A stretch of 64,000 nucleotides of DNA from contig NZ_JBGFSP010000003.1 of the NCBI RefSeq assembly GCF_041227145.1, positions 2,418,001-2,482,000 of the forward strand, read 5' to 3'. The position numbers and the translations under genes were made by a program. Positions within the stretch are counted from its first letter, which is position 1. Each line of letters starts with the position of its first letter. This DNA comes from Bacteroides sp. AN502(2024). Its GTDB lineage: Bacteria; Bacteroidota; Bacteroidia; Bacteroidales; Bacteroidaceae. Under the pieces are notes generated by a model that saw only the letters and a program-made list of their open reading frames with translations, was not told the origin of the DNA and made no database searches. Shown here in pieces: positions 1 to 64,000 of the stretch.

Positions 1-1107
1 TACGAAGCCCTCGACCGTCTCTCTTCCAAGAATTCCGGTTCCCGTGACAACTTGGTACGCATTGCCGTATTCGGAGACTCTTTTATCGAAGCGGATATCT
101 TTACCGCCGACCTTCGCGAGATGCTTCAGAAACGTTTCGGTGGTTGTGGAGTCGGTTTTGTCACCATCACTTCCATGACAAACGGTTATCGGCCTACGGT
201 GCGACACACGTTCGGTGGATGGTCCAGCCATGCGGTGACAGACAGTGTCTATTTCGATAAGAAGAAACAAGGCATTTCCGGGCACTATTTCGTTCCCCGT
301 AATGGAGCTTATGTAGAACTGCGCGGACAAAATAAATACGCTTCCCTGCTCGATACTTGTCAGCATGCTTCCATCTTTTTTTATAATAGAGACTCCGTTC
401 TTCTTTCTGCTTGTGTGAACAAAGGAGAAAATAAAAATTATTCATTAGCTCCTTCCGATGGATTGCAGCAAATTCAGGTAGATGGACGCATCGGTTCTGT
501 CCGTTGGACCGTAGACCGTGCCGACTCTACGTTGTTTTATGGGTTGGCAATGGATGGAAAGGAAGGAATCATTCTCGATAATTTCTCGTTGCGTGGCAGC
601 TCCGGTCTCTCTTTGCGAGGCATTCCTTCACAGATGTTGAAGCAGTTTAACCACCAACGTCCTTACGACTTGATTATTCTCGAATATGGTTTGAATGTAG
701 CTACCCAACGGGGACGTAATTATGATAACTACCAGAAAGGATTGCTCACTGCTATCGAGCACCTGAAGGAATGTTTCCCACAAGCAGGATTCCTGTTGTT
801 GAGCATTGCTGACCGCGATTATAAAGATGAAAACGGAGAGCTTCGTACGATGCCCGGTGTTAAGAATCTGATTCGTTATCAGCAAAACATCGCGGCCGAA
901 AGCGGTATTGCTTTTTGGAATATGTTTGAAGCCATGGGTGGAGACGGGAGTATGGCAAAACTGGTTCACGCCAAACCCTCTATGGCAAACTACGATTATA
1001 CGCATATAAACTTCCGTGGTGGTAAACATTTGGCGAGATTGCTTTATGAAACCATGATCTATGGTAAGGAACAATATGACAGGAGGCGTGCTTATGAGAG
1101 GGAGTAA
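1..1107 (+). CDS. SGNH/GDSL-type hydrolase, 5' end outside window
   Basis: The reading frame is open from base 1, so the gene starts left of the window; a TTG at 52 is only an internal codon. A block-I-like FGDSF motif lies near base 70 and a C-terminal D-x-x-H pair sits in YDYTHIN around base 1000. Both fit the SGNH hydrolase fold used by acetylesterases and acetyltransferases. The last 14 nt overlap the next gene and a third overlapping gene encodes an MBOAT acyltransferase, so the three are almost certainly translated together. By analogy with AlgI/AlgJ-type systems, I infer a role in adding or removing O-acetyl groups on an exported glycan. No signal peptide can be judged because the N-terminus is missing. 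Substrate unknown. Confidence 0.75.
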   Translation, partial: YEALDRLSSKNSGSRDNLVRIAVFGDSFIEADIFTADLREMLQKRFGGCGVGFVTITSMTNGYRPTVRHTFGGWSSHAVTDSVYFDKKKQGISGHYFVPRNGAYVELRGQNKYASLLDTCQHASIFFYNRDSVLLSACVNKGENKNYSLAPSDGLQQIQVDGRIGSVRWTVDRADSTLFYGLAMDGKEGIILDNFSLRGSSGLSLRGIPSQMLKQFNHQRPYDLIILEYGLNVATQRGRNYDNYQKGLLTAIEHLKECFPQAGFLLLSIADRDYKDENGELRTMPGVKNLIRYQQNIAAESGIAFWNMFEAMGGDGSMAKLVHAKPSMANYDYTHINFRGGKHLARLLYETMIYGKEQYDRRRAYERE

Positions 1108-2011
1108 CCTGCTGTCCATCTTTGTTCTTATTTTCACCAGTATGCTGAGTGCCTCCTGTTTTCTTACAGAAGCCATCGCGCAAGATCGCATGCCTGTATG
1201 TCCTCCATTAGGAAAGGCTGCCAAGCTTGTCAAGCCCTTGCGGGAAATGAATTGGGCAAATGATACGATCGCTGTACAAATAGCCTTTCCTCCGGCTTTC
1301 CGAGAAACTGGTCGGAATGAGATTACTGGCAGTCTCGCTCTGCTGGCTCCCCTCTTGGGACATCTTCGCTTGGTGCGTGCCGGGCTCTCCGAAGATACAG
1401 TCTGCATTGTTCATATTGGCGACAGCCATATACGCGGACATATCTATCCCCAGACTACCGGTGCCCGTTTGAAAGAAACTTTCGGTGCTGTCTCTTATAT
1501 AGATAAAGGCGTCAACGGAGCTACTTGCCTTACATTTACCCATCCGGACCGTATTGCCGAAATCGCTGCCTTGAAACCCGAATTATTGGTTCTCTCTTTC
1601 GGAACCAATGAAAGTCATAACCGGCGTTATAATATAAATGTGCATTACAATCAGATGGATGAACTGGTAAAGCTGTTGCGCGATACTCTTCCTGACGTAC
1701 CTATTCTTCTGACTACCCCTCCCGGTTCCTATGAAAGTTTCCGGCAACGGAGGCGTAGACGCACATTTGCTGTTAATCCCCGCACAGTCATGGCGGCGGA
1801 AACCATCCGCCGTTATGCAAAAGACCATCATCTGATCGTGTGGGATATGTACGGTGTCGTCGGAGGGAAGCGTCGTGCTTGCGCCAACTGGACAGATGCC
1901 AAACTGATGCGTCCCGATCATGTACATTATTTACCTGAAGGGTATATCCTTCAAGGAAATTTATTATACCAAGCCTTCATAAAAGCATATAATGACTATG
2001 TTTCCGATTGA
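1094..2011 (+). CDS. Second SGNH/GDSL hydrolase-family protein, exported
   Basis: 305 aa from the ATG at 1094, chosen because a strong AGGAGG Shine-Dalgarno sits at 1081-1086, 7 nt upstream; an upstream in-frame ATG at 1061 has no such site. The N-terminus has a hydrophobic stretch (residues 4-16) ending in SASC, consistent with a lipoprotein or cleaved signal. SGNH motifs are visible: block I HIGDSH, block III FGTNE, and a C-terminal D-x-x-H in DHVHY. It overlaps the preceding gene by 14 nt and the following MBOAT gene by about 20 nt. It probably supplies the periplasmic acetyl-transfer or esterase step with the MBOAT partner. The exact glycan is not evident. Confidence 0.8.
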   Translation: MRGSNLLSIFVLIFTSMLSASCFLTEAIAQDRMPVCPPLGKAAKLVKPLREMNWANDTIAVQIAFPPAFRETGRNEITGSLALLAPLLGHLRLVRAGLSEDTVCIVHIGDSHIRGHIYPQTTGARLKETFGAVSYIDKGVNGATCLTFTHPDRIAEIAALKPELLVLSFGTNESHNRRYNINVHYNQMDELVKLLRDTLPDVPILLTTPPGSYESFRQRRRRRTFAVNPRTVMAAETIRRYAKDHHLIVWDMYGVVGGKRRACANWTDAKLMRPDHVHYLPEGYILQGNLLYQAFIKAYNDYVSD

Positions 2012-3485
2012 TATAGATTTCAGTAGACTGAAAGAGGTACTTACCTATGATCCGCAAGTGCCGATGATATTCAGCAGTGGCATTTTCCTTTGGTTGTTCA
2101 CTGCTTTCATGGTAGTGTATGTGTTGTTGCAGCATAAACATACTGCCCGTATTTTATTCGTCACTCTCTTTTCCTATTATTTTTATTATAAAAGTAGCGG
2201 TACTTATTTCTTCTTGCTCGCGATAGTGACTATTGCCGACTTCTTTCTTGCGCAACTGATGGAACGTACGCAGGGGCACTGGAAGCGTAAAGGATTAGTC
2301 ACTTTGAGTTTGGGCATTAATCTGGGTCTTCTTGTCTATTTCAAATATACTAATTTCCTGGGTGGAGTGATCGCATCATTGACGGGAGGGGAGTTTACCG
2401 CTCTCGATATCTTCCTGCCTGTCGGCATCTCCTTTTTCACTTTTCAGTCATTGAGCTACACCATCGATGTCTACCGGAAAGAGATAAAACCACTGACCAA
2501 CCTGCTGGATTATGCTTTTTATGTATCTTTCTTCCCCCAACTGGTTGCGGGACCTATCGTACGTGCCCGCGACTTTATCCCGCAAATTCGAAAACCTCTC
2601 TTTGTTTCGCAGGAGATGTTTGGTCGTGGAATCTTTTTGATCGTATCCGGTCTTTTCAAGAAAGCCATTATTTCCGATTACATCAGTATCAACTTTGTTG
2701 AACGTATTTTTGATAATCCTACTCTCTATTCCGGCGTGGAGAATCTGATGGGTGTGTATGGCTATGCTTTACAGATTTACTGCGACTTTTCCGGATATAG
2801 TGACATGGCTATCGGTATCGCTTTATTGTTGGGTTTTCATTTTAATCTCAATTTTAATTCTCCTTATAAGTCTGCTTCCATTACTGAGTTCTGGCATCGT
2901 TGGCACATCTCTTTGTCCAGCTGGCTACGGGATTATCTGTATATCTCTTTAGGAGGGAATCGGAAAGGTAAGTTCCGGCAATATCTGAATCTTATCATTA
3001 CCATGTTTTTGGGGGGATTGTGGCATGGAGCCTCTTGGAATTTTGTACTGTGGGGTATCTTCCACGGTGTTGCTTTGGCATTGCATAAAATGTGGATGAC
3101 CATTACCGGGCGCAAGAAAGGAGAACAAAGTCATGGTTGGCGGCGTGTGTTCGGAGTGATTATTACTTTTCATTTTGTTTGTTTCTGTTGGATTTTCTTC
3201 CGCAATGCCGATTTCCGGAATTCAATGGATATGCTGGGACAGATATTCACCACTTTTCGTCCGCAACTGTTCCCACAATTGTTGGAAGGATATTGGAAAG
3301 TATTTGCATTAATGTTGCTTGGCTTCCTGCTTCATTTTGCGCCCGATAGTTGGGAGAAAGCGGTATGCCGGGGCGTTATCCGTATGCCGTTTGTGGGAAA
3401 AGCGGTATTAATGGTAGCTTTGATTTACCTTGTTATCCAGATGAAGAGTTCGGAGATTCAGCCTTTTATTTATTTCCAGTTCTAA
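1992..3485 (+). CDS. MBOAT-family O-acyltransferase (AlgI/DltB-like)
   Basis: 497 aa, polytopic, with many hydrophobic segments from residue 25 to the end. The two MBOAT signatures are present: FWHRWHISLSSW with the family histidine near residue 300 and GLWHGASWN with the catalytic histidine near residue 344. Length matches AlgI/PatA-type acyltransferases. Start overlaps the SGNH gene (ATG at 1992 or 1998). Known family members move acyl groups from a cytoplasmic donor across the membrane for transfer to a polysaccharide, with an SGNH partner finishing the transfer. Two SGNH partners are encoded directly upstream, so this is a complete O-acetylation cassette. The target glycan is not identifiable from the window. 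Confidence 0.92.
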   Translation: MTMFPIDIDFSRLKEVLTYDPQVPMIFSSGIFLWLFTAFMVVYVLLQHKHTARILFVTLFSYYFYYKSSGTYFFLLAIVTIADFFLAQLMERTQGHWKRKGLVTLSLGINLGLLVYFKYTNFLGGVIASLTGGEFTALDIFLPVGISFFTFQSLSYTIDVYRKEIKPLTNLLDYAFYVSFFPQLVAGPIVRARDFIPQIRKPLFVSQEMFGRGIFLIVSGLFKKAIISDYISINFVERIFDNPTLYSGVENLMGVYGYALQIYCDFSGYSDMAIGIALLLGFHFNLNFNSPYKSASITEFWHRWHISLSSWLRDYLYISLGGNRKGKFRQYLNLIITMFLGGLWHGASWNFVLWGIFHGVALALHKMWMTITGRKKGEQSHGWRRVFGVIITFHFVCFCWIFFRNADFRNSMDMLGQIFTTFRPQLFPQLLEGYWKVFALMLLGFLLHFAPDSWEKAVCRGVIRMPFVGKAVLMVALIYLVIQMKSSEIQPFIYFQF

Positions 3486-3921
3486 ACTTTTTTTCCATAT
3501 AGGTTAATCATTTGCTTCATTGCTGGGACTTTAGTTCCCGGATGCTGGGAACAAAAAAGTTCCACCTTTATGTTGAAACCAAGTGTCGCATTACGGGTGA
3601 CCAACTGTCTTCTATACACTCTTCGTCCGGGTGATAGGTGACAGATACGGTGATAGGTTAACAACAACCTATCACCGCTCTGTAAATACGATGAATAAAG
3701 AGTTTCAGAACGATGGTGATAGGTTGAAAGAGGAATTGACGAAATCAATAGGGGAGAGAGTGGTAATAACCCTCGTTGGTGCATCAAACCGCTCTGCAGT
3801 AGTCATGGCACCATTCAACTTGCGGATGTCGAAATTGCAAAATGCCATTTTATTGATTAGTAGGGTGATATCTGGCATATTTTTTCTTTCTTTGCAAAAG
3901 AAAAAAGAAATCGTTAATTAT
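3486..3921. other. Intergenic region with GTTCC hairpin and GGTGATAGG repeats
   Basis: No convincing gene. A small hairpin, GTTCCC/GGGAAC at 3534-3552, is followed by A6 and another GTTCCACC. GGTGATAGG occurs three times in direct orientation (3630, 3649, 3715) and once inverted. A reading frame in phase with the aldo/keto reductase extends back to 3631, but its sequence is repeat-derived and lacks any recognisable domain, so I treat it as non-coding. Confidence 0.5.
3648..3677. repeat. Perfect 12-bp inverted repeat built from GGTGATAGG units
   Basis: CGGTGATAGGTT (3648-3659) and AACCTATCACCG (3666-3677) are perfectly complementary around a 6-nt loop. The same GGTGATAGG core occurs at 3630 and 3715. 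It has no T-tract in either direction, so it does not look like a terminator. It could be an operator, an mRNA stem or a scattered intergenic repeat. Confidence 0.6.
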
Positions 3922-4932
3922 ATGGATAATTCATTCACTTATCAACCGTCAACCAACCGTTATGATCGTATGCAGTATAAATATTGCGGCAAGAGCGGCT
4001 TGCAGTTACCTCTTATTTCTCTGGGATTGTGGCACAACTTCGGTAGTGTGGACGATTTCACCGTGGCAACCGATATGATAAAGTATGCTTTTGACCACGG
4101 TATCACTCATTTCGATTTGGCAAATAACTACGGTCCTGCTCCCGGAAGTGCGGAAACCAACTTCGGACGAATTTTGAAAGAGAATTTCCAAGGCTATCGG
4201 GATGAAATGGTAATCTCTTCCAAAGCCGGACATGAAATGTGGGCGGGACCTTACGGTGGCAATAGTTCCCGTAAGAATCTGATGGCAAGTATCGACCAAA
4301 GTCTCCGTCGTACAGGATTGGAGTATTTCGATATTTTTTATAGTCATCGTTATGATGGAGTAACTCCGGTTGAAGAAACGATTCAAACATTGATTGATAT
4401 AGTAAAGCAGGGGAAAGCCCTCTATATCGGAATATCCAAGTATCCCCCCGAACAAGCACGGATTGCTTATGAAATGATGGCGAACGCAGGTGTGCCTTGC
4501 CTTATCAGCCAATACCGTTACAGTATGTTCGATCGTGCGGTTGAGGCTGAATCACTCCCTTTGGCGGCGGAATACGGTTCCGGTTTCATTGCTTTCTCTC
4601 CTTTGGCGCAAGGATTGTTGACCGATAAATACCTGAACGGTATCCCTGAAGGCTCGCGAGCCGCACGTTCTTCCGGCTTCCTTCAGCGTTCGCAAGTTAC
4701 TCCCGAAAAGATAGAAGCTGCCCGGCAGTTAAATGAAATAGCCCGTCTCCGTGGGCAGACATTAGCTGAAATGGCTTTGGCATGGGTGCTGAGAGATGAA
4801 AGAATAACATCGGTGATCGTGGGAGCAAGTTCCGTGAATCAGTTGGCGGATAATCTCAAGGCATTGGAACATTGGGACTTTACTGTTGAAGAACTGACAG
4901 CGATTGAACTGGTTTTGTCAGGCATGGCTTAA
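3922..4932 (+). CDS. Aldo/keto reductase (YghZ/L-glyceraldehyde-3-phosphate reductase type)
   Basis: 336 aa from ATG 3922; this start puts the family N-terminus (Y-x-YCGKSG) about 12 residues in and matches the usual length of about 330-345 aa. AKR catalytic residues are visible: Asp/Tyr in DLANNYGP, Lys in SSKAG and His in YSHRYD. A C-terminal cofactor-binding IVGASS motif is also present. The family reduces aldehydes such as L-glyceraldehyde 3-phosphate or methylglyoxal with NADPH in the cytoplasm. It stands alone between an O-acetylation cassette and the rRNA operon. Exact substrate not provable from sequence. Confidence 0.9.
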   Translation: MDNSFTYQPSTNRYDRMQYKYCGKSGLQLPLISLGLWHNFGSVDDFTVATDMIKYAFDHGITHFDLANNYGPAPGSAETNFGRILKENFQGYRDEMVISSKAGHEMWAGPYGGNSSRKNLMASIDQSLRRTGLEYFDIFYSHRYDGVTPVEETIQTLIDIVKQGKALYIGISKYPPEQARIAYEMMANAGVPCLISQYRYSMFDRAVEAESLPLAAEYGSGFIAFSPLAQGLLTDKYLNGIPEGSRAARSSGFLQRSQVTPEKIEAARQLNEIARLRGQTLAEMALAWVLRDERITSVIVGASSVNQLADNLKALEHWDFTVEELTAIELVLSGMA

Positions 4933-5210
4933 AAAGTTCTTTATTGATCCGACTACGTATTTAGCAAAAGATCTGTGTCTTTATTATCAGAACAATCTGA
5001 AAATACCATGTACAGAATTTGGTTAACTTAAGGTAAGTGTCTCCTTCATACATTAGCTAATGTAAGTTGATCACATGGTTGACGCGAGTTGTTCGGATAG
5101 CCAACTAATGCTTCTACCCTGAGCCAGTACTAAAAAATATGTTCTACAACATCGTTGTCAATCAGCGCGTTAGTATAGATATGCAAAAAAGTTCAGAAAA
5201 AAGTGCCGGA
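4933..5210. other. Intergenic stretch with no recognised gene
   Basis: Upstream of the rRNA promoters. A short minus-strand frame (around 5130-5175) ends NALIDNDVVEHIF and could be the tail of a lost gene, but it is too short to assign. No terminator with a T-tract was found after the aldo/keto reductase. Confidence 0.4.
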
Positions 5211-5214
5211 TATA

Positions 5215-5247
5215 TTTGGATTGTAAATTAAAAGGTGGTACTTTTGC
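5215..5247 (+). promoter_or_regulatory. rRNA operon promoter P1
   Basis: Bacteroides-type promoter: -33 TTTG at 5215-5218 and -7 TACTTTTG at 5239-5246, separated by 20 nt. The sequence just downstream (GCACCCGCTTTCC) nearly repeats the one after P2. Confidence 0.75.
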
Positions 5248-5341
5248 ACCCGCTTTCCGAGGGAGGACAGCCTGACAGGTTTGACATGATGCTTGCCGCA
5301 TAAGGCACCTTTAAAATAAAGACAAAAAACTTTCAAAAAAG

Positions 5342-5375
5342 TTTGGAGTTAATACATAAAAGTCCTTATCTTTGC
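5342..5375 (+). promoter_or_regulatory. rRNA operon promoter P2
   Basis: -33 TTTG at 5342-5345 and -7 TATCTTTG at 5367-5374, separated by 21 nt. It lies about 128 nt after P1 with a near-identical initial transcribed sequence (GCATCCGCTTTCT), making a tandem pair typical of rRNA operons. Confidence 0.8.
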
Positions 5376-5431
5376 ATCCGCTTTCTAAAAGAAAGCGCGT
5401 GTTTCTGACACGTCAGTTCTTTGAAATATTG

Positions 5432-5455
5432 ATAAACAATACAAGTAGTACAAGT
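5432..5455 (+). other. 16S leader half of the pre-16S processing stem
   Basis: The segment reading AAACAATACAAGTAGTACAA is nearly complementary to 7225-7248 downstream of 16S (TTGTACTACTGGTACTTGTT). The two can pair to loop out pre-16S for RNase III-type cleavage. The partner lies in the 16S-tRNA spacer. Confidence 0.6.
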
Positions 5456-5595
5456 AAAGAAATAGAACCGTCAATACTTGTCTGATATATATGAATATAT
5501 GTACAGGCACAGGTATTGTAATAAAGGTCAATGAAATTACGGCGTCCTGAACAGAGCAATATGATATCCTTGATTGGATATTCGAATGATATTTT

Positions 5596-7126
<1,531 letters not shown>

Positions 7127-7416
7127 TGGAGTGATGCCGTAGGGGTCGGATGTCCTTATCGTATGTTTGATATGTATCATATGTAAGGTCCATCTCCACC
7201 CGGATACCTTTCAAGGTTCTGTTTTTTGTACTACTGGTACTTGTTTATTTATGATATGGATCAACCATCTATAGAAGTATAGATATAGATCAACACGAGA
7301 GAAAACAGAAGCCGAGTCTAACATACAGGTAGACAAGGTTGGATTATCGAGCAAGAGATAGCAGAAGCGATGCTTGCATCGATTATGCCGAAAGCAGCCG
7401 ATAATGCGTAGAACAT

Positions 7417-7493
7417 AGTCCTATAGCTCAGTTGGTTAGAGCGCTACACTGATAATGTAGAGGTCGGCAGTTCAACTCTGCCTGGGACTACCA
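7417..7493 (+). tRNA. tRNA-Ile (GAT)
   Basis: Cloverleaf with acceptor AGTCCTA/TGGGACT, anticodon loop CTGATAA (anticodon GAT), T-loop TTCAACT and encoded CCA at 7491-7493. It sits in the 16S-23S spacer, as usual in Bacteroides rRNA operons. Confidence 0.96.
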
Positions 7494-7549
7494 AGCTCAA
7501 GAGATGTCCATGTGCGCGAGCCTTGAGATAGATTCTTGAATCACTTCTT

Positions 7550-7623
7550 GGGGGATTAGCTCAGCTGGCTAGAGCATCTGCCTTGCACGCAGAGGGTCAA
7601 CGGTTCGAATCCGTTATTCTCCA
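7550..7623 (+). tRNA. tRNA-Ala (TGC)
   Basis: Acceptor GGGGGAT/ATTCTCC (two G-T wobbles), anticodon loop CTTGCAC (anticodon TGC), T-arm AACGG-TTCGAAT-CCGTT, discriminator A at 7623. CCA is not encoded (next bases CAG), unlike the neighbouring tRNA-Ile. Confidence 0.95.
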
Positions 7624-7645
7624 CAGTCTCAGCAATGAGAAACGA

Positions 7646-7680
7646 TCTTTGACATGATGTACAAAAAGTAAAATTTTAGT
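7646..7680 (+). other. 5' half of the pre-23S processing stem
   Basis: GACATGATG and AAAAAGTAAAA here are complementary to TTTTACTTTT and CATCATGTC at about 10719-10741, just after 23S. This long stem probably brings the 23S ends together for processing. Confidence 0.65.
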
Positions 7681-7784
7681 AAGAGCTAAAAGTATATATC
7701 AAACCGTACGTGTCCGCGTATGCAATATTGATAAAGGGAGCAATTCCAATGTCAATACCGTTACACGGACAAGACGTTTGAAAG

Positions 7785-10672
<2,888 letters not shown>

Positions 10673-10748
10673 GGAGATGTAGTGGTTGGTTGTATACATT
10701 TAGCTTGTAATAACTGAATTTTTACTTTTCATCATGTCATGACTTTAT

Positions 10749-10858
<110 letters not shown>

Positions 10859-10865
10859 TTTGAAG

Positions 10866-10899
10866 AAGCCCCTTGATTCTAAAGTGAGTCAAGGGGCTT
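10866..10899 (+). terminator. rRNA operon terminator hairpin
   Basis: Perfect 11-bp stem AAGCCCCTTGA / TCAAGGGGCTT with a 12-nt loop, 8 nt after 5S. There is no long T-tract; the following sequence is GCTGTGTTTGG. Confidence 0.8.
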
Positions 10900-11043
10900 G
10901 CTGTGTTTGGTCACTTCGTATTGAGGAATATTTTTTCGCTTTCAGATTACTTAATATCTACTGATCCTTACTTTTAGATTCTCGATATTTCCTCTTTCGG
11001 CTTAATAAAATCAGAAAAATCTGAATATTTACTGATAAATTGT

Positions 11044-11272
11044 ATGTTATCCCATCCTGCCGCATTCAATCGTTTGGTAGTGTATAGTTATATTGATTTG
11101 AAGCGTTTTGGTGGAGCATTGAAGTCTACAGATATCTTTTCAAGGAATGTGATAAAGCCGATTATTCGTATTGGGATTATATGTATTATGGAGACATTTA
11201 CTGGAGAGTCTGAAAGAATATGATGCAGTAATACAATATGAGAAGGCGGTAAAAATGTATCTGACAAAGATT
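11044..11272 (+). pseudogene. Fragment of a TPR protein, frameshifted
   Basis: From ATG 11044 one frame reads FNRLVVYSYIDLKRF and continues to about 11145. Coding then shifts by one base to KADYSYWDYMYYGD, and shifts again near 11195 to LKEYDAVIQYEKAV. Joined, these segments read as tetratricopeptide-like helices with the usual Y-G-D and EYD-A pattern. At least two frameshifts and no full-length flanking gene mean this is a decayed remnant. I see no start signal or promoter. Moderate confidence, since only about 75 residues are recognisable. Confidence 0.55.
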
Positions 11273-11366
11273 ATATATGACTCTCTTATTTTAGTTGTTT
11301 GTCGTAACGGGAGTAGTGGAGAGTGGGCTTAGCTCCTTCTTTTTTGCACTTTTTTCTCTTTTCCTA

Positions 11367-11396
11367 TTGGAATATTCAAAAGATTATCTACTTTTG
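11367..11396 (+). promoter_or_regulatory. Promoter of the ABC/GntR operon
   Basis: -7 TACTTTTG at 11389-11396 with a TATTGG -33-like element (TTG 11367-11369) 19 nt upstream. The predicted start lies inside the palindrome at 11398-11421. Confidence 0.65.
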
Positions 11397-11397
11397 C

Positions 11398-11421
11398 AGT
11401 GTACTATTATACTAATACACT
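11398..11421 (+). promoter_or_regulatory. Putative operator of the GntR (YtrA-like) regulator
   Basis: AGTGTA (11398-11403), 12 nt, TACACT (11416-11421). The spacer is itself largely palindromic (TA-TATA-TA core). It immediately follows the -7 element, so a bound repressor would block initiation. The half-sites match the operator I recall for Bacillus YtrA (AGTGTA / TACACT with about 13 nt between), and a YtrA-sized GntR gene is third in the operon. Confidence 0.7.
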
Positions 11422-11449
11422 AAAACATTTTTCATTAAACAGAGATACT

Positions 11450-12295
11450 ATGATTACAGTAGAAAATCTTTCATTTACTTATCGTAAATCGAAGCGTGCG
11501 ATACTACATGATTTCTCGCTTTCGTTCGAATCAGGAAGGGTATATGGACTGTTGGGAAAGAACGGTGCGGGCAAATCTACTCTTCTCTATCTGATGTCTG
11601 GGTTGTTGATTCCTAAAAGCGGCAAGGTGATGTTTCATGGTACAGATGTGCACCGTCGGTTACCGGTTACTTTACAGGATATGTTTTTAGTTCCCGAGGA
11701 GTTTGATTTGCCTTCGGTCTCTCTGGTCAGCTATGTGGAGTTGAACAGTCCTTTTTATCCTCGTTTCAGTAAGGAAGAGATGATTAAATATCTTCATTAT
11801 TTTGAAATGGATATAGATATTGATCTTGGAATGATTTCTATGGGGCAGAAAAAGAAAGTGTTCATGAGTTTTGCACTTGCTACGAATACCTCTCTTTTGT
11901 TGATGGATGAACCGACCAACGGACTAGATATTCCAGGCAAAAGCCAGTTCCGTAAGTTTATAGCATCGGGTATGTCGGAGGATAAAACGATAGTGATTTC
12001 CACACACCAGGTTCGTGACATCGACAAAGTACTCGATCATGTGTTGATTATGGATGACAGCCGTGTGTTGCTGGATGAATCGACAAGTAATATTTGCGAC
12101 AAACTTTTCTTTGTGGAGAGTGATGATCGGGAATTGGCCAAAAGTGCGCTTTTCGCAATTCCTACTATTCAGGGGAATTATTTGCTCCTTCCTAATAAAA
12201 AGCAGGAAGAGTCGGAATTAAACCTGGAACTTCTTTTTAATGCTACACTGGCTGCTCCCGAGGAGATGTCCCGATTGTTTCAAACTCAAAAATAA
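11450..12295 (+). CDS. ABC transporter ATP-binding protein
   Basis: 281 aa from ATG 11450; the open frame extends back to 11399, but that would include the operator, and ITVENLSFTY is the normal family start. Walker A GKNGAGKST near residue 35, signature-like SMGQKKKV near 130, Walker B LLLMDEP near 150, and H-loop STHQ. It powers the permease encoded 6 nt downstream. The arrangement ATPase-permease-GntR resembles YtrA-regulated operons that respond to cell-envelope stress in Firmicutes. The substrate is unknown; a drug- or lipid-export or self-protection role is an inference from that resemblance. Confidence 0.93.
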   Translation: MITVENLSFTYRKSKRAILHDFSLSFESGRVYGLLGKNGAGKSTLLYLMSGLLIPKSGKVMFHGTDVHRRLPVTLQDMFLVPEEFDLPSVSLVSYVELNSPFYPRFSKEEMIKYLHYFEMDIDIDLGMISMGQKKKVFMSFALATNTSLLLMDEPTNGLDIPGKSQFRKFIASGMSEDKTIVISTHQVRDIDKVLDHVLIMDDSRVLLDESTSNICDKLFFVESDDRELAKSALFAIPTIQGNYLLLPNKKQEESELNLELLFNATLAAPEEMSRLFQTQK

Positions 12296-12301
12296 AAGAC
12301 G

Positions 12302-13153
12302 ATGATAAAAGATACTTTTTTTAGTTTGCCTCGTTTTATGAATCTTTGCCGCAAGGAGATGGTGGAGAGCTGGAAGTCGAATGTGCTTCGTATGGTATTA
12401 CTTTATGGAGTGATGACTGTTGTGCTGGTCTGGAACGGATATTTTGCGTATCGTACTCACGACTCGGTTCGTTTTCTCGAACGTTATGTGGAGGCCGATC
12501 CTGCCTGGAACTTTATATTAATAGCTTTTCTTTGGTTTCTATTCGGATTTGGTTGTTTAAGCGGTTCGCTGACAATGGAGAAGATGAAAAGCAAGACAAA
12601 CAGATTGTCTATATTAATGACACCGGCCACTCCTTTTGAGAAATTCTTTTCTCGTTGGTTGGTATCAACCGTTGTCCTGTTGGTTGTCTTTTTTATTACC
12701 TTTAAACTGGCAGATTATACACGGGTACTGGTTTATTCGCTTATCTATCCGGATGTAAAAGAAGTAATACTTCCTGTCAATCTGGGAGATTTGGTAGGTA
12801 GCGGTAAACGGTGGTACTTGTTCAACAAAACGTATGAGTTGACATTGGTGCTTTCTATCTATTGCTTTGTGCAGTCATTGTTTGTATTAGGCAGTTCTGT
12901 ATGGCCGAAAAATTCGTTTCTTAAAACATTTGTTTCTGTTACGATAATTGTTTTAATTTACGTACTGGTCGGAATGTTGGTGGGGGATATGTTATTTAGC
13001 AGAAGCAATAAAGATTATGATTATATTTTTTCTTCAATGACGAAGGAGCTGGTTGTCGCTATGGTAACTGTGGTCTTTATGCTTTTTGCATTCGTAAATT
13101 GGACACTCGCCTATTTCCGTTTCAAGGAATCCGAGATCATTCAACGCATGTAA
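12302..13153 (+). CDS. ABC transporter permease (ABC-2-like)
   Basis: 283 aa with about six hydrophobic segments (roughly residues 28-50, 74-95, 115-135, 180-200, 210-230, 250-272). It lies between the ATPase and GntR genes with gaps of 6 and 11 nt, so it is co-transcribed and forms the membrane part of the exporter. No close named family recognised. A long extracytoplasmic stretch between the third and fourth segments carries several charged residues. Confidence 0.85.
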   Translation: MIKDTFFSLPRFMNLCRKEMVESWKSNVLRMVLLYGVMTVVLVWNGYFAYRTHDSVRFLERYVEADPAWNFILIAFLWFLFGFGCLSGSLTMEKMKSKTNRLSILMTPATPFEKFFSRWLVSTVVLLVVFFITFKLADYTRVLVYSLIYPDVKEVILPVNLGDLVGSGKRWYLFNKTYELTLVLSIYCFVQSLFVLGSSVWPKNSFLKTFVSVTIIVLIYVLVGMLVGDMLFSRSNKDYDYIFSSMTKELVVAMVTVVFMLFAFVNWTLAYFRFKESEIIQRM

Positions 13154-13164
13154 TACTTTAGACT

Positions 13165-13533
13165 ATGAATTTTAAAGAAAGTAAAGCTATCTATTTACAG
13201 ATTGCAGATAGAATCTGTGATGAGATACTTCTGGAGCAGTTTGTAGAGGAGGAACGTATTCCTTCGGTTAGAGAATATGCTGCTATTGTGGAAGTAAACG
13301 CCAATACGGTGATGCGTTCATTCGATTATCTCCAGTCACAGAGTATTATTTATAATAAGCGCGGCATTGGCTATTTTGTCGCTATCGGTGCGAGGGAATT
13401 GATTCATTCGCTGAGGAAGAATACCTTTTTGAAGGAAGAACTGGACTACTTCTTCCGCCAAATCAAGACACTGGATATTCCTATAAAGGAGATAACGGAT
13501 ATGTACCGGGAATTTTGTAAAAAAGAACAGTAA
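13165..13533 (+). CDS. GntR-family transcriptional regulator, YtrA-like
   Basis: 122 aa. N-terminal winged helix with the GntR signature around IPSVREYAAIVEVNANTV, followed by only about 45 residues, the short helical effector region characteristic of the YtrA subfamily. Such proteins repress their own ABC operon. The palindrome at 11398-11421 is the expected site. Encoded between the permease and a membrane-anchored protein. The ligand cannot be inferred. Confidence 0.9.
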   Translation: MNFKESKAIYLQIADRICDEILLEQFVEEERIPSVREYAAIVEVNANTVMRSFDYLQSQSIIYNKRGIGYFVAIGARELIHSLRKNTFLKEELDYFFRQIKTLDIPIKEITDMYREFCKKEQ

Positions 13534-13543
13534 AATAAATATT

Positions 13544-14347
13544 ATGAAACGTACAACTTATATATTGATAGGGCTTTTTGTTGCCGGACTTTGTGTGCTG
13601 GTAGGCGGAATGTTTATGATTTTTTGTTTAGGAAGGCCATTCATTAATCAACTGAATTTACAAGGAGAGCAGCTAACCAAAGAAGTACCGGCTTGCCGGG
13701 TGATCTTGCTGACTCAAACAAAGATGTATACGAAAGGAAGTAATGTCTGGCTGGCGAACTCTCTTTTGGAAGTGCAGCCTTCAAAAGATGGGAAGAATCT
13801 GCTTTCTTGCTCGAAGAAGGTAAATGATTATCTGAAAATAACCGTTATGGGAGACACGTTGAAGATTCTTTTGGACTATCCGCAGGATCAACTCCCGCAG
13901 GAATTTAAGGAATCCAAATTTGTGGGAATAAATATAGGAGACATGCGATTGGATATGACGCAAGATGTGGAGTGTATTATAAATGACATCGATTCGCAGA
14001 AAATAGGGTTCAAACATCTGAAGAAGGATTCTTTGTCCATTGACACGTCTAATTCTATTGTGGTTGATTCTTGTGATTTTGCAGCTTTGCAAGTCATCAG
14101 GAGTGGCAGGAATGTGGATTTCCAGAGTGGGACTATTAATAATCTGTATTTGAATCTGGGTATGATGGATAATTGGTTTGTAAATGCTGAGAAATGCCAT
14201 ATCGGTACGGAATATTTAACTGCACATTATGCAAATGTGCAACTTCAAAAAGGAGAGTGTGAGCGTATGATCTGGATTCCTGAGAAAAATGATTCCAAGC
14301 TAAATGTATCTTTAGCCGGGAAAGCTTGTGTAACGGTAATGGAGTGA
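13544..14347 (+). CDS. Membrane-anchored hypothetical protein with GIN-like C-terminal region
   Basis: 267 aa. One N-terminal transmembrane helix (residues 6-29) with a short cytoplasmic tail, then an extracytoplasmic domain. The C-terminal half has regular short beta-strands with N/D turns (for example VDFQSGTINNLYLNL), resembling the head-GIN/DUF2807 solenoid, but I could not confirm the family. Last gene of the ABC/GntR operon, 10 nt after the regulator. A role beside the exporter in envelope defence is inference only. Confidence 0.7.
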   Translation: MKRTTYILIGLFVAGLCVLVGGMFMIFCLGRPFINQLNLQGEQLTKEVPACRVILLTQTKMYTKGSNVWLANSLLEVQPSKDGKNLLSCSKKVNDYLKITVMGDTLKILLDYPQDQLPQEFKESKFVGINIGDMRLDMTQDVECIINDIDSQKIGFKHLKKDSLSIDTSNSIVVDSCDFAALQVIRSGRNVDFQSGTINNLYLNLGMMDNWFVNAEKCHIGTEYLTAHYANVQLQKGECERMIWIPEKNDSKLNVSLAGKACVTVME

Positions 14348-14362
14348 TTATATGCCTGAGAT

Positions 14363-14405
14363 AAAAAAGAGCAAAGGTGGACTTATTTCATCTTTGCTCT
14401 TTTTT
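14363..14405. terminator. Bidirectional terminator
   Basis: Perfect 14-bp stem AAAAAAGAGCAAAG / CTTTGCTCTTTTTT between convergent genes. A- and T-runs on both sides let it work on either strand. Confidence 0.9.
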
Positions 14406-14418
14406 ATGTACTGTATTA

Positions 14419-16053
14419 TCATACTTTGGTTAATGTGAAGCAGTCGATATCCGGCGCCCAGTTATAACTATTGCCTATTCGGATCGTATTATAACCGGCC
14501 TTCAATTCAACGGGAATTGTGATTTGGCTATGTTTCTCATCTTCCCCCAATGCGTCAATCTTAGTGATGATGCCGTTGATATCAACTTCCAGCTGTCGTC
14601 CTTTGCCATGTGAATATTGAATAGTCATTTGGTAGCGTCCGCCGTTTGCGCTATATACTTCTCGCCATTCCGCATAGTTTTCCGGTTTTCCGCCGAGAAA
14701 TCCAACTTTCATCTTGCCGGAAGCATCCTTGTCATGAGCATAAATAATGCCTTTGGGATTTTTACCCAAATCGTTGAATAGAGGTAAGTATGACCATTCA
14801 GCCTCATATAATGTAGGCTCTAGACGAGTTTCTCCTTCCATGCGGAGAAACATGGCGCTGTGAGGAGGCAGTGTTCGTTCAAATACATCGGAGAAATTTC
14901 CCAAGTCACTTTGTCTTGCTAAATCGCGTACTTTCACGTTTCCGCCAAATTCGAGTGAGGTAAACGGTACGGAGAAGCTGCATAGCGTATCCGAAGGGTT
15001 ATATAGTGCAACGGCACGTACGTTACCACGTTTTTGCTCAATGTCTTTCACCAGTACATAGCCTTCATTTTCATGCTGTACCACATACGCCTGCAATCCT
15101 AACGGATCTTGGTTGAGTGCGATCAGTTCCTTGTTTGTAAGTAATTGGAGTGAAGAATCCGGCAGGTTTTCTAGGTTGCAGCCGATTAGGAGAGGCGAAC
15201 TCATGATACACCATAAACCGAAATGAGCTTCTTCTTCTGTCGGAGTTAGTCCTTTTCCGCCTACTTTGCTATTGTTACGGAATCCGATGACCATCATATC
15301 CATATCGTTGTAATGCCCATTTCCGGCATAGGCAGATAGATAAAGATTCTTTCTGACTATATATTTCAGTGATCCCCAATGCGCATTGATATCTCCACTG
15401 ATACGCCAGGAAGTTGCCGCATCTTTTGCCCAGGTACCGGGGAAAGCCCAGCGGCAGATGTTGACGGAAACATTTTTGTTTACTTTGTCAATGCTCTTGC
15501 GGATAGAAATATAACGTTCTTCCTCGTCCAATCCGAGGACATCGCCTCCACAATAGTCTATTTTGATAAAGTCGAAGCCCCAGTCACCGAAGTATAGCTG
15601 AGCGTCTTGAGGTTCGTGCCCATAGATGCCTGCACCTACTCCTGTAAGGTCGTTGTCCCAAATAGAGCCGCAAGTGTTATTGCCTGCGTCCGTATAGATT
15701 CCCGCTTTCATACCGAGACTGTGTATGTGGTCGGCAACCGGTTTCATTCCGTTCGGGAAACGTTTTTTGTTGGTGAGCATGATTCCGTTGTCGTCCCGTT
15801 TGCCAAAGAAGCCATCGTCTACGTTGATATAGTGGTAGCCCGCATCTTTCAACCCCTTTTCTACCATAAGGTCGGCCTGATGTTTAATAATGTCTTCGCT
15901 GATATCTACTCGGAAAGCGTTCCAGGAACTCCAACCCATGATAGGCGGAGTGATTAGCTTCTCATTCTCAGAATGAGCCACTTGAGTCTTTGTGCAACTG
16001 AAGCACAACAGAGAGAGTGCTGTTGTCGTCAAAATGTAGAATCTGTTCTTCAT
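14419..16053 (-). CDS. GH27 alpha-galactosidase with C-terminal carbohydrate-binding domain
   Basis: 544 aa lipoprotein (lipobox LCFSC, Cys20). The TIM barrel begins PPIMGWSSWNAF. The nucleophile is the Asp of FIKIDYCGG (about residue 166) and the acid/base is the Asp of WRISGDIN (about 222). A beta-sandwich linker follows, and residues from about 410 form a CBM35/CBM6-like module ending NWAPDIDCFTL. The family removes terminal alpha-galactose with retention. The gene lies downstream of a tRNA and near an HTCS but lacks the shared operator seen at other promoters here. Its job fits the other alpha-galactosidases in the window (GH97, GH36). Confidence 0.93.
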   Translation of the reverse strand: MKNRFYILTTTALSLLCFSCTKTQVAHSENEKLITPPIMGWSSWNAFRVDISEDIIKHQADLMVEKGLKDAGYHYINVDDGFFGKRDDNGIMLTNKKRFPNGMKPVADHIHSLGMKAGIYTDAGNNTCGSIWDNDLTGVGAGIYGHEPQDAQLYFGDWGFDFIKIDYCGGDVLGLDEEERYISIRKSIDKVNKNVSVNICRWAFPGTWAKDAATSWRISGDINAHWGSLKYIVRKNLYLSAYAGNGHYNDMDMMVIGFRNNSKVGGKGLTPTEEEAHFGLWCIMSSPLLIGCNLENLPDSSLQLLTNKELIALNQDPLGLQAYVVQHENEGYVLVKDIEQKRGNVRAVALYNPSDTLCSFSVPFTSLEFGGNVKVRDLARQSDLGNFSDVFERTLPPHSAMFLRMEGETRLEPTLYEAEWSYLPLFNDLGKNPKGIIYAHDKDASGKMKVGFLGGKPENYAEWREVYSANGGRYQMTIQYSHGKGRQLEVDINGIITKIDALGEDEKHSQITIPVELKAGYNTIRIGNSYNWAPDIDCFTLTKV

Positions 16054-16161
16054 GATATAATAGGTTGATAGATTTCAGTCCAACTGTCCCGGTTACGTCC
16101 CGGTAACCTGAAAATAATAAAGAGTAACTTGCTGTATTTCAGAAAGTTACCCTTTGTTCTG

Positions 16162-16234
16162 TCGGAATGAGGCGACTCGAACGCCCGACCCCTACGTCCC
16201 GAACGTAGTGCGCTACCAACTGCGCTACATTCCG
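16162..16234 (-). tRNA. tRNA-Pro (CGG)
   Basis: 73 nt on the minus strand: acceptor CGGAATG/CATTCCG, D-stem GCGC/GCGC, anticodon stem-loop CTACG-TTCGGGA-CGTAG (anticodon CGG), T-arm GGGCG-TTCGAGT-CGCCT, discriminator A. CCA is not encoded. It lies 108 bp upstream of the GH27 start. Confidence 0.95.
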
Positions 16235-16247
16235 ATCGCTTAAGAAG

Positions 16248-16421
16248 TGGTGCCACCAGGAATCGAAAATTAAACTTCTTTTTCCAAAGTCCTGATGAAC
16301 AGCACTCATTTTATGTCATTAAATTCATAGCCATTGAATTAGCTATATTCCTAATTTCAATCTTTATTGCTGCCATTTTTTTGACGGTGCAAAGATATGT
16401 AAAAGGTTCGATTCCTCCAAA
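16248..16421. other. tRNA-like 3' fragments in inverted orientation upstream of tRNA-Pro
   Basis: On the minus strand 16248-16268 reads TTCGATTCCTGGTGGCACCA, a T-loop and acceptor 3' end without the rest of a tRNA. On the plus strand 16406-16420 reads GGTTCGATTCCTCC. The shared TTCGATTCCT core forms a 10-bp inverted repeat around about 140 bp. A -7 element TATCTTTG (minus, 16397-16390) could drive the tRNA-Pro transcript. The origin is unclear; an attachment-site scar is one possibility. Confidence 0.4.
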
Positions 16422-16528
16422 TAGTATAGGGATAAAATTACAGGAAACTTTATAATGTATTCATTTATAATATCCTTCGCTTTAATAAAGTATCTGGCGT
16501 GTTAGGTCTGAAAATGTTCTGTAGAATG

Positions 16529-19500
16529 TTAATGAGATAAAACTTCTTTTGTTTTTGTGTAATCTTTGGGTAATACACCGAATTTCTGTTTAAAACATTT
16601 GGCGAAGTAAGAAGAACTGGTAAACCCTAATTGCAAGGCAACTTCATTGATGCGCATTCCTTCGGATAGATATTGGGCAGCCATGTTCAGACGATAATTC
16701 AACACATAAGTATTGGGTGTCATACCGGTGACAGCCTTGACTTTCCGATGGAAATTGCTACGGCTCATATTGATTTTTTCTGCCAGATTATTTACAGAAT
16801 AATCAATGTCGCCCAATTGTTCCGCCAATATCTCATCCAGAGTTTTAATAAAGTCCATATCCTTTGAGGAAAGTGCATATTTTCCCGGCTCAGACATACT
16901 GTCGTTTGTCTTTGGAAAAGTGCTAAGTAAGCGATGGAAAGCCAGTCGTAATGTCATCAGATTCTCAATTTGTTTATGTATCTGTTTGATTGAGAATGGC
17001 TTTTCCATGTATACGTTTGCTCCGTTTTCCAATCCTTCTATTTTGGCGGACAATGTAGTCTTGGCTGTGAGCAGGATGACCGGTATGTGAGAATATTCAA
17101 TGTTTGATTTTATCTGATGACATAATTCTATACCGTCCATTTCTGGCATCATGACGTCACTGATAATCATGTCGATATTCTCTTCCGCCAATAATTCCAG
17201 GGCTTTCCGACCATTTTCGGCACATCTTACATGGTACCATTGTTGTAAGGAATTACGTGTCATATTCAACAAATCCGGATTGTCTTCCACTAATAAGAGT
17301 GTAATCTTTTCCTTTTCTATATCTACTTCCTTGTTTGTTTCCATTTCGCAACTATCTTCTTTATGTGTCGAGTTTTCATTCACGGTATCGGTCATGTTTA
17401 CTCTTGGAAGAGACAGGATAAAGGATGAGCCACCGGAAGGAATGTCTCGTAGTGACAATGTCCCTTTGTGGGCTTCAGCCAATATTTTGGAGAAAGCCAG
17501 TCCGATACCTGTTCCTTTGCCGGAAGAAGCATCCGGTACTTGATAGAATAATTGGAAGATTTTCTCCTGCTGGTCTTTGGGTACACCACATCCGTCATCG
17601 TTTACCAAAATCGTGATTGTGTCCTCCGCAGTCTCCAATTTTAATTCTATGTGTGACTGGGCATATTTTATTGCATTTCCTAACAAATTGACTATGACGG
17701 TTCTTATTTTGTCAATATCGATAGAAATATATATATCTTCTGTCGGGAGAACGATTGACAGTTCAATATCCTTCAATGCCGCAATATGATTGAATTGTTC
17801 ATAGATGGAGGCAAGTTGGAGATTCAGATGGCAAGGTTTGGGATTCAATTGCACTCCATTACTTTCTATTTTTTGAAAGTCGAGGAGCTGGTTGGTGATA
17901 TTCAACAGATAATTTACATTCTTATCGATCATCGACACATATTCATCCTCCCTCTTATTTTCTCGTAATTTCTCCAGTGGCAGGCAAATCAGAGTGAGCG
18001 GCGTACGTATTTCATGTACGAGGTTGACGAAGAAGTTGACTTTTAGTTTATAAGTCTCCTTTTCTTTGGCAAAGTTGAATTCTTCCATCCGCCGTTTGTA
18101 CTTGCGTTTGACATATAGATTCCAGCGATATCCTGAGTAGATAATGATACTTGTCAGGAGTAATGAATAGGCTATGTATGCCCAAGAGCTTTGCCACCAT
18201 GGCGGTGTGATTACAATCTTCAGCATCGTAGTTTCCCGGTTCCACTCTCCATCGTTATTCGAACCGTTTAGCATAAATGTGTATTCACCGGGAGGTAGAT
18301 GATTGTAAGATACAGAGTTGGTAGTTGTGTTCCGAATCCATGTCGGGTCTATCCCTTTCAGCATATAGTTGTATTGGTTTCTTTGTGACTCTCCGTAACT
18401 CAGGGCTGCAAAGTCAAGGGTGAAACTATTCTTTTGATAGGGTAATCTGATTTCTTTTTTCAGGTAGAGAAGTTCTTCATGTGTGTTTGCCGCTTTCTGA
18501 GAGGTATTCTCGTCATTGGAATAGGGGAAATGGATGTCAGTCACATATACTTGCGGGACATACGTGTTTTTTGTTATCTGTTCGGGAATGAAAGCATTGA
18601 AACCATTGTTGCCACCGAAATACAACTTGCCGTCTGATGTTAATAAAGAAGCACCGGCAATGAATTGATTGCTCAGCAAACCGTCATTGATGGTAAATAA
18701 GCGTGCATCGTTTGTTTTCCGGTCGATTTTATACAATCCCTTGTCTGTCGAAATCCAAAAGTTACCGTTCCGGTCTTCTTCGATGGAATAGATGGTCACA
18801 TTCTGTAATTGCCTGTTTTCGGGGCAGTTGTTGACAAAACGTTTCTGTTCCGGAGAGAAATAACATAGTCCGTTTCCATTGGTTCCCAGCCACATCACCC
18901 CTTTACTGTCTTCGAACAAGGTGGTTATAGTATTGTCGGGCATTGTCGAGGAGTTACCTCCTTGTTCATAGTGTTTCCATTGTTCGTTTGGATGATAGCA
19001 GAAAGCTCCCAAGTTGGAAGTGGCAATCCATAGGTTTCTGCCGGAATCTTCATGTATATTGGTGACGGGAGTCATTGCTCCTACGTATATATTCACAAGG
19101 AAATTGTCCTGTTCCTCATTGTAGGTGCAAAGTCCCATGCTGGTTCCTATGTAAATGTTTCCTTTATGGTCTTTGCCGATTGACATCACATTGTTGCTTG
19201 GCAATGTTTTAATCATACGGTTGGAATGGGTGTAATTTTTGCTAATTCCGGTTTCCAGATCATATCTGAACAATCCGTTTTCATGTGTGCCAATCCAAAG
19301 CTGCTTACCATCCAGATGTAAAGCACTGATGTTGTATTTTCTTTCAGTATACGGAGATAACACACATTCCGTCATTCTTTGTGTCTGCGGTCGGTAGAGC
19401 CATAATCCGTGTTGGGTGCCTATATACACCTCTCCATTCTCTTTTTCGCAAAAAGTGTTGACACCTTGAGCGATTTTCTGTATCAGGGGGATGGTGTGAT

Positions 19501-19720
19501 GTTCAAACCTTCGTAATTGCCGCGGCATGTAATTCACCCCTCCGTTTGTTGCCAGCCAAAGAGTCCCTTCGGCATCCAGCATCATTGCGTTTACTACCGG
19601 ATTACTCATGGCATATTCGCCTGTAGTTTCTACTTTCTTCCATTCTTTGTTTTGCCTGCCGAAGAGGAAAAGCCCCTCATTCGTGCCTATCAATAGTTGC
19701 TCGCTGTCATATTCTATCAT
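16529..19720 (-). CDS. HTCS sensor-regulator, C-terminal part (frame-split)
   Basis: 1063 aa; not a complete gene. It continues the reg_prop propeller of the ORF at 19707-20492 after a one-base frameshift. In order: propeller repeats with IGTNEGLF-type blades (1-420), Y_Y_Y domain (about 430-505), one transmembrane helix (about 515-535), HisKA with phospho-acceptor His in VHEIRTPL (about 568), HATPase_c (LLGNAIKYA), receiver with Asp in IISDVMMP (about 855), and AraC-type HTH (about 960-1055). HTCS proteins sense a released oligosaccharide in the periplasm and activate a glycan-utilisation locus. The operators at 23236-23371, 36659-36694, 57451-57486 and 62392-62427 are likely targets. Translated alone from ATG 19720 it would lack a signal peptide and half the sensor. 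Confidence 0.9.
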   Translation of the reverse strand: MIEYDSEQLLIGTNEGLFLFGRQNKEWKKVETTGEYAMSNPVVNAMMLDAEGTLWLATNGGVNYMPRQLRRFEHHTIPLIQKIAQGVNTFCEKENGEVYIGTQHGLWLYRPQTQRMTECVLSPYTERKYNISALHLDGKQLWIGTHENGLFRYDLETGISKNYTHSNRMIKTLPSNNVMSIGKDHKGNIYIGTSMGLCTYNEEQDNFLVNIYVGAMTPVTNIHEDSGRNLWIATSNLGAFCYHPNEQWKHYEQGGNSSTMPDNTITTLFEDSKGVMWLGTNGNGLCYFSPEQKRFVNNCPENRQLQNVTIYSIEEDRNGNFWISTDKGLYKIDRKTNDARLFTINDGLLSNQFIAGASLLTSDGKLYFGGNNGFNAFIPEQITKNTYVPQVYVTDIHFPYSNDENTSQKAANTHEELLYLKKEIRLPYQKNSFTLDFAALSYGESQRNQYNYMLKGIDPTWIRNTTTNSVSYNHLPPGEYTFMLNGSNNDGEWNRETTMLKIVITPPWWQSSWAYIAYSLLLTSIIIYSGYRWNLYVKRKYKRRMEEFNFAKEKETYKLKVNFFVNLVHEIRTPLTLICLPLEKLRENKREDEYVSMIDKNVNYLLNITNQLLDFQKIESNGVQLNPKPCHLNLQLASIYEQFNHIAALKDIELSIVLPTEDIYISIDIDKIRTVIVNLLGNAIKYAQSHIELKLETAEDTITILVNDDGCGVPKDQQEKIFQLFYQVPDASSGKGTGIGLAFSKILAEAHKGTLSLRDIPSGGSSFILSLPRVNMTDTVNENSTHKEDSCEMETNKEVDIEKEKITLLLVEDNPDLLNMTRNSLQQWYHVRCAENGRKALELLAEENIDMIISDVMMPEMDGIELCHQIKSNIEYSHIPVILLTAKTTLSAKIEGLENGANVYMEKPFSIKQIHKQIENLMTLRLAFHRLLSTFPKTNDSMSEPGKYALSSKDMDFIKTLDEILAEQLGDIDYSVNNLAEKINMSRSNFHRKVKAVTGMTPNTYVLNYRLNMAAQYLSEGMRINEVALQLGFTSSSYFAKCFKQKFGVLPKDYTKTKEVLSH

Positions 19721-20492
19721 GCAGAGGATAGAGACGGAGGGAAGGAAGCGGATAACTGTTTACCATTTTTTCTTTTTCGGAATAACACTCCAGTGTATTT
19801 TCAGTACTGAACCAAATGCCTTCGGAGGTACTTAACAGACCATTTACTTTTTTCTTTTCTTCTGCTTTATCCGTAAGTGTGGAAAGGGTAGATATAAAAT
19901 AGCCCATTTGGTCGAATACAAATATTCCTTTATTGATAGAAGATATATAGATACGTCCGTCCACCCCTTGACAGATATCTTTAGCAAATGAATTCTGTAG
20001 GATATTTTGTCGTAGGACGCTTGTTTGCGGGTTGTATACAAATATCCCTTGTCCCAAGGTGGCAATCCAAATCAATCCATTGTCCGACTTCCATATTTCG
20101 GTCACTTCACAACTGACAAATACATCGTATCGTGTTTTCTTGTCGAAAAAAGAGAAATCATCTGTAGAACGGTGATAGATATACACACCATTATTGGTGC
20201 CTATCCATATGTCCTGATTATCTTCCATCAGAGAAGATACAAAGTTATTCCCCAATGATTGGGAAACTCCTTCCACATGTCGATACACCCGACTCGTATA
20301 TCCGTTATAGCAATTCAGACCGTTGCTTGTCCCTATCCAGATAAAACCGTAAGAATCCTGAAGAATAGACCAGACCGTGTTGTGTGATAGCCCATCGGAT
20401 ACTTGATACTTTTTGAAAGGAAAAATGACGGAGGCTGACAGAGGTCCTGCAAAAAGAATGATATAAAAGAAAAAAATAAATATGCTTTTCAT
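19707..20492 (-). CDS. HTCS N-terminal part: signal peptide and first propeller (frame-split)
   Basis: 261 aa ending in an out-of-frame tail (LRLYPLHDRI). Signal peptide in residues 1-20, then YQVSDGLSHNTVWSILQDS, the canonical start of an HTCS periplasmic sensor, and several reg_prop blades (FIWIGTSNGLN, IWIGTNNGVY). It overlaps the downstream fragment by 14 nt. Removing one G from the GGG at 19739-19741 (CCC on the coding strand) rejoins the frames as PLPSSVSILCMIEYDSEQLL and gives a full-length HTCS of about 1320 aa. The promoter is probably TATCTTTG on the minus strand at 20559-20552. Either a real inactivating mutation or slippage, or a sequencing error. Confidence 0.88.
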   Translation of the reverse strand: MKSIFIFFFYIILFAGPLSASVIFPFKKYQVSDGLSHNTVWSILQDSYGFIWIGTSNGLNCYNGYTSRVYRHVEGVSQSLGNNFVSSLMEDNQDIWIGTNNGVYIYHRSTDDFSFFDKKTRYDVFVSCEVTEIWKSDNGLIWIATLGQGIFVYNPQTSVLRQNILQNSFAKDICQGVDGRIYISSINKGIFVFDQMGYFISTLSTLTDKAEEKKKVNGLLSTSEGIWFSTENTLECYSEKEKMVNSYPLPSLRLYPLHDRI

Positions 20493-20600
20493 GATATTTT
20501 CAATTCTACATTGTTTCAGATATTCTAAACGAAATCATCATGGAACAAAGATATATATTTTCCGGTAACATGCAATAATGTGGCTTTTGAAAGTTGAGGC

Positions 20601-20622
20601 GAGGGTGCGTCAAAACACCCTC
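20601..20622 (-). terminator. Hairpin after GH20
   Basis: GAGGGTG / CACCCTC 7-bp stem with an 8-nt loop, about 40 nt past the GH20 stop on the minus strand. No T-tract, so termination ability is uncertain. Confidence 0.45.
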
Positions 20623-20662
20623 TTCCTGCTTTTGGTTATCCTTAATCTTGTTTTACCGAAAA

Positions 20663-23167
20663 CTATTTTTCTAACACTGCTGTCATACTTTCTTTGCCCA
20701 AGTAAAAAAGTTTGGCTTTGATCGCTTCCGTTTGGCAGTCTACGGGAGTTTCCCATAGTGGAGAATCTTTCGTCGGTTCCGTTCCGTCCGTAGTATACCG
20801 TATCTGTCCTTCATGAATGGAAGTGTTGGCATATAGCTTTCCGTCTTTCAGACATAGTCCCGGATATGGTAAACGGAAGTGGATATTGTTTTGAGCCCAA
20901 TGGGGCATCTCTTTTCGGCTGATTTTCCGATAGAATTGTATCAAATCCTGCTCGTATGCTTGTGCTTCTGTGTTTCCTGATAAGCTTTCCCAAACCGGAT
21001 GTGCATTCCAGCCACGTTCTGCCAGTCCCATTATTTTAGGAAATGTATAATATTCTACTTGTTGGTAATTCCGGATGGTTTCTGTAAATAGTTGTGCTTG
21101 TACGCCTTTGATTCGTTGTTTTCCCGATGCGGTCAGGACGGTTTTACCGATTTCCATGGAATCGGGCGACACTGGATGTCCTGCCATTGTGGTACGTGAA
21201 GAGCGGTATACCCGATACGGCAGCATGGAGAAGGATTTGGATTCGTCTACATATCCTGCCCAAAAGTGTCCCGGTTCGTCAGTATGAGGGTCGTAAGCCA
21301 GATCCAGATAGAAGTTGTTCACGTTGCAAAGAATCACCGGATAGCCGTTGTTGGCTATTTGATAAGAAATCTCGTCTGTTCCCCATTCGGCAACCGTGCT
21401 CCAGCAATAGATGCCACCGACCCGCGGAGTGAGAGTGGCATGCGTTTCCGTACGATGCCCTAATGCAGCTTCCTGCCAACCGCCGAATGAAATACCCTGT
21501 TGTTGCAGGCATTCGGATACACGGGTGATGAAATATTCCGCCAAGTCGTGTGTCCGTGACATTCCTTTCTCCTTCATCAGCTGCATGCATAGGGGGGAAC
21601 CGGTCCAGGCCCCTTCCGCAACTTCGTCACCGCCGACATGAATCATTGTCAGAGGGACACCTGCTTCGCGATACATCTCTTTTATTTCCCGTACCACCTT
21701 TTCTATAAAACGGTAGGTGGAAGGCATTGCCACGTTCATAACATTGTCCGTATACCATTGTGCGGAGATATATCGGGAACTATCCTGCGGGTCATGTAGC
21801 ATATATTCGGCAGCCTTTTCCGGGTTCGAACCGATGTATTTTTCATGCCGTGCCTTCATGGCTGTGATGGCCGCCCGTGCGTGTCCCGGCGACTCTATTT
21901 CCGGAATTACCTGTACATGTCGTTCGGCAGCATAACGCAACAGGTCGATGAATTCGGCACGACTGTAGAAGCCGTTTCCCGATGTAGGGGCATTCGGATC
22001 GTATCCGTTTTCATAAGCAGGATACAGGTATTCGGCTTCATCCGTAGTGTGTCCGCGGCGTGCTCCTACCGAAGTAAGTTCTTCCAGCCCGGGTATCTCC
22101 AGACGCCAGCCTTCGTCGTCCGAGAAATGGAAATGAAATGTGTTAAGTTTATAAGATGCAGTGATGTCTATCAACTTCTTCAGGTTCTCTACTGTGGTGA
22201 AGTTCCGGACGATATCGAGCATTTGTCCGCGGTACAAGAGGTCGGGATAGTCACGGACAGATACAGCTTGCAGTCGCAATGTCTCTACCTGTCCTTTCAA
22301 CATTGCCAGCAGGGTCTGTGTTCCGTTGAAGATGCCATGCGATGTCCTGCCTTTCACGATTGCTTGGCGGTTGTTGATGTCCAGTTCGTAGTACTCATCG
22401 TTTGGCACTTCTTTGTCTTCGGGAAGATATTCCAATAGGATGCTTTCCTCTGCTTCCGTTACTACTTCCACTCCGTATGTATTTTCCAGTTTTTCTTTCA
22501 GCAATTTTCCCTCATTGGCAAAGTCTTTGTGGAATGACAGGGCAATCTTGCTTCCGATAAGCATCTCACCTTCGGCAGGTATTGCTTGTTTCACTGCCGG
22601 TAAGATATCAACGGGACGTAATTCCCGTAAAGGGTACTGTTGCAAACGTGCATTTGTTTCATAAAGCCGATGCAGGAAGGCGGTTTGTGCCTTGGTTGGA
22701 GCCAGCGGTATGATGCGCAGCTCCACCGGTAACGGCTGTCCCTTTCCCGCACCCGACTGGCTTATCCAATAGCTACCTTCGGGAGCATGTGAGGTTTTGG
22801 GCACTTCACCGTCGCATTGGAATGTTACCCGCATCGAATCACCCGGAGCCAGTGAAGTGAATTCTGCGGTTGGATATATCTTGTGATAGGTGCCGCTAAT
22901 CCATTCTACTTTTACCTTCGGTGATGTTTCTTGTTGTATATGGTGGGGGAGTTGTGCATAATAAATCACCCAGTCTTTACCGACCGGAGCGCCCGAAAGA
23001 TTTTTCAATATAAAGGAGTTTTCGTACGTTCCTTCTTCGGGATGGATTTCGCCCATTTCCCAAGTCAGCGATAAAGGAGCGCTTGTTTCCTTGGCGGACT
23101 TGCATCCGCTTGTCCATATTAGCAATAGGAGCAAGAATCCTACTACATAAAGTTTTTGTTTCTTCAT
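20663..23167 (-). CDS. GH20 beta-N-acetylhexosaminidase, lipoprotein
   Basis: 834 aa from ATG 23167. Upstream in-frame starts to 23251 are rejected because they would lie within the promoter and operator. Lipobox around IWTSGC. An N-terminal Ig-like/CHB_HEX region (residues 30-165) is followed by a GH20b domain, then the TIM barrel with DYPDLLYRGQMLDIVRNF. The catalytic pair is the Asp-Glu of HVGGDEV (about 510). A C-terminal chitobiase-like beta domain carries YTTDGTEPT. The enzyme removes terminal beta-GlcNAc/GalNAc by substrate-assisted catalysis. Divergent from the SusCD operon, with its own copy of the shared operator, so it is probably induced with that operon. Confidence 0.94.
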   Translation of the reverse strand: MKKQKLYVVGFLLLLLIWTSGCKSAKETSAPLSLTWEMGEIHPEEGTYENSFILKNLSGAPVGKDWVIYYAQLPHHIQQETSPKVKVEWISGTYHKIYPTAEFTSLAPGDSMRVTFQCDGEVPKTSHAPEGSYWISQSGAGKGQPLPVELRIIPLAPTKAQTAFLHRLYETNARLQQYPLRELRPVDILPAVKQAIPAEGEMLIGSKIALSFHKDFANEGKLLKEKLENTYGVEVVTEAEESILLEYLPEDKEVPNDEYYELDINNRQAIVKGRTSHGIFNGTQTLLAMLKGQVETLRLQAVSVRDYPDLLYRGQMLDIVRNFTTVENLKKLIDITASYKLNTFHFHFSDDEGWRLEIPGLEELTSVGARRGHTTDEAEYLYPAYENGYDPNAPTSGNGFYSRAEFIDLLRYAAERHVQVIPEIESPGHARAAITAMKARHEKYIGSNPEKAAEYMLHDPQDSSRYISAQWYTDNVMNVAMPSTYRFIEKVVREIKEMYREAGVPLTMIHVGGDEVAEGAWTGSPLCMQLMKEKGMSRTHDLAEYFITRVSECLQQQGISFGGWQEAALGHRTETHATLTPRVGGIYCWSTVAEWGTDEISYQIANNGYPVILCNVNNFYLDLAYDPHTDEPGHFWAGYVDESKSFSMLPYRVYRSSRTTMAGHPVSPDSMEIGKTVLTASGKQRIKGVQAQLFTETIRNYQQVEYYTFPKIMGLAERGWNAHPVWESLSGNTEAQAYEQDLIQFYRKISRKEMPHWAQNNIHFRLPYPGLCLKDGKLYANTSIHEGQIRYTTDGTEPTKDSPLWETPVDCQTEAIKAKLFYLGKESMTAVLEK

Positions 23168-23206
23168 ATATCTGTGCATATTTATATACTTCGCGTTTGA
23201 TTGTTG

Positions 23207-23271
23207 CAAATAACCGAAGTTTTGTGAGAAATTCAGGCTAATATTTTGCATGAAAAAGATAAAATCCTGCC
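23207..23271 (-). promoter_or_regulatory. GH20 promoter with two-repeat operator
   Basis: Read on the minus strand: distal repeat GGCAGGATTTTATCT (23271-23257), 6 nt, proximal repeat TGCAAAATATTAGCC (23250-23236), exactly 21 nt, then -7 GTTATTTG (23214-23207). Same geometry as four other promoters in the window. Confidence 0.75.
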
Positions 23272-23335
23272 AAACATAGGTTTAGTACAGTATTGCGAAA
23301 ACAATTTAATATCTTTTTGCTTGGATTATGAGAAT

Positions 23336-23400
23336 GGTAGAATTTTAGCTTTTTATTGTAAAATAATGTTCTAATTCTTTATTTAAATTGCCTTAATTTG
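23336..23400 (+). promoter_or_regulatory. SusCD-operon promoter with two-repeat operator
   Basis: Distal repeat GGTAGAATTTTAGCT (23336-23350), 6 nt, weaker proximal repeat TGTAAAATAATGTTC (23357-23371), 21 nt, -7 TTAATTTG (23393-23400). The start codon follows at 23447. The weak proximal repeat is accepted mainly because its spacing matches the other sites. Confidence 0.7.
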
Positions 23401-23446
23401 CAAACACGGAAGATCATATTTATTAATCTTTTTAATTTTTTATTTT

Positions 23447-24856
23447 ATGAATAAACACCTAATTGCAGTGTTGATTTGCTGCTTATTCTTTATTGGTTGT
23501 AAGGATAATAAGGTTGATACTACTCAGTATGATCCATCTCAACCAATAGTGTTTACGGATTTCACTCCTAAAAGTGGAGGGATGCGAACCCGCTTGTATA
23601 TTGAAGGTAGTAATTTTGGCAGTGACCCTGCTAAAGTTCACATTACGATTGGCGGAGAAAAAGCCAAAACTATCGGTGTGGATGGAACAAATATTTATTG
23701 TATGGTTCCTCCCAAGGCTTTTGATGGCAAAATTAATGTTCGTGTAGACGGACCGGACGGGAATGTTGTTACAGACTATACATTCGAAAAGGAATTCGAA
23801 TATACTCCTGCAACAATTATAGGTACTATGTTGCGTAGGGTGGACGAAGATGGAAATTCTCCCTGGCAGGAAGGCTCGTTTGACGAAGGTGCCTCTGTTC
23901 CATCCAACGACTGTATGGTGTTCGACCCGAAGTATAAAGAGGGGGATGACAGGTTGCTTTTTTCTGCCAACTGGACGAATGGTCTTCATTTGGTAAACCT
24001 GACACAACGGACCGTGAAACGCCTCTTCCCACGTACAGGATATAATAAGATGTATTCTTTTACCTTTACAATAGAAGGAGATACATTGTTGTTTACCGAT
24101 GACCATGGTTATGACGGTACTACTCGGGCAAACATTTATTATGCTCTCCGTCGTGAAAATTTTCGACGGATTCGTCCCTATAATTATGGAAGGACATCTT
24201 ATAGTGTGATATGTATGAATGACGGAACTGTCTTTTATAGTGTTTGGTGGAATGGAAAAGTCTACAAAATGGTACGTAACGGAGGTATTCCTAATGTGGA
24301 CAGTAATGCAGAAGAACAATTCAGTTTAAGTGCGATATCGAATGTGGAAGGCTCACATTCGATATTAATAAAACACCCGTCCGATAAATTTATATATATG
24401 ATTTCCAACGATGTTGGTGCTGTTATCAGATCGGATTATAATAAAGAAACTAAAAAATTGGGTAGTCCTAGTATTGTTGCCGGAATGATTGAGGAGAAAG
24501 GTTGTCAGGAAGGGGTTCAAACCAGTGCCCGGTTCAATACTTTGTGGAACGGTGTGTTTGTTAAGAATAAAGATTATGGTGAAGGAGTGGGACCTGACAA
24601 GGACCAATACGATTTCTATGTATGTGATAAAGAAAATCATTGCATCTGGAAAATCGACCCGTTCGGGATAGCCACTATTATAGCCGGGCGGAGCAACAGA
24701 AATGCCGATGGTAAAGTCAATGGCTATGTAGATGGTGCTCCGTTGCACGAAGCGCGTTTTGATGGTCCCGCCGGTCTGGCTTACGACCCTATAGACGAAA
24801 TCTTCTACATTGGAGATATTAACAATAAAGCTATTCGTTATATGACAACGGAATAA
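23447..24856 (+). CDS. IPT/TIG-domain surface lipoprotein with NHL-like propeller
   Basis: 469 aa. Lipobox FFIGC (Cys18). IPT/TIG immunoglobulin-like domain at residues about 35-110 (FTPKSGGMRTRLYIEGSNFG). The rest is a beta-propeller of NHL-like blades ending FDGPAGLAYDPIDEIFYIGD and NNKAIRYM. Such proteins encoded beside SusC/SusD are usually surface glycan-binding proteins. First gene of the operon, 17 nt before SusC, behind the shared operator. Two similar proteins (42787-44559 and 44581-45852) occur in the other SusCD locus of this window. No enzymatic motif seen. Confidence 0.85.
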   Translation: MNKHLIAVLICCLFFIGCKDNKVDTTQYDPSQPIVFTDFTPKSGGMRTRLYIEGSNFGSDPAKVHITIGGEKAKTIGVDGTNIYCMVPPKAFDGKINVRVDGPDGNVVTDYTFEKEFEYTPATIIGTMLRRVDEDGNSPWQEGSFDEGASVPSNDCMVFDPKYKEGDDRLLFSANWTNGLHLVNLTQRTVKRLFPRTGYNKMYSFTFTIEGDTLLFTDDHGYDGTTRANIYYALRRENFRRIRPYNYGRTSYSVICMNDGTVFYSVWWNGKVYKMVRNGGIPNVDSNAEEQFSLSAISNVEGSHSILIKHPSDKFIYMISNDVGAVIRSDYNKETKKLGSPSIVAGMIEEKGCQEGVQTSARFNTLWNGVFVKNKDYGEGVGPDKDQYDFYVCDKENHCIWKIDPFGIATIIAGRSNRNADGKVNGYVDGAPLHEARFDGPAGLAYDPIDEIFYIGDINNKAIRYMTTE

Positions 24857-24873
24857 TACTATTTTAAGCACAA

Positions 24874-27800
24874 ATGAGTATGAGAAATATAATCTTATTA
24901 TTTTTATTGATAGTAGGTTGTGCTACTTCAGTCTACTCTCAGAACGAGCAAACTTCGTATGAAGTGACGGGTATTGTCACGGATGTAAATAAAGGGCCTT
25001 TGGTCGGTGTAAACGTAACAGCGAAGAACATTCCGGGATTTGGTACGGTAACGGACATAAACGGGCGTTATAGAATAAAAGTCCCTCACTATTCTTTTTT
25101 GATATTTTCTTATGTAGGCTTTGAAAAGCAGGAAGTTTTTGTGAAAGAAGAAAAAAATATCAATGTGATTATGCAAGAGTCGAAAGAAACCGTTTACGAT
25201 GATGTCGTTATCACAGGAACAGGTGTTCAGAAGAAAGTGACCATGACGGGTGCCGTTACTACGGTCGATGTGTCTCAACTGCGTACTCCTACTGCAAGTA
25301 TCACGAATGCCCTTGCTGGTAACGTGGCGGGGGTGATGGCGCGTCAGACTTCCGGACAACCGGGCGACAATATTTCTGAGTTCTGGATTCGTGGTATCTC
25401 CACTTTTGGTGCCGGAGGAGGTGCATTGGTGCTGGTGGATGGTTTTGAACGTAATATGAACGAAATCAATGTGGAAGACATTCAAGATTTCTCTGTGTTG
25501 AAAGATGCTTCAGCGACTGCCATTTACGGTTCACGAGGTGCAAATGGTGTAGTTCTGATTACTACTAAACGTGGTAAAGAAGGAAAACTTCGTGTCAATG
25601 CCAAATTGGAAAGCTCTTATAATATGCGTACCATGACTCCTGAATTTGTGGATGGACCCACATATGCACGTTTAACGAATGAAGCTTTGCTTGCCCGCAA
25701 CCAATCTCCAGCTTATACCGACAGCGATTTGTTGTTGTTTGAGAATGGTTTGGATCAAGACCTGTTCCCCAATGTGAATTGGATGGATATGATATTGAAA
25801 AAGGGGGCTCCCACTTATCGTGCCACTATCGACTTGACGGGTGGCGGTACCATAGCACGATACTTCATTTCTGCCAGTTATGTAAATGAAGGAGGTATGT
25901 ATGAGACCGATCGTGCAATGAAGGACTATAACACCAATGCCAACTATCATCGCTGGAATTACCGTATGAATATAGACATCGATTTGACAAAAACAACGTT
26001 GATAAAACTTGGTGTTGCAGGTTCCTTGGACAAACAGAATTTGCCGGGTGCCCAGTATCATGAAATCTGGAAGTCATTAATGGGATACAATCCGGTTGCT
26101 TCACCGGTGCAGTATAGTGACGGCAAATGGGCGGCAGTCGGTAATTCGGGAAAAAGAAATCCGTGGGTACTGACTACTCAGCAAGGGTATCAGGAAACAT
26201 GGAAAAACAAGATACAGACTACAGTGAATCTTGAACAGGATTTGAAGTTTATCACACCGGGATTGAAGTTTTACGGACGTTTCGGTTTCGATACCTATAC
26301 GGAGAATGTTGATAACCGTTACAAATGGCCGGAAAGTTGGTTGGCAGAACGTCAGCGCACTTCCGACGGAGAACTCCAGTTCAGAAGAATAGAACAGGAA
26401 AGACTGATGTCCGGAACGATGTATTCGACCGGAAAACGGTATGAGAATCTGGAAGCAGAACTGCACTACAATCGCACATTCGGCGACCACATGGTAGGAG
26501 CTGTTATGAAGTACTCGCAGGATAAGCTTACTAACACATCGCCTAACAATCATACCGCCACGTATGATAAGATTGTGCAGAGTATCCAAAAGCGTCACCA
26601 GGGAATTGCAGGACGCTTTACCTACGGATGGAAATATCGCTACTTTTTCGACTTTAATTTTGGTTACAACGGTTCTGAGAACTTCGCCACAGGTCATCAA
26701 TTCGGATTCTTCCCGGCCTATTCCGTTGCATGGAATATTGCAGAAGAACCCATCGTGAAGAAACACCTCAAATGGTTGAATATGTTTAAACTGCGTTACT
26801 CTTACGGTAAGGTGGGTAATGATAAGATTAGTAGTGATGATGTAGAAGATGAGGTGAGGAAGCGTTTCCCTTATATATCGAAATTCAGTGAAGATGATAA
26901 AAACTCTTATTTTTATGGTGATATAGGTGCAGGCGGTTATTATTATACCGGATTGACTTATTCGAAAGTGGCAGCAAGAAACATCACCTGGGAGGTGGCG
27001 AAGAAGCATGACCTTGGACTCGACTTCTCTATGTTTGACGATAAGCTGAGTGGTACGATTGACTATTTCCACGAGCAACGTGACGGTATTTATATGCAAC
27101 GTTGGTATATTCCCCGTATCATAGGTTTGGATCATATTGCAGACCAGCCGTATGCGAATGTGGGTGCTGTGTTGTCTGAAGGGTTTGACGGTAATATTGC
27201 TTATGACCAGAAATTGGGAGAGGTAGACTTTACCGTACGCGCCAACCTGACCTATAGCAAGAATAAAATCAAGAATTACGATGAAGAGAACAGCCGTTAT
27301 CCGTATAAAAAGAATTATGGGTTCCGTGTAGATCAGGCACGCGGTTACATAGCCGAAGGGTTGTTTAAGGACTATGAAGAAATTCGTAACAGAGCTTCAC
27401 AAGGTTCGAATGTCATGCCGGGAGATATCAAATACAAAGACGTCAATGGTGACGGAAAGATAACAACTGATGACCAAGTGCCTATCGGTGCGACTACTCG
27501 TCCTAATATGATTTATGGATTCGGTGTATCTGCACAATGGAAAGGGTTTGATGTGAACGTTCATTTCCAGGGAGCCGGCAAGTCTTCATTCTTTATCGAC
27601 GGATTTACCGTATATCCGTTTAAAGAAGGTTCTTGGGGTAATATTCTGACAGATGTAGTTGGAAACTACTGGTCATTGGGAGTCAACGAGGATCCGAATG
27701 CCAGATATCCGCGTTTGAGTTATGGCGGTAATGAAAACAACTATTGTCCTTCTACTTATTGGTTGCGAAACGGATCATATCTTCGTCTGAAAAACGTGGA

Positions 27801-27990
27801 ATTAGGTTATAATATTCCGAAACGTTTGGTGAACAAGATTCGATTGGATCGTGTGCGTTTGTATCTGATGGGGACAAATCTGTTGACTTTCTCCAGCTTT
27901 AAACTTTGGGATCCGGAATTGGGCAGTTCTAACGGGCAGCAATATCCGTTATCCAGAACAGTAACCGTCGGACTTACAATAGGACTCTAA
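24874..27990 (+). CDS. SusC-like TonB-dependent outer-membrane transporter
   Basis: 1038 aa. Signal peptide, then a CarboxypepD_reg-like domain (YEVTGIVTDVNKGPLVGVNV, residues about 27-105), a plug domain (ASITNALAGNVAGVM; SVLKDASATAIYGSRGANGV, about 120-235) and a large beta-barrel ending in an aromatic-rich C-terminus (VTVGLTIGL). No N-terminal STN domain, which fits control by an HTCS rather than an ECF sigma pair. It imports oligosaccharides across the outer membrane with the SusD lipoprotein encoded 22 nt downstream. Start at 24874 or 24880 cannot be separated. Confidence 0.96.
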   Translation: MSMRNIILLFLLIVGCATSVYSQNEQTSYEVTGIVTDVNKGPLVGVNVTAKNIPGFGTVTDINGRYRIKVPHYSFLIFSYVGFEKQEVFVKEEKNINVIMQESKETVYDDVVITGTGVQKKVTMTGAVTTVDVSQLRTPTASITNALAGNVAGVMARQTSGQPGDNISEFWIRGISTFGAGGGALVLVDGFERNMNEINVEDIQDFSVLKDASATAIYGSRGANGVVLITTKRGKEGKLRVNAKLESSYNMRTMTPEFVDGPTYARLTNEALLARNQSPAYTDSDLLLFENGLDQDLFPNVNWMDMILKKGAPTYRATIDLTGGGTIARYFISASYVNEGGMYETDRAMKDYNTNANYHRWNYRMNIDIDLTKTTLIKLGVAGSLDKQNLPGAQYHEIWKSLMGYNPVASPVQYSDGKWAAVGNSGKRNPWVLTTQQGYQETWKNKIQTTVNLEQDLKFITPGLKFYGRFGFDTYTENVDNRYKWPESWLAERQRTSDGELQFRRIEQERLMSGTMYSTGKRYENLEAELHYNRTFGDHMVGAVMKYSQDKLTNTSPNNHTATYDKIVQSIQKRHQGIAGRFTYGWKYRYFFDFNFGYNGSENFATGHQFGFFPAYSVAWNIAEEPIVKKHLKWLNMFKLRYSYGKVGNDKISSDDVEDEVRKRFPYISKFSEDDKNSYFYGDIGAGGYYYTGLTYSKVAARNITWEVAKKHDLGLDFSMFDDKLSGTIDYFHEQRDGIYMQRWYIPRIIGLDHIADQPYANVGAVLSEGFDGNIAYDQKLGEVDFTVRANLTYSKNKIKNYDEENSRYPYKKNYGFRVDQARGYIAEGLFKDYEEIRNRASQGSNVMPGDIKYKDVNGDGKITTDDQVPIGATTRPNMIYGFGVSAQWKGFDVNVHFQGAGKSSFFIDGFTVYPFKEGSWGNILTDVVGNYWSLGVNEDPNARYPRLSYGGNENNYCPSTYWLRNGSYLRLKNVELGYNIPKRLVNKIRLDRVRLYLMGTNLLTFSSFKLWDPELGSSNGQQYPLSRTVTVGLTIGL

Positions 27991-28012
27991 ATCAATCATT
28001 AAAATAAAAGAC

Positions 28013-30046
28013 ATGAAAATAAGTAAATATATTTTAGGGGGAGTAGTGATGCTCGGTTTGGGGCTTACTTCCTGTTCCGATTATCTGAATGTAGATCGCT
28101 TTTTCAGAGACCAACAAACTACGGAACGCATTTTCTCGGACAAAGACTATACACTTCGATGGCTGTCATTCTGCTATAGCCGCTTACATGGAGATAACCT
28201 GGATGTGGGACACAGTGAAGTATGTCCTTTTAATTTCTCGGACGACCATGTATTTAGTGAATATGGAGACAGGTTTTCGAAGTTCAAGCGTGGCGAATAT
28301 TTAAATTCCTTAGGTGGGCATAATGCCTGGACATTCTCGTATGAAGGGATTTATCAAGCTTCCATACTGTTGAATGAATTGCATGAGAATAATGACCTTA
28401 CTCCTGAAGAAGTGACGGACGTAAGAGGGCAAGCTCGTTTTCTACGTGCTTATTTCTACTGGATGCTGTTGAGAAAGTTCGGTCCTGTGCCTATCCTGCC
28501 ACCGGAAGGAGCCGATTATACCAAATCGTATGACGAACTTTCGTATCCGCGTAACACCTATGAGGAGTGTGTGGAGTTCATTACTTCGGAACTGGAAATT
28601 GCAGCTACCGAACTGTTCGAGAAAAGAGATAACATGAATATCGCCCGCCCGACCAAGGGAGCCGCTCTTGCTGTACGTGCTAAAGTTTTCCTTTACGCAG
28701 CCAGCCCGTTGGCAAATGGAAACACGGAAATGGCAGACTTTACCAATATGGACGGCAAGAAGTTGATTCCACAAGAATACAAAGAGGAAAAATGGGCGAT
28801 AGCTGCTGCAGCAGCCAAAGACATGATTGATTATGCGGAAGCGACCGGACTGTATAAATTGTATACTTTTGAAAAACGTTCGGTAAGTATGGATGAGGCT
28901 TATCCACCTACTATTGAACCGCCTTACCATAAAGAATACAGCGAACGTCCTTTCCCGGATGGCTGGGCAAATATAGATCCGTTTGAATCATACCGTTCTA
29001 TTTTTAATGGCGATGTATATGCCGCCGAAAATCCGGAACTGATTTTTTCCCGAATAGCTAATGGTAAAAATAATGGCCTAGGCTCAGACTTTTCAATGGT
29101 AAATTTGGTAAAGCACCAGTTACCTAAAACTCTAGGAGGATACAACTGCCACGGGGTGACCTTGAAACAGTGTGAAGCTTATGACATGGCGGACGGTAGG
29201 CCGTTTGATAAAAAATATTATGAAGAGTATTATGGCAAATATACGGATGACACGAATCACAAGTACGATCATTTAAGAAATGATGTATGGTTGGGATATG
29301 CCGACCGAGAACCTCGTTTCTATGCTTCGGTGGCTTTTAATGGAGCTGTATGGCACGCTTTGAGTGCGAGAGACGAAAACGGAGGAAAAGAACATCGAAA
29401 TAAGCAAGTCTGGTATTATCGCGGAGAAGATAATGGGCGTGTCAACGGAACCGACCAATGGTGCATTACCGGGTTGGGCGTTATGAAATATGTAAATCCG
29501 AATGATGCCGACAGATACGGTGGAGCTATTTATCAGAAAACGGAACCTGCACTTCGTTATGCGGACATATTATTGATGTATGCCGAGGCACTGAACAATA
29601 TTTCTGAAGGAACGCATTATGTCGTGTCTAAATGGGATGGAAGCGGAACTTACGACATCTATCGTGACAAGGAACAGATGCGCCGTGGGGTGAAACCGGT
29701 CCGTATGCGTGCCGGTATGCCCGATTATGAGGAGGATGTCTATGCGGATCCGAAGAAATTCTTTGAAAGAATCGTTCATGAACGTCAGATTGAATTCTTT
29801 GCGGAATCTCAGCGTTACTATGATCTGCGCCGTTGGAAAATAGTAGAGGAACACGAAGGTGAGCAAATCTATGGATGCAACACGCTGATGGACAAAGCAA
29901 ACAGAGATATGTTTTATGTGCCGGTCAGAGTAAGCGACTTACAGTCTTCTTTCTCTCGCAAACAGTACTTCTGGCCTGTGAGCTATGATGAACTGAAACG
30001 GAACAAGAATCTGACACAAGCTCCGGGATGGCAGTATTATGATTAG
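28013..30046 (+). CDS. SusD/RagB-like surface glycan-binding lipoprotein
   Basis: 677 aa, large for the family. Lipobox TSCSDYL near residue 21. N-terminal TPR-like helices (ARFLRAYFYWMLLRKFG) and the C-terminal SusD signature near FERIVHERQIEFFAESQRYYDLRRWK. Forms the lid over the SusC barrel and binds the glycan at the surface. It sits between SusC and the DUF4973 protein, overlapping the longest frame of the latter. Confidence 0.95.
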   Translation: MKISKYILGGVVMLGLGLTSCSDYLNVDRFFRDQQTTERIFSDKDYTLRWLSFCYSRLHGDNLDVGHSEVCPFNFSDDHVFSEYGDRFSKFKRGEYLNSLGGHNAWTFSYEGIYQASILLNELHENNDLTPEEVTDVRGQARFLRAYFYWMLLRKFGPVPILPPEGADYTKSYDELSYPRNTYEECVEFITSELEIAATELFEKRDNMNIARPTKGAALAVRAKVFLYAASPLANGNTEMADFTNMDGKKLIPQEYKEEKWAIAAAAAKDMIDYAEATGLYKLYTFEKRSVSMDEAYPPTIEPPYHKEYSERPFPDGWANIDPFESYRSIFNGDVYAAENPELIFSRIANGKNNGLGSDFSMVNLVKHQLPKTLGGYNCHGVTLKQCEAYDMADGRPFDKKYYEEYYGKYTDDTNHKYDHLRNDVWLGYADREPRFYASVAFNGAVWHALSARDENGGKEHRNKQVWYYRGEDNGRVNGTDQWCITGLGVMKYVNPNDADRYGGAIYQKTEPALRYADILLMYAEALNNISEGTHYVVSKWDGSGTYDIYRDKEQMRRGVKPVRMRAGMPDYEEDVYADPKKFFERIVHERQIEFFAESQRYYDLRRWKIVEEHEGEQIYGCNTLMDKANRDMFYVPVRVSDLQSSFSRKQYFWPVSYDELKRNKNLTQAPGWQYYD

Positions 30047-30071
30047 TGTTAATGTTGTAAAACTAAAGATT

Positions 30072-31079
30072 ATGAGAAAATTATATATTTCAGTACTAAT
30101 AGTAGGTGCTTGTGCAATGTTCGCAGCATGTAATGACGAGTGGAAAGACGAACTTTACGAGAAAATGATTTCTTTCAAGGCACCTGTGGGAGATAATGGC
30201 TTGAACGAGATTTATATACGTTATCAGCCGGATGGAAGTGGAATATACCGGTTACCGGTCATTGTCAGCGGTTCGCAGAAAAATGACCGGGATATCCAGG
30301 TGAAGATAAGAGTGGATGAGGATACGCTCCATATACTTAATAAGGAAAGATTCCCGGTCAATCGCGAGGACCTTTGGTATAAACCTCTTAAGCAACAATA
30401 TTATTCTTTTGAATCGGACATGTGCAATATTCCGGCGGGAAGGGATATCGAACTTTACCCTATCCACTTCAACCTTACCGGGTTGGAATTGGATGAAAAG
30501 TATGTACTCCCGTTGACTGTTGAAGAAGATCCTTCTTATAAGCAAAACACATATAAGGGACGTTATAAGGCACTTTTGGGAATCAACCTGTTCAATGATT
30601 ATTCCGGTACTTACAATTCAACGATGATGAATGTTTACATAAAGGGTACAACCGATAATCCTGCAAAAATTGACAAACGGGTAGCCCGTGTGTTTGACGA
30701 GAATACCATATTCTTCTATGCCGGGTCTATTTGGGCAGAAGATGAGAATCGTTCTCTTTATAAAGTGTTTGTTGAATTTGAAGAAGGTGAGGAGGATGCA
30801 CGAGGTACTCTTACAGGAAAGCTAAAAGTGTATGGCGATCCCGAAGCGGGCACTGACATTAAGCCAATAGGAGAGTGCAAGTATGAGAAGCGAGTGGTCC
30901 AGCATGAAACTCTCAAATATTTGGAACGCCATATCACTACATTGGAGTTGAGCTATACTTATAAGGATATCACTACAAATCCGGATTTCCCGATAACTTA
31001 TGAAGTGAAAGGCTCTATGACATTAGAACGGCAGATTAACCCGTTAATTCCGGATGAAGATCAGGCTAATCAATGGTAA
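30072..31079 (+). CDS. DUF1735/DUF4973 surface lipoprotein
   Basis: 335 aa from ATG 30072, chosen because it gives a lipoprotein signal (FAACNDEW, Cys20); an ATG at 30039 overlaps the SusD stop. N-terminal BT_3987-like/DUF1735 Ig domain (about 35-175) and a DUF4973-type domain (about 180-320) starting YSGTYNSTMMNVY. Proteins of this layout are common third components of SusCD loci, with suspected glycan-binding roles. Followed by the GH97 gene 22 nt later. Confidence 0.82.
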   Translation: MRKLYISVLIVGACAMFAACNDEWKDELYEKMISFKAPVGDNGLNEIYIRYQPDGSGIYRLPVIVSGSQKNDRDIQVKIRVDEDTLHILNKERFPVNREDLWYKPLKQQYYSFESDMCNIPAGRDIELYPIHFNLTGLELDEKYVLPLTVEEDPSYKQNTYKGRYKALLGINLFNDYSGTYNSTMMNVYIKGTTDNPAKIDKRVARVFDENTIFFYAGSIWAEDENRSLYKVFVEFEEGEEDARGTLTGKLKVYGDPEAGTDIKPIGECKYEKRVVQHETLKYLERHITTLELSYTYKDITTNPDFPITYEVKGSMTLERQINPLIPDEDQANQW

Positions 31080-31101
31080 TCTAAGAAAATCCGTTTTTGA
31101 T

Positions 31102-33060
31102 ATGAAGACAAAGAATACATTCATTTGGGCAACGTTGTTGGTTGCCCAAATAATGGGCAGCACGGTCTACGGTAAAGTACTGGATGTACTCTCTCCTGAC
31201 AAAAACATCAAAGTCAGTATTGAGTTGAAGGATAAAATTTACTATTCCGTTTTCTTTCATGATGACGTGCTGTTAAACAAGTGCACGTTGGGCATGACAC
31301 TCCCCAAAGAAGTGTTGGGAGCGAATCCCGTACTGGAAAATGCGCAGGAAGGCACTGTGGATGAGACTAAGAGACGGGAGATTCCTTTGAAAAATGCGCT
31401 GGTGCACAATCATTACAATTATTTGCGCATGGATATGGCAGGAAATTATGCTGTAGAGTTCCGTGTGTTTGACGACGGGGTGGCTTACCGTTTTATTACC
31501 GACAGGAAAAAGAAACTGGAAGTCGTTGATGAGGAATTCAACATCAATTTCCCTTCCGATTATCGGGCGTATGTGGGTGAAGCGCATGCTTTCTCCACTT
31601 CTTATGAGTCGGTTTATGCCCGTTTGCAAACGGAAAGTTACGGCACGGACGATATCATGACTTACCTGCCGGCGTTGCTTGAGCATCCCGATGGTTATAA
31701 AATCCTGATTTCGGAAGCCGACCTGACAGATTATCCTTGTATGTTTTTGAAGAGTACCGGCAATAATGGAATGCGCGCCTTGTTCCCCAAATGCCCCGTT
31801 CGGTTTGAGGACGACAATGATTATAAGCTTAAGATTGTGGAAGAAGCCCCGTATATTGCCAAGACATCGGGAGAGAGAAATTTCCCCTGGCGTTTCTTTG
31901 TGATAGCGAAACATGCAAAGACATTGGTTGAAAATGAGATGGTATACAAACTTTCCGCTCCCTGCGAACTGGAGGATTACAGTTGGGTGACACCCGGAAA
32001 ATCAAGTTGGGAATGGTGGAATCCAAGTTTGTATAATGTAGGTTTCCGTGTGGGAAGCAATACGCAGACGTATAAGTATTACGTTGATTTTGCAGCGAAT
32101 ATGGGATTGGAATATATGTTGATGGACGGTGCCTGGATGGCAGCCGCCAGCGACCCATGGACGCCTAATCCGGAAATAAACCTGCCGGAAGTCATTCAGT
32201 ATGCCATGCAGCGCAATGTGAAAGTCCTGCTGTGGCTGAGCTGGCTTACTGTAGAGAAGCATTTTGACCAAGTGTTTGCCAAATACGCCATGGCGGGCGT
32301 ATCAGGGTTGAAGATAGACTTCATGGAGCGCAGCGACCAATGGATGGTGAATTTCTATGAGCGGGTGGCTAAAGAAGCTGCTAAGTATAAACTTGTAGTC
32401 GATTTTCACGGTTCTTTTAAACCTGCCGGTTTGGAGTGTCGCTATCCCAATGTGCTTTCGTATGAGGCGGTAGTGGGTATGGAGATGGGTAAACGTTGCG
32501 ATCCTTCCAACAACATCTGGTTGCCTTTCATCCGCAATGCCGTAGGACCGATGGATTTCACTCCGGGAGCGATGTGCAATGTGCATCCGGAGGAGAACAA
32601 TTTTGATATCTGGACGCATAAGAATGCCGGTGCGTCGGGGACTCGTGCCTATCAGATGGCGCTGTATGTAGTCTTCGAAAGCGGTCTGCAAATGATGTCG
32701 GATAGTCCTACGCTGTATTACCGTGAACGCCCTTGTGCGGATTTCATTGCCGACATTCCTGTGATATGGGATGAGACGAGAGTGTTGGAGGCTAAGTTGG
32801 GCGAATACGTGGTCGTGGCCCGTCGGAGTGGGAACAAATGGTTCATAGGCGGCATTACGAATGGCGATCCGCGCACTGTTACGGTGGATCTTGATTTCCT
32901 GACTCCCAACAAGATTTTTCATCTGACCGGTTTTTCCGATGGCATGAATGCCGATCGTTGGGCGATGGATTATGTCAGGCAGGAGACGGATATATGTTCT
33001 ACCACGGTGCTGACATTGAGGCTGGCGCGTAATGGAGGGTATGTCGGAATGATTGAATAA
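31102..33060 (+). CDS. GH97 retaining-type alpha-galactosidase (predicted)
   Basis: 652 aa from ATG 31102, chosen for the signal peptide MKTKNTFIWATLLVAQI. N-terminal GH97 beta-supersandwich (about 22-270), TIM barrel with SSWEWWNPSLYNVG, and C-terminal beta-domain. At the position that separates the two GH97 mechanisms it carries Asp in GLKIDFMERSD (about residue 405). This resembles retaining B. thetaiotaomicron alpha-galactosidases rather than inverting SusB, which uses glutamates. YPNVLSYEAVVGME supplies the candidate acid/base and calcium-ligand glutamates. Periplasmic, in the SusCD operon. It strengthens the case for an alpha-galactosyl substrate. Confidence 0.92.
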   Translation: MKTKNTFIWATLLVAQIMGSTVYGKVLDVLSPDKNIKVSIELKDKIYYSVFFHDDVLLNKCTLGMTLPKEVLGANPVLENAQEGTVDETKRREIPLKNALVHNHYNYLRMDMAGNYAVEFRVFDDGVAYRFITDRKKKLEVVDEEFNINFPSDYRAYVGEAHAFSTSYESVYARLQTESYGTDDIMTYLPALLEHPDGYKILISEADLTDYPCMFLKSTGNNGMRALFPKCPVRFEDDNDYKLKIVEEAPYIAKTSGERNFPWRFFVIAKHAKTLVENEMVYKLSAPCELEDYSWVTPGKSSWEWWNPSLYNVGFRVGSNTQTYKYYVDFAANMGLEYMLMDGAWMAAASDPWTPNPEINLPEVIQYAMQRNVKVLLWLSWLTVEKHFDQVFAKYAMAGVSGLKIDFMERSDQWMVNFYERVAKEAAKYKLVVDFHGSFKPAGLECRYPNVLSYEAVVGMEMGKRCDPSNNIWLPFIRNAVGPMDFTPGAMCNVHPEENNFDIWTHKNAGASGTRAYQMALYVVFESGLQMMSDSPTLYYRERPCADFIADIPVIWDETRVLEAKLGEYVVVARRSGNKWFIGGITNGDPRTVTVDLDFLTPNKIFHLTGFSDGMNADRWAMDYVRQETDICSTTVLTLRLARNGGYVGMIE

Positions 33061-33135
33061 GTTGGGCGGATGATTATTTCGCTGATGGATATTGGTTAAG
33101 TTTTATTTTTTTATTGTATAATAGCATACATATAT

Positions 33136-33966
33136 ATGAGAAAAAGTTTTTTGTTGACAGTATGGTCCATCGGACTGTTTACTGGCTGTTCACAGACAGA
33201 TGAATGGTCTGTGGATGATTCGGTGATGGATAACCGGCAGATACAACTTTCTGTCGGAGTGGATAACTTGCAGACACGTGCGGGCTATGATGGGAATAAT
33301 CTGGATGCATTTCAGTTGATTATTGACCATCCGAGCAGTGAGATTTTTAGCTACAACCTTTTGATGCAAAAGACAGGGGATGTATGGAACAGTGCAGATA
33401 ATGAATCATTGTTTTGGGACCCTAATGAATCGGCAATGCCTGTATGCGCTTTTGCTCCTGCCCAAAGCGGAGCAAGCCTGACAGGAAGTCTTGCAATAAA
33501 TGTTCCGGTAGACCAAAGTACGGAAGCTAAATTGAAAAGTGCAGACTTTTTGTTGACAAAGAAAATGGTCAATTTCCTGGAAATCGGAGGTAAATTGGAT
33601 ATTACGTTGAAGCATAAACTGTGCAAACTGCTTATCCACGTTGTGGATGGCGGAGCTGAGGTGAAAGATTTGAAAGTAGTCGGTGCCATTTTGCAAGGAA
33701 CCTGCGACCTGACTCTGGAAGCCCCCGTTGTAACGCCTGCTGCCACTGCCGGAACGGCTTCCGTTACGCCATTAAAGAATAATGCTGATAATACTTATGA
33801 ATGTATTCTGTTGCCGCAAGATGCCGGAAAGCTGGTTGTTGCTTTTACTATTGGCGATGCATTTTACGAATGGAAATTCAAACAAGCTCAACTGGCTGAA
33901 GGTACCTGTTATGAATTGACTATCAATGTAGCCACTTCCGAAACGCAGCTAAAGGCTTTTAACTAA
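33136..33966 (+). CDS. Fimbrillin-family lipoprotein (Mfa-like)
   Basis: 276 aa. Lipobox FTGCSQT (Cys18), a FimA/Mfa-type start with a possible trypsin-like processing Arg (LQTRAGYDG), then two beta-sandwich regions typical of fimbrillin (ADFLLTKK; LKHKLCKLLIHV). It follows GH97 by 75 nt without an obvious promoter, so may be transcribed with the SusCD operon. Fimbrillin-like proteins in such operons can act as surface binding proteins rather than pilus subunits. No polymerisation partner genes are nearby. Confidence 0.82.
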   Translation: MRKSFLLTVWSIGLFTGCSQTDEWSVDDSVMDNRQIQLSVGVDNLQTRAGYDGNNLDAFQLIIDHPSSEIFSYNLLMQKTGDVWNSADNESLFWDPNESAMPVCAFAPAQSGASLTGSLAINVPVDQSTEAKLKSADFLLTKKMVNFLEIGGKLDITLKHKLCKLLIHVVDGGAEVKDLKVVGAILQGTCDLTLEAPVVTPAATAGTASVTPLKNNADNTYECILLPQDAGKLVVAFTIGDAFYEWKFKQAQLAEGTCYELTINVATSETQLKAFN

Positions 33967-34006
33967 TTGTCAACACTTAATCACAAATCAAGAAGAACGT
34001 ATTAAT

Positions 34007-35452
34007 ATGAAATCATTTAGATATTTTTATTTGCTTGCAGCCCTTATGGCATTTTCAGCATGCGGCAACGATGATGAAGCATCGCAAGAACAGGACCTGA
34101 CAACCACTGGCGGTAAGGTGTTGATAAATGCTGTGGTGGAGCCAAACTCTCTCTTTACGCGCAGCAATCCTATGGGAGAAGATGATGCCCAACAGGGCGC
34201 TTTCAACCAGGGCGACAAGCTTGCTATAAGTTGCGGTGACGATGCTCCCGTGATATACACTAAGGGTTCGGATAAGATTTGGACAGCCGGAGAGAATAGC
34301 TTGATGTGGGCGGATTCCGATCAGGAAACGGTAGTCTACAAAGCCTATTATCCTGTGGGGGCGGATGCTTCTTTCGACACTTTTGTTTTGCCTGCCGACC
34401 AGTCTACAAACGAGAACATTGCCAATGCAGACTATATGACCACTAAGACGGTGTTATTAGAAAAAGCGGCTGATGGCGTATTGAAACTGAATATGCATCG
34501 TCGGACAGCGCGGGTTATCATCAACATACTCGGCGTTGAGGAGAAATTGGGTGCTGTAAAGTCGTTGAACATCTATTCGCAGTATTCTTCAATCTCTTCT
34601 GTTGGGACCGAAGGACCGGCTAAGCCAATCAAGGCGTATAAAGCGGAGGATACATATACGGCTTTGGTACTGCCGGGTGAAGGTGGTGATGCGGAAGGTA
34701 TATTTGTCAGTATAGAGACAACGGGTGGCACCACGCAGGAAGTGAAGGAAATCAAACCAGCCATTGCCGGAAAGAGCTATACATATAACGTCTATGTGGG
34801 TGAGAATAGTACTACCATATCCGGAACTACTGTTGAAGATTGGACAACGGGCATCGTCGAAGGGACATTGATTGCGATGAAACCGTTGGATCGTTCAGAA
34901 TGGTCGGTTACAGGTAAATTCGAGGAAGGACGTTGGAATTTCTGGTGTGGTAAATTTGTAAACGCAATAGATGGTGATTTGCACAGATTCTGGGCAAGTG
35001 ACTGGGATGGTCCGAATGCCAAAGACCTTCCGCCTGTTTTGGTGATCGATACGAAGAAGTCGCATCTTTTTGGTAAACTCGGAATTATAGGAAGAGATGA
35101 ACTTAAGGATCAGCAAAATTATACACTGAAATGCTATGTTAGTTCTGACCCAAAAAGCTGGTGGAAATCTAGCTATGTTTGGACACAAGAGCCTGATGAA
35201 TTCTGGTATTCGTTTGTCTGGGAAGATTTTGGCTGGAAAGAAGTTACTAATTGGGAAAATAGAGAAAATTGGATACCGGTAAGTGAGGAAGTAACATTGA
35301 AAAGTCTTCCAAATCCGGCAATAGAATACATTCGTTTGAACGACCTGACAGAGGGACACAGATATTTTATCATCGAGTTTACCGATAGGGGAAAGCGTGG
35401 TGTTATAGAAGTGGCTGAAGTTTATCTGTATGGAAGAGAGGTTGCTGAATAA
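34007..35452 (+). CDS. Fimbrillin fused to a discoidin-like C-terminal domain
   Basis: 481 aa lipoprotein (FSACGND, Cys19). Residues about 30-285 are fimbrillin-like (ADYMTTKTVLLE; LKLNMHRRTARVIINI). Residues about 295-480 form an F5/8-type-C-like beta-sandwich (WSVTGKFEEG, FVNAIDGDLHRFWASDWDG, EVAEVYLYGR). That architecture suggests a surface glycan-binding protein with a carbohydrate-binding tip. It follows the other fimbrillin by 40 nt and ends at a strong terminator, closing the operon that begins at 23447. Confidence 0.8.
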   Translation: MKSFRYFYLLAALMAFSACGNDDEASQEQDLTTTGGKVLINAVVEPNSLFTRSNPMGEDDAQQGAFNQGDKLAISCGDDAPVIYTKGSDKIWTAGENSLMWADSDQETVVYKAYYPVGADASFDTFVLPADQSTNENIANADYMTTKTVLLEKAADGVLKLNMHRRTARVIINILGVEEKLGAVKSLNIYSQYSSISSVGTEGPAKPIKAYKAEDTYTALVLPGEGGDAEGIFVSIETTGGTTQEVKEIKPAIAGKSYTYNVYVGENSTTISGTTVEDWTTGIVEGTLIAMKPLDRSEWSVTGKFEEGRWNFWCGKFVNAIDGDLHRFWASDWDGPNAKDLPPVLVIDTKKSHLFGKLGIIGRDELKDQQNYTLKCYVSSDPKSWWKSSYVWTQEPDEFWYSFVWEDFGWKEVTNWENRENWIPVSEEVTLKSLPNPAIEYIRLNDLTEGHRYFIIEFTDRGKRGVIEVAEVYLYGREVAE

Positions 35453-35477
35453 CCATATTTCATTTTTACTGTAATTT

Positions 35478-35523
35478 AAAAAAACTCTTTCTTTGATGAT
35501 GCTATCCAAAGAAAGAGTTTTTT
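35478..35523 (+). terminator. Strong terminator closing the SusCD/fimbrillin operon
   Basis: Stem of about 16 bp, AAAAAACTCTTTCTTTG / CAAAGAAAGAGTTTTTT, 11-nt loop, T-rich 3' arm, 25 nt after the stop codon. Confidence 0.9.
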
Positions 35524-35785
35524 AGTGTCTATTTTAACGTCTGTTGAATATAACTTTGAGCAACCATCTATCATTGAAAAAGTTGCAGCGAAGCACTTCT
35601 AAAGTTATTCTCTAATGCTTGAAAAGTTATTCTTTCCTATCGGCAAACTTGTCTTTACCTACGGTTTCCTTTGGAGACAATACGGGCGTGTAGCGGTTGT
35701 TTTTCTTTGTTTGGACTAGGAGTCTCAAATAAGTCATATATTGCACTCATATACTAATGTTTAGTGGTTTTATAGTTACTGTTCA

Positions 35786-35873
35786 TTCGTTCCACCACTG
35801 TTGACCTTTAGTTCCACAGTTGTTTCCCTTTAGTTCCACATCTGTTATTGTTTCGTTCCATATATGTGGAACG
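35786..35873. repeat. Four tandem repeats with exact 22-bp period
   Basis: GTTCCA occurs at 35789, 35811, 35833 and 35855, exactly 22 bp apart. The surrounding unit conserves TT(A/C)GTTCCAC and TGTT. The last unit is closed by an inverted copy, giving TTCGTTCCA / TGGAACGAA (35852-35874). Two helical turns per unit suggests a protein-binding array. It lies in a gene-poor stretch with no intact gene within 700 bp downstream. Confidence 0.7.
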
Positions 35874-35923
35874 AATTGATATGTGCTACAAAAGTAATTA
35901 GTTTATGTAGGAGAGAGGTACTT

Positions 35924-36109
35924 TTATTGATAAGAAACGTCAGTTCGATATAACTTCATCCGCATGGTTTCTCCTCGGGGTGTCCGAAGGACGGGGTGGT
36001 AGGTAAATATATGAGGCTGTTCCAAAAAATCTTTCAATACGACAGCATTAAATGACAAGGGGGGAAAGAGTTCAAGAGTTGTTCCCTCAACAGTTTCCGT
36101 GTGTAACAT
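35924..36109 (-). pseudogene. Remnant with AbiEii-toxin-like N-terminus
   Basis: 61-residue frame starting LHTETVEGTTLEL, which resembles the usual start of AbiEii-family nucleotidyltransferase toxins, then diverging and stopping; the family is normally over 200 aa. It overlaps the end of the DUF6922-like gene, as the toxin gene does in intact pairs. The similarity covers only about 14 residues, so the assignment is tentative. Confidence 0.4.
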
Positions 36110-36390
36110 CTTAACTCTTCCTTTTTAAGATTAAATACGATACATGCAAAATTGATATCCCTGGGCGACAAATAAGGAACCTCCTTCACTATTTCCCGAA
36201 ATCCTTCTATCCCTCCGTACATGTTGAAAGCCGCATGAAAATCTTTTAGCCACCCTCTTTCAAGTATACGCTGTACCACGATTTTTCTGGACTTCCACTA
36301 GTCAAAATCAGAAAGGTCATACTCCCACAATAGTGTCGGAGAGACAGAACATGAGTCCTTATATTTCTTATAATCATCAAATATCGTCAT
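36034..36390 (-). pseudogene. DUF6922-type gene with in-frame amber codon
   Basis: From ATG 36390 the frame reads LLWEYDLSDFD, then TAG at 36300-36298, then WKSRKIVVQRILERG and continues to a stop at 36034 (118 codons). The stop falls where the family normally has a Trp in its DFDW motif, a one-base TGG to TAG change. The downstream part keeps conserved features (GFREIVKEVPYLS; CYTRKLLREQLLNS). Usually partnered with an AbiEii toxin. The gene is intact in length apart from the stop, so inactivation looks recent. Confidence 0.65.
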
Positions 36391-36658
36391 ATATTATATA
36401 AAGTCTGATACGTTTACAAATATAAATTTTTTTTGTCCGGATGAACTAGTTTTCAGTGATTAAATATTGTAGTGTTAGTTTCTATGGCAATGAAACACTT
36501 GGTCTCAAGCCTTGAAATAAATTACTCCTTGTTAAATGACTGTTTACTATAGGCTTTGCAAAAAAAAGTCCTGATCGGGCTCAGTCTCTGTTCTCGCTAT
36601 AAAATAAGGGCGTTTTTGAGTGAACAAACACTTTTTAAATGAAAGAACCGTGGCATTT

Positions 36659-36723
36659 GAGAGAATATTATCCTTTAATGGCAGAATTTTATCCTCAATG
36701 CAGAACTGCAATCCATACATTTG
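36659..36723 (+). promoter_or_regulatory. Gfo/Idh-DUF1080 operon promoter with two-repeat operator
   Basis: Distal repeat GAGAGAATATTATCC (36659-36673), 6 nt, proximal repeat GGCAGAATTTTATCC (36680-36694), 21 nt, -7 TACATTTG (36716-36723). The layout is identical to the GH20, SusCD, GH2 and GH99-like promoters, linking this operon to the same regulator. Confidence 0.78.
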
Positions 36724-36747
36724 CAATAGAAAATCTATTAAGTAATT

Positions 36748-37875
36748 ATGTTTGGATTTATGAATATACAATTTTCTTTAGTAGATACGAGAATTAAAGT
36801 TGGAATTATAGGATTTGGAAGGATGGGGAGATTCTATTGGGAAGCGATGACCCAAAGCGACCGGTGGAATATTGCTTATATATGTGATACCGATTCGGCA
36901 TCACGTCAACTGGCACGAGAACTATCACCTCACTCTCTTGTAGTGGAGGATGAACAGAAGATTTTTGAAGATGATAGTGTGCAGGTGGTCGGACTTTTCA
37001 CTTTGGCAGATTCGCGGATGGAGCAGATAGAAAAAGCAATCCGTTACGGTAAGCATATTATTTCTGAAAAACCTGTTGCGGACACGATAGAGAACGAATG
37101 GAAAGTAGTTGAAATGACGGAAAATACCAACCTGCTGTCCACTGTCAACCTGTATTTGCGTAATTCTTGGTATCATCATCAGATGAAGGAATATATCCGG
37201 CAAGGGGAAATAGGAGAACTGGCTATTATCCGTGTCTGCCACATGACTCCCGGACTTGCGCCGGGCGAGGGGCACGAATACGAAGGACCCGCTTTTCATG
37301 ATTGCGGAATGCATTACGTAGATATTGCCCGTTGGTATGCCGACAGTGATTACCATACATGGAATGCACAGGGAGTGAAGATGTGGAACTACAAAGACCC
37401 CTGGTGGGTGCAATGTCATGGTACTTTCCAGAATGGAGTCGTGTTCGATATTACCCAAGGATTCGTTTACGGGCAATTGTCCAAGGACCAGACACACAAT
37501 TCGTATGTCGATATTATAGGGACGAAAGGGATTGTCCGCATGACGCACGACTTTAAGACAGCCGTTGTCGAACTGCATGGTGTCAATCAGACCCTTCGTG
37601 TGGAGAAACCTTTCGGCGGAAAGAATATAGATGTGTTGTGCGATTTGTTTGCTGATTCGGTAGAAACGGGAGAACGCAGTCCGCGCTTGCCGTTGATGCG
37701 CGATTCGGCCGTTGCGTCCGAATATGCGTGGAGATTTTTTTATGATACGCGTAAACATGATTTGCCGTCTATCGGTGATTTGTATACTTTGGAGCAAATC
37801 CGCGAGCGGAGAAGAAATATGAAAAATGGATATGGATTGTTGCATGGCAACCTTCCAAGGATTACTAACTCTTAA
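36748..37875 (+). CDS. Gfo/Idh/MocA-family oxidoreductase, cytoplasmic
   Basis: 375 aa from ATG 36748 (ATG 36760 also possible). Rossmann motif VGIIGFGRMGRF near residue 18 and the family Lys in EKPVADT. The C-terminal alpha/beta domain contains HDCGMHYVDIARWY, with the usual catalytic-site His. No signal peptide. Family members oxidise or reduce sugars with NAD(P). First gene of an operon with a Tat-exported homologue and a DUF1080 protein, a set seen in pathways that pass through 3-keto-sugars. It may reduce or interconvert the keto-sugar product in the cytoplasm (inference). Confidence 0.9.
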   Translation: MFGFMNIQFSLVDTRIKVGIIGFGRMGRFYWEAMTQSDRWNIAYICDTDSASRQLARELSPHSLVVEDEQKIFEDDSVQVVGLFTLADSRMEQIEKAIRYGKHIISEKPVADTIENEWKVVEMTENTNLLSTVNLYLRNSWYHHQMKEYIRQGEIGELAIIRVCHMTPGLAPGEGHEYEGPAFHDCGMHYVDIARWYADSDYHTWNAQGVKMWNYKDPWWVQCHGTFQNGVVFDITQGFVYGQLSKDQTHNSYVDIIGTKGIVRMTHDFKTAVVELHGVNQTLRVEKPFGGKNIDVLCDLFADSVETGERSPRLPLMRDSAVASEYAWRFFYDTRKHDLPSIGDLYTLEQIRERRRNMKNGYGLLHGNLPRITNS

Positions 37876-37887
37876 ATAAATAAAATT

Positions 37888-39372
37888 ATGTCAGACATTT
37901 CAAGAAGACAATTTCTGAAAACAGGGGCTGCCGCTTTAGCTGGCATCACGATTGCTCCGAGTTCTATTCTGGGCATGAGCCACGGGCATATCTCGCCTAC
38001 CGATAAGTTGAATATCGGTGTTGTGGGTATTGGCGGTATGGGACATGCCAACATTAACCATGTGAAGGCTACGGAAAATATTGTAGCTCTTTGTGATGTG
38101 GATTGGAAGTATGCAAAAGGCGTGTTCGATGAATTCCCCAAAGCAAAGAGATTTTGGGATTATCGTAAGATGTATGACGAAATGGGAAAATCGCTTGATG
38201 CTGTAATTATTGCGACTGCCGACCATACACACGCCATTATCACCGCCGATGCGATGACAATGGGAAAACATGTATTCTGTCAGAAACCGTTGACTCATTC
38301 TGTTTATGAGTCCCGTTTGTTGACAAAGCTTGCTAAATCAACGGGCGTTGTTACTCAGATGGGTAATCAAGGCTCATCTGATGAAGGCACTGATTTGGTA
38401 TGCGAATGGATTTGGAATGGCGAGATTGGGGAAGTGACGAAGGTGGAATGTATTACCGACCGTCCTATCTGGCCTCAAGGATTGAATGTACCGGAAAAGG
38501 CGGACAAGATTCCCGGCACATTGAACTGGGATTTATTTACAGGTCCTGCCCGGCTGAATCCTTATAGCCATGTTTATCATCCTTGGAACTGGCGTGGATG
38601 GTGGGATTACGGTACGGGTGCGTTGGGCGATATGGCTTGTCACATCCTGCACTCACCGTTCAGAGCCTTGAAGTTGAAATATCCTACTAAAGTGGAAGGG
38701 TCTTCAACGTTGCTGCTGAACGCTTGTGCTCCGCAGGCCCAACACGTGAAAATGATTTTCCCGGCTCGTGAGAATATGCCTAAGGTGGCGATGCCTGAAG
38801 TGGAAATCCATTGGTATGACGGTGGTCTGTTGCCCGACCGTCCGGAAGGGTTCCCTGCCGGAAAACAATTGATGCCGGGTGCCGGTGTGACTATTTTCCA
38901 CGGAACCAAGGATACCTTGATTTGCGGATGTTATGGAATCGGTCCGTGGCTGCTCTCCGGGCGCAAGCCCAATGCACCGAAGGTGTGTCGCCGTGTGCCC
39001 AATGCAATGGGCGGCGGTCATGAAATGGACTGGGTACGTGCATGTAAAGAAGATAAATCCAATCGTGTCATGACTAAATCCGACTTCTCGGAAGCAGGAC
39101 CGATGAATGAAATGGTAGTAATGGGTGTACTTGCTGTCCGTCTGCAAGGGTTGCATCGCACGTTGGAATGGGACGGTGAAAATATGTGCTTTACCAATAT
39201 CGGTGACAATGAAACTATCACCACTTGTGTGAAGGACGGATTTGAGATTCATGACGGGCATCCGACATTCGACAGGACATGGACTGACCCGGTCAATGCA
39301 AAACAGTTTGCCGCCGAGCTCGTGAAACATAATTATCGTGAAGGCTGGAGACTGCCCGATATGCCTAGATAA
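37888..39372 (+). CDS. Gfo/Idh/MocA-family oxidoreductase with Tat signal
   Basis: 494 aa. Twin-arginine signal SRRQFLKTGAAALAG at the N-terminus, so it is exported folded with its cofactor. Rossmann GVVGIGGMG, Lys in CQKPLTHSVYE, and substrate-domain residues in GDMACHILHSPF. Length matches the periplasmic Gfo/Idh group often encoded next to DUF1080 proteins. Expected role: oxidise the C3 hydroxyl of a glycoside in the periplasm to make it labile. It starts 12 nt after the previous gene. GH109-type hydrolysis is an alternative for this superfamily but less likely given the neighbours. Confidence 0.9.
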   Translation: MSDISRRQFLKTGAAALAGITIAPSSILGMSHGHISPTDKLNIGVVGIGGMGHANINHVKATENIVALCDVDWKYAKGVFDEFPKAKRFWDYRKMYDEMGKSLDAVIIATADHTHAIITADAMTMGKHVFCQKPLTHSVYESRLLTKLAKSTGVVTQMGNQGSSDEGTDLVCEWIWNGEIGEVTKVECITDRPIWPQGLNVPEKADKIPGTLNWDLFTGPARLNPYSHVYHPWNWRGWWDYGTGALGDMACHILHSPFRALKLKYPTKVEGSSTLLLNACAPQAQHVKMIFPARENMPKVAMPEVEIHWYDGGLLPDRPEGFPAGKQLMPGAGVTIFHGTKDTLICGCYGIGPWLLSGRKPNAPKVCRRVPNAMGGGHEMDWVRACKEDKSNRVMTKSDFSEAGPMNEMVVMGVLAVRLQGLHRTLEWDGENMCFTNIGDNETITTCVKDGFEIHDGHPTFDRTWTDPVNAKQFAAELVKHNYREGWRLPDMPR

Positions 39373-39412
39373 CCGGATTAAAAGTATATTAATTAACGTT
39401 AGTAGTAAAACA

Positions 39413-40279
39413 ATGAAGAAAGTAGTTTATTTATTGGCTTGTTCCTGCCTGGTAGCAGGAGTATTTGTTTCTTGCGGTACTCAGAAAAAAGCGAATGCCT
39501 CCAAAGGGCAGAGTACGGTCACATTGTCATATTCCAAATCATTGAAAGCTCCGGAAGACCAGAGCTTGGATTTGTCTGTCGATAAAGATGGTTATATCAC
39601 CATCTTTGACGGTAAGACATTCAAGGGGTGGCGTGGTTATGGAAAAGATCGTGTCCCTTCCAAATGGACCATCGAAGATGGCTGCATCAAATTTAACGGA
39701 ACCGGTGGTGGTGAAGCACAAGATGGTGACGGTGGAGACTTGCTTTTTGCTCATAAATTTAAGAACTTTGAGTTGGAACTAGAATGGAAGGTTGCTAAAG
39801 GAAGTAATTCCGGAATTATGTATTTGGTTCAGGAGGTTACTTCTAAAGACAAGGATGGTAATGACGTGCTTGAACCTCTTTATTATTCTGCACTTGAATA
39901 TCAGATTCTGGATAATGAAAATCATCCGGATGCAAGATTGGGTAGGAATGGTAATCGCCAGTCGGCTTCTCTGTATGATTTGATTCCGGCTGTTCCTCAA
40001 AATTCGAAGCCGTATGGCCAATGGAACAAGGCCAAGATTTTGGTTTATAAAGGCACGGTTGTTCATGGACAAAATGATAAAAACGTACTCGAATTTCATT
40101 TGTGGACAAAACAATGGACCGAAATGTTGCAGGCAAGTAAGTTTTCTGAAAGCAGTCTGCCTTTGGCATTTAAATTGCTGAACAATTGCGGCGGAGAAAA
40201 TCGCGAAGGCTTCATTGCTTTGCAGGACCATGGTGATGATGTATGGTACCGTAACATTCGTGTGAAAGTTTTGGAGTAA
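39413..40279 (+). CDS. DUF1080 protein, predicted 3-keto-glycoside hydrolase
   Basis: 288 aa from ATG 39413, chosen for the lipoprotein signal FVSCGTQ (Cys21). Concanavalin-like DUF1080 domain: IFDGKTFKGWRGYG, FKNFELELEWKVAKGSNSGI, ALEYQILDNENHPDA, and C-terminal QDHGDDVWYRNIRVK. Pfam names this family 3-keto-disaccharide hydrolase, and members cleave glycosides already oxidised at C3. With the Tat-exported oxidoreductase just upstream it forms an oxidise-then-cleave pair. Last gene of its operon, followed by a terminator. Confidence 0.92.
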   Translation: MKKVVYLLACSCLVAGVFVSCGTQKKANASKGQSTVTLSYSKSLKAPEDQSLDLSVDKDGYITIFDGKTFKGWRGYGKDRVPSKWTIEDGCIKFNGTGGGEAQDGDGGDLLFAHKFKNFELELEWKVAKGSNSGIMYLVQEVTSKDKDGNDVLEPLYYSALEYQILDNENHPDARLGRNGNRQSASLYDLIPAVPQNSKPYGQWNKAKILVYKGTVVHGQNDKNVLEFHLWTKQWTEMLQASKFSESSLPLAFKLLNNCGGENREGFIALQDHGDDVWYRNIRVKVLE

Positions 40280-40313
40280 TTATTGGATTGAGATAAGTAA
40301 ATCTAAAAATAAA

Positions 40314-40342
40314 ATCCTGCCAATTGATGAGGTTGGCAGGAT
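40314..40342. terminator. Terminator between convergent operons
   Basis: ATCCTGCCAA / TTGGCAGGAT perfect 10-bp stem, 9-nt loop, preceded by AAAA so it may also serve the minus-strand phosphatase gene. Confidence 0.75.
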
Positions 40343-40371
40343 AACTTGTATTAGGTACTAAATCGTGTGTG

Positions 40372-41661
40372 TTATTTATCTTTAGGGGTATATCGAGTCA
40401 ATTTATTACGGTAATATTTCGAAACATCGTGCCAATGATAGAAAGGAGCGCAATCAGTCTTTACAGGCAGTGATGTCTCTTTTTCGTTCAATAGTACACG
40501 TACTAAGATATTTTTGTTGTCCGGTTTACGGTAAAAAATGAGTTGGATGTTGGCAGCCATTGGAAAGTATCGGTAGCACTGCCAATGTTCAGCTAATGTT
40601 TCCATATCCTCCGTGACATATCCGCAATCTCCCAATTCCATTAGTACCGCCAATGGCAATAGGCAACTTTCGTGTCCGAAACGCAACGTGGCACTTGGTT
40701 CTTCTCGGACAATACAACTATCGGCAGTGTCTAGTATATTCCGAAGTAGGTTGGCTTCTTTATAAGGCATCATCCGTTCGGTCAGAGGTGTATCACCTGA
40801 ATCCAGATACCAGAGAACATTTAGACAGCTCCAAAGTTCATAACACTCTTTGGGAGTAAACAAATGATAAAGATCCAGTTCCTTTTCATCATGTGACTGC
40901 ATATTGATGGTTATATAGAATAACTCTTCCATGAAATGTGATGGATCAATGGTGTTCTGTATGTATGCTGTGTCGGTAAACAGCACTTTCATCAATCGTT
41001 CCGGGTGAATATGCTGTTGTTTGAATGCTTTGAGAAGCTCTGCTTTCGAATTTGCATGCAGAGAAGCAAGATAATTGTCGTGATAATTCATGTAATACAT
41101 ATCGTGTAAACTGGCGTCGTTGTAGATGCGCAGTTGAGGATTTAATGCTTGCAGTTGAAGACATTCGGCTGTCATGGATAGGATACAACGGACTACATTG
41201 GTAGACCGTGCATCGATTACTGTATTTCCGGAAAATATTTCCGGAAAATTATGGTACATACGTTGGGCGATGCCTCGATGTTGCCGTGCACCTAGTGGAG
41301 TAAGTTCTCCTAAACGTCCATTGGCAAGTTGCCGGATACGATTTATTTTTTCCATTGTTTTCTTTCCCGTAGTGCTTAACACTCCGGCAGAATCCGCTTT
41401 CTGCAAGATGGTTAGCACATGGACATAGTCATATTCGGACAGATGAAAACGGGAACCGTGACGAGCATATGTGCTGATATAGAAGGGTTGGTATCCTTGC
41501 GGTGCCGTTGAATAGCTATTTTGGGGTGGTACTTGATAGGCCAGGTAATTGGCAGCGGAAAAACATTTGTTCTGTTGAATTTCTATACGGGAGGTTTGTG
41601 CATAGGCAACATACCATGGTAGCACAAACATCCCATAAAATAAAAGTTTCTTTATTATCAT
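40372..41661 (-). CDS. Histidine acid phosphatase (branch 2, MINPP-like)
   Basis: 429 aa with a signal peptide (cleavage near AYA-QT, residue 21). Catalytic RHGSR at about residue 66 preceded by YISTYA; distal motif FGHES (about 329) in place of the usual HAE/HD. Branch-2 histidine phosphatases remove phosphomonoesters such as inositol or sugar phosphates through a phosphohistidine. Final gene of the minus-strand locus, 27 nt after the phosphodiester glycosidase. That order suggests it dephosphorylates the product of that enzyme. Phytate-type activity is the alternative. Confidence 0.85.
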   Translation of the reverse strand: MIIKKLLFYGMFVLPWYVAYAQTSRIEIQQNKCFSAANYLAYQVPPQNSYSTAPQGYQPFYISTYARHGSRFHLSEYDYVHVLTILQKADSAGVLSTTGKKTMEKINRIRQLANGRLGELTPLGARQHRGIAQRMYHNFPEIFSGNTVIDARSTNVVRCILSMTAECLQLQALNPQLRIYNDASLHDMYYMNYHDNYLASLHANSKAELLKAFKQQHIHPERLMKVLFTDTAYIQNTIDPSHFMEELFYITINMQSHDEKELDLYHLFTPKECYELWSCLNVLWYLDSGDTPLTERMMPYKEANLLRNILDTADSCIVREEPSATLRFGHESCLLPLAVLMELGDCGYVTEDMETLAEHWQCYRYFPMAANIQLIFYRKPDNKNILVRVLLNEKETSLPVKTDCAPFYHWHDVSKYYRNKLTRYTPKDK

Positions 41662-41688
41662 GTAAATTGATTTATATGACCTATGAAA

Positions 41689-42687
41689 TTATTCCTTAAC
41701 TGTAATCATCCAGAAGGTGCGCATGGTGCGTTCGGCGCCATCCGTCGGCTTGTTTTGGAGAGTGAAGTTACCGGTCTTCGGATCCTTGATAACCATTTGT
41801 GCCGAACCGCCGCCGTCCATGGTGATGGCATTGGTGCATCCCATGGATTTCATCAAACTTCCGGCTTCTGAGTAAGTCAGTCCCATGGATATTTCCGAAC
41901 GGCCGTCCACTACCATAAAGATGACGGTACCATCTTTGCGATAGCCAATGCACGAAAAAGGATATTGGTCTTCTAATGGGATATAAGTCCCATCGAGGTA
42001 AATATCAAAACCTTTGCATATCTTACTGTCGCGTAGCGGCTGATAACCGCCACCTGTACATTCCTGAAGGTTGGATTGCATGTCGTCGTATTTGTCGGCA
42101 TCGGCAATGAGCACTTTACCCGCTTTGTCCACAGCCAGAAAACTAAGAGCCTGATGTACCATGCCATGTTGCGGTACGAAATGGTCTTGTAATATTTTTC
42201 CCCGATGATGGACAGGTCCCCGACAACCGAAGTCCAATGGGGTGACTCCGTTCTCATTCGGATCCCATCTGAAGAAATCACCGCTCATTACTGCCATTAC
42301 ACGTTCACCGTCCTTATCGAATTTGTTGGCTATTTCAGAAGGTCTCATCATAGGGAACGGATTGTTTTCGGTCGGATCGCAACATCCTGTTTTCAATGCG
42401 GCGCCTGCTGCATCGGCTTCCATCACGACGATATTAATGGATGCGGGGCGCTCGGATTTTTTGATAACTTGTACTTTCGTGTGCGTAATTCCTTCTGTAA
42501 GCTTTGTCTCATTCCATTTTTGTACGGTTTTTACTTCCGAACATTTTTTCAGCATATCAATTATATTGCTGTCTTTCTGTTCTTCTTGGGAGCTTCCCGA
42601 TTCCTCCATCTCGTTTTTGTCACAGGAATAAGCCAAAAAGAAAAAGGCTGACAAACTTAATGTGAAAGTAAGTCTTTTCAAATTCAT
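41689..42687 (-). CDS. Phosphodiester glycosidase (NAGPA/DUF2233 family), lipoprotein
   Basis: 332 aa. Lipobox FLAYSCDK near residue 22. Core motifs of the family: GDFFRWDPNENGVTPL, CTGGGYQPL, TVIFMVVDGRS, and the signature TMDGGGSAQM (about residue 289). The mammalian relative removes GlcNAc from GlcNAc-phospho-mannose, exposing a phosphomonoester. Bacterial members are diverse, but the DGGGS site is retained here. Directly precedes a histidine phosphatase in the operon, a natural second step. Surface or periplasmic location expected. Confidence 0.88.
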   Translation of the reverse strand: MNLKRLTFTLSLSAFFFLAYSCDKNEMEESGSSQEEQKDSNIIDMLKKCSEVKTVQKWNETKLTEGITHTKVQVIKKSERPASINIVVMEADAAGAALKTGCCDPTENNPFPMMRPSEIANKFDKDGERVMAVMSGDFFRWDPNENGVTPLDFGCRGPVHHRGKILQDHFVPQHGMVHQALSFLAVDKAGKVLIADADKYDDMQSNLQECTGGGYQPLRDSKICKGFDIYLDGTYIPLEDQYPFSCIGYRKDGTVIFMVVDGRSEISMGLTYSEAGSLMKSMGCTNAITMDGGGSAQMVIKDPKTGNFTLQNKPTDGAERTMRTFWMITVKE

Positions 42688-42725
42688 AATTACTTTTTTA
42701 AATGGTGAATAAATCTATTAATAAG

Positions 42726-42761
42726 TCTTCCTCTGTCGGGAAGAAACCGGACAGAGGAAGA
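42726..42761 (-). promoter_or_regulatory. Intra-operon hairpin before the phosphodiester glycosidase
   Basis: Perfect 12-bp stem TCTTCCTCTGTC / GACAGAGGAAGA with a 12-nt loop in the 99-nt gap between two co-directional genes. No T-tract follows on the minus strand. It probably stabilises or partially separates the surface-protein part of the mRNA from the enzyme part. Confidence 0.6.
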
Positions 42762-42786
42762 TTAAACAACGAATGTTACTTGAAAA

Positions 42787-44559
42787 CTAATCTTTTACCG
42801 TGATTGTAATTTTTCTCAAGATAAAATTGTCGAGGTCTGTGAAATAGAGAGCGTTCCCGTCAGGACTCATTGCCAGTCCATGAGTCATGTTCAATTGTGC
42901 TACGGAACCATCACCGTCTTGCTTTCCCTTGGCACCGGTTCCGGTGATGGTGCTGACAGTGGCATCTTCGTACCCTTTTGCACCGGGACGTATTCTTCTT
43001 ATCTTATTATTGTAAGGGTCGGTGAAATAGATGTCCCCGCGCGTCTTGTCTACAACGATGGCTGCCGGTTGGATGAGTTGGGCTGTCAAGGGTTGTCCAG
43101 CTGCACCGTCTGTGCTACCTTTGCCATTGCCGGCAAACTTGGTTGCATTACCATCTGGAGACACTACATAAAAACCGTCCTCTTGTGCTCCTATTATTAG
43201 GTTGTCGTTTGCATCAAAGTCCATGGAGTGAATGCCATTCGGGGTATTCGAGAGATGTACGAAAGTCTGCTTTGAAGCATTGTTGAAGTTGCCTTTCGGA
43301 TATTTGTAGACTTTTCTTTCATCTCTGCACAATACATACATATTGCCTTTGGAGTCGAATTTTACATCCATTGCGTTACTAAGCCCTGAAACTACGACTT
43401 CCACTTGCTGGTTATTACCTTGATTCGGATTCATTCTTCCTATTTCGGCGCTTCCTTTGTAAGCTATGTAAAGCATCTTGTCGTCCGGATTTACTCCCAA
43501 GTTCCAAGGATGCCCGTTATTGTGAGCCTCGACTAATGTCGTTTTTTCTTTCTTTTGCAGGTCAAATGCATGAATAATATGGGCAGTTCCGCGTTGTCCT
43601 ACTGCCAGTCGTCCGTCCGGCAAGAATGCCAGCCCATGAATACCACCTAATTTTTCTCCGATATGAACGTCACTGCTGACAGTATATACCAGTTCTGGTT
43701 TCGTATATTCGAATTCCGGTCCTTCTACAGTGCGGTTACCTACTTTTACCACTACTTTGTAGCTTCCCGGTTCGTTAAGTGGGGCGATAACAGTCAGTTC
43801 CATTGCTGAGGCACTCTTTACTTCGGCCGCTTTTCCGTTGATGGTTACGATGTTTTCCTTTGCTACGGTACTGAAGTTTTCGCCGGTAATGACGATTTCG
43901 GTGCCTTCGTGACCCGATGACGGGCTGATGCCATCTACTTTGAGAGTAGGAGTAGCCAGACAACTGAATGTCAGGGATTGGTTCTTTTGCACTCCGGCTT
44001 TCACTGTAAGCACATAGTCGCCCGGTTCAAGTTGAGGCACAGTCACGGTCAGCGAGGTGGTGCTGGAAGCGGTAATGATTGCTGCTTTTTCACCGAAGAA
44101 GACTTCGTTTTCTTCGGCTGTTGCACTGAATCCCTTACCGGTAATGATTATCTCATCTCCTGCATATCCGGTAGTCTTTTCTAATGCATTAACCTCCAGT
44201 TTGACATCATACGAGCCTTCCGTATAGGTGAAAGAGGGACCCTCTACCGTCTGTCCGTTTACGGTTATCATCAATGGGAAGGTTCCTGCTAGGTTTGGAG
44301 GGACTGTCATCTTTAAAATAGTAACTGAAGTTTCCACGGCAGTGAGCTGTTCACCATTCAATGTAACAATGTTTTCGGATGGTATAATGCTGAATCCTTG
44401 TCCGGTAATGGTCACTTCGTCACCGGCAACTCCTTCGTTGGGAGTCATTGAGAAAACCTTCAGTTCTTTGAATGTGGTGTTTTCATCATCGTCCGAACAG
44501 CCTCCTGCTCCTAACAGCGTGCAGGCCAATAAATATAAAAAACTTTTTTTGATATTCAT
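42787..44559 (-). CDS. Surface lipoprotein with three IPT/TIG domains and NHL propeller
   Basis: 590 aa. Lipobox GAGGCSDD (about residue 21). Three IPT/TIG domains in tandem (about 32-112, 115-205, 208-285), each with the GxEVTITGxGFS pattern, then an NHL-type beta-propeller (about 290-590) with blades such as LAFLPDGRLAVGQRG and HGLAMSPDGNALYFTD. Likely an extended surface glycan-binding protein, the TIG domains acting as a stalk. Encoded between a paralogue and the phosphodiester glycosidase. Confidence 0.85.
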   Translation of the reverse strand: MNIKKSFLYLLACTLLGAGGCSDDDENTTFKELKVFSMTPNEGVAGDEVTITGQGFSIIPSENIVTLNGEQLTAVETSVTILKMTVPPNLAGTFPLMITVNGQTVEGPSFTYTEGSYDVKLEVNALEKTTGYAGDEIIITGKGFSATAEENEVFFGEKAAIITASSTTSLTVTVPQLEPGDYVLTVKAGVQKNQSLTFSCLATPTLKVDGISPSSGHEGTEIVITGENFSTVAKENIVTINGKAAEVKSASAMELTVIAPLNEPGSYKVVVKVGNRTVEGPEFEYTKPELVYTVSSDVHIGEKLGGIHGLAFLPDGRLAVGQRGTAHIIHAFDLQKKEKTTLVEAHNNGHPWNLGVNPDDKMLYIAYKGSAEIGRMNPNQGNNQQVEVVVSGLSNAMDVKFDSKGNMYVLCRDERKVYKYPKGNFNNASKQTFVHLSNTPNGIHSMDFDANDNLIIGAQEDGFYVVSPDGNATKFAGNGKGSTDGAAGQPLTAQLIQPAAIVVDKTRGDIYFTDPYNNKIRRIRPGAKGYEDATVSTITGTGAKGKQDGDGSVAQLNMTHGLAMSPDGNALYFTDLDNFILRKITITVKD

Positions 44560-44580
44560 ATTCTTTTAGATTGTTTACGT

Positions 44581-45852
44581 TTAATACTCGATTTTCCGAA
44601 TGGCATAATTGGTACGGTCGGATACGTACAAGGTACGGTTCGCTTCGTCTAGCAGAATATCGTACGGATTGCCGAATACTGCTTTATCGACACTGCCGTC
44701 AGCGATTGCTCCACCTGAAGTACCTACTAATGTGATTACTGTGCCATCCGCATAACCATTCTTGCCGCGTGTAATGCGTTTTATTTTTTGTGCACTGCCT
44801 GTATTGCCATCATTTCCGTCTACCGTATAGATGGTACCTTCCGAGTCGATGACAAAGCCATATACTTGGTTGAATTTGGCACTTCTCGGATTACCCGGTG
44901 TACCGTCCGAATCTCCTTTCTCGGAACCTGCGATACAAGTAATCTCTTTATTGGGAGTCACCATGAAGAATTGTCCACGGTCATTGCTGCTGACAATCAG
45001 GTTGCCTTCGGGATCAAACTCCATAGCGTGTATTTGGTTGCATCCTTCTTCCTCTTGGAAGTTCACCCAAGATTTCGGAGTGTTGAGGTTTCCGGCTTCC
45101 GCACGGAAAATGCCGGCTTCGCGGCAAAGGATATACAGATTGCCGGTTTTGTCAAACTTCACGTCTTGTACGTTGCCGGGTCCTTTCCAGAATTCAGTCG
45201 TTTCTTTCGTGCTCAGATTATATCTGAATAGCGAACCGGAGGCTTTGCAGGCGATATATAACATACCGTCATGGGCAGTCATTCTCCAAGGATGCTTGCC
45301 TTCCAACGTTTTACCCGTAATCAAAAAACTACTGTTTCCTTTCACATCGACACTGTAAATGGACGAATTTCCCCGGTCTGTCACTGCCATAGTCTTGCCT
45401 TTCTCGATCCATGCCAATCCGTGTACATTTATGAATTTCGTACCAAACTTGTCACCCACTGCCGTACCCTGTGTTCCTCCACAGAGAGTGGAGACTTTGA
45501 TTTTGTTGTTTAAGTCACGATAAGTGAATTTAGATCCGGTATAGGTTTTTCCGTTGATGGTAAGCATCACGGGAAAGGAACCTAATGGATTTTCCGGAGC
45601 GATGAATTTGATGTATTCGTTGGGGTTCACTTCAGTCACTGCTGCCGTTTCACCATACAATGTTATTATGTTTTCTGCTGCTACGGAATGGAATCCTTCG
45701 CCATACAGCGTGATTTCCGTACCTGCTGTTCCTAATGTAGGACGGATGGCTACTAATGTGGTCCGTTTTTGCTCCTTGTCGTCTGTACAACTGATAGCAC
45801 ATAATATCAGCAGGCAGCCAAGGATACATCTATAAAATATATTCTTTTTCAT
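44581..45852 (-). CDS. Surface lipoprotein with one IPT/TIG domain and NHL propeller
   Basis: 423 aa. Lipobox CAISCTDD (about residue 22), one IPT/TIG domain (about 35-112; RPTLGTAGTEITLYGEGFHS), then an NHL propeller with blades VHGLAWIEKGKTMAVTD and PYDILLDEANRTLYVSD. Shorter paralogue of the neighbour at 42787-44559. Third position after SusC and SusD, the usual place for surface glycan-binding proteins. The 21-nt gap to the next gene shows one operon. Confidence 0.85.
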   Translation of the reverse strand: MKKNIFYRCILGCLLILCAISCTDDKEQKRTTLVAIRPTLGTAGTEITLYGEGFHSVAAENIITLYGETAAVTEVNPNEYIKFIAPENPLGSFPVMLTINGKTYTGSKFTYRDLNNKIKVSTLCGGTQGTAVGDKFGTKFINVHGLAWIEKGKTMAVTDRGNSSIYSVDVKGNSSFLITGKTLEGKHPWRMTAHDGMLYIACKASGSLFRYNLSTKETTEFWKGPGNVQDVKFDKTGNLYILCREAGIFRAEAGNLNTPKSWVNFQEEEGCNQIHAMEFDPEGNLIVSSNDRGQFFMVTPNKEITCIAGSEKGDSDGTPGNPRSAKFNQVYGFVIDSEGTIYTVDGNDGNTGSAQKIKRITRGKNGYADGTVITLVGTSGGAIADGSVDKAVFGNPYDILLDEANRTLYVSDRTNYAIRKIEY

Positions 45853-45895
45853 AATTGTTGTCTTAATCTTTTTTTTATGAATCGTTTTCGATTCG

Positions 45896-47668
45896 TTAGA
45901 AGTGAAGTCCGTCTTCCCAGCCCGGGTTTTGTGTCAAGGCACCACCCGTTAAAGTACGTTCATTAGAGGGGATAGGTGATAGATAATCTCTCTCTTCGTT
46001 GAACGAGAACTTGGTGTCCCTATGGGGTTCGATATAGCCATGGTTACGGTCGCTGAGGATAATATCCTTCTCCACTTCCAAGTAAGTGACCCCATCCTTA
46101 TCGCTTGGCTTTGCACCTTCGTATAAGCAGACATCAGGCACTCCGTCACCATCTAAGTCTACTTCTTTGTTAATGCTGTCAAAGTAGATGCCTAACAAAC
46201 GTTGTGTCAGTATTTGTCCTTCTTTCCAACGCAGGATGTCACTGGTCCGGAAGTTTTCTTGTAATAATTCGATGCTCCTTTCGCGACGGATTTCCAGAAT
46301 CACTCCTTTATTAGGGCCTGTTACCCCTATATATCCGGTAGCTTTATTGTCCAAATAAGGGTCGATGTTGGCATTGGCCACATTCATGGAGAGATGCTTC
46401 ATCTCCACGCGGTCGCGCAGCTTGTTGACGGTCTTGTCCAAATCGGCCTGCGTCAGTTTACCCAGTTCGGCACGTGCTTCCGCATAGTTCAGATAGACTT
46501 CGCCCAATCGGAAAATAATTAAATCATTGTCACTTGTTCCACCGGCATCTTGTGCTTCCGTACCGAGGAATTTGGTCGGTTGATATCCGGTAATGCTGGT
46601 GGCGAGATCGGGAGCTACCTGTTTGGTTGAGCCGATACGTTTGTACCCCGGTGTACGGATAGATTGTGCCAAGCGCGGGTCGCGGTTTTTGCATTCTTCC
46701 ATAAAGCTCATTTTGTCGTAGCCCGGTTTGTCTGTAAAGCGGGTACCGTCTTTCATTAAATAGCTATTGATGATTTTCTTGGTTACTCCCGGACGACCAT
46801 AAGTTTTGTTGGTCAGATACTGTCCGACATCGCAATACACTTTATATTCGGCATTGAGATTGCGTGCCAGAATCACCTCACATTCTTGTGCCCTGTGCGA
46901 AGAGAACAGATTACGGTAACATACGTCTTTCCCGCCTTCTGTGTAAAGGGAGTATCCGCTGTGTTCTATCAGCTCGGAAGCAGCGGCAGCAGATTGTTCC
47001 AGGTAATATTCCCACGAGTGCTCGGGATAAGAGATGTTGTGATACTTGCGGAACGTACCTTCGAAGAGGCAGAAGCGTGCCTTGAGGGCTAATGCCGTCC
47101 ATCTGGTGACTCGGTAGAGCGAACGTTCTTTCGATAGATTGGCGATGGCATAATCGATGTCTTCTATCATGCGTTGCATGACATATTCGCGCGAGTCTCT
47201 CGGTTTCTTGAGCATCGCTTCGTCGTCAGAGTTGATTTGACGGTCATACCAGGGAACATCACCGAAGTTCTTTACTTTTTCAAAATAGAAATAGGCGCGG
47301 AAAAAACGTGCCAATGCATCGTATCGCGTTCTCACGTTGGCATCATCGCAATTGACCGAATACTCGAGTAAGGTGTTGAAGTTACGTAAGTTCCCCCAGT
47401 CCCATCCACCGCCGGAACTTGGAACCACCCGTCCGTCTCTCATAATGGAGGCAGCCGAACCATGCGTGATATTATCAAGGTCGTCCCTGTAGAGTGAGCT
47501 GGATGGAAATGAGTTATAGAAGGCATTGGAATAGGCCTGTAACTCTTTCTCGTTGGAGAAAAATGTTTCTGGAGACATTTTGTCCTGTGGCAGTTTGTCC
47601 AACCAGTCGCCACATGACATCAGTGTCAGAGAACAACTAAATATCGTTACTAATAATTTCTTATTCAT
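45896..47668 (-). CDS. SusD/RagB-like lipoprotein
   Basis: 590 aa. Lipobox LMSCGDWLDKLPQDKMSPE (Cys19) followed by the typical SusD start. TPR-like helices (ARFFRAYFYFEKVKNFGDVPW). C-terminal SusD region with VILEIRRERSIELLQENFR and DILRWKEG. Partner of the SusC gene 11 nt upstream. Binds the substrate at the cell surface. Confidence 0.95.
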   Translation of the reverse strand: MNKKLLVTIFSCSLTLMSCGDWLDKLPQDKMSPETFFSNEKELQAYSNAFYNSFPSSSLYRDDLDNITHGSAASIMRDGRVVPSSGGGWDWGNLRNFNTLLEYSVNCDDANVRTRYDALARFFRAYFYFEKVKNFGDVPWYDRQINSDDEAMLKKPRDSREYVMQRMIEDIDYAIANLSKERSLYRVTRWTALALKARFCLFEGTFRKYHNISYPEHSWEYYLEQSAAAASELIEHSGYSLYTEGGKDVCYRNLFSSHRAQECEVILARNLNAEYKVYCDVGQYLTNKTYGRPGVTKKIINSYLMKDGTRFTDKPGYDKMSFMEECKNRDPRLAQSIRTPGYKRIGSTKQVAPDLATSITGYQPTKFLGTEAQDAGGTSDNDLIIFRLGEVYLNYAEARAELGKLTQADLDKTVNKLRDRVEMKHLSMNVANANIDPYLDNKATGYIGVTGPNKGVILEIRRERSIELLQENFRTSDILRWKEGQILTQRLLGIYFDSINKEVDLDGDGVPDVCLYEGAKPSDKDGVTYLEVEKDIILSDRNHGYIEPHRDTKFSFNEERDYLSPIPSNERTLTGGALTQNPGWEDGLHF

Positions 47669-47679
47669 GATTGTTCATT

Positions 47680-50600
47680 TTAAAAGTTAACATTTATACC
47701 AAATGTGAATGTTTTCTGCCATGGGTATACTTTTAAATCACCTCCTCGACGGGCTTGTTCCGGGTCGATGTAGTCTGTCTTGATCCCCGACCAGTAAGCA
47801 AGATTCTCTCCTGAGAAGTAGACTCTTAGCAAGTCGATACCTATTTTTTGTGTCCATTGTTTGGGCAGAGAGTAACCGATGGTCAGGTTTTTCAGACGAC
47901 AGTAACCGATGTTTTGCAGGTAACGGTCATTAGCTGCTGTTAACTCACGGTTTTGGTTGCTCAGATTATCGAAAGCCACGTATGCACGGGGACGAGGGAA
48001 ATATGCATCCGGATTGTCTTCTGACCAACATTGTTCCAGAAAATTTTTTGGCAAGAACGTTGCATACGGGCGGTTGAAAGGGCCCCAAAAGAGTTCGGCT
48101 TCGCTGGCAGGATACCAATCCATACGCCCGATGCCTTGGAAGAAGATGCTAAAGTCGAAGCCACACCATTGGAATGCCATGTTGGCTCCATATTGATAAC
48201 GAGGCTCGGAGTTGCCGATGATGCGGCGGTCGCCGGGATCGTCCACGGTGTCTTCTCCGGTAGAAATAATGTCGTCGCCATCGAGGTCGGCAAAACGCAA
48301 GTCACCTGCATGAAGTCCTTTCAGTGAGCCGGATGAACTATTGATGATGTCGTTGACTCTGCGTTGGTCTACTTTATAGTTGGCTGCTTCCTCGTCTGTG
48401 GCAAACATTCCGTCGATGTGGTATCCCCAGATTTCACCGATACGCATTCCTTCGTAATACTTTTTGGCAAAAGCTTTTTCTGGATTGTTGAACTTGGTGA
48501 TTTTGCTGATGTAGTCGTTGAAAGTTAGGTTGATCTGATAAGCGAAGGGCTTTCCTGCCAGCTTGAACATGTCTTGCCAGCCCAATGACAATTCGTATCC
48601 TTTGGTCTGCATGTCGGCACTGTTCATTTTGGGGGAGCTGGTGCCGTATACGGCAGGTAGGGAGATGCCTGCTGTCAACATATCTTTGGTGTTACGGATA
48701 TAGTATTCGCCTGTAAAGTTGAGTCGGTTGTTGAGGAAGCTGGCATCCAGACCGAGATTGTGATGTTCTACCACTTCCCAAGTCAAATTGCCTGATACCG
48801 GTGCCGAGATAGAGGCGGATGATGGTAATTTCCCACCGAACAGATAAGACTGCGTATTGATGTTGACGGTGCGGATGTAGTCGTAATATCCCACTTGTTG
48901 ATTGCCGAGGTTACCATAAGAGTATCTGAATTTCAGATTGCTCAGCCATGATTTGGTGGGAGCCATAAATGATTCTTCCGAGAGTCTCCATCCCACTGAA
49001 GCCGATGGAAAGAATCCCCAACGGTCTTTTGAACTGAAACGTGAACTTCCATCGTAGCGTCCGCTAAGTTCCAGCAGGTATTTTCCGGCATAGTCGTAGT
49101 TGATACGTCCGAAATAACCTGCCAAGGCATATTCGTTTTGTCCGCCTTTTACTTCCATGCGGCGTTCTCCTTCGCTGTCTTCTCCTATGAGGTTGAAGTC
49201 ATTCAGTGTTTCTGACATCAGGTTGTAGCCGTAAGAGCTGGTGTATTTCATATATTTAGTTTCGTAGTTGAATCCGGCTGTCACTTTGTAATTATGCTTT
49301 TGCAGGAAGCTGCCACTGTAAGTAGCATACAAGTTGGTAGCCAGATAATGTTCATAGTCCGTTTCTTCTTTCAAGCGGTTTTCCATATACAACGAAGGTT
49401 CATCAAGAATTTCCACCTCACCGGGATATTGTGAATATTCGGTAGGGACATAGCGGTTCATGATACGTCTATTATTAACGTTGTAAGTGAAGTTCCCTTT
49501 CAGTTCCAGTCCTTTGATGGGGGTAATAGTCAATTCGGTGGTGGTGCTGAAGTCGTCCGTGCGGTCGCCGCTTGTATGCTTGCCTTTGTCGCGTAGAGCA
49601 AGCAGACCGTTCATGACCCGATAACCGTTGAATGCATGGGATACGATGCTGGTCCCATCCGGATTCTGTGTCGGGAAGCAGGCAAGGCCATGTGTTTGGC
49701 TGGTATCGAAATACCAGTTGCTTCCTCCACCGTTCGGGAAGGTATATTTGGAATGAAAGAAAGCTGTATTGTTGCTGATATTTACATAATCATTTACATC
49801 AAATGATATTTTGGAACGAAAATTCGTCTTATTGAATTTGTCCGTATTCTTTTTAATCATACCTTCTTCCTGATTATAGCCGCCGGACAAGAAGTATTTC
49901 ATTTTTTTAGTGCCACCGGAGATAGAAATATCGTGGTTCATTAACGGTTTGTTCTCTTGGAAGAGATGATGCCAAAAATCCGTGTTGGCATAATAATGAT
50001 AAGTGGGGCGTCCGTTACGGTTTTTCACTACTGTCCATGGGCGGGATGGATCTTCGGTCTTGTCGTTTCTTCTCAACCACAGTTCCAGCATGTCATCTTC
50101 TGTGTAGTTCATATAGTTTACCCCTGTGTAAGCATTCCAAAATACATTGGCTGTCAATACTGAGTAGTAACCCCGTGTTTCATAATCAACCGATACTGTG
50201 GGCTTTGTCCATCCGAAACGTCCGTTATAGGATACTCTGACCTTGCCTTCATCTCCATCTTTGGTAGTAACTAAAACGACACCGAACGAAGCACGTGCGC
50301 CGTAGATGGCAGCCGAAGAAGCATCTTTGATGATAGAGATGGATTCGATGTCGGCTGGGTTCACACGATACAAGTCTCCTTCCACTCCGTCAATCAGCAC
50401 TAATGGACTACCGCCATTGATGGAGTTGGTACCACGAATGTTGATGCTGGCACCATTGCCCGGATTACCGGAAGAGGTTGTGATATTTAGCCCCGGCACT
50501 TTGCCTTGCAACATGTGTGTGGCGGTGGATGCCGGACGGTCAATCAGATCTTTGCTGGAAACGGTAGATATGGCACCGGTCAGATTGACACGCTTCTGTG

Positions 50601-51192
50601 TGCCATATCCAACAACAACAACCTCTTCGAGCGTTTTGCTGTCTTCTGTCAGGGTGATATTCAAGAACGATTTTCCTGTTACAGAAATCGTCTTGGTGAT
50701 CATTCCGACGTATGAAACGTTCAGATGAGCACCAGGGTGCACTTTGATGGAGAATTTCCCGTCAATGTCGGAAATCACTCCGTTGTTGGTGCCTTCTTCT
50801 TTGACGGTGGCTCCGATGATAGGCTCACCGTTTAGGTCGGTGATTGCCCCTTCTACGGTTTTTATAGATGATTTTTGCGGAGTGTTTCCCTTTTTTACGG
50901 TCAGCACGATATTGTTTCCGTTTAGGCTATAAGAAACCTGTGTACCTGCAAATAAGGTATTCAGTACTTGTGAAACCGGCTTGTTGTTTACTTTTAACGT
51001 AACTTTGCGCTTTACGTCGATTTGCGCTTTGTCATAGACGAACAGATATTTCGTCTGTTTCTCAATCTTGGAAAGGATTGTTTGAATGGAACTTTGTTCT
51101 TCATGAAGCGTAACTGTCTTATTTTGTGCAAAAACAGTCATATTTAATATAAAAAACATTATTCCACACAAGAGAGTTATTTTTTTATTCAT
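47680..51192 (-). CDS. SusC-like TonB-dependent transporter with STN domain
   Basis: 1170 aa. Signal peptide, then an STN (secretin/TonB N-terminal) domain at about 28-110 (LSKIEKQTKYLFVYDKAQID). Next come CarboxypepD_reg (VEGAITDLNGEPIIGATVKE, about 112-195), plug (VVVVGYGTQKRVNLTGAIS; SIIKDASSAAIYGARASFGV) and barrel. The STN domain contacts a FecR-type anti-sigma factor, so transport status is relayed to the ECF sigma encoded upstream. This differs from the HTCS-linked SusC at 24874, which has no STN domain. Confidence 0.96.
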   Translation of the reverse strand: MNKKITLLCGIMFFILNMTVFAQNKTVTLHEEQSSIQTILSKIEKQTKYLFVYDKAQIDVKRKVTLKVNNKPVSQVLNTLFAGTQVSYSLNGNNIVLTVKKGNTPQKSSIKTVEGAITDLNGEPIIGATVKEEGTNNGVISDIDGKFSIKVHPGAHLNVSYVGMITKTISVTGKSFLNITLTEDSKTLEEVVVVGYGTQKRVNLTGAISTVSSKDLIDRPASTATHMLQGKVPGLNITTSSGNPGNGASINIRGTNSINGGSPLVLIDGVEGDLYRVNPADIESISIIKDASSAAIYGARASFGVVLVTTKDGDEGKVRVSYNGRFGWTKPTVSVDYETRGYYSVLTANVFWNAYTGVNYMNYTEDDMLELWLRRNDKTEDPSRPWTVVKNRNGRPTYHYYANTDFWHHLFQENKPLMNHDISISGGTKKMKYFLSGGYNQEEGMIKKNTDKFNKTNFRSKISFDVNDYVNISNNTAFFHSKYTFPNGGGSNWYFDTSQTHGLACFPTQNPDGTSIVSHAFNGYRVMNGLLALRDKGKHTSGDRTDDFSTTTELTITPIKGLELKGNFTYNVNNRRIMNRYVPTEYSQYPGEVEILDEPSLYMENRLKEETDYEHYLATNLYATYSGSFLQKHNYKVTAGFNYETKYMKYTSSYGYNLMSETLNDFNLIGEDSEGERRMEVKGGQNEYALAGYFGRINYDYAGKYLLELSGRYDGSSRFSSKDRWGFFPSASVGWRLSEESFMAPTKSWLSNLKFRYSYGNLGNQQVGYYDYIRTVNINTQSYLFGGKLPSSASISAPVSGNLTWEVVEHHNLGLDASFLNNRLNFTGEYYIRNTKDMLTAGISLPAVYGTSSPKMNSADMQTKGYELSLGWQDMFKLAGKPFAYQINLTFNDYISKITKFNNPEKAFAKKYYEGMRIGEIWGYHIDGMFATDEEAANYKVDQRRVNDIINSSSGSLKGLHAGDLRFADLDGDDIISTGEDTVDDPGDRRIIGNSEPRYQYGANMAFQWCGFDFSIFFQGIGRMDWYPASEAELFWGPFNRPYATFLPKNFLEQCWSEDNPDAYFPRPRAYVAFDNLSNQNRELTAANDRYLQNIGYCRLKNLTIGYSLPKQWTQKIGIDLLRVYFSGENLAYWSGIKTDYIDPEQARRGGDLKVYPWQKTFTFGINVNF

Positions 51193-51370
51193 AACTTTGT
51201 ATGTTTAAATAAGTTGTGTAATATAATGAGTTCATTCTCCGTTGGGTAACGAGGAAAGTATGCACGACTTCTACGGTCGGATGGTGTTGGAGCGCTTCCG
51301 GCCGTTTTGAGTTAAATAAACGGGATCTTTGTTTTTCATAATGGATAGGGTTAACATAAGAATTAATGAA

Positions 51371-52315
51371 TTATCGGATGATGACTGTCTGTTCGTCATT
51401 GCTCCATTCGTATTCAAACCGGTGGATTTGTTGTAGGATTTCCAGAATATGTTTTAAACCGTCCTCCTGCCGGAATTTGCAGGTACATTTATAGTGTAGT
51501 ATTTGGGGGTTGCGGACGTCAAAGTCCACCTTATAATATTCTTTCATTTGCCGGAAAATGGAGCCATAGTCCGTGTCTTCGAAATAATAAATACCTTCAA
51601 TCCATAACAACGATTCTGCTTTGTCGAAGGGGGCTTTTATCAATCGTCCGTCGTCGGATATCTTCGCTTCTTCATCGGGGGAGAGACAGAGAGAGGTGTC
51701 GTTTTGCCTGTCACTCACGTTGACCGCTCCTTCATACAGTTTGACGGAAAAATCTTTCCGGTCTTTGTAGGCAAATATGCTGAACTTTGTTCCTAACACC
51801 TGCACTTCATGAGAGCCTGTCTGCACCACAAACGGAAGGTGCTTGTCCGGTGCCACTTCAAAATAAGCCTCACCATTCAGGCAGACGCGGCGTAATTTTT
51901 CCCCTTTTTGGCTTTCTATGTGCAAGGTCGTATTGGAGTTGAGCCATATTCTCGTCCCATCGTTCAAGGTGATTTCCGTACGTTGTCCTACAGGGACGTG
52001 GATGTCTCGTGTCGCTAATAATGTTGCATGCTCTTCGGAGAAATGCTGTGTGTACAGCCATGTTCCGCCTGCAAAAAGGCAGATAAACGCTACAGTTGCT
52101 GCTATTTGCATCCATCTTCTCCGGTTGGCGGACTGTGACGAATGTATAGATAGAGGTATATTCTCTTCGTTGCATAAGGTTGCATCAAAAATTCGGCGCA
52201 GATATTTGTATTCTTCCAAATGCACCGGATCTTCTTCCAGCCATTGAAGCATCTCGATACGTTCTTCTGCAGAGGTTTCTCCCCGCAAGTATTTAAGAAT
52301 TGCACTTCGTTTCAT
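51371..52315 (-). CDS. FecR-type anti-sigma factor
   Basis: 314 aa. Cytoplasmic N-terminal sigma-binding region (1-65), one transmembrane helix near WMQIAATVAFICLFAG (about 69-88), periplasmic FecR domain (VPVGQRTEITLNDGTRIWLN; LNGEAYFEVA, about 105-205), and a C-terminal DUF4974 domain (about 245-314) that docks on the STN domain. Located between the sigma gene and SusC, the standard order. The 178-nt gap to SusC holds no promoter I could recognise. Confidence 0.94.
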   Translation of the reverse strand: MKRSAILKYLRGETSAEERIEMLQWLEEDPVHLEEYKYLRRIFDATLCNEENIPLSIHSSQSANRRRWMQIAATVAFICLFAGGTWLYTQHFSEEHATLLATRDIHVPVGQRTEITLNDGTRIWLNSNTTLHIESQKGEKLRRVCLNGEAYFEVAPDKHLPFVVQTGSHEVQVLGTKFSIFAYKDRKDFSVKLYEGAVNVSDRQNDTSLCLSPDEEAKISDDGRLIKAPFDKAESLLWIEGIYYFEDTDYGSIFRQMKEYYKVDFDVRNPQILHYKCTCKFRQEDGLKHILEILQQIHRFEYEWSNDEQTVIIR

Positions 52316-52463
52316 TGCATTATTTTTTGCTGTTTTATATAATAGTTGCTTGAAAAAACAATAACCCTAGTGGAATAATGATTTTTTTTCAAAAAAGATT
52401 AAGAAGAAAAAGTAATGAATATACATACTTCTGCAGGGGAGAGTGGGGAGGTATGAGCAGGGG

Positions 52464-53012
52464 CTAAAGCAGTATGTCCAAGAAAGGATAGAAATCTTTG
52501 AGGTCTGTCCGTAGTTTTTTCAAGGCTTTCGTAATATGGTATTCCACTCCTTTTACCCCAATGCCCAGTTCCCGGGCAATCTCTTCATTGGTTTTATGTT
52601 CGAAACGGCTGAGTATGAAGATAGTTTGGGTTTGGCTGTGCATTGTTTTCAGTGATTCTTTTAAGATACTCTGCACGTCCATGCTGTATAGTTTTTGGGG
52701 ATTACATTCTTCCAAAGTAGATATGCGCATTTGCAATTCGCGCATGCTGTCTTCTTCGAGGGTGGAGCGGATTTTGAGTTTGAGGGCTTCCCTGCGGAAA
52801 TATTGTAGTATTTTATTGCGGATAGTGCCTATCAGAAAGGGTAATGTCGCACCTATTTCTTCCGCATTGCAGAGTTTTTCCCATAACACAATCATAGCTT
52901 CGGCAACGGCGTCTTCGGCTTGTACCATGTCATGAGTATATGACCGGGCGAACACTAAACACTTTCGGTAATATAGCTTATATGCTTCGTTAAATATTTG
53001 TTCTTCGCTCAT
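52464..53012 (-). CDS. ECF RNA polymerase sigma factor
   Basis: 182 aa. Region 2 with YKLYYRKCLVFARSYTHD and AEDAVAEAMIVLWEKL; region 4 with ILSRFEHKTNEEIARELGIGVKGVEYHITKALKKLR, a clear helix-turn-helix. Bacteroides ECF group partnered with FecR and SusC. First gene of the minus-strand locus. It has a -7-like element, TATCTTTG, at 53072-53065 on the minus strand. Confidence 0.94.
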   Translation of the reverse strand: MSEEQIFNEAYKLYYRKCLVFARSYTHDMVQAEDAVAEAMIVLWEKLCNAEEIGATLPFLIGTIRNKILQYFRREALKLKIRSTLEEDSMRELQMRISTLEECNPQKLYSMDVQSILKESLKTMHSQTQTIFILSRFEHKTNEEIARELGIGVKGVEYHITKALKKLRTDLKDFYPFLDILL

Positions 53013-53249
53013 GTTACAATTTTATGTTTCTCTGTACAAAATAAAGGATTAATGGAATAATTTCCAAAGATATTATCCGTAAAATAATGACATGAAAGAA
53101 TATTTATACGATAAACATTGATTGCTAATTCAATTGTGTTTGGTGGGTTCAAACTGGGATTTTTATTCATACACCTGTAGTTTCTCATCATGTGGAAACT
53201 ACAGGTATAAATAATGGAATGGCGAAGAACCGGGGAGCATTAGAGAACC
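53013..53249 (-). other. Intergenic: sigma promoter and GH36-side hairpin
   Basis: Contains TATCTTTG (minus, 53072-53065) upstream of the sigma gene. It also holds a perfect 12-bp inverted repeat ACCTGTAGTTTC / GAAACTACAGGT (53173-53184, 53195-53206, 10-nt loop) about 45 nt past the GH36 stop, likely the 3' hairpin of the GH2-GH36 transcript. No coding content seen. Confidence 0.6.
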
Positions 53250-55469
53250 CTATATATTGCTTCTGCTATCTTCTTCCAGATAAAGCACGCGGCTGGCATA
53301 TTCGTTTTGTTTCGAAGGTTCCACTCTGTGGGTAGCGGGAATTTCCAGTCCGTTGTCATTCAGATATGCACCGCTGAAACTTTTACCTTCAAATTTTAAA
53401 GGTTCGGTGTCAATGCGGTTCAGCTCATGCACCTTATAATATTTGTCCGGAGCAAGTCCTGCCATCTTCACCCGTGGCAAGTGCTGGTTGCAGAAATGTT
53501 CTGTTTTCCACCAGTAGAATACGGCTTTGTCTTTTTCCGGCGATACATACATCAGCGAAGCTGCGCCCTGTTTGTCATACGGAGAAAGTAAACGGTAAAT
53601 ATCTCCGAACTGTACGACGGGACGTATCGTCTTGTATTCGGCAATGGCGTTTCTGCACAATGCCTTTTCCTCTTCCGTCATATTCTTGGGCTGTATTTCC
53701 ATACCTAAGCGTCCGCTCATGGCTACATCAATACGGAACTTCAGCGGGACGGAACGCGATGTCTGATGGTTGGGGCTTGCACTGATATGCGCCCCCATGC
53801 CGATGGCGGGGAAGAAATAGGAAGTGCCCCACTGGATGTAGATACGCTGCAGTGCATCCGTATTGTCGCTTGTCCAGAATTCGTCGAAGTAGGGCAGTAC
53901 GCCGTAGTTGACACGTCCGCCGCCGCTGGCGCAAGCTTGTATCGTCAGTTGCGGATGGTTGGTGCGGATGCGTCGGCACACATTCTCAAAGCCCCGGTGG
54001 TATTCGATGTTCAGGTGGCTTTGGTTGTCTTTGGTCAGGTATTGCGAACCTTGGGTGATGATGGACATGTTGGCGTCCCACTTGATATAGTCAATGTCGG
54101 GATAGGAGTTCATCAGTCCGTCCACTGTCTGTACGATAAAATCCTGCACTTGCGGGTTGGAAAGGTCGAGCACGACTTGTGTGCCGCCGCGGGCGCATAC
54201 CACTTCCCGCTCGGGTGCCTTGATAATCCATTCGGGGTGCTTTTCGTACAGTTCGCTTTGGGTATTAGCCATTTCCGGTTCCAGCCAGATGCCGAACCGT
54301 ATGCCGTGTTTCCGGGCGTTGTCAAGTAATGACTGCAGTCCACCGGGGAGTTTGGTCTTGTCTACGGTCCAGTCACCCAAGGCATAAGAGTCGTTCTTGC
54401 GCGGATATTTGTCGCCGAACCAACCGTCGTCCATTACGAACAATTCGCCTCCCATGGCAGCGATGTCACCCATCATCTGGTCCATCCCCTGTTCGTTGAT
54501 GTCGAAATAGACGCCTTCCCAACTGTTCAGCAGAATTTTGCGGTAAGTGTTCCCGTTGGCGAGTTTATGCAGGCGTGCCCATTGATAGAATTTCCGGCTG
54601 CATCCGCTCATCCCTTCATCGCTGTAGGTCAGTGCCAATGCGGGGGTGCGGAACACTTCTTCTTTTTTCAGGTTGTACCAGGAGTTTTCTTCGTTGATGC
54701 CGGCGAGGAAATGGTGCCAGTCGTCTTCTTGCGTGTCAATACGCAGTTTGTAGTTACCGCTGTAGCAAAGTGCTGCACCGATGACACGTCCCGTGTTCTC
54801 CTGCGGTTTGCCGTCGAGTGAGAACATCACTTCTGCGTGTGCCGATTGGGAGTTGCGTACCCCGTCCGTGTTTTTGATGACTTTCATGCCCTGTTGCAAC
54901 GCTTCCTGACAGAGTTGTCCTTCGTTTGCCCAGGCACCGGAAAGATGTGCCAGCCAGACATTGCCACGGCGGACAGGCAGGTAGGCGGAAGCGAACTGCT
55001 GAAGTTGGACAGGCTTCTTCTCTTCGTGACGGATTTCAGTCCATGTCTCGATGACATCCGCATCCTGCCATGCTTTGTAGCAGATGTTGACGAAGAAAGG
55101 ATACACTTTATCTTTCAGTTCTATTACCGTCAAAGTGGCGTTTTCTTCTGTAAGGCGTGTCTCTTTTACGCCTATGACTGCCATTTGAAGTGTCAGGTTA
55201 CCGTCGGCATGGCGGACGGACAATGCCGTTTCGCATGGATACCCCATTCCGTAGACGGGATAAGCATTTCTCCCGCGTGTCGTTTCGCAAATGCTTCGGA
55301 TATCCGCATCGGAAGTGCGTAAACCGTAATACAGTAGTTCCGGTGTACCACCGTTCGGTACCGAGAGGAGCAACTGTGTATGGGGAGTGGATATGGTGAC
55401 ATTCTGTGCCGGCAGAAGTGTAGACAACAGCCAGGCGGAAATGAAGAAAAACAGATTTCTTTTGTTCAT
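53250..55469 (-). CDS. GH36 alpha-galactosidase
   Basis: 739 aa from ATG 55469, chosen for the signal peptide MNKRNLFFFISAWLLSTLLP. N-terminal GH36 beta-sandwich (about 25-290), TIM barrel with nucleophile Asp in YIKWDANMS (about 463) and acid/base Asp in WTSDNTDALQR (about 532), C-terminal beta-domain. Cleaves terminal alpha-galactose with retention. Periplasmic. It is the third predicted alpha-galactosidase family in the window. Co-transcribed with the GH2 gene upstream (gap under 40 nt) from the operator-bearing promoter. Confidence 0.94.
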   Translation of the reverse strand: MNKRNLFFFISAWLLSTLLPAQNVTISTPHTQLLLSVPNGGTPELLYYGLRTSDADIRSICETTRGRNAYPVYGMGYPCETALSVRHADGNLTLQMAVIGVKETRLTEENATLTVIELKDKVYPFFVNICYKAWQDADVIETWTEIRHEEKKPVQLQQFASAYLPVRRGNVWLAHLSGAWANEGQLCQEALQQGMKVIKNTDGVRNSQSAHAEVMFSLDGKPQENTGRVIGAALCYSGNYKLRIDTQEDDWHHFLAGINEENSWYNLKKEEVFRTPALALTYSDEGMSGCSRKFYQWARLHKLANGNTYRKILLNSWEGVYFDINEQGMDQMMGDIAAMGGELFVMDDGWFGDKYPRKNDSYALGDWTVDKTKLPGGLQSLLDNARKHGIRFGIWLEPEMANTQSELYEKHPEWIIKAPEREVVCARGGTQVVLDLSNPQVQDFIVQTVDGLMNSYPDIDYIKWDANMSIITQGSQYLTKDNQSHLNIEYHRGFENVCRRIRTNHPQLTIQACASGGGRVNYGVLPYFDEFWTSDNTDALQRIYIQWGTSYFFPAIGMGAHISASPNHQTSRSVPLKFRIDVAMSGRLGMEIQPKNMTEEEKALCRNAIAEYKTIRPVVQFGDIYRLLSPYDKQGAASLMYVSPEKDKAVFYWWKTEHFCNQHLPRVKMAGLAPDKYYKVHELNRIDTEPLKFEGKSFSGAYLNDNGLEIPATHRVEPSKQNEYASRVLYLEEDSRSNI

Positions 55470-55507
55470 AATTATCATAATAGTAAATTACATGTTTTTT
55501 ATGTTTA

Positions 55508-57373
55508 CTAATGGGAACTTTTTGTAGGAAGCGTATTATCCAGGCAATGGCAAACTTCACTGTTAACTTTCTGTAATGCATCCGCATTCATTTTCACTAC
55601 TTTGCGGTCGTAGGTCATCAGTCCGTTGATTTCCGATTCCACATCGGTAGTTTGGGTATATACGGCACCGCATAGTCCCAATGTAGACAGTTCTTTGAGG
55701 CGGTTGGCATATTTCAGATACTGTTCCGTAGCCTCTTCTTTACCTTTCAGGTCACCGTATCCCCAATTACGGTCTTCGTTCCACAGATGTCCTTTCAGTG
55801 CCATGCCGATTCCACCGAACTCACCGATTACATTCACACGGTCGGCATCGAAGAGGAACATGACAGGTTCCGGATAACTGTGCAGGTCGAGAATGTCCCC
55901 GCAAGGGAAATAATTGCCGCCACTGGCGGGATTCACCGGGCGTGTCGGGTCATATTTCTTGGTCCACTCGGCTATTTCTACAGGTTTGAATTGTCCCATC
56001 GCTTCGTTGAACGGTGTCCATACGCCGATGCAGGGGTAAGAATAGAGACAGTCCATCACCTCTTTCCATTCTTTCCGGTAGATAGCTTCCGATTCCGGAG
56101 TGCGTACCATCTCCGGACCATAGTAGAATTGCTTGTATTGCCAGTCTTGATTCTTGTCGCCGTTGGGCATATCCTGCCATACCATCATTCCCAGACGGTC
56201 ACAATGCGCATACCAACGTGCCGGTTCCACTTTCAGGTGCTTGCGTATCATGTTGAATCCGAGTTCTTTGGTCTTCTCGATGTCGTAGCACAAGGCTTCG
56301 TCCGTCGGTGCGGTATACAGCCCGTCAGGCCACCATCCTTGGTCGAGCGGTCCGAAGTGGAAGATGTCTTTATTGTTCAGTTGCAGGCGCATATAGCCTT
56401 TTTTATCTCTTCGTGTAGAGAACTTCCGCATGGCAGTGTAACTTTTCACTTTGTCCTGCAATTTGCCGTTGGCATAGAATGAGATTTCCAGGTCATAGAG
56501 CGAAGGAGAGTCGGGAGACCATAGCTTGCAATCTGTCGGCATCGGTATTTCTACGGAAGTATGGTTCAATGCACTGCCGGAGGCGATAATTTTGTTATTG
56601 TCAATGACTTTCACTTCTATCCGGTCGTTGGCTTTTGGATTGTTCACTGTTGTTTCCACCGTCAGTTTGCCACTGTCTATGTCGGGAGTCGTCCGGATGT
56701 TTTCTATGGCACGTTCGGGGACAGGTTCCAGCCATACGGTTTGCCAGATGCCGCTCACCGGTGTATACCATATATGTCCAGGGTTGCTTACCTGCTTGCC
56801 GCGTGCCTGTTTGCCTTTGTCCGTCGGGTCCCATACCCGCACCACTATTTCATTATCACCTTTTATCAGTGCTTGTGTGATGTCAAATGCAAAAGAAGTG
56901 AATCCGCCGCAGTGTTCACCGAGCTTGGTGCCGTTCACCCATACGGTGGTTTTCCAGTCTACTGCTCCGAAATTCAGCAACACCCGTTGTCCTTTCCAGC
57001 GGGAAGGCACGGAGAAAGTGCGCCGATACCATAACTCGTTATTTTCTCCCAATTCTTTTCCTACACCGGAAAGTGCGGATTCTACGGCAAAAGGTACCAG
57101 AATCTCACCGTCATACGTTGTCGGCATTGCTTTACCCGATGGAAGGATAGCATACTGCCAGAGTCCGTTCAGATTCATCCATTCCGCACGTTCCATCAAA
57201 GGACGCGGGTATTCGGGCAATACGTTATTTACGTCTACTTGTGCTGCCCATTCTGTAACAATTCTGTTACCGGCAGGTTTCCACTGGGCATAAGAATCGG
57301 TGCAACACACTAACATGATTAACACCTCATAGATGTACGAATACTTCGCCATCCCTTTCATTACCATTTCCAT
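55508..57373 (-). CDS. GH2-family glycoside hydrolase
   Basis: 621 aa from ATG 57373; further ATGs follow at 57367, 57361 and 57352, and a signal peptide fits any of them. GH2 N-terminal sugar-binding domain (about 50-215; WYRRTFSVP, VLLNFGAVDWKTTVWVNG), Ig-like domain (about 220-320), and a TIM barrel. The acid/base Glu is in FNEAMGQF (about 455) and the nucleophile Glu in VIGEFGG (about 517). It lacks the C-terminal domains of LacZ. Likely beta-galactosidase-like, but beta-glucuronidase, beta-mannosidase or arabinosidase specificity is possible for this short GH2 group. Confidence 0.88.
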   Translation of the reverse strand: MEMVMKGMAKYSYIYEVLIMLVCCTDSYAQWKPAGNRIVTEWAAQVDVNNVLPEYPRPLMERAEWMNLNGLWQYAILPSGKAMPTTYDGEILVPFAVESALSGVGKELGENNELWYRRTFSVPSRWKGQRVLLNFGAVDWKTTVWVNGTKLGEHCGGFTSFAFDITQALIKGDNEIVVRVWDPTDKGKQARGKQVSNPGHIWYTPVSGIWQTVWLEPVPERAIENIRTTPDIDSGKLTVETTVNNPKANDRIEVKVIDNNKIIASGSALNHTSVEIPMPTDCKLWSPDSPSLYDLEISFYANGKLQDKVKSYTAMRKFSTRRDKKGYMRLQLNNKDIFHFGPLDQGWWPDGLYTAPTDEALCYDIEKTKELGFNMIRKHLKVEPARWYAHCDRLGMMVWQDMPNGDKNQDWQYKQFYYGPEMVRTPESEAIYRKEWKEVMDCLYSYPCIGVWTPFNEAMGQFKPVEIAEWTKKYDPTRPVNPASGGNYFPCGDILDLHSYPEPVMFLFDADRVNVIGEFGGIGMALKGHLWNEDRNWGYGDLKGKEEATEQYLKYANRLKELSTLGLCGAVYTQTTDVESEINGLMTYDRKVVKMNADALQKVNSEVCHCLDNTLPTKSSH

Positions 57374-57421
57374 AAGGACCAATATTTTATGTATTTCTTA
57401 CATTGTTTTTTGTTCACTTTG

Positions 57422-57486
57422 CAAAAGTGTTAAATCTCTGGATGAATAAAGGCTAAAATTCTACCTATAAAGAATAAAATTCTATC
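57422..57486 (-). promoter_or_regulatory. GH2-GH36 promoter with two-repeat operator
   Basis: On the minus strand: distal GATAGAATTTTATTC (57486-57472), 6 nt, proximal GGTAGAATTTTAGCC (57465-57451), 21 nt, -7 CACTTTTG (57429-57422). Placed between divergent GH2 and GH43-like genes. The GH43-like gene has a possible TTCCTTTG -7 at 57515-57522, but the spacing rule is not met in that direction. Confidence 0.78.
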
Positions 57487-57553
57487 AGAATGTGGATAAT
57501 TGCTTTTTTTATACTTCCTTTGTAACAGTTTTTAGCCTTAAAGTTCATTTTTT

Positions 57554-58654
57554 ATGATACGTCTTATACATATTGTGGGGATATTGGCTTGTTTGTTCAG
57601 TAACTTTTCCTGCCAGTATAAAGTAGCAACATCTCACGCATCGGAAACCATAGATTCCGCTTCCTATTATACGAATCCGCTTTTGTATAATAGTGGTTCG
57701 ACTTTTGGCGCTCTGTTTCATGACGGTATGTATTATTATATTTGCGGGGTGGATGATAAAATCTGTTTGTGGGCATTGGAAGACATTACTGAAATATCAC
57801 ATGTACCTGCCAAAACGATATGGCCAGTGAACAACAATCAATCTTATTCTCATATCTGGGATCCGCAAATACATTATATCAATGGAAAGTGGTATGTGTA
57901 TTTCAATATGGACGATGGCGATTTGGACAACCGCCAGTTGTATGTACTGGAAAATGCTTCACCCAACCCGTTGGAGGGGGAATTTGTGTTGAAAGGCAAG
58001 ATTTCCACCGATCCTCACAATAATCTTGCTATTTACGGACATCCGTTTGTACATAAAGGCAAACTGTATCTGCTTTGGAGCGGCTGGAAAAACAAGCGTA
58101 TCTTTGAGGAAATGCAATGCTTGTATATTGCCGAAATGTCCGATCCGTGGACGTTGGCATCCGAACGTGTCCTGATATCCGAACCTAAGTATGAATGGGA
58201 ATGTCAATGGGTGGGGACCGACGGGAATAAAACCGCTTATCCTGTCTACGTCAATGAGATGCCTTTTCTTTTTCATTCCCGCAACAAGGACAAACTTCTT
58301 ATTTACTATTCCGCCAGTGCCAACTGGACTCCTTATCACTGTATCGGATTACTAGTTGCCAGTGCCGACAGCGACCTGCTTTCTCCTACTTCATGGACTA
58401 AATTGTCCGAACCGGTTTTCAGACAATCACCAGAAAACAACGTATACGCCCCCGTCAATATATGTTTCATACCTTCACCGGATTATAAAGAGTGGTATAT
58501 GCTTTATCTAGTACACAACTCGCCTCATAATACACTTGTGGAGAATAATTGCTCTTTACGGATGCAACCTATCGGCTGGGATGAGGCAGGATTGCCTTTG
58601 TTGGGCAAACCGGCAAAAGAAGGAGAAGTGTTTCGTAAACCTTCCGGGCTTTAG
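57554..58654 (+). CDS. GH43-like five-bladed propeller, probably catalytically dead
   Basis: 366 aa. Lipobox SNFSCQY (Cys20). The GH43 fold is clear from IWDPQIHYINGKWYVYF, KGKLYLLWSGW and the C-terminal VYAPVNICFIPSP. Two of the three GH43 catalytic acids are absent. The general-base position (normally GADP) reads GSTFG at residues 47-51, and the pKa-modulator position (normally IDGT) reads IYGH at about 159-162. Only the acid Glu in VNEMPF (about 234) remains. It may be a binding protein or have altered chemistry. Divergent from GH2; ends at a shared terminator. Confidence 0.85.
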   Translation: MIRLIHIVGILACLFSNFSCQYKVATSHASETIDSASYYTNPLLYNSGSTFGALFHDGMYYYICGVDDKICLWALEDITEISHVPAKTIWPVNNNQSYSHIWDPQIHYINGKWYVYFNMDDGDLDNRQLYVLENASPNPLEGEFVLKGKISTDPHNNLAIYGHPFVHKGKLYLLWSGWKNKRIFEEMQCLYIAEMSDPWTLASERVLISEPKYEWECQWVGTDGNKTAYPVYVNEMPFLFHSRNKDKLLIYYSASANWTPYHCIGLLVASADSDLLSPTSWTKLSEPVFRQSPENNVYAPVNICFIPSPDYKEWYMLYLVHNSPHNTLVENNCSLRMQPIGWDEAGLPLLGKPAKEGEVFRKPSGL

Positions 58655-58657
58655 AAT

Positions 58658-58714
58658 AAAAAAGTTCCGCACGTGTCCGGCGAATGAATCAGTCGGTATG
58701 CGTGCGGAACTTTT
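58658..58714. terminator. Bidirectional terminator
   Basis: AAAAAGTTCCGCACG / CGTGCGGAACTTTT stem with an extended loop of about 27 nt, between the convergent GH43-like and GH3 genes. Runs of A and T on the two arms. Confidence 0.85.
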
Positions 58715-58735
58715 ATTGAGAACTGAAAACGGATA

Positions 58736-61036
58736 TTACTTGTATTTTTTCACTCGCTCATCGTCTATCACTCCCTTCCAGTTTAGTCCATACGTATAAT
58801 CGTACACATGACCGTCGGCATCGTGATAACAACGCATATCATGTGGAGTATCTTCCGCCTGTTCCTCTACCGTGCGCATGTCTGCCGGCATTTGGAAGGG
58901 CAGCAAGGCGGAAGGCTCCGCTTTTCCTGACATCAGGTCGAGAACCGTCTGACGCTGTACGTCGAACAACAGGAACAATGCATCGGCATAAGGCTCTATC
59001 TCGCTCAACACGGGAGGATTCAGTACATTGATGGCCACAATCACCGGCTTTTCTCCCATGCTCTTCTTTGTTTGGATGACCAGGTCCATGTCACCCTTGT
59101 TGACAGTCTTCACGCTTTTGCCTCGATAGCTGCGGTTGGTGAACTCCTCGTACGGGTCGCCACCGGATAGGCTCTGTGCCCGGGCATACGTGGCGGTATA
59201 ATCGCTATATTGCAGGCTGATAGGGCGATAACCCGTATCTTTTCCTGTTCGTGCTGCTTCTTCGTCGAAACCGTAACCACTGTTGGGAGACTCGATGAAT
59301 ACGATAGCCGCATCAGCTTCTTGCGGAGTGGAAACCAACTCGAAGTATCTTTCCACTAATTCCTTGCTCAGCGGGGTGATGTGCTGTTCTTCGATACGTC
59401 CACCCCAGAAGTCAATGTAGGAGGGGACATAACGCTCGGGGATATACACTTTCTTCTTTCCTTCCAACGGCAGTACGCCTGCATGGTTCTTTAACATGAC
59501 AACACTTTTCAATTGGGCATCGTATCCTTCCTGCATGAATTCGGGACAGCCTACCACTTCGCTTGTGTATGTCGGATCGAGATAAGGATTCTCGAACAAA
59601 CCGGTGCGGAAGATATTGGTCAATAAACGGCGGGCGGAAGTCCGCATACGTTTCTGCATCCACTCTTCACCCTGTTTTTCCACTCCTATACGGTAAGCAT
59701 CAAGCACAGGTCCCCGGTCGTTATTTCCGCCGAATTGGTCGACTCCTGCCATCAGAACTTTGTAATGACGTTCCGCCACGCTTTTGGTTTCCATGCCCCA
59801 CGGTTTTCCTTTGCAGGCGTATACTCCCACTTCGTCATGCGTGATTCCCCAGTCGGAGCAAATCACTCCGTTGTAGTTCTGTTGTTCGCGCAGCATATTT
59901 TGGATAAACTTCCGGCTGAAACCACTACCTACACCGTCCGGTTCGAAACCTACGCAAGCGGAATAGTCGGGCATCAAGGCAGCAGATACCTTGGTTTTGC
60001 CTTCCAGCTTGAAAGCGCCTTCCGTGAAAGGCTGCGTATGCAATTCGAAATTGCCATTGGGAAAAACGGCGTATTTTCCATATCCCTGATGACCGTCTCG
60101 CCCGCCTTCGTTGCATGCTCCAGTCCCCGGCCAGTGTTTCACCATCGTGTTCACACTGTTCCAGCCCCATCCGTCACAGATTTCCGCATCGCCTTCCGAT
60201 GTCTGGAAACCGTCGCAATAGGCACGTGCCATGTCGGTAGCAAGTTTGGTTCCTTCTCCCATTGTATAACAGAAGCGCATCCACCGCGGGTCGGTTCCTA
60301 TGTCCACCATCGGGAAGAGGGAAGTGGTGAAACCTAATGCTCTGTATTCTATGGAGCCTATTTCCGCAAAGCGTTTCATGATTTCGGGTGAGAAAGTGGC
60401 GCACATACCTAGACTGCCCGGCCACATGGAGATTTTGCCACCTCCGCCGGCGTTGAATTCCGCATCCGCCCGCGATGAGTGGCGGGGGTCAGAAGAATTG
60501 TTGCATGGAATACCGAATCTCAGACTTTCCACATAACTTTGTGCCGCATTGTTCCAACGGGCAGCCGTTTCCGGGCTTTCCACAGAGGTGATAAGCACGT
60601 GGCGTACTCCGTCTTTCTCGAGAAACGTCTTTTGTTCATCGGTCAGCTCCCAGGCAGGAACACCGCTTTCGGTATGTGTTTTGCCGTTGTATATGTTTCT
60701 GTTCACGGGGATGGTCTGATGGCTACTGTAGAGCATAAGCCCTGCGATGTCTTCCATGCTGAGCTGGGCAGTCAAGTCCGCCACACGTGCATCTACCGGT
60801 TGCCGCCAGTCTTCATATACGTCCAATCTACCGTTGCGGTTCAAGTCTTTGAACGCATATCCATCCTGTCGGATAATGGTGATTCCTGACGTTGGGCTGT
60901 ATCCTAATGTGGCACCGTCTTTTTGGGTTATCAAATGATATCCGTCTGCTACGGATTCCGTCCATCGTTGTCCGCTGCAACTGCATAGTACGCAGCCGGA
61001 TAATAAGAGCATCGAATATAAACTTTTTCTTATCAT
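58736..61036 (-). CDS. GH3-family glycoside hydrolase, lipoprotein
   Basis: 766 aa. Lipobox VLCSCSGQ (about residue 20). N-terminal TIM barrel with nucleophile Asp in GVICSDWGITHDE (about 394) and the usual KHWPGTG sugar-binding motif; C-terminal alpha/beta-sandwich (about 500-720) and a terminal tail. Family activities include beta-glucosidase and beta-xylosidase, usually exo-acting. The gene follows the GH99-like gene by 72 nt without its own operator, so it is probably transcribed from the promoter at 62363-62427. Confidence 0.92.
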   Translation of the reverse strand: MIRKSLYSMLLLSGCVLCSCSGQRWTESVADGYHLITQKDGATLGYSPTSGITIIRQDGYAFKDLNRNGRLDVYEDWRQPVDARVADLTAQLSMEDIAGLMLYSSHQTIPVNRNIYNGKTHTESGVPAWELTDEQKTFLEKDGVRHVLITSVESPETAARWNNAAQSYVESLRFGIPCNNSSDPRHSSRADAEFNAGGGGKISMWPGSLGMCATFSPEIMKRFAEIGSIEYRALGFTTSLFPMVDIGTDPRWMRFCYTMGEGTKLATDMARAYCDGFQTSEGDAEICDGWGWNSVNTMVKHWPGTGACNEGGRDGHQGYGKYAVFPNGNFELHTQPFTEGAFKLEGKTKVSAALMPDYSACVGFEPDGVGSGFSRKFIQNMLREQQNYNGVICSDWGITHDEVGVYACKGKPWGMETKSVAERHYKVLMAGVDQFGGNNDRGPVLDAYRIGVEKQGEEWMQKRMRTSARRLLTNIFRTGLFENPYLDPTYTSEVVGCPEFMQEGYDAQLKSVVMLKNHAGVLPLEGKKKVYIPERYVPSYIDFWGGRIEEQHITPLSKELVERYFELVSTPQEADAAIVFIESPNSGYGFDEEAARTGKDTGYRPISLQYSDYTATYARAQSLSGGDPYEEFTNRSYRGKSVKTVNKGDMDLVIQTKKSMGEKPVIVAINVLNPPVLSEIEPYADALFLLFDVQRQTVLDLMSGKAEPSALLPFQMPADMRTVEEQAEDTPHDMRCYHDADGHVYDYTYGLNWKGVIDDERVKKYK

Positions 61037-61108
61037 GGTTTTTATTTCAATGTAAGTAGTATTTTTTCTAATTTTTTCTCTGTAATCATTTTCGTTCCCG
61101 TACTTATT

Positions 61109-62332
61109 CTATTTCTTGTTTCCAAAATTCTCATACTCGCCGTTCATCACCCGTTTTACGGCATTCAGGTAACCGAATCCGTTTTTCATATCGGGCAGGA
61201 GATAGCTGCCCTCCACCCATTCGTTCCAGGAGTTGATTGTAATCAGTTTGGGGCGTTCGGGACGTTGATCTACGTACTCTTTCGTTTTTTGCAGGAAAGC
61301 GGCGAAACTTTCGGGCGAGTCATTGTAATGCACGATTTCGTTGGCTTTTTTGTTCGGGAACCGAGGTGAATCGTCCCAGCCGATAGATACATTCGGGAAG
61401 AAAGGAACCTCGAGCGAATCCAATGCTTGCGTCCATTGTTCTCTGCGTTGCATAGCTTTTGTTCCCCATGATACATAGTCTTCCTCGAAAGGCCATCCCC
61501 AGTTGTATTTTGTTACGCTATTGACGCCTACCGTGGCCACCATTTCCATAAATTCGGGGAAGGGGAAGCCATCGCCGATGAGTTGGAGATGTAAATCCGG
61601 GAATCCGGCTTTTTTTACTTCTTCTCTAAAGTAGTCCATTGCCTTTTTTACCCCTTTGGCATCGCCGAAGTTCTCGCGTAGCTCGTAGTAACCGAAGATA
61701 GAGAATACCGGACAACCGTCTATCTTGAAATAGTTCGGTTGGTGGAAATATTGGCGTATTACCCGTTCTACGATGATTTTGAAGTTATCCCAGTCTACCG
61801 TCCCGTTCCATAAACGCGATTTATCATCTTTGTATCGGTGTACATTCCAATAGTTGTGTGCTACGTGGTGGTTAGCCCACATCAGGTAGAATTTCATTTT
61901 TTCGTTGTTTTTGGCTTTCAGGAATCCGTTGTTGACGGTGCTTTCCAAAAAAGGCTGCCCATCATACCAGTACCAGTCGAAGATAAACATATTGATGCCG
62001 TGGGCGGTTGCCACATCAATCCATTTTTCCATCACTTGTGTGTCATCATCCATTTCGTATCCCCACAAAGGTACTTTTGGCTGATAGTGCCCTTCGAAAC
62101 GGGGAGTGCCTTTTTTGATGACTTCCCATTCGCCGATACCTTCTCCCCATAAAGTGTCTTGTGCCATCGGGTCGTTGTGGCATGACGGCCATATATAGGC
62201 TGCCACATAATAGTCCTCTTGTTCTTCCGGCTGTCCGTCAACTTTTTGAGTAGACGGGGCACATGAGCAGATTGTCGTCATGGCTGCCGTTATAAAGAAA
62301 CTTCTCCATACATTTTTTGTGATTGTCTTCAT
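61109..62332 (-). CDS. GH99/WbsX-like lipoprotein
   Basis: 407 aa. Lipobox TICSCAPS (about residue 24). Motifs of the GH99-like/WbsX family: AAYIWPSCHND near the start, GINMFIFDWYWYDG, WANHHVAHNYWN and NSWNEWVEGSYLLPD (about 369), with conserved acidic residues expected for catalysis. True GH99 enzymes are endo-alpha-mannanases; WbsX-like members in glycan loci are poorly characterised. It has its own operator promoter and precedes GH3. Predicted surface or periplasmic endo-hydrolase, specificity unknown. Confidence 0.86.
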   Translation of the reverse strand: MKTITKNVWRSFFITAAMTTICSCAPSTQKVDGQPEEQEDYYVAAYIWPSCHNDPMAQDTLWGEGIGEWEVIKKGTPRFEGHYQPKVPLWGYEMDDDTQVMEKWIDVATAHGINMFIFDWYWYDGQPFLESTVNNGFLKAKNNEKMKFYLMWANHHVAHNYWNVHRYKDDKSRLWNGTVDWDNFKIIVERVIRQYFHQPNYFKIDGCPVFSIFGYYELRENFGDAKGVKKAMDYFREEVKKAGFPDLHLQLIGDGFPFPEFMEMVATVGVNSVTKYNWGWPFEEDYVSWGTKAMQRREQWTQALDSLEVPFFPNVSIGWDDSPRFPNKKANEIVHYNDSPESFAAFLQKTKEYVDQRPERPKLITINSWNEWVEGSYLLPDMKNGFGYLNAVKRVMNGEYENFGNKK

Positions 62333-62362
62333 AGGAAATTTGTAATATTAATAAATAATGCG

Positions 62363-62427
62363 CAAATGTATGAATTGGCAAGAACTATAAAGGCTAAAAT
62401 TTTGCCTTAATAGGCTAAAATTCTGTC
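62363..62427 (-). promoter_or_regulatory. GH99-like/GH3 promoter with two-repeat operator
   Basis: On the minus strand: distal GACAGAATTTTAGCC (62427-62413), 6 nt, proximal GGCAAAATTTTAGCC (62406-62392), 21 nt, -7 TACATTTG (62370-62363). Best-conserved repeat pair of the five and a consensus -7. Confidence 0.82.
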
Positions 62428-62504
62428 AAACGGATTTATAGGAATGAGGTTTGAGGCTTTTCTAAAAGTAGATGTTTAAACCTTATGAAAGGTTTATTGT
62501 GGTA

Positions 62505-62731
62505 ATGTGGGTTAAGATTGCACTATACGAGCTACACAAACTGATTTCCCTGAATAACGTGAGCACGGTCCGCATAACCAACTATGAAGCCACGATGCAA
62601 TGGTTGTACGATGCCACCGCTGTAAAATCAACTCTCAGATTTTACGCAAGCTGGACGGTGAAAAGAAGCCCATCAGCAAAATTGCTATGGCAACCTTCCT
62701 GCGCGACTACGACCCATGCAAAAATCTGTAG
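62505..62731 (+). pseudogene. Small frameshifted gene of unknown family
   Basis: From ATG 62505 the frame reads LHKLISLNNVSTVRITNYEA to about 62627. Coding then continues in another frame as INSQILRKLDGEKKPISKIA and MATFLRDYDPCKNL to TAG 62729-62731. The continuous protein-like character on both sides of the shift, and a terminator right after, indicate a broken gene of about 75 aa. I do not recognise the family. A small accessory gene of a lost mobile element is possible. Confidence 0.5.
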
Positions 62732-62774
62732 CAGATTTAGTGAGACTGCCCGGAATAACCCCGACAAGGTGCAA

Positions 62775-62805
62775 ATCCCGACCATTACAGTCGGGATCCG
62801 TTTTT
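62775..62805 (+). terminator. Rho-independent terminator
   Basis: ATCCCGAC / GTCGGGAT 8-bp stem, 7-nt loop, followed by CCGTTTTTATT. It lies after the frameshifted small gene. Confidence 0.8.
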
Positions 62806-62811
62806 ATTGAA

Positions 62812-63765
62812 TTATACCATCGATAAATCAAAGGCATAGGAATAGTCAATACATTTTTTGTTTTCGTGATTGTCCAACCAGCCTTTTTCCTTATGGCTGA
62901 TTTGTGAAATTTCGCCGGCTTTTGTATTCTTGAACCGTTCTGCAACATCTTTCAGTACGTTGACTTCCGTTTCATCAAACACCTCCATATCGGGTTCTGT
63001 ATTGGAGTTCAGCTCAATACCGGACGTCATGTCAGGAAAAATATACTCATCCATTCTTATCTCCGGAATGGAATCATAGACACGTCCCCAATTTTCAGGA
63101 ACCGGTCCGTATGGCAATGCCGAATACTCCAATCCTGTAATTCCGTAGCCCTTGCGACGGTAACACAGAAAATCTACATAAAACAAAAGCTTGTTCATTT
63201 TGGTCACGAACACACCTTTCATTTCCTTGATAAAATATTTTACGGCAGCAGCTATTTTTGTCGGGGAGTATGAGACATACCCTGATAATGCGGATGGCTG
63301 ATTTTCTGGACACTCGTATTGTGGCAGACCCGTAACCCGTTTGTGTATTTTCGCGTAATCCTTTTCCCCGATAGTCTGAATGGAAGCCTCAAGGAAAGAC
63401 AGGAATGTACGTTTGTCCCTGATCGCGATCAACATGCGGGCGTTTGAGGTGCTAGGCATCTCTCCGTTTTCATAATAACGGTATTGGTTTGCACCGAAGC
63501 CAAGAATCTCAGACATCTTGAGTGCTGACAGCCCATAATATTTCCGCAGAGCGCATATCTCATCTGGAAACGGTATTCCATGACGGACACGGTATTGATT
63601 ATAAACTTGACTCATGTTAACCTCGTCAAGTTCCGTTGTCGTCCAAAATTCTCCGTTTTTATCTATAATGCCTACATGGATATAGTCAAACTGCTCTTTT
63701 CTGAAAACAACTGTTCGCAATTCCGTGAACAGCTGCTCACCGTCTGCAAGTTTTATTTTATTCAT
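62812..63765 (-). CDS. Antitoxin: HTH plus Panacea/SocA-like (DUF4065) domain
   Basis: 317 aa from ATG 63765, which overlaps the upstream toxin stop in ATGAATAA; longer in-frame starts lie inside the toxin gene. Helix-turn-helix around LRKYYGLSALKMSEILGFGANQYRYYENG (residues about 70-100), then a Panacea/SocA-like domain (about 175-300) containing AAVKYFIKEMKGVFVTKMNKLLFYVDF and the LPYGPVPENW motif. Panacea antitoxins pair with many unrelated toxins. The HTH likely autoregulates the pair. Confidence 0.85.
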   Translation of the reverse strand: MNKIKLADGEQLFTELRTVVFRKEQFDYIHVGIIDKNGEFWTTTELDEVNMSQVYNQYRVRHGIPFPDEICALRKYYGLSALKMSEILGFGANQYRYYENGEMPSTSNARMLIAIRDKRTFLSFLEASIQTIGEKDYAKIHKRVTGLPQYECPENQPSALSGYVSYSPTKIAAAVKYFIKEMKGVFVTKMNKLLFYVDFLCYRRKGYGITGLEYSALPYGPVPENWGRVYDSIPEIRMDEYIFPDMTSGIELNSNTEPDMEVFDETEVNVLKDVAERFKNTKAGEISQISHKEKGWLDNHENKKCIDYSYAFDLSMV

Positions 63766-64000
63766 CGTCAATTGTTTTAAGAGGGTAAGACATTGGATGC
63801 TCTGCCGTATGAAACGAAATGCAGATAGTATGAGAATTTGGTGTTCCCATTGAAATCTTGATGTAAACCTCGGTTCCGTTAACATCTTTTCCGAACACCC
63901 ACATTTCCCCGTAGTTATTCAGTTCATCTGTAATCGGCCCCTCCGAATAATCGTGCCATTTCAATGATATGACCACTTCTTCTCGCAAACGCGGCGAGAT
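63758..64000 (-). CDS. Toxin partner of the Panacea antitoxin, 5' end outside window
   Basis: Open to the right edge; the C-terminal 80 residues are present (through IDDE stop at 63758). Features: LKWHDYSEGPITDELNNYG, EMWVFGKDVNGTEVYIKISM and ICISFHTAEHPM. The VYIKI and ISFH strands resemble MqsR-type RNase toxins, but I cannot confirm this from the partial sequence. An 8-nt overlap with the antitoxin gene implies translational coupling. Confidence 0.65.
   Translation of the reverse strand: MSPRLREEVVISLKWHDYSEGPITDELNNYGEMWVFGKDVNGTEVYIKISMGTPNSHTICISFHTAEHPMSYPLKTIDDE

Follow-up and report, generated by a model that had tools for sequence, protein, structure and literature searches.

A direct-repeat operator of fixed spacing and register at five promoters of a Bacteroides polysaccharide locus, with a cluster-encoded HTCS as its probable reader

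Do five promoters that are scattered along one polysaccharide locus carry the same operator and, if so, which protein is likely to read it? The question is raised by a 64-kb stretch of Bacteroides DNA, which we call the window. The initial annotation had proposed a single direct-repeat operator with invariant spacing upstream of GH20, TIG/SusCD/GH97, Gfo/Idh-Gfo/Idh-DUF1080, GH2-GH36 and GH99-like/GH3. Direct reading of the sequence confirms this. Two 15-bp direct repeats are present at each of the five promoters and their starts are always 21 bp apart (distal/proximal, in the order above: 23271/23250, minus strand; 23336/23357, plus; 36659/36680, plus; 57486/57465, minus; 62427/62406, minus). 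Exactly 21 nt past the end of the proximal repeat lies an 8-nt element that ends in TTTG, again in five of five promoters. The element had been described as a -7 element of the TAnnTTTG type; the distance and the TTTG hold throughout, but the full TAnnTTTG is found at only two of the five promoters. A C directly follows the TTTG in every case.

Mismatches in the half-sites were counted against the consensus GGYARAATTTTAKCC, and the genes named with each site are its putative targets. On the minus strand, the GH20 gene (20663–23179) is preceded by the distal half-site GGCAGGATTTTATCT (23257–23271) and the proximal half-site TGCAAAATATTAGCC (23236–23250), with two mismatches each, and by the -7-type element GTTATTTG (23207–23214). 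This gene probably starts at the ATG at 23179 rather than at the listed ATG at 23251, judging from the GH20 of a related genome, which aligns from residue 25 onward; the listed ATG sits at the edge of the operator. The site for the TIG, SusC, SusD, DUF4973/BT_3044-like and GH97 genes (23447–33060, plus strand) comprises GGTAGAATTTTAGCT (23336–23350; one mismatch), TGTAAAATAATGTTC (23357–23371; five mismatches) and the -7-type element TTAATTTG (23393–23400), and forms with the GH20 site a divergently oriented pair in the region 23168–23446. Also on the plus strand, the two Gfo/Idh genes and the 3-keto-disaccharide hydrolase (DUF1080) gene (36748–40279) follow GAGAGAATATTATCC (36659–36673; three mismatches), GGCAGAATTTTATCC (36680–36694; none) and the -7 element TACATTTG (36716–36723). 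The remaining two sites are on the minus strand. For GH2-GH36 (53250–57382) they are GATAGAATTTTATTC (57472–57486; two mismatches), GGTAGAATTTTAGCC (57451–57465; none) and the -7-type element CACTTTTG (57422–57429), and for GH99-like (WbsX)-GH3 (58736–62332) GACAGAATTTTAGCC (62413–62427; one mismatch), GGCAAAATTTTAGCC (62392–62406; none) and the -7 element TACATTTG (62363–62370). Scans of the window gave no site at GH27 (14419–16053), at GH43 (57554–58654) or in the sigma/FecR/SusCD cluster (40372–53012).

The SusC proximal half-site, which differs from the consensus at five of its 15 positions, is poor. Pairwise identity of the SusC site to the other four is 18–22 of 30, and 40 random AT-rich sequences of 64 kb gave maxima of 20–24, so by plain pairwise identity the site is indistinguishable from chance and rests on matrix, register and position. 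Its weak proximal half-site had first been located from the spacing. The matrix evidence comes from a leave-one-out analysis, in which a matrix was built from the half-sites of the other four sites, with the TTTG excluded, and run over both strands of the window. The left-out site outscored every non-site position in all five cases (z of 5.7–7.7).

A single half-site is uninformative. With up to three mismatches it is no commoner in the genome than its reversed control (384 + 423 against 443 + 465 matches). The spaced dyad at the same threshold occurs at seven places in the 4.8-Mb genome, against five for the reversed pattern; four are in the window, with 0, 0, 1 and 2 mismatches, and each of the three elsewhere has three. 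The SusC site is missing from the seven because it has more than three mismatches. Random scatter without spacing preference was not what this genome scan returned: the sites are confined to the locus. Among 158 genomes of the genus, the dyad in register at 0–1 mismatch is found in the window's genome and one relative only. A looser search, at up to two mismatches in 61 relatives, was rejected; 18 of the 61 gave a match, but the 24 places outside the window's genome all had two mismatches and the reversed pattern gave 23, so these matches were taken as chance.

The relative, a second Bacteroides genome, keeps the site and its spacings at four promoters, with both 21-unit distances and the TTTG in four of four, and three of these promoters are orthologous to those of the window. 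The fourth precedes a GH97 gene (80% identical to that of the window), which is followed by a non-orthologous SusC (35%). The comparison of orthologous promoters thus agrees with the operator, in one relative. Conservation is mixed across the three. Changes in half-sites against spacers number 1/30 against 8/27 for GH99-like and 7/30 against 12/27 for GH20, and the GH2 promoter shows the opposite (6/30 against 2/27). The GH2-GH36 promoter of the relative has a third copy of the repeat, also 21 bp on.

Further afield the operator is not seen with the SusCD genes. A scan with the consensus dyad took in 67 loci, comprising 33 loci of SusC relatives in other species, 30 short HTCS loci and L129–L132. 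The 33 SusC loci gave no match, and the operator is absent from nine TIG-gene upstream regions aligned with that of the window; closely similar SusCD genes elsewhere carry other promoters. The blank result for the short HTCS loci says little, since they end 1.5 kb beyond the matched part of the HTCS, and a paralog site in L130 was missed because it has too many mismatches. A scan with the core dyad in register, over 2.33 Mb of loci with overlaps included, recovered three of the four sites at the orthologous locus of the relative (the GH97 one was missed), and its only match outside that locus was a promoter close to the relative's nearest HTCS paralog, which is 50% identical. The 21/21 geometry recurs at the counterparts of this paralog promoter in a third genome and in that of the window. 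A related half-site at the same spacing is therefore found near the closest HTCS relatives (50–52% identical) in three genomes, as would be expected if related HTCSs have related motifs.

The sequence evidence makes it highly likely that a single AraC-type activator has the five sites as its operator, and this protein is most probably the HTCS of the cluster (16529–20492). As in an HTCS regulon, operons of the polysaccharide locus are preceded by paired direct repeats at a distance of about 21 bp, and the locus has an HTCS gene of its own. The initial annotation had this HTCS as the leading candidate, a standing that our analysis supports, but as sequenced it is two ORFs in different frames rather than one gene. 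The C-terminal part (16529–19720, minus strand), the candidate DNA-binding protein, holds by Pfam the remainder of the propeller, Y_Y_Y, HisKA, HATPase, the receiver and an AraC-type HTH, and the N-terminal part (19707–20492, minus strand; Reg_prop) is in another frame. The frame changes near 19707–19720, and no single ORF joins sensor, kinase, receiver and HTH. Since the frame is broken in the assembly, this strain may lack the protein or make an altered form of it, or the assembly may be wrong. The HTCS of the relative is 93% identical and has one open frame of 1335 residues. There is good support, short of proof, for assigning the sites to the local HTCS.

With the local gene broken, the operator (GGCARAATTTTAKCC) might be real and yet have a different reader in this strain, for example the intact HTCS paralog at C3:1529273–1532473, which is 51% identical to the local HTCS. 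The presumed recognition helices (SRSNFxRKxKA and SSSYFAKCFK) are nearly identical among the paralogs, and this one has a related operator at identical spacing. Its own operator, however, has a different sequence in the 5' portion of the half-site, the sites of the window type cluster only at the local locus, and in the relative the operator is retained together with an unbroken local HTCS. We regard such a substitution as unlikely.

How might the local HTCS act from these sites? AraC at I1–I2 of araBAD and the XylR-type sites of the AraC family offer a model, being head to tail and 21 bp apart with the proximal site adjoining the -35 region. The window sites share this arrangement, but they serve promoters of Bacteroides type, whose -7 element is TAnnTTTG, and here a membrane sensor kinase carries the AraC-type domain as a fusion. 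The periplasmic propeller would bind the target glycan, upon which the HTCS would phosphorylate its own receiver domain. Two AraC-type DNA-binding domains, separated by two helical turns, would then occupy the same face of the DNA in head-to-tail order. The proximal domain, covering roughly -46 to -32, would stand in for the absent -33 element and would contact the vegetative sigma factor and RNA polymerase at -7, a class-II geometry like that of AraC at I1–I2. No TTTG occurs from the start of the proximal repeat through to the -7 element in any of the five promoters, and we infer that the activator replaces a poor -33. With one activator on all five operators, a single signal would switch on the surface transporter, the GH20, GH97, GH2, GH36, GH99-like and GH3 hydrolases and the Gfo/Idh-DUF1080 set together.

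Binding at these positions could instead repress, since a site at -33 would overlap RNA polymerase and the HTCS BT2391 is reported to repress its locus (PMC11253607). The lack of a TTTG in the proximal repeat and spacer argues the other way, as do the placing of the distal repeat upstream of the -33 region and the receiver, which in the part of the S/CHIP-DK inhibition motif that was read, SHIP, retains what is described for phosphorylation-dependent HTCSs. Repression by the HTCS seems quite improbable. That the five regions resemble one another by descent, as duplicates of a single promoter segment which is no binding site, is hardly credible and already disfavoured: between the two genomes the GH2 promoter has gained or lost a unit of 21 bp, and closely similar SusCD genes have different promoters elsewhere, but the five promoters have no evident likeness outside the half-sites and the -7 element, and paralogous loci have the same register with different half-site sequences.

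Activation by an HTCS from a fixed position can be considered beyond this locus. In other loci of the HTCS clade, TTTG is in register in 13 of 66 best matches, against a mean of 0.38 (maximum 2) at 63 other offsets; with the same matrix, loci outside the clade gave 2 of 285, against a mean of 1.94. This matrix combined the nine sites of the window and relative with two paralog sites, which were added after a nine-site matrix had been tried. The latter gave a much weaker result, 6 of 150 in the clade against a mean of 1.0 (maximum 5) at other offsets, and 2 of 570 outside it against a mean of 3.87. An earlier matrix, trained with all three paralog sites, is left out of the clade counts. In a motif-free map of the clade promoters, the best cell combines a lag of 21 with a start lying 42 nt ahead of TTTG. 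Among 546 upstream regions taken from 100 HTCS stretches, direct repeats have a lag of 21 bp in 28 regions and of 22 bp in 45, over a background with mean 4.4 and maximum 10. Across all HTCS stretches the distance of TTTG from the repeat midpoint was too noisy to give a single register. Taken over HTCS promoters as a whole, the full TAnnTTTG is found at differing distances from the midpoint (26–35 and 49–67 nt), and the exact 21-nt rule is therefore not established for all HTCSs. Given the fixed register of the proximal site at five of five window promoters and four of four operator promoters of the relative, together with the clade-wide enrichment, strict operator placement seems to extend to a larger set of HTCSs.

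The 21-bp direct repeats are themselves an already published HTCS motif, to which the window operator adds another case. For 16 HTCSs of B. thetaiotaomicron, the predicted motifs are direct repeats averaging 21 bp, with a proposed dimer two helical turns apart and a local regulon (PMC3878776). Those operators and ours are alike in arrangement, with direct repeats spaced by about 21 bp ahead of several operons that belong to the same polysaccharide locus; the locus and the regulator differ. SusR-like regulators, whose operators are described in the same paper, are a different matter: no SusR-like gene is among the 30 window ORFs scanned with Pfam. In the available text of that paper we found no fixed distance to the -7 element, and its main text is without the words 'transcription start' and 'activator'. 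ChIP-seq exists for two HTCSs (PMC3404733) and HTCS binding assays for two promoters (PMC11253607); in the portions of the HTCS literature consulted we found no statement of a fixed register to the -7 element.

Among the regulators of glycan loci in gut Bacteroides, HTCSs are a major class. Strict register of the operator with the -7 element offers a mechanism, in which an activator substitutes for -33, and supplies a simple rule by which to search for target promoters. Whether Bacteroides HTCS operators in general follow a fixed class-II rule, with repeats 21–22 bp apart and the proximal one locked to the TAnnTTTG register in place of a -33 contact, is evenly balanced. If they do, the targets of an HTCS would be predictable from one promoter sequence, even where the half-site is not known, and divergently oriented site pairs such as that at 23168–23446 would be a standard arrangement. 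For the organism, a regulon of five operons would mean that classical glycoside hydrolases and a Gfo/Idh-DUF1080 (3-keto-glycoside) set switch together.

The direct-repeat operator described in the initial annotation can be read at each of the five promoters concerned (GH20, SusC, Gfo/Idh, GH2 and GH99-like). All five carry two 15 bp direct repeats with starts 21 bp apart, and in all five an 8 nt element ending in TTTG begins exactly 21 nt past the proximal repeat; the proximal copy begins 40 nt ahead of this TTTG. Invariant spacing therefore stands. TTTGC is common to the five −7 elements, and the full TAnnTTTG is present in two of them. In the available text of PMC7366714 the vegetative promoter of Bacteroides is given as a −7 TAnnTTTG with TTTG near −33. 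From the first base of the proximal repeat up to the −7 element, none of the five promoters contains a TTTG. The mechanically listed GH20 start, 23251, falls at the operator and upstream of the −7 element; the gene probably starts at 23179 instead.

When a matrix was built from the half-sites of four promoters only, the fifth outscored every non-site position on both strands of the window, whichever site was left out (z = 5.7–7.7). A matrix from the four sites of G063, a second genome of the genus, returned the five window sites as its five top matches; with TTTG added, a score of 29.7 for the fifth of these stands against 12.9 for the next position. A genome-wide scan with the spaced dyad, as expected of a motif that is not scattered at random, placed four matches inside the window, with 0, 0, 1 and 2 mismatches, and three elsewhere, all with 3 mismatches, compared with five for the reversed pattern over the whole genome. 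The proximal half-site at SusC is the weakest claim: it has 5 mismatches, and by plain identity the whole SusC site lies inside the range of random AT-rich sequence. We accept it because of its leave-one-out score, its exact register and the imperfect (2 and 3 mismatches), in-register site before the GH97–SusC genes of G063.

The window has a GC content of 44% and contains an rRNA operon and, after it, a roughly 48 kb polysaccharide utilization locus. Pfam assignments for 30 ORFs place in this locus GH27, the HTCS, GH20, TIG-SusC-SusD-DUF4973-GH97, two fimbrillin-like genes, Gfo/Idh-Gfo/Idh-DUF1080, GH36, GH2, GH43, GH3 and a GH99-like (WbsX) gene, together with a second SusCD cluster at 40372–53012 (−) that includes an ECF sigma gene and a FecR anti-sigma gene of its own. 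The operator is absent from this second cluster, which also codes for a phosphodiester glycosidase and a histidine phosphatase. The Gfo/Idh-Gfo/Idh-DUF1080 (3-keto-disaccharide hydrolase) genes at 36748–40279 (+) have the operator in common with classical hydrolases.

Relatives of the HTCS were sought in 158 genomes of the genus, including that of the window, with four candidates scored per genome. They occur at E = 1e-100 or better in 143, and among the matches listed only one other genome, G063, has one more than 90% identical (93%). Its locus (L125–L128) encodes GH20, HTCS, GH2, GH36, GH43, GH3, GH99-like and the sigma/FecR pair at 89–96% protein identity (89–90% for the pair). GH97 is 80% identical, its SusC is different (35%) and the SusC of 40372–53012 is not kept, with only 25–28% matches; the Gfo/Idh-Gfo/Idh-DUF1080 genes were not found in the 70 kb region searched. 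Comparison of promoters bore out the shared operator, since it recurs with both 21-base spacings and TTTG at four G063 promoters, GH20, GH2, GH99-like and GH97–SusC, and is thus found there while the transporter differs. The G063 GH2 promoter (L126, 11543–11599) has a third repeat, with 4 mismatches, exactly 21 bp upstream; judged from sequence, one 21 bp unit has been gained there or lost from the window promoter. The consensus dyad gave no match at 33 loci with relatives of the window SusC in other genomes, and the operator is missing from nine TIG upstream regions aligned with that of the window (loci with SusC 74–83% identical). With up to 3 mismatches, pattern and register together occur in eight of the 158 genomes: at four places in that of the window, at two, both perfect, in G063 and at seven, with 2–3 mismatches, in six others; the reversed pattern gave ten.

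The HTCS keeps its place as leading candidate for the regulator, being the sole AraC-type regulator among the 30 window ORFs scanned. It cannot be described as one gene at 16529–20492 (−), because ORFs 19707–20492 and 16529–19720 overlap in different frames; as sequenced, a frame change near 19707–19720 splits it. In G063 both parts share one frame, open over 1335 amino acids, and a 1317-residue protein in the protein collection is 93% identical to the C-terminal part, which keeps the phospho-acceptor His, the receiver Asp and a SHIP tetrapeptide. Apart from the break, conservation of the two parts is high (95 and 93% identity to G063), which would suit a recent event or an assembly error.

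A relaxed core dyad with in-register TTTG was scanned over 2.33 Mb of fetched loci, mostly HTCS neighbourhoods and with overlaps included. It found three of the four orthologous-locus sites, that at GH97 falling below threshold, and beyond that locus a single place, seen in the overlapping loci L130 and L154: the promoter of two genes adjoining a G063 paralog 50% identical to the window HTCS. The same layout, with both spacings at 21, occurs in L133, near a 51% paralog in the window's own genome, and in L213, near a 52% relative in genome G021. Half-sites at the paralog loci end TTTTTTCC, ATTTTTCC or, in G063, TTTTGTCC; in sequence comparison the putative recognition helices of the window HTCS and its 50–52% relatives are nearly alike.

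Wider regions were fetched for part of the clade of HTCSs 49–53% identical to that of the window. In a 36-column model, which left TTTG out, the nine window and G063 sites had a weight of 0.5 and two paralog sites one of 1.5. It was applied to 22 clade stretches, drawn from 12 genomes with the training loci excluded, and to 95 non-clade HTCS stretches as control. Among the best three matches per stretch, in-register TTTG followed 13 of 66 in the clade (other 63 offsets: mean 0.38, maximum 2) and two of 285 outside it (mean 1.94, maximum 6). With six matches each the counts were 15/132 (0.79, maximum 6) and 3/570 (3.95, maximum 11), and with ten 18/220 (1.33, maximum 7) and 8/950 (7.02, maximum 16). 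The 15 in-register clade matches span seven genomes, although two, in L253 and L256, are apparently one site in two genomes. The nine-site model alone was weaker, with 6/150 (mean 1.0, maximum 5) in the clade and 2/570 (mean 3.87) outside. A motif-free map of clade promoters (129 anchors, training loci included) has its peak at a lag of 21, where the proximal copy begins 40–43 nt ahead of TTTG and the within-map z reaches 3.6; the non-clade map (811 anchors) has a weaker ridge at lags 21–22, mostly at 40–49 nt and partly at 29–32 nt, with z no higher than 2.7. In two clade relatives, L262 (10302/10349) and L265 (3070/3117), divergent sites stand back to back, separated by some tens of bases, in an arrangement resembling the 23168–23446 region of the window.

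For HTCS neighbourhoods at large we took 20 HTCS-centred stretches from each of five genomes, which had between 22 and 46 family-search matches apiece. In 546 upstream regions of these 100 stretches (L133–L232) repeat lags peak at 21 bp (28 regions), 22 bp (45) and 44 bp (25), against a mean of 4.4 and a maximum of 10 for the remaining lags between 12 and 42, with 20 and 23 also set aside; a repeat between divergent genes may be counted on both strands, equally for every lag. Judged from the 44 bp peak, HTCS operators with 22 bp spacing seem often to have triple repeats. The full TAnnTTTG is not in constant register across these stretches, lying 26–35 and 49–67 nt from the repeat midpoint. Direct-repeat HTCS operators are already known, and the 21–22 bp peaks agree with the available text of PMC3878776, where HTCS motifs are predicted as direct repeats averaging 21 bp. 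On a fixed distance to the −7 element no statement was found in the open-access literature searched, and we make no claim that such a rule is unpublished.

If the −7 element is taken to be centred at −7, the span of the proximal half-site would be about −46 to −32, and that of the distal one about −67 to −53. Two AraC-type domains bound head to tail, two turns apart, would put the proximal one in the position of the −33 contact. AraC at I1–I2 has a class-II layout, and the placement of the window operator appears, by analogy, to be the same. GH20 and the HTCS lie on the same strand 170 bp apart, and the GH20 operator may therefore also drive the HTCS.
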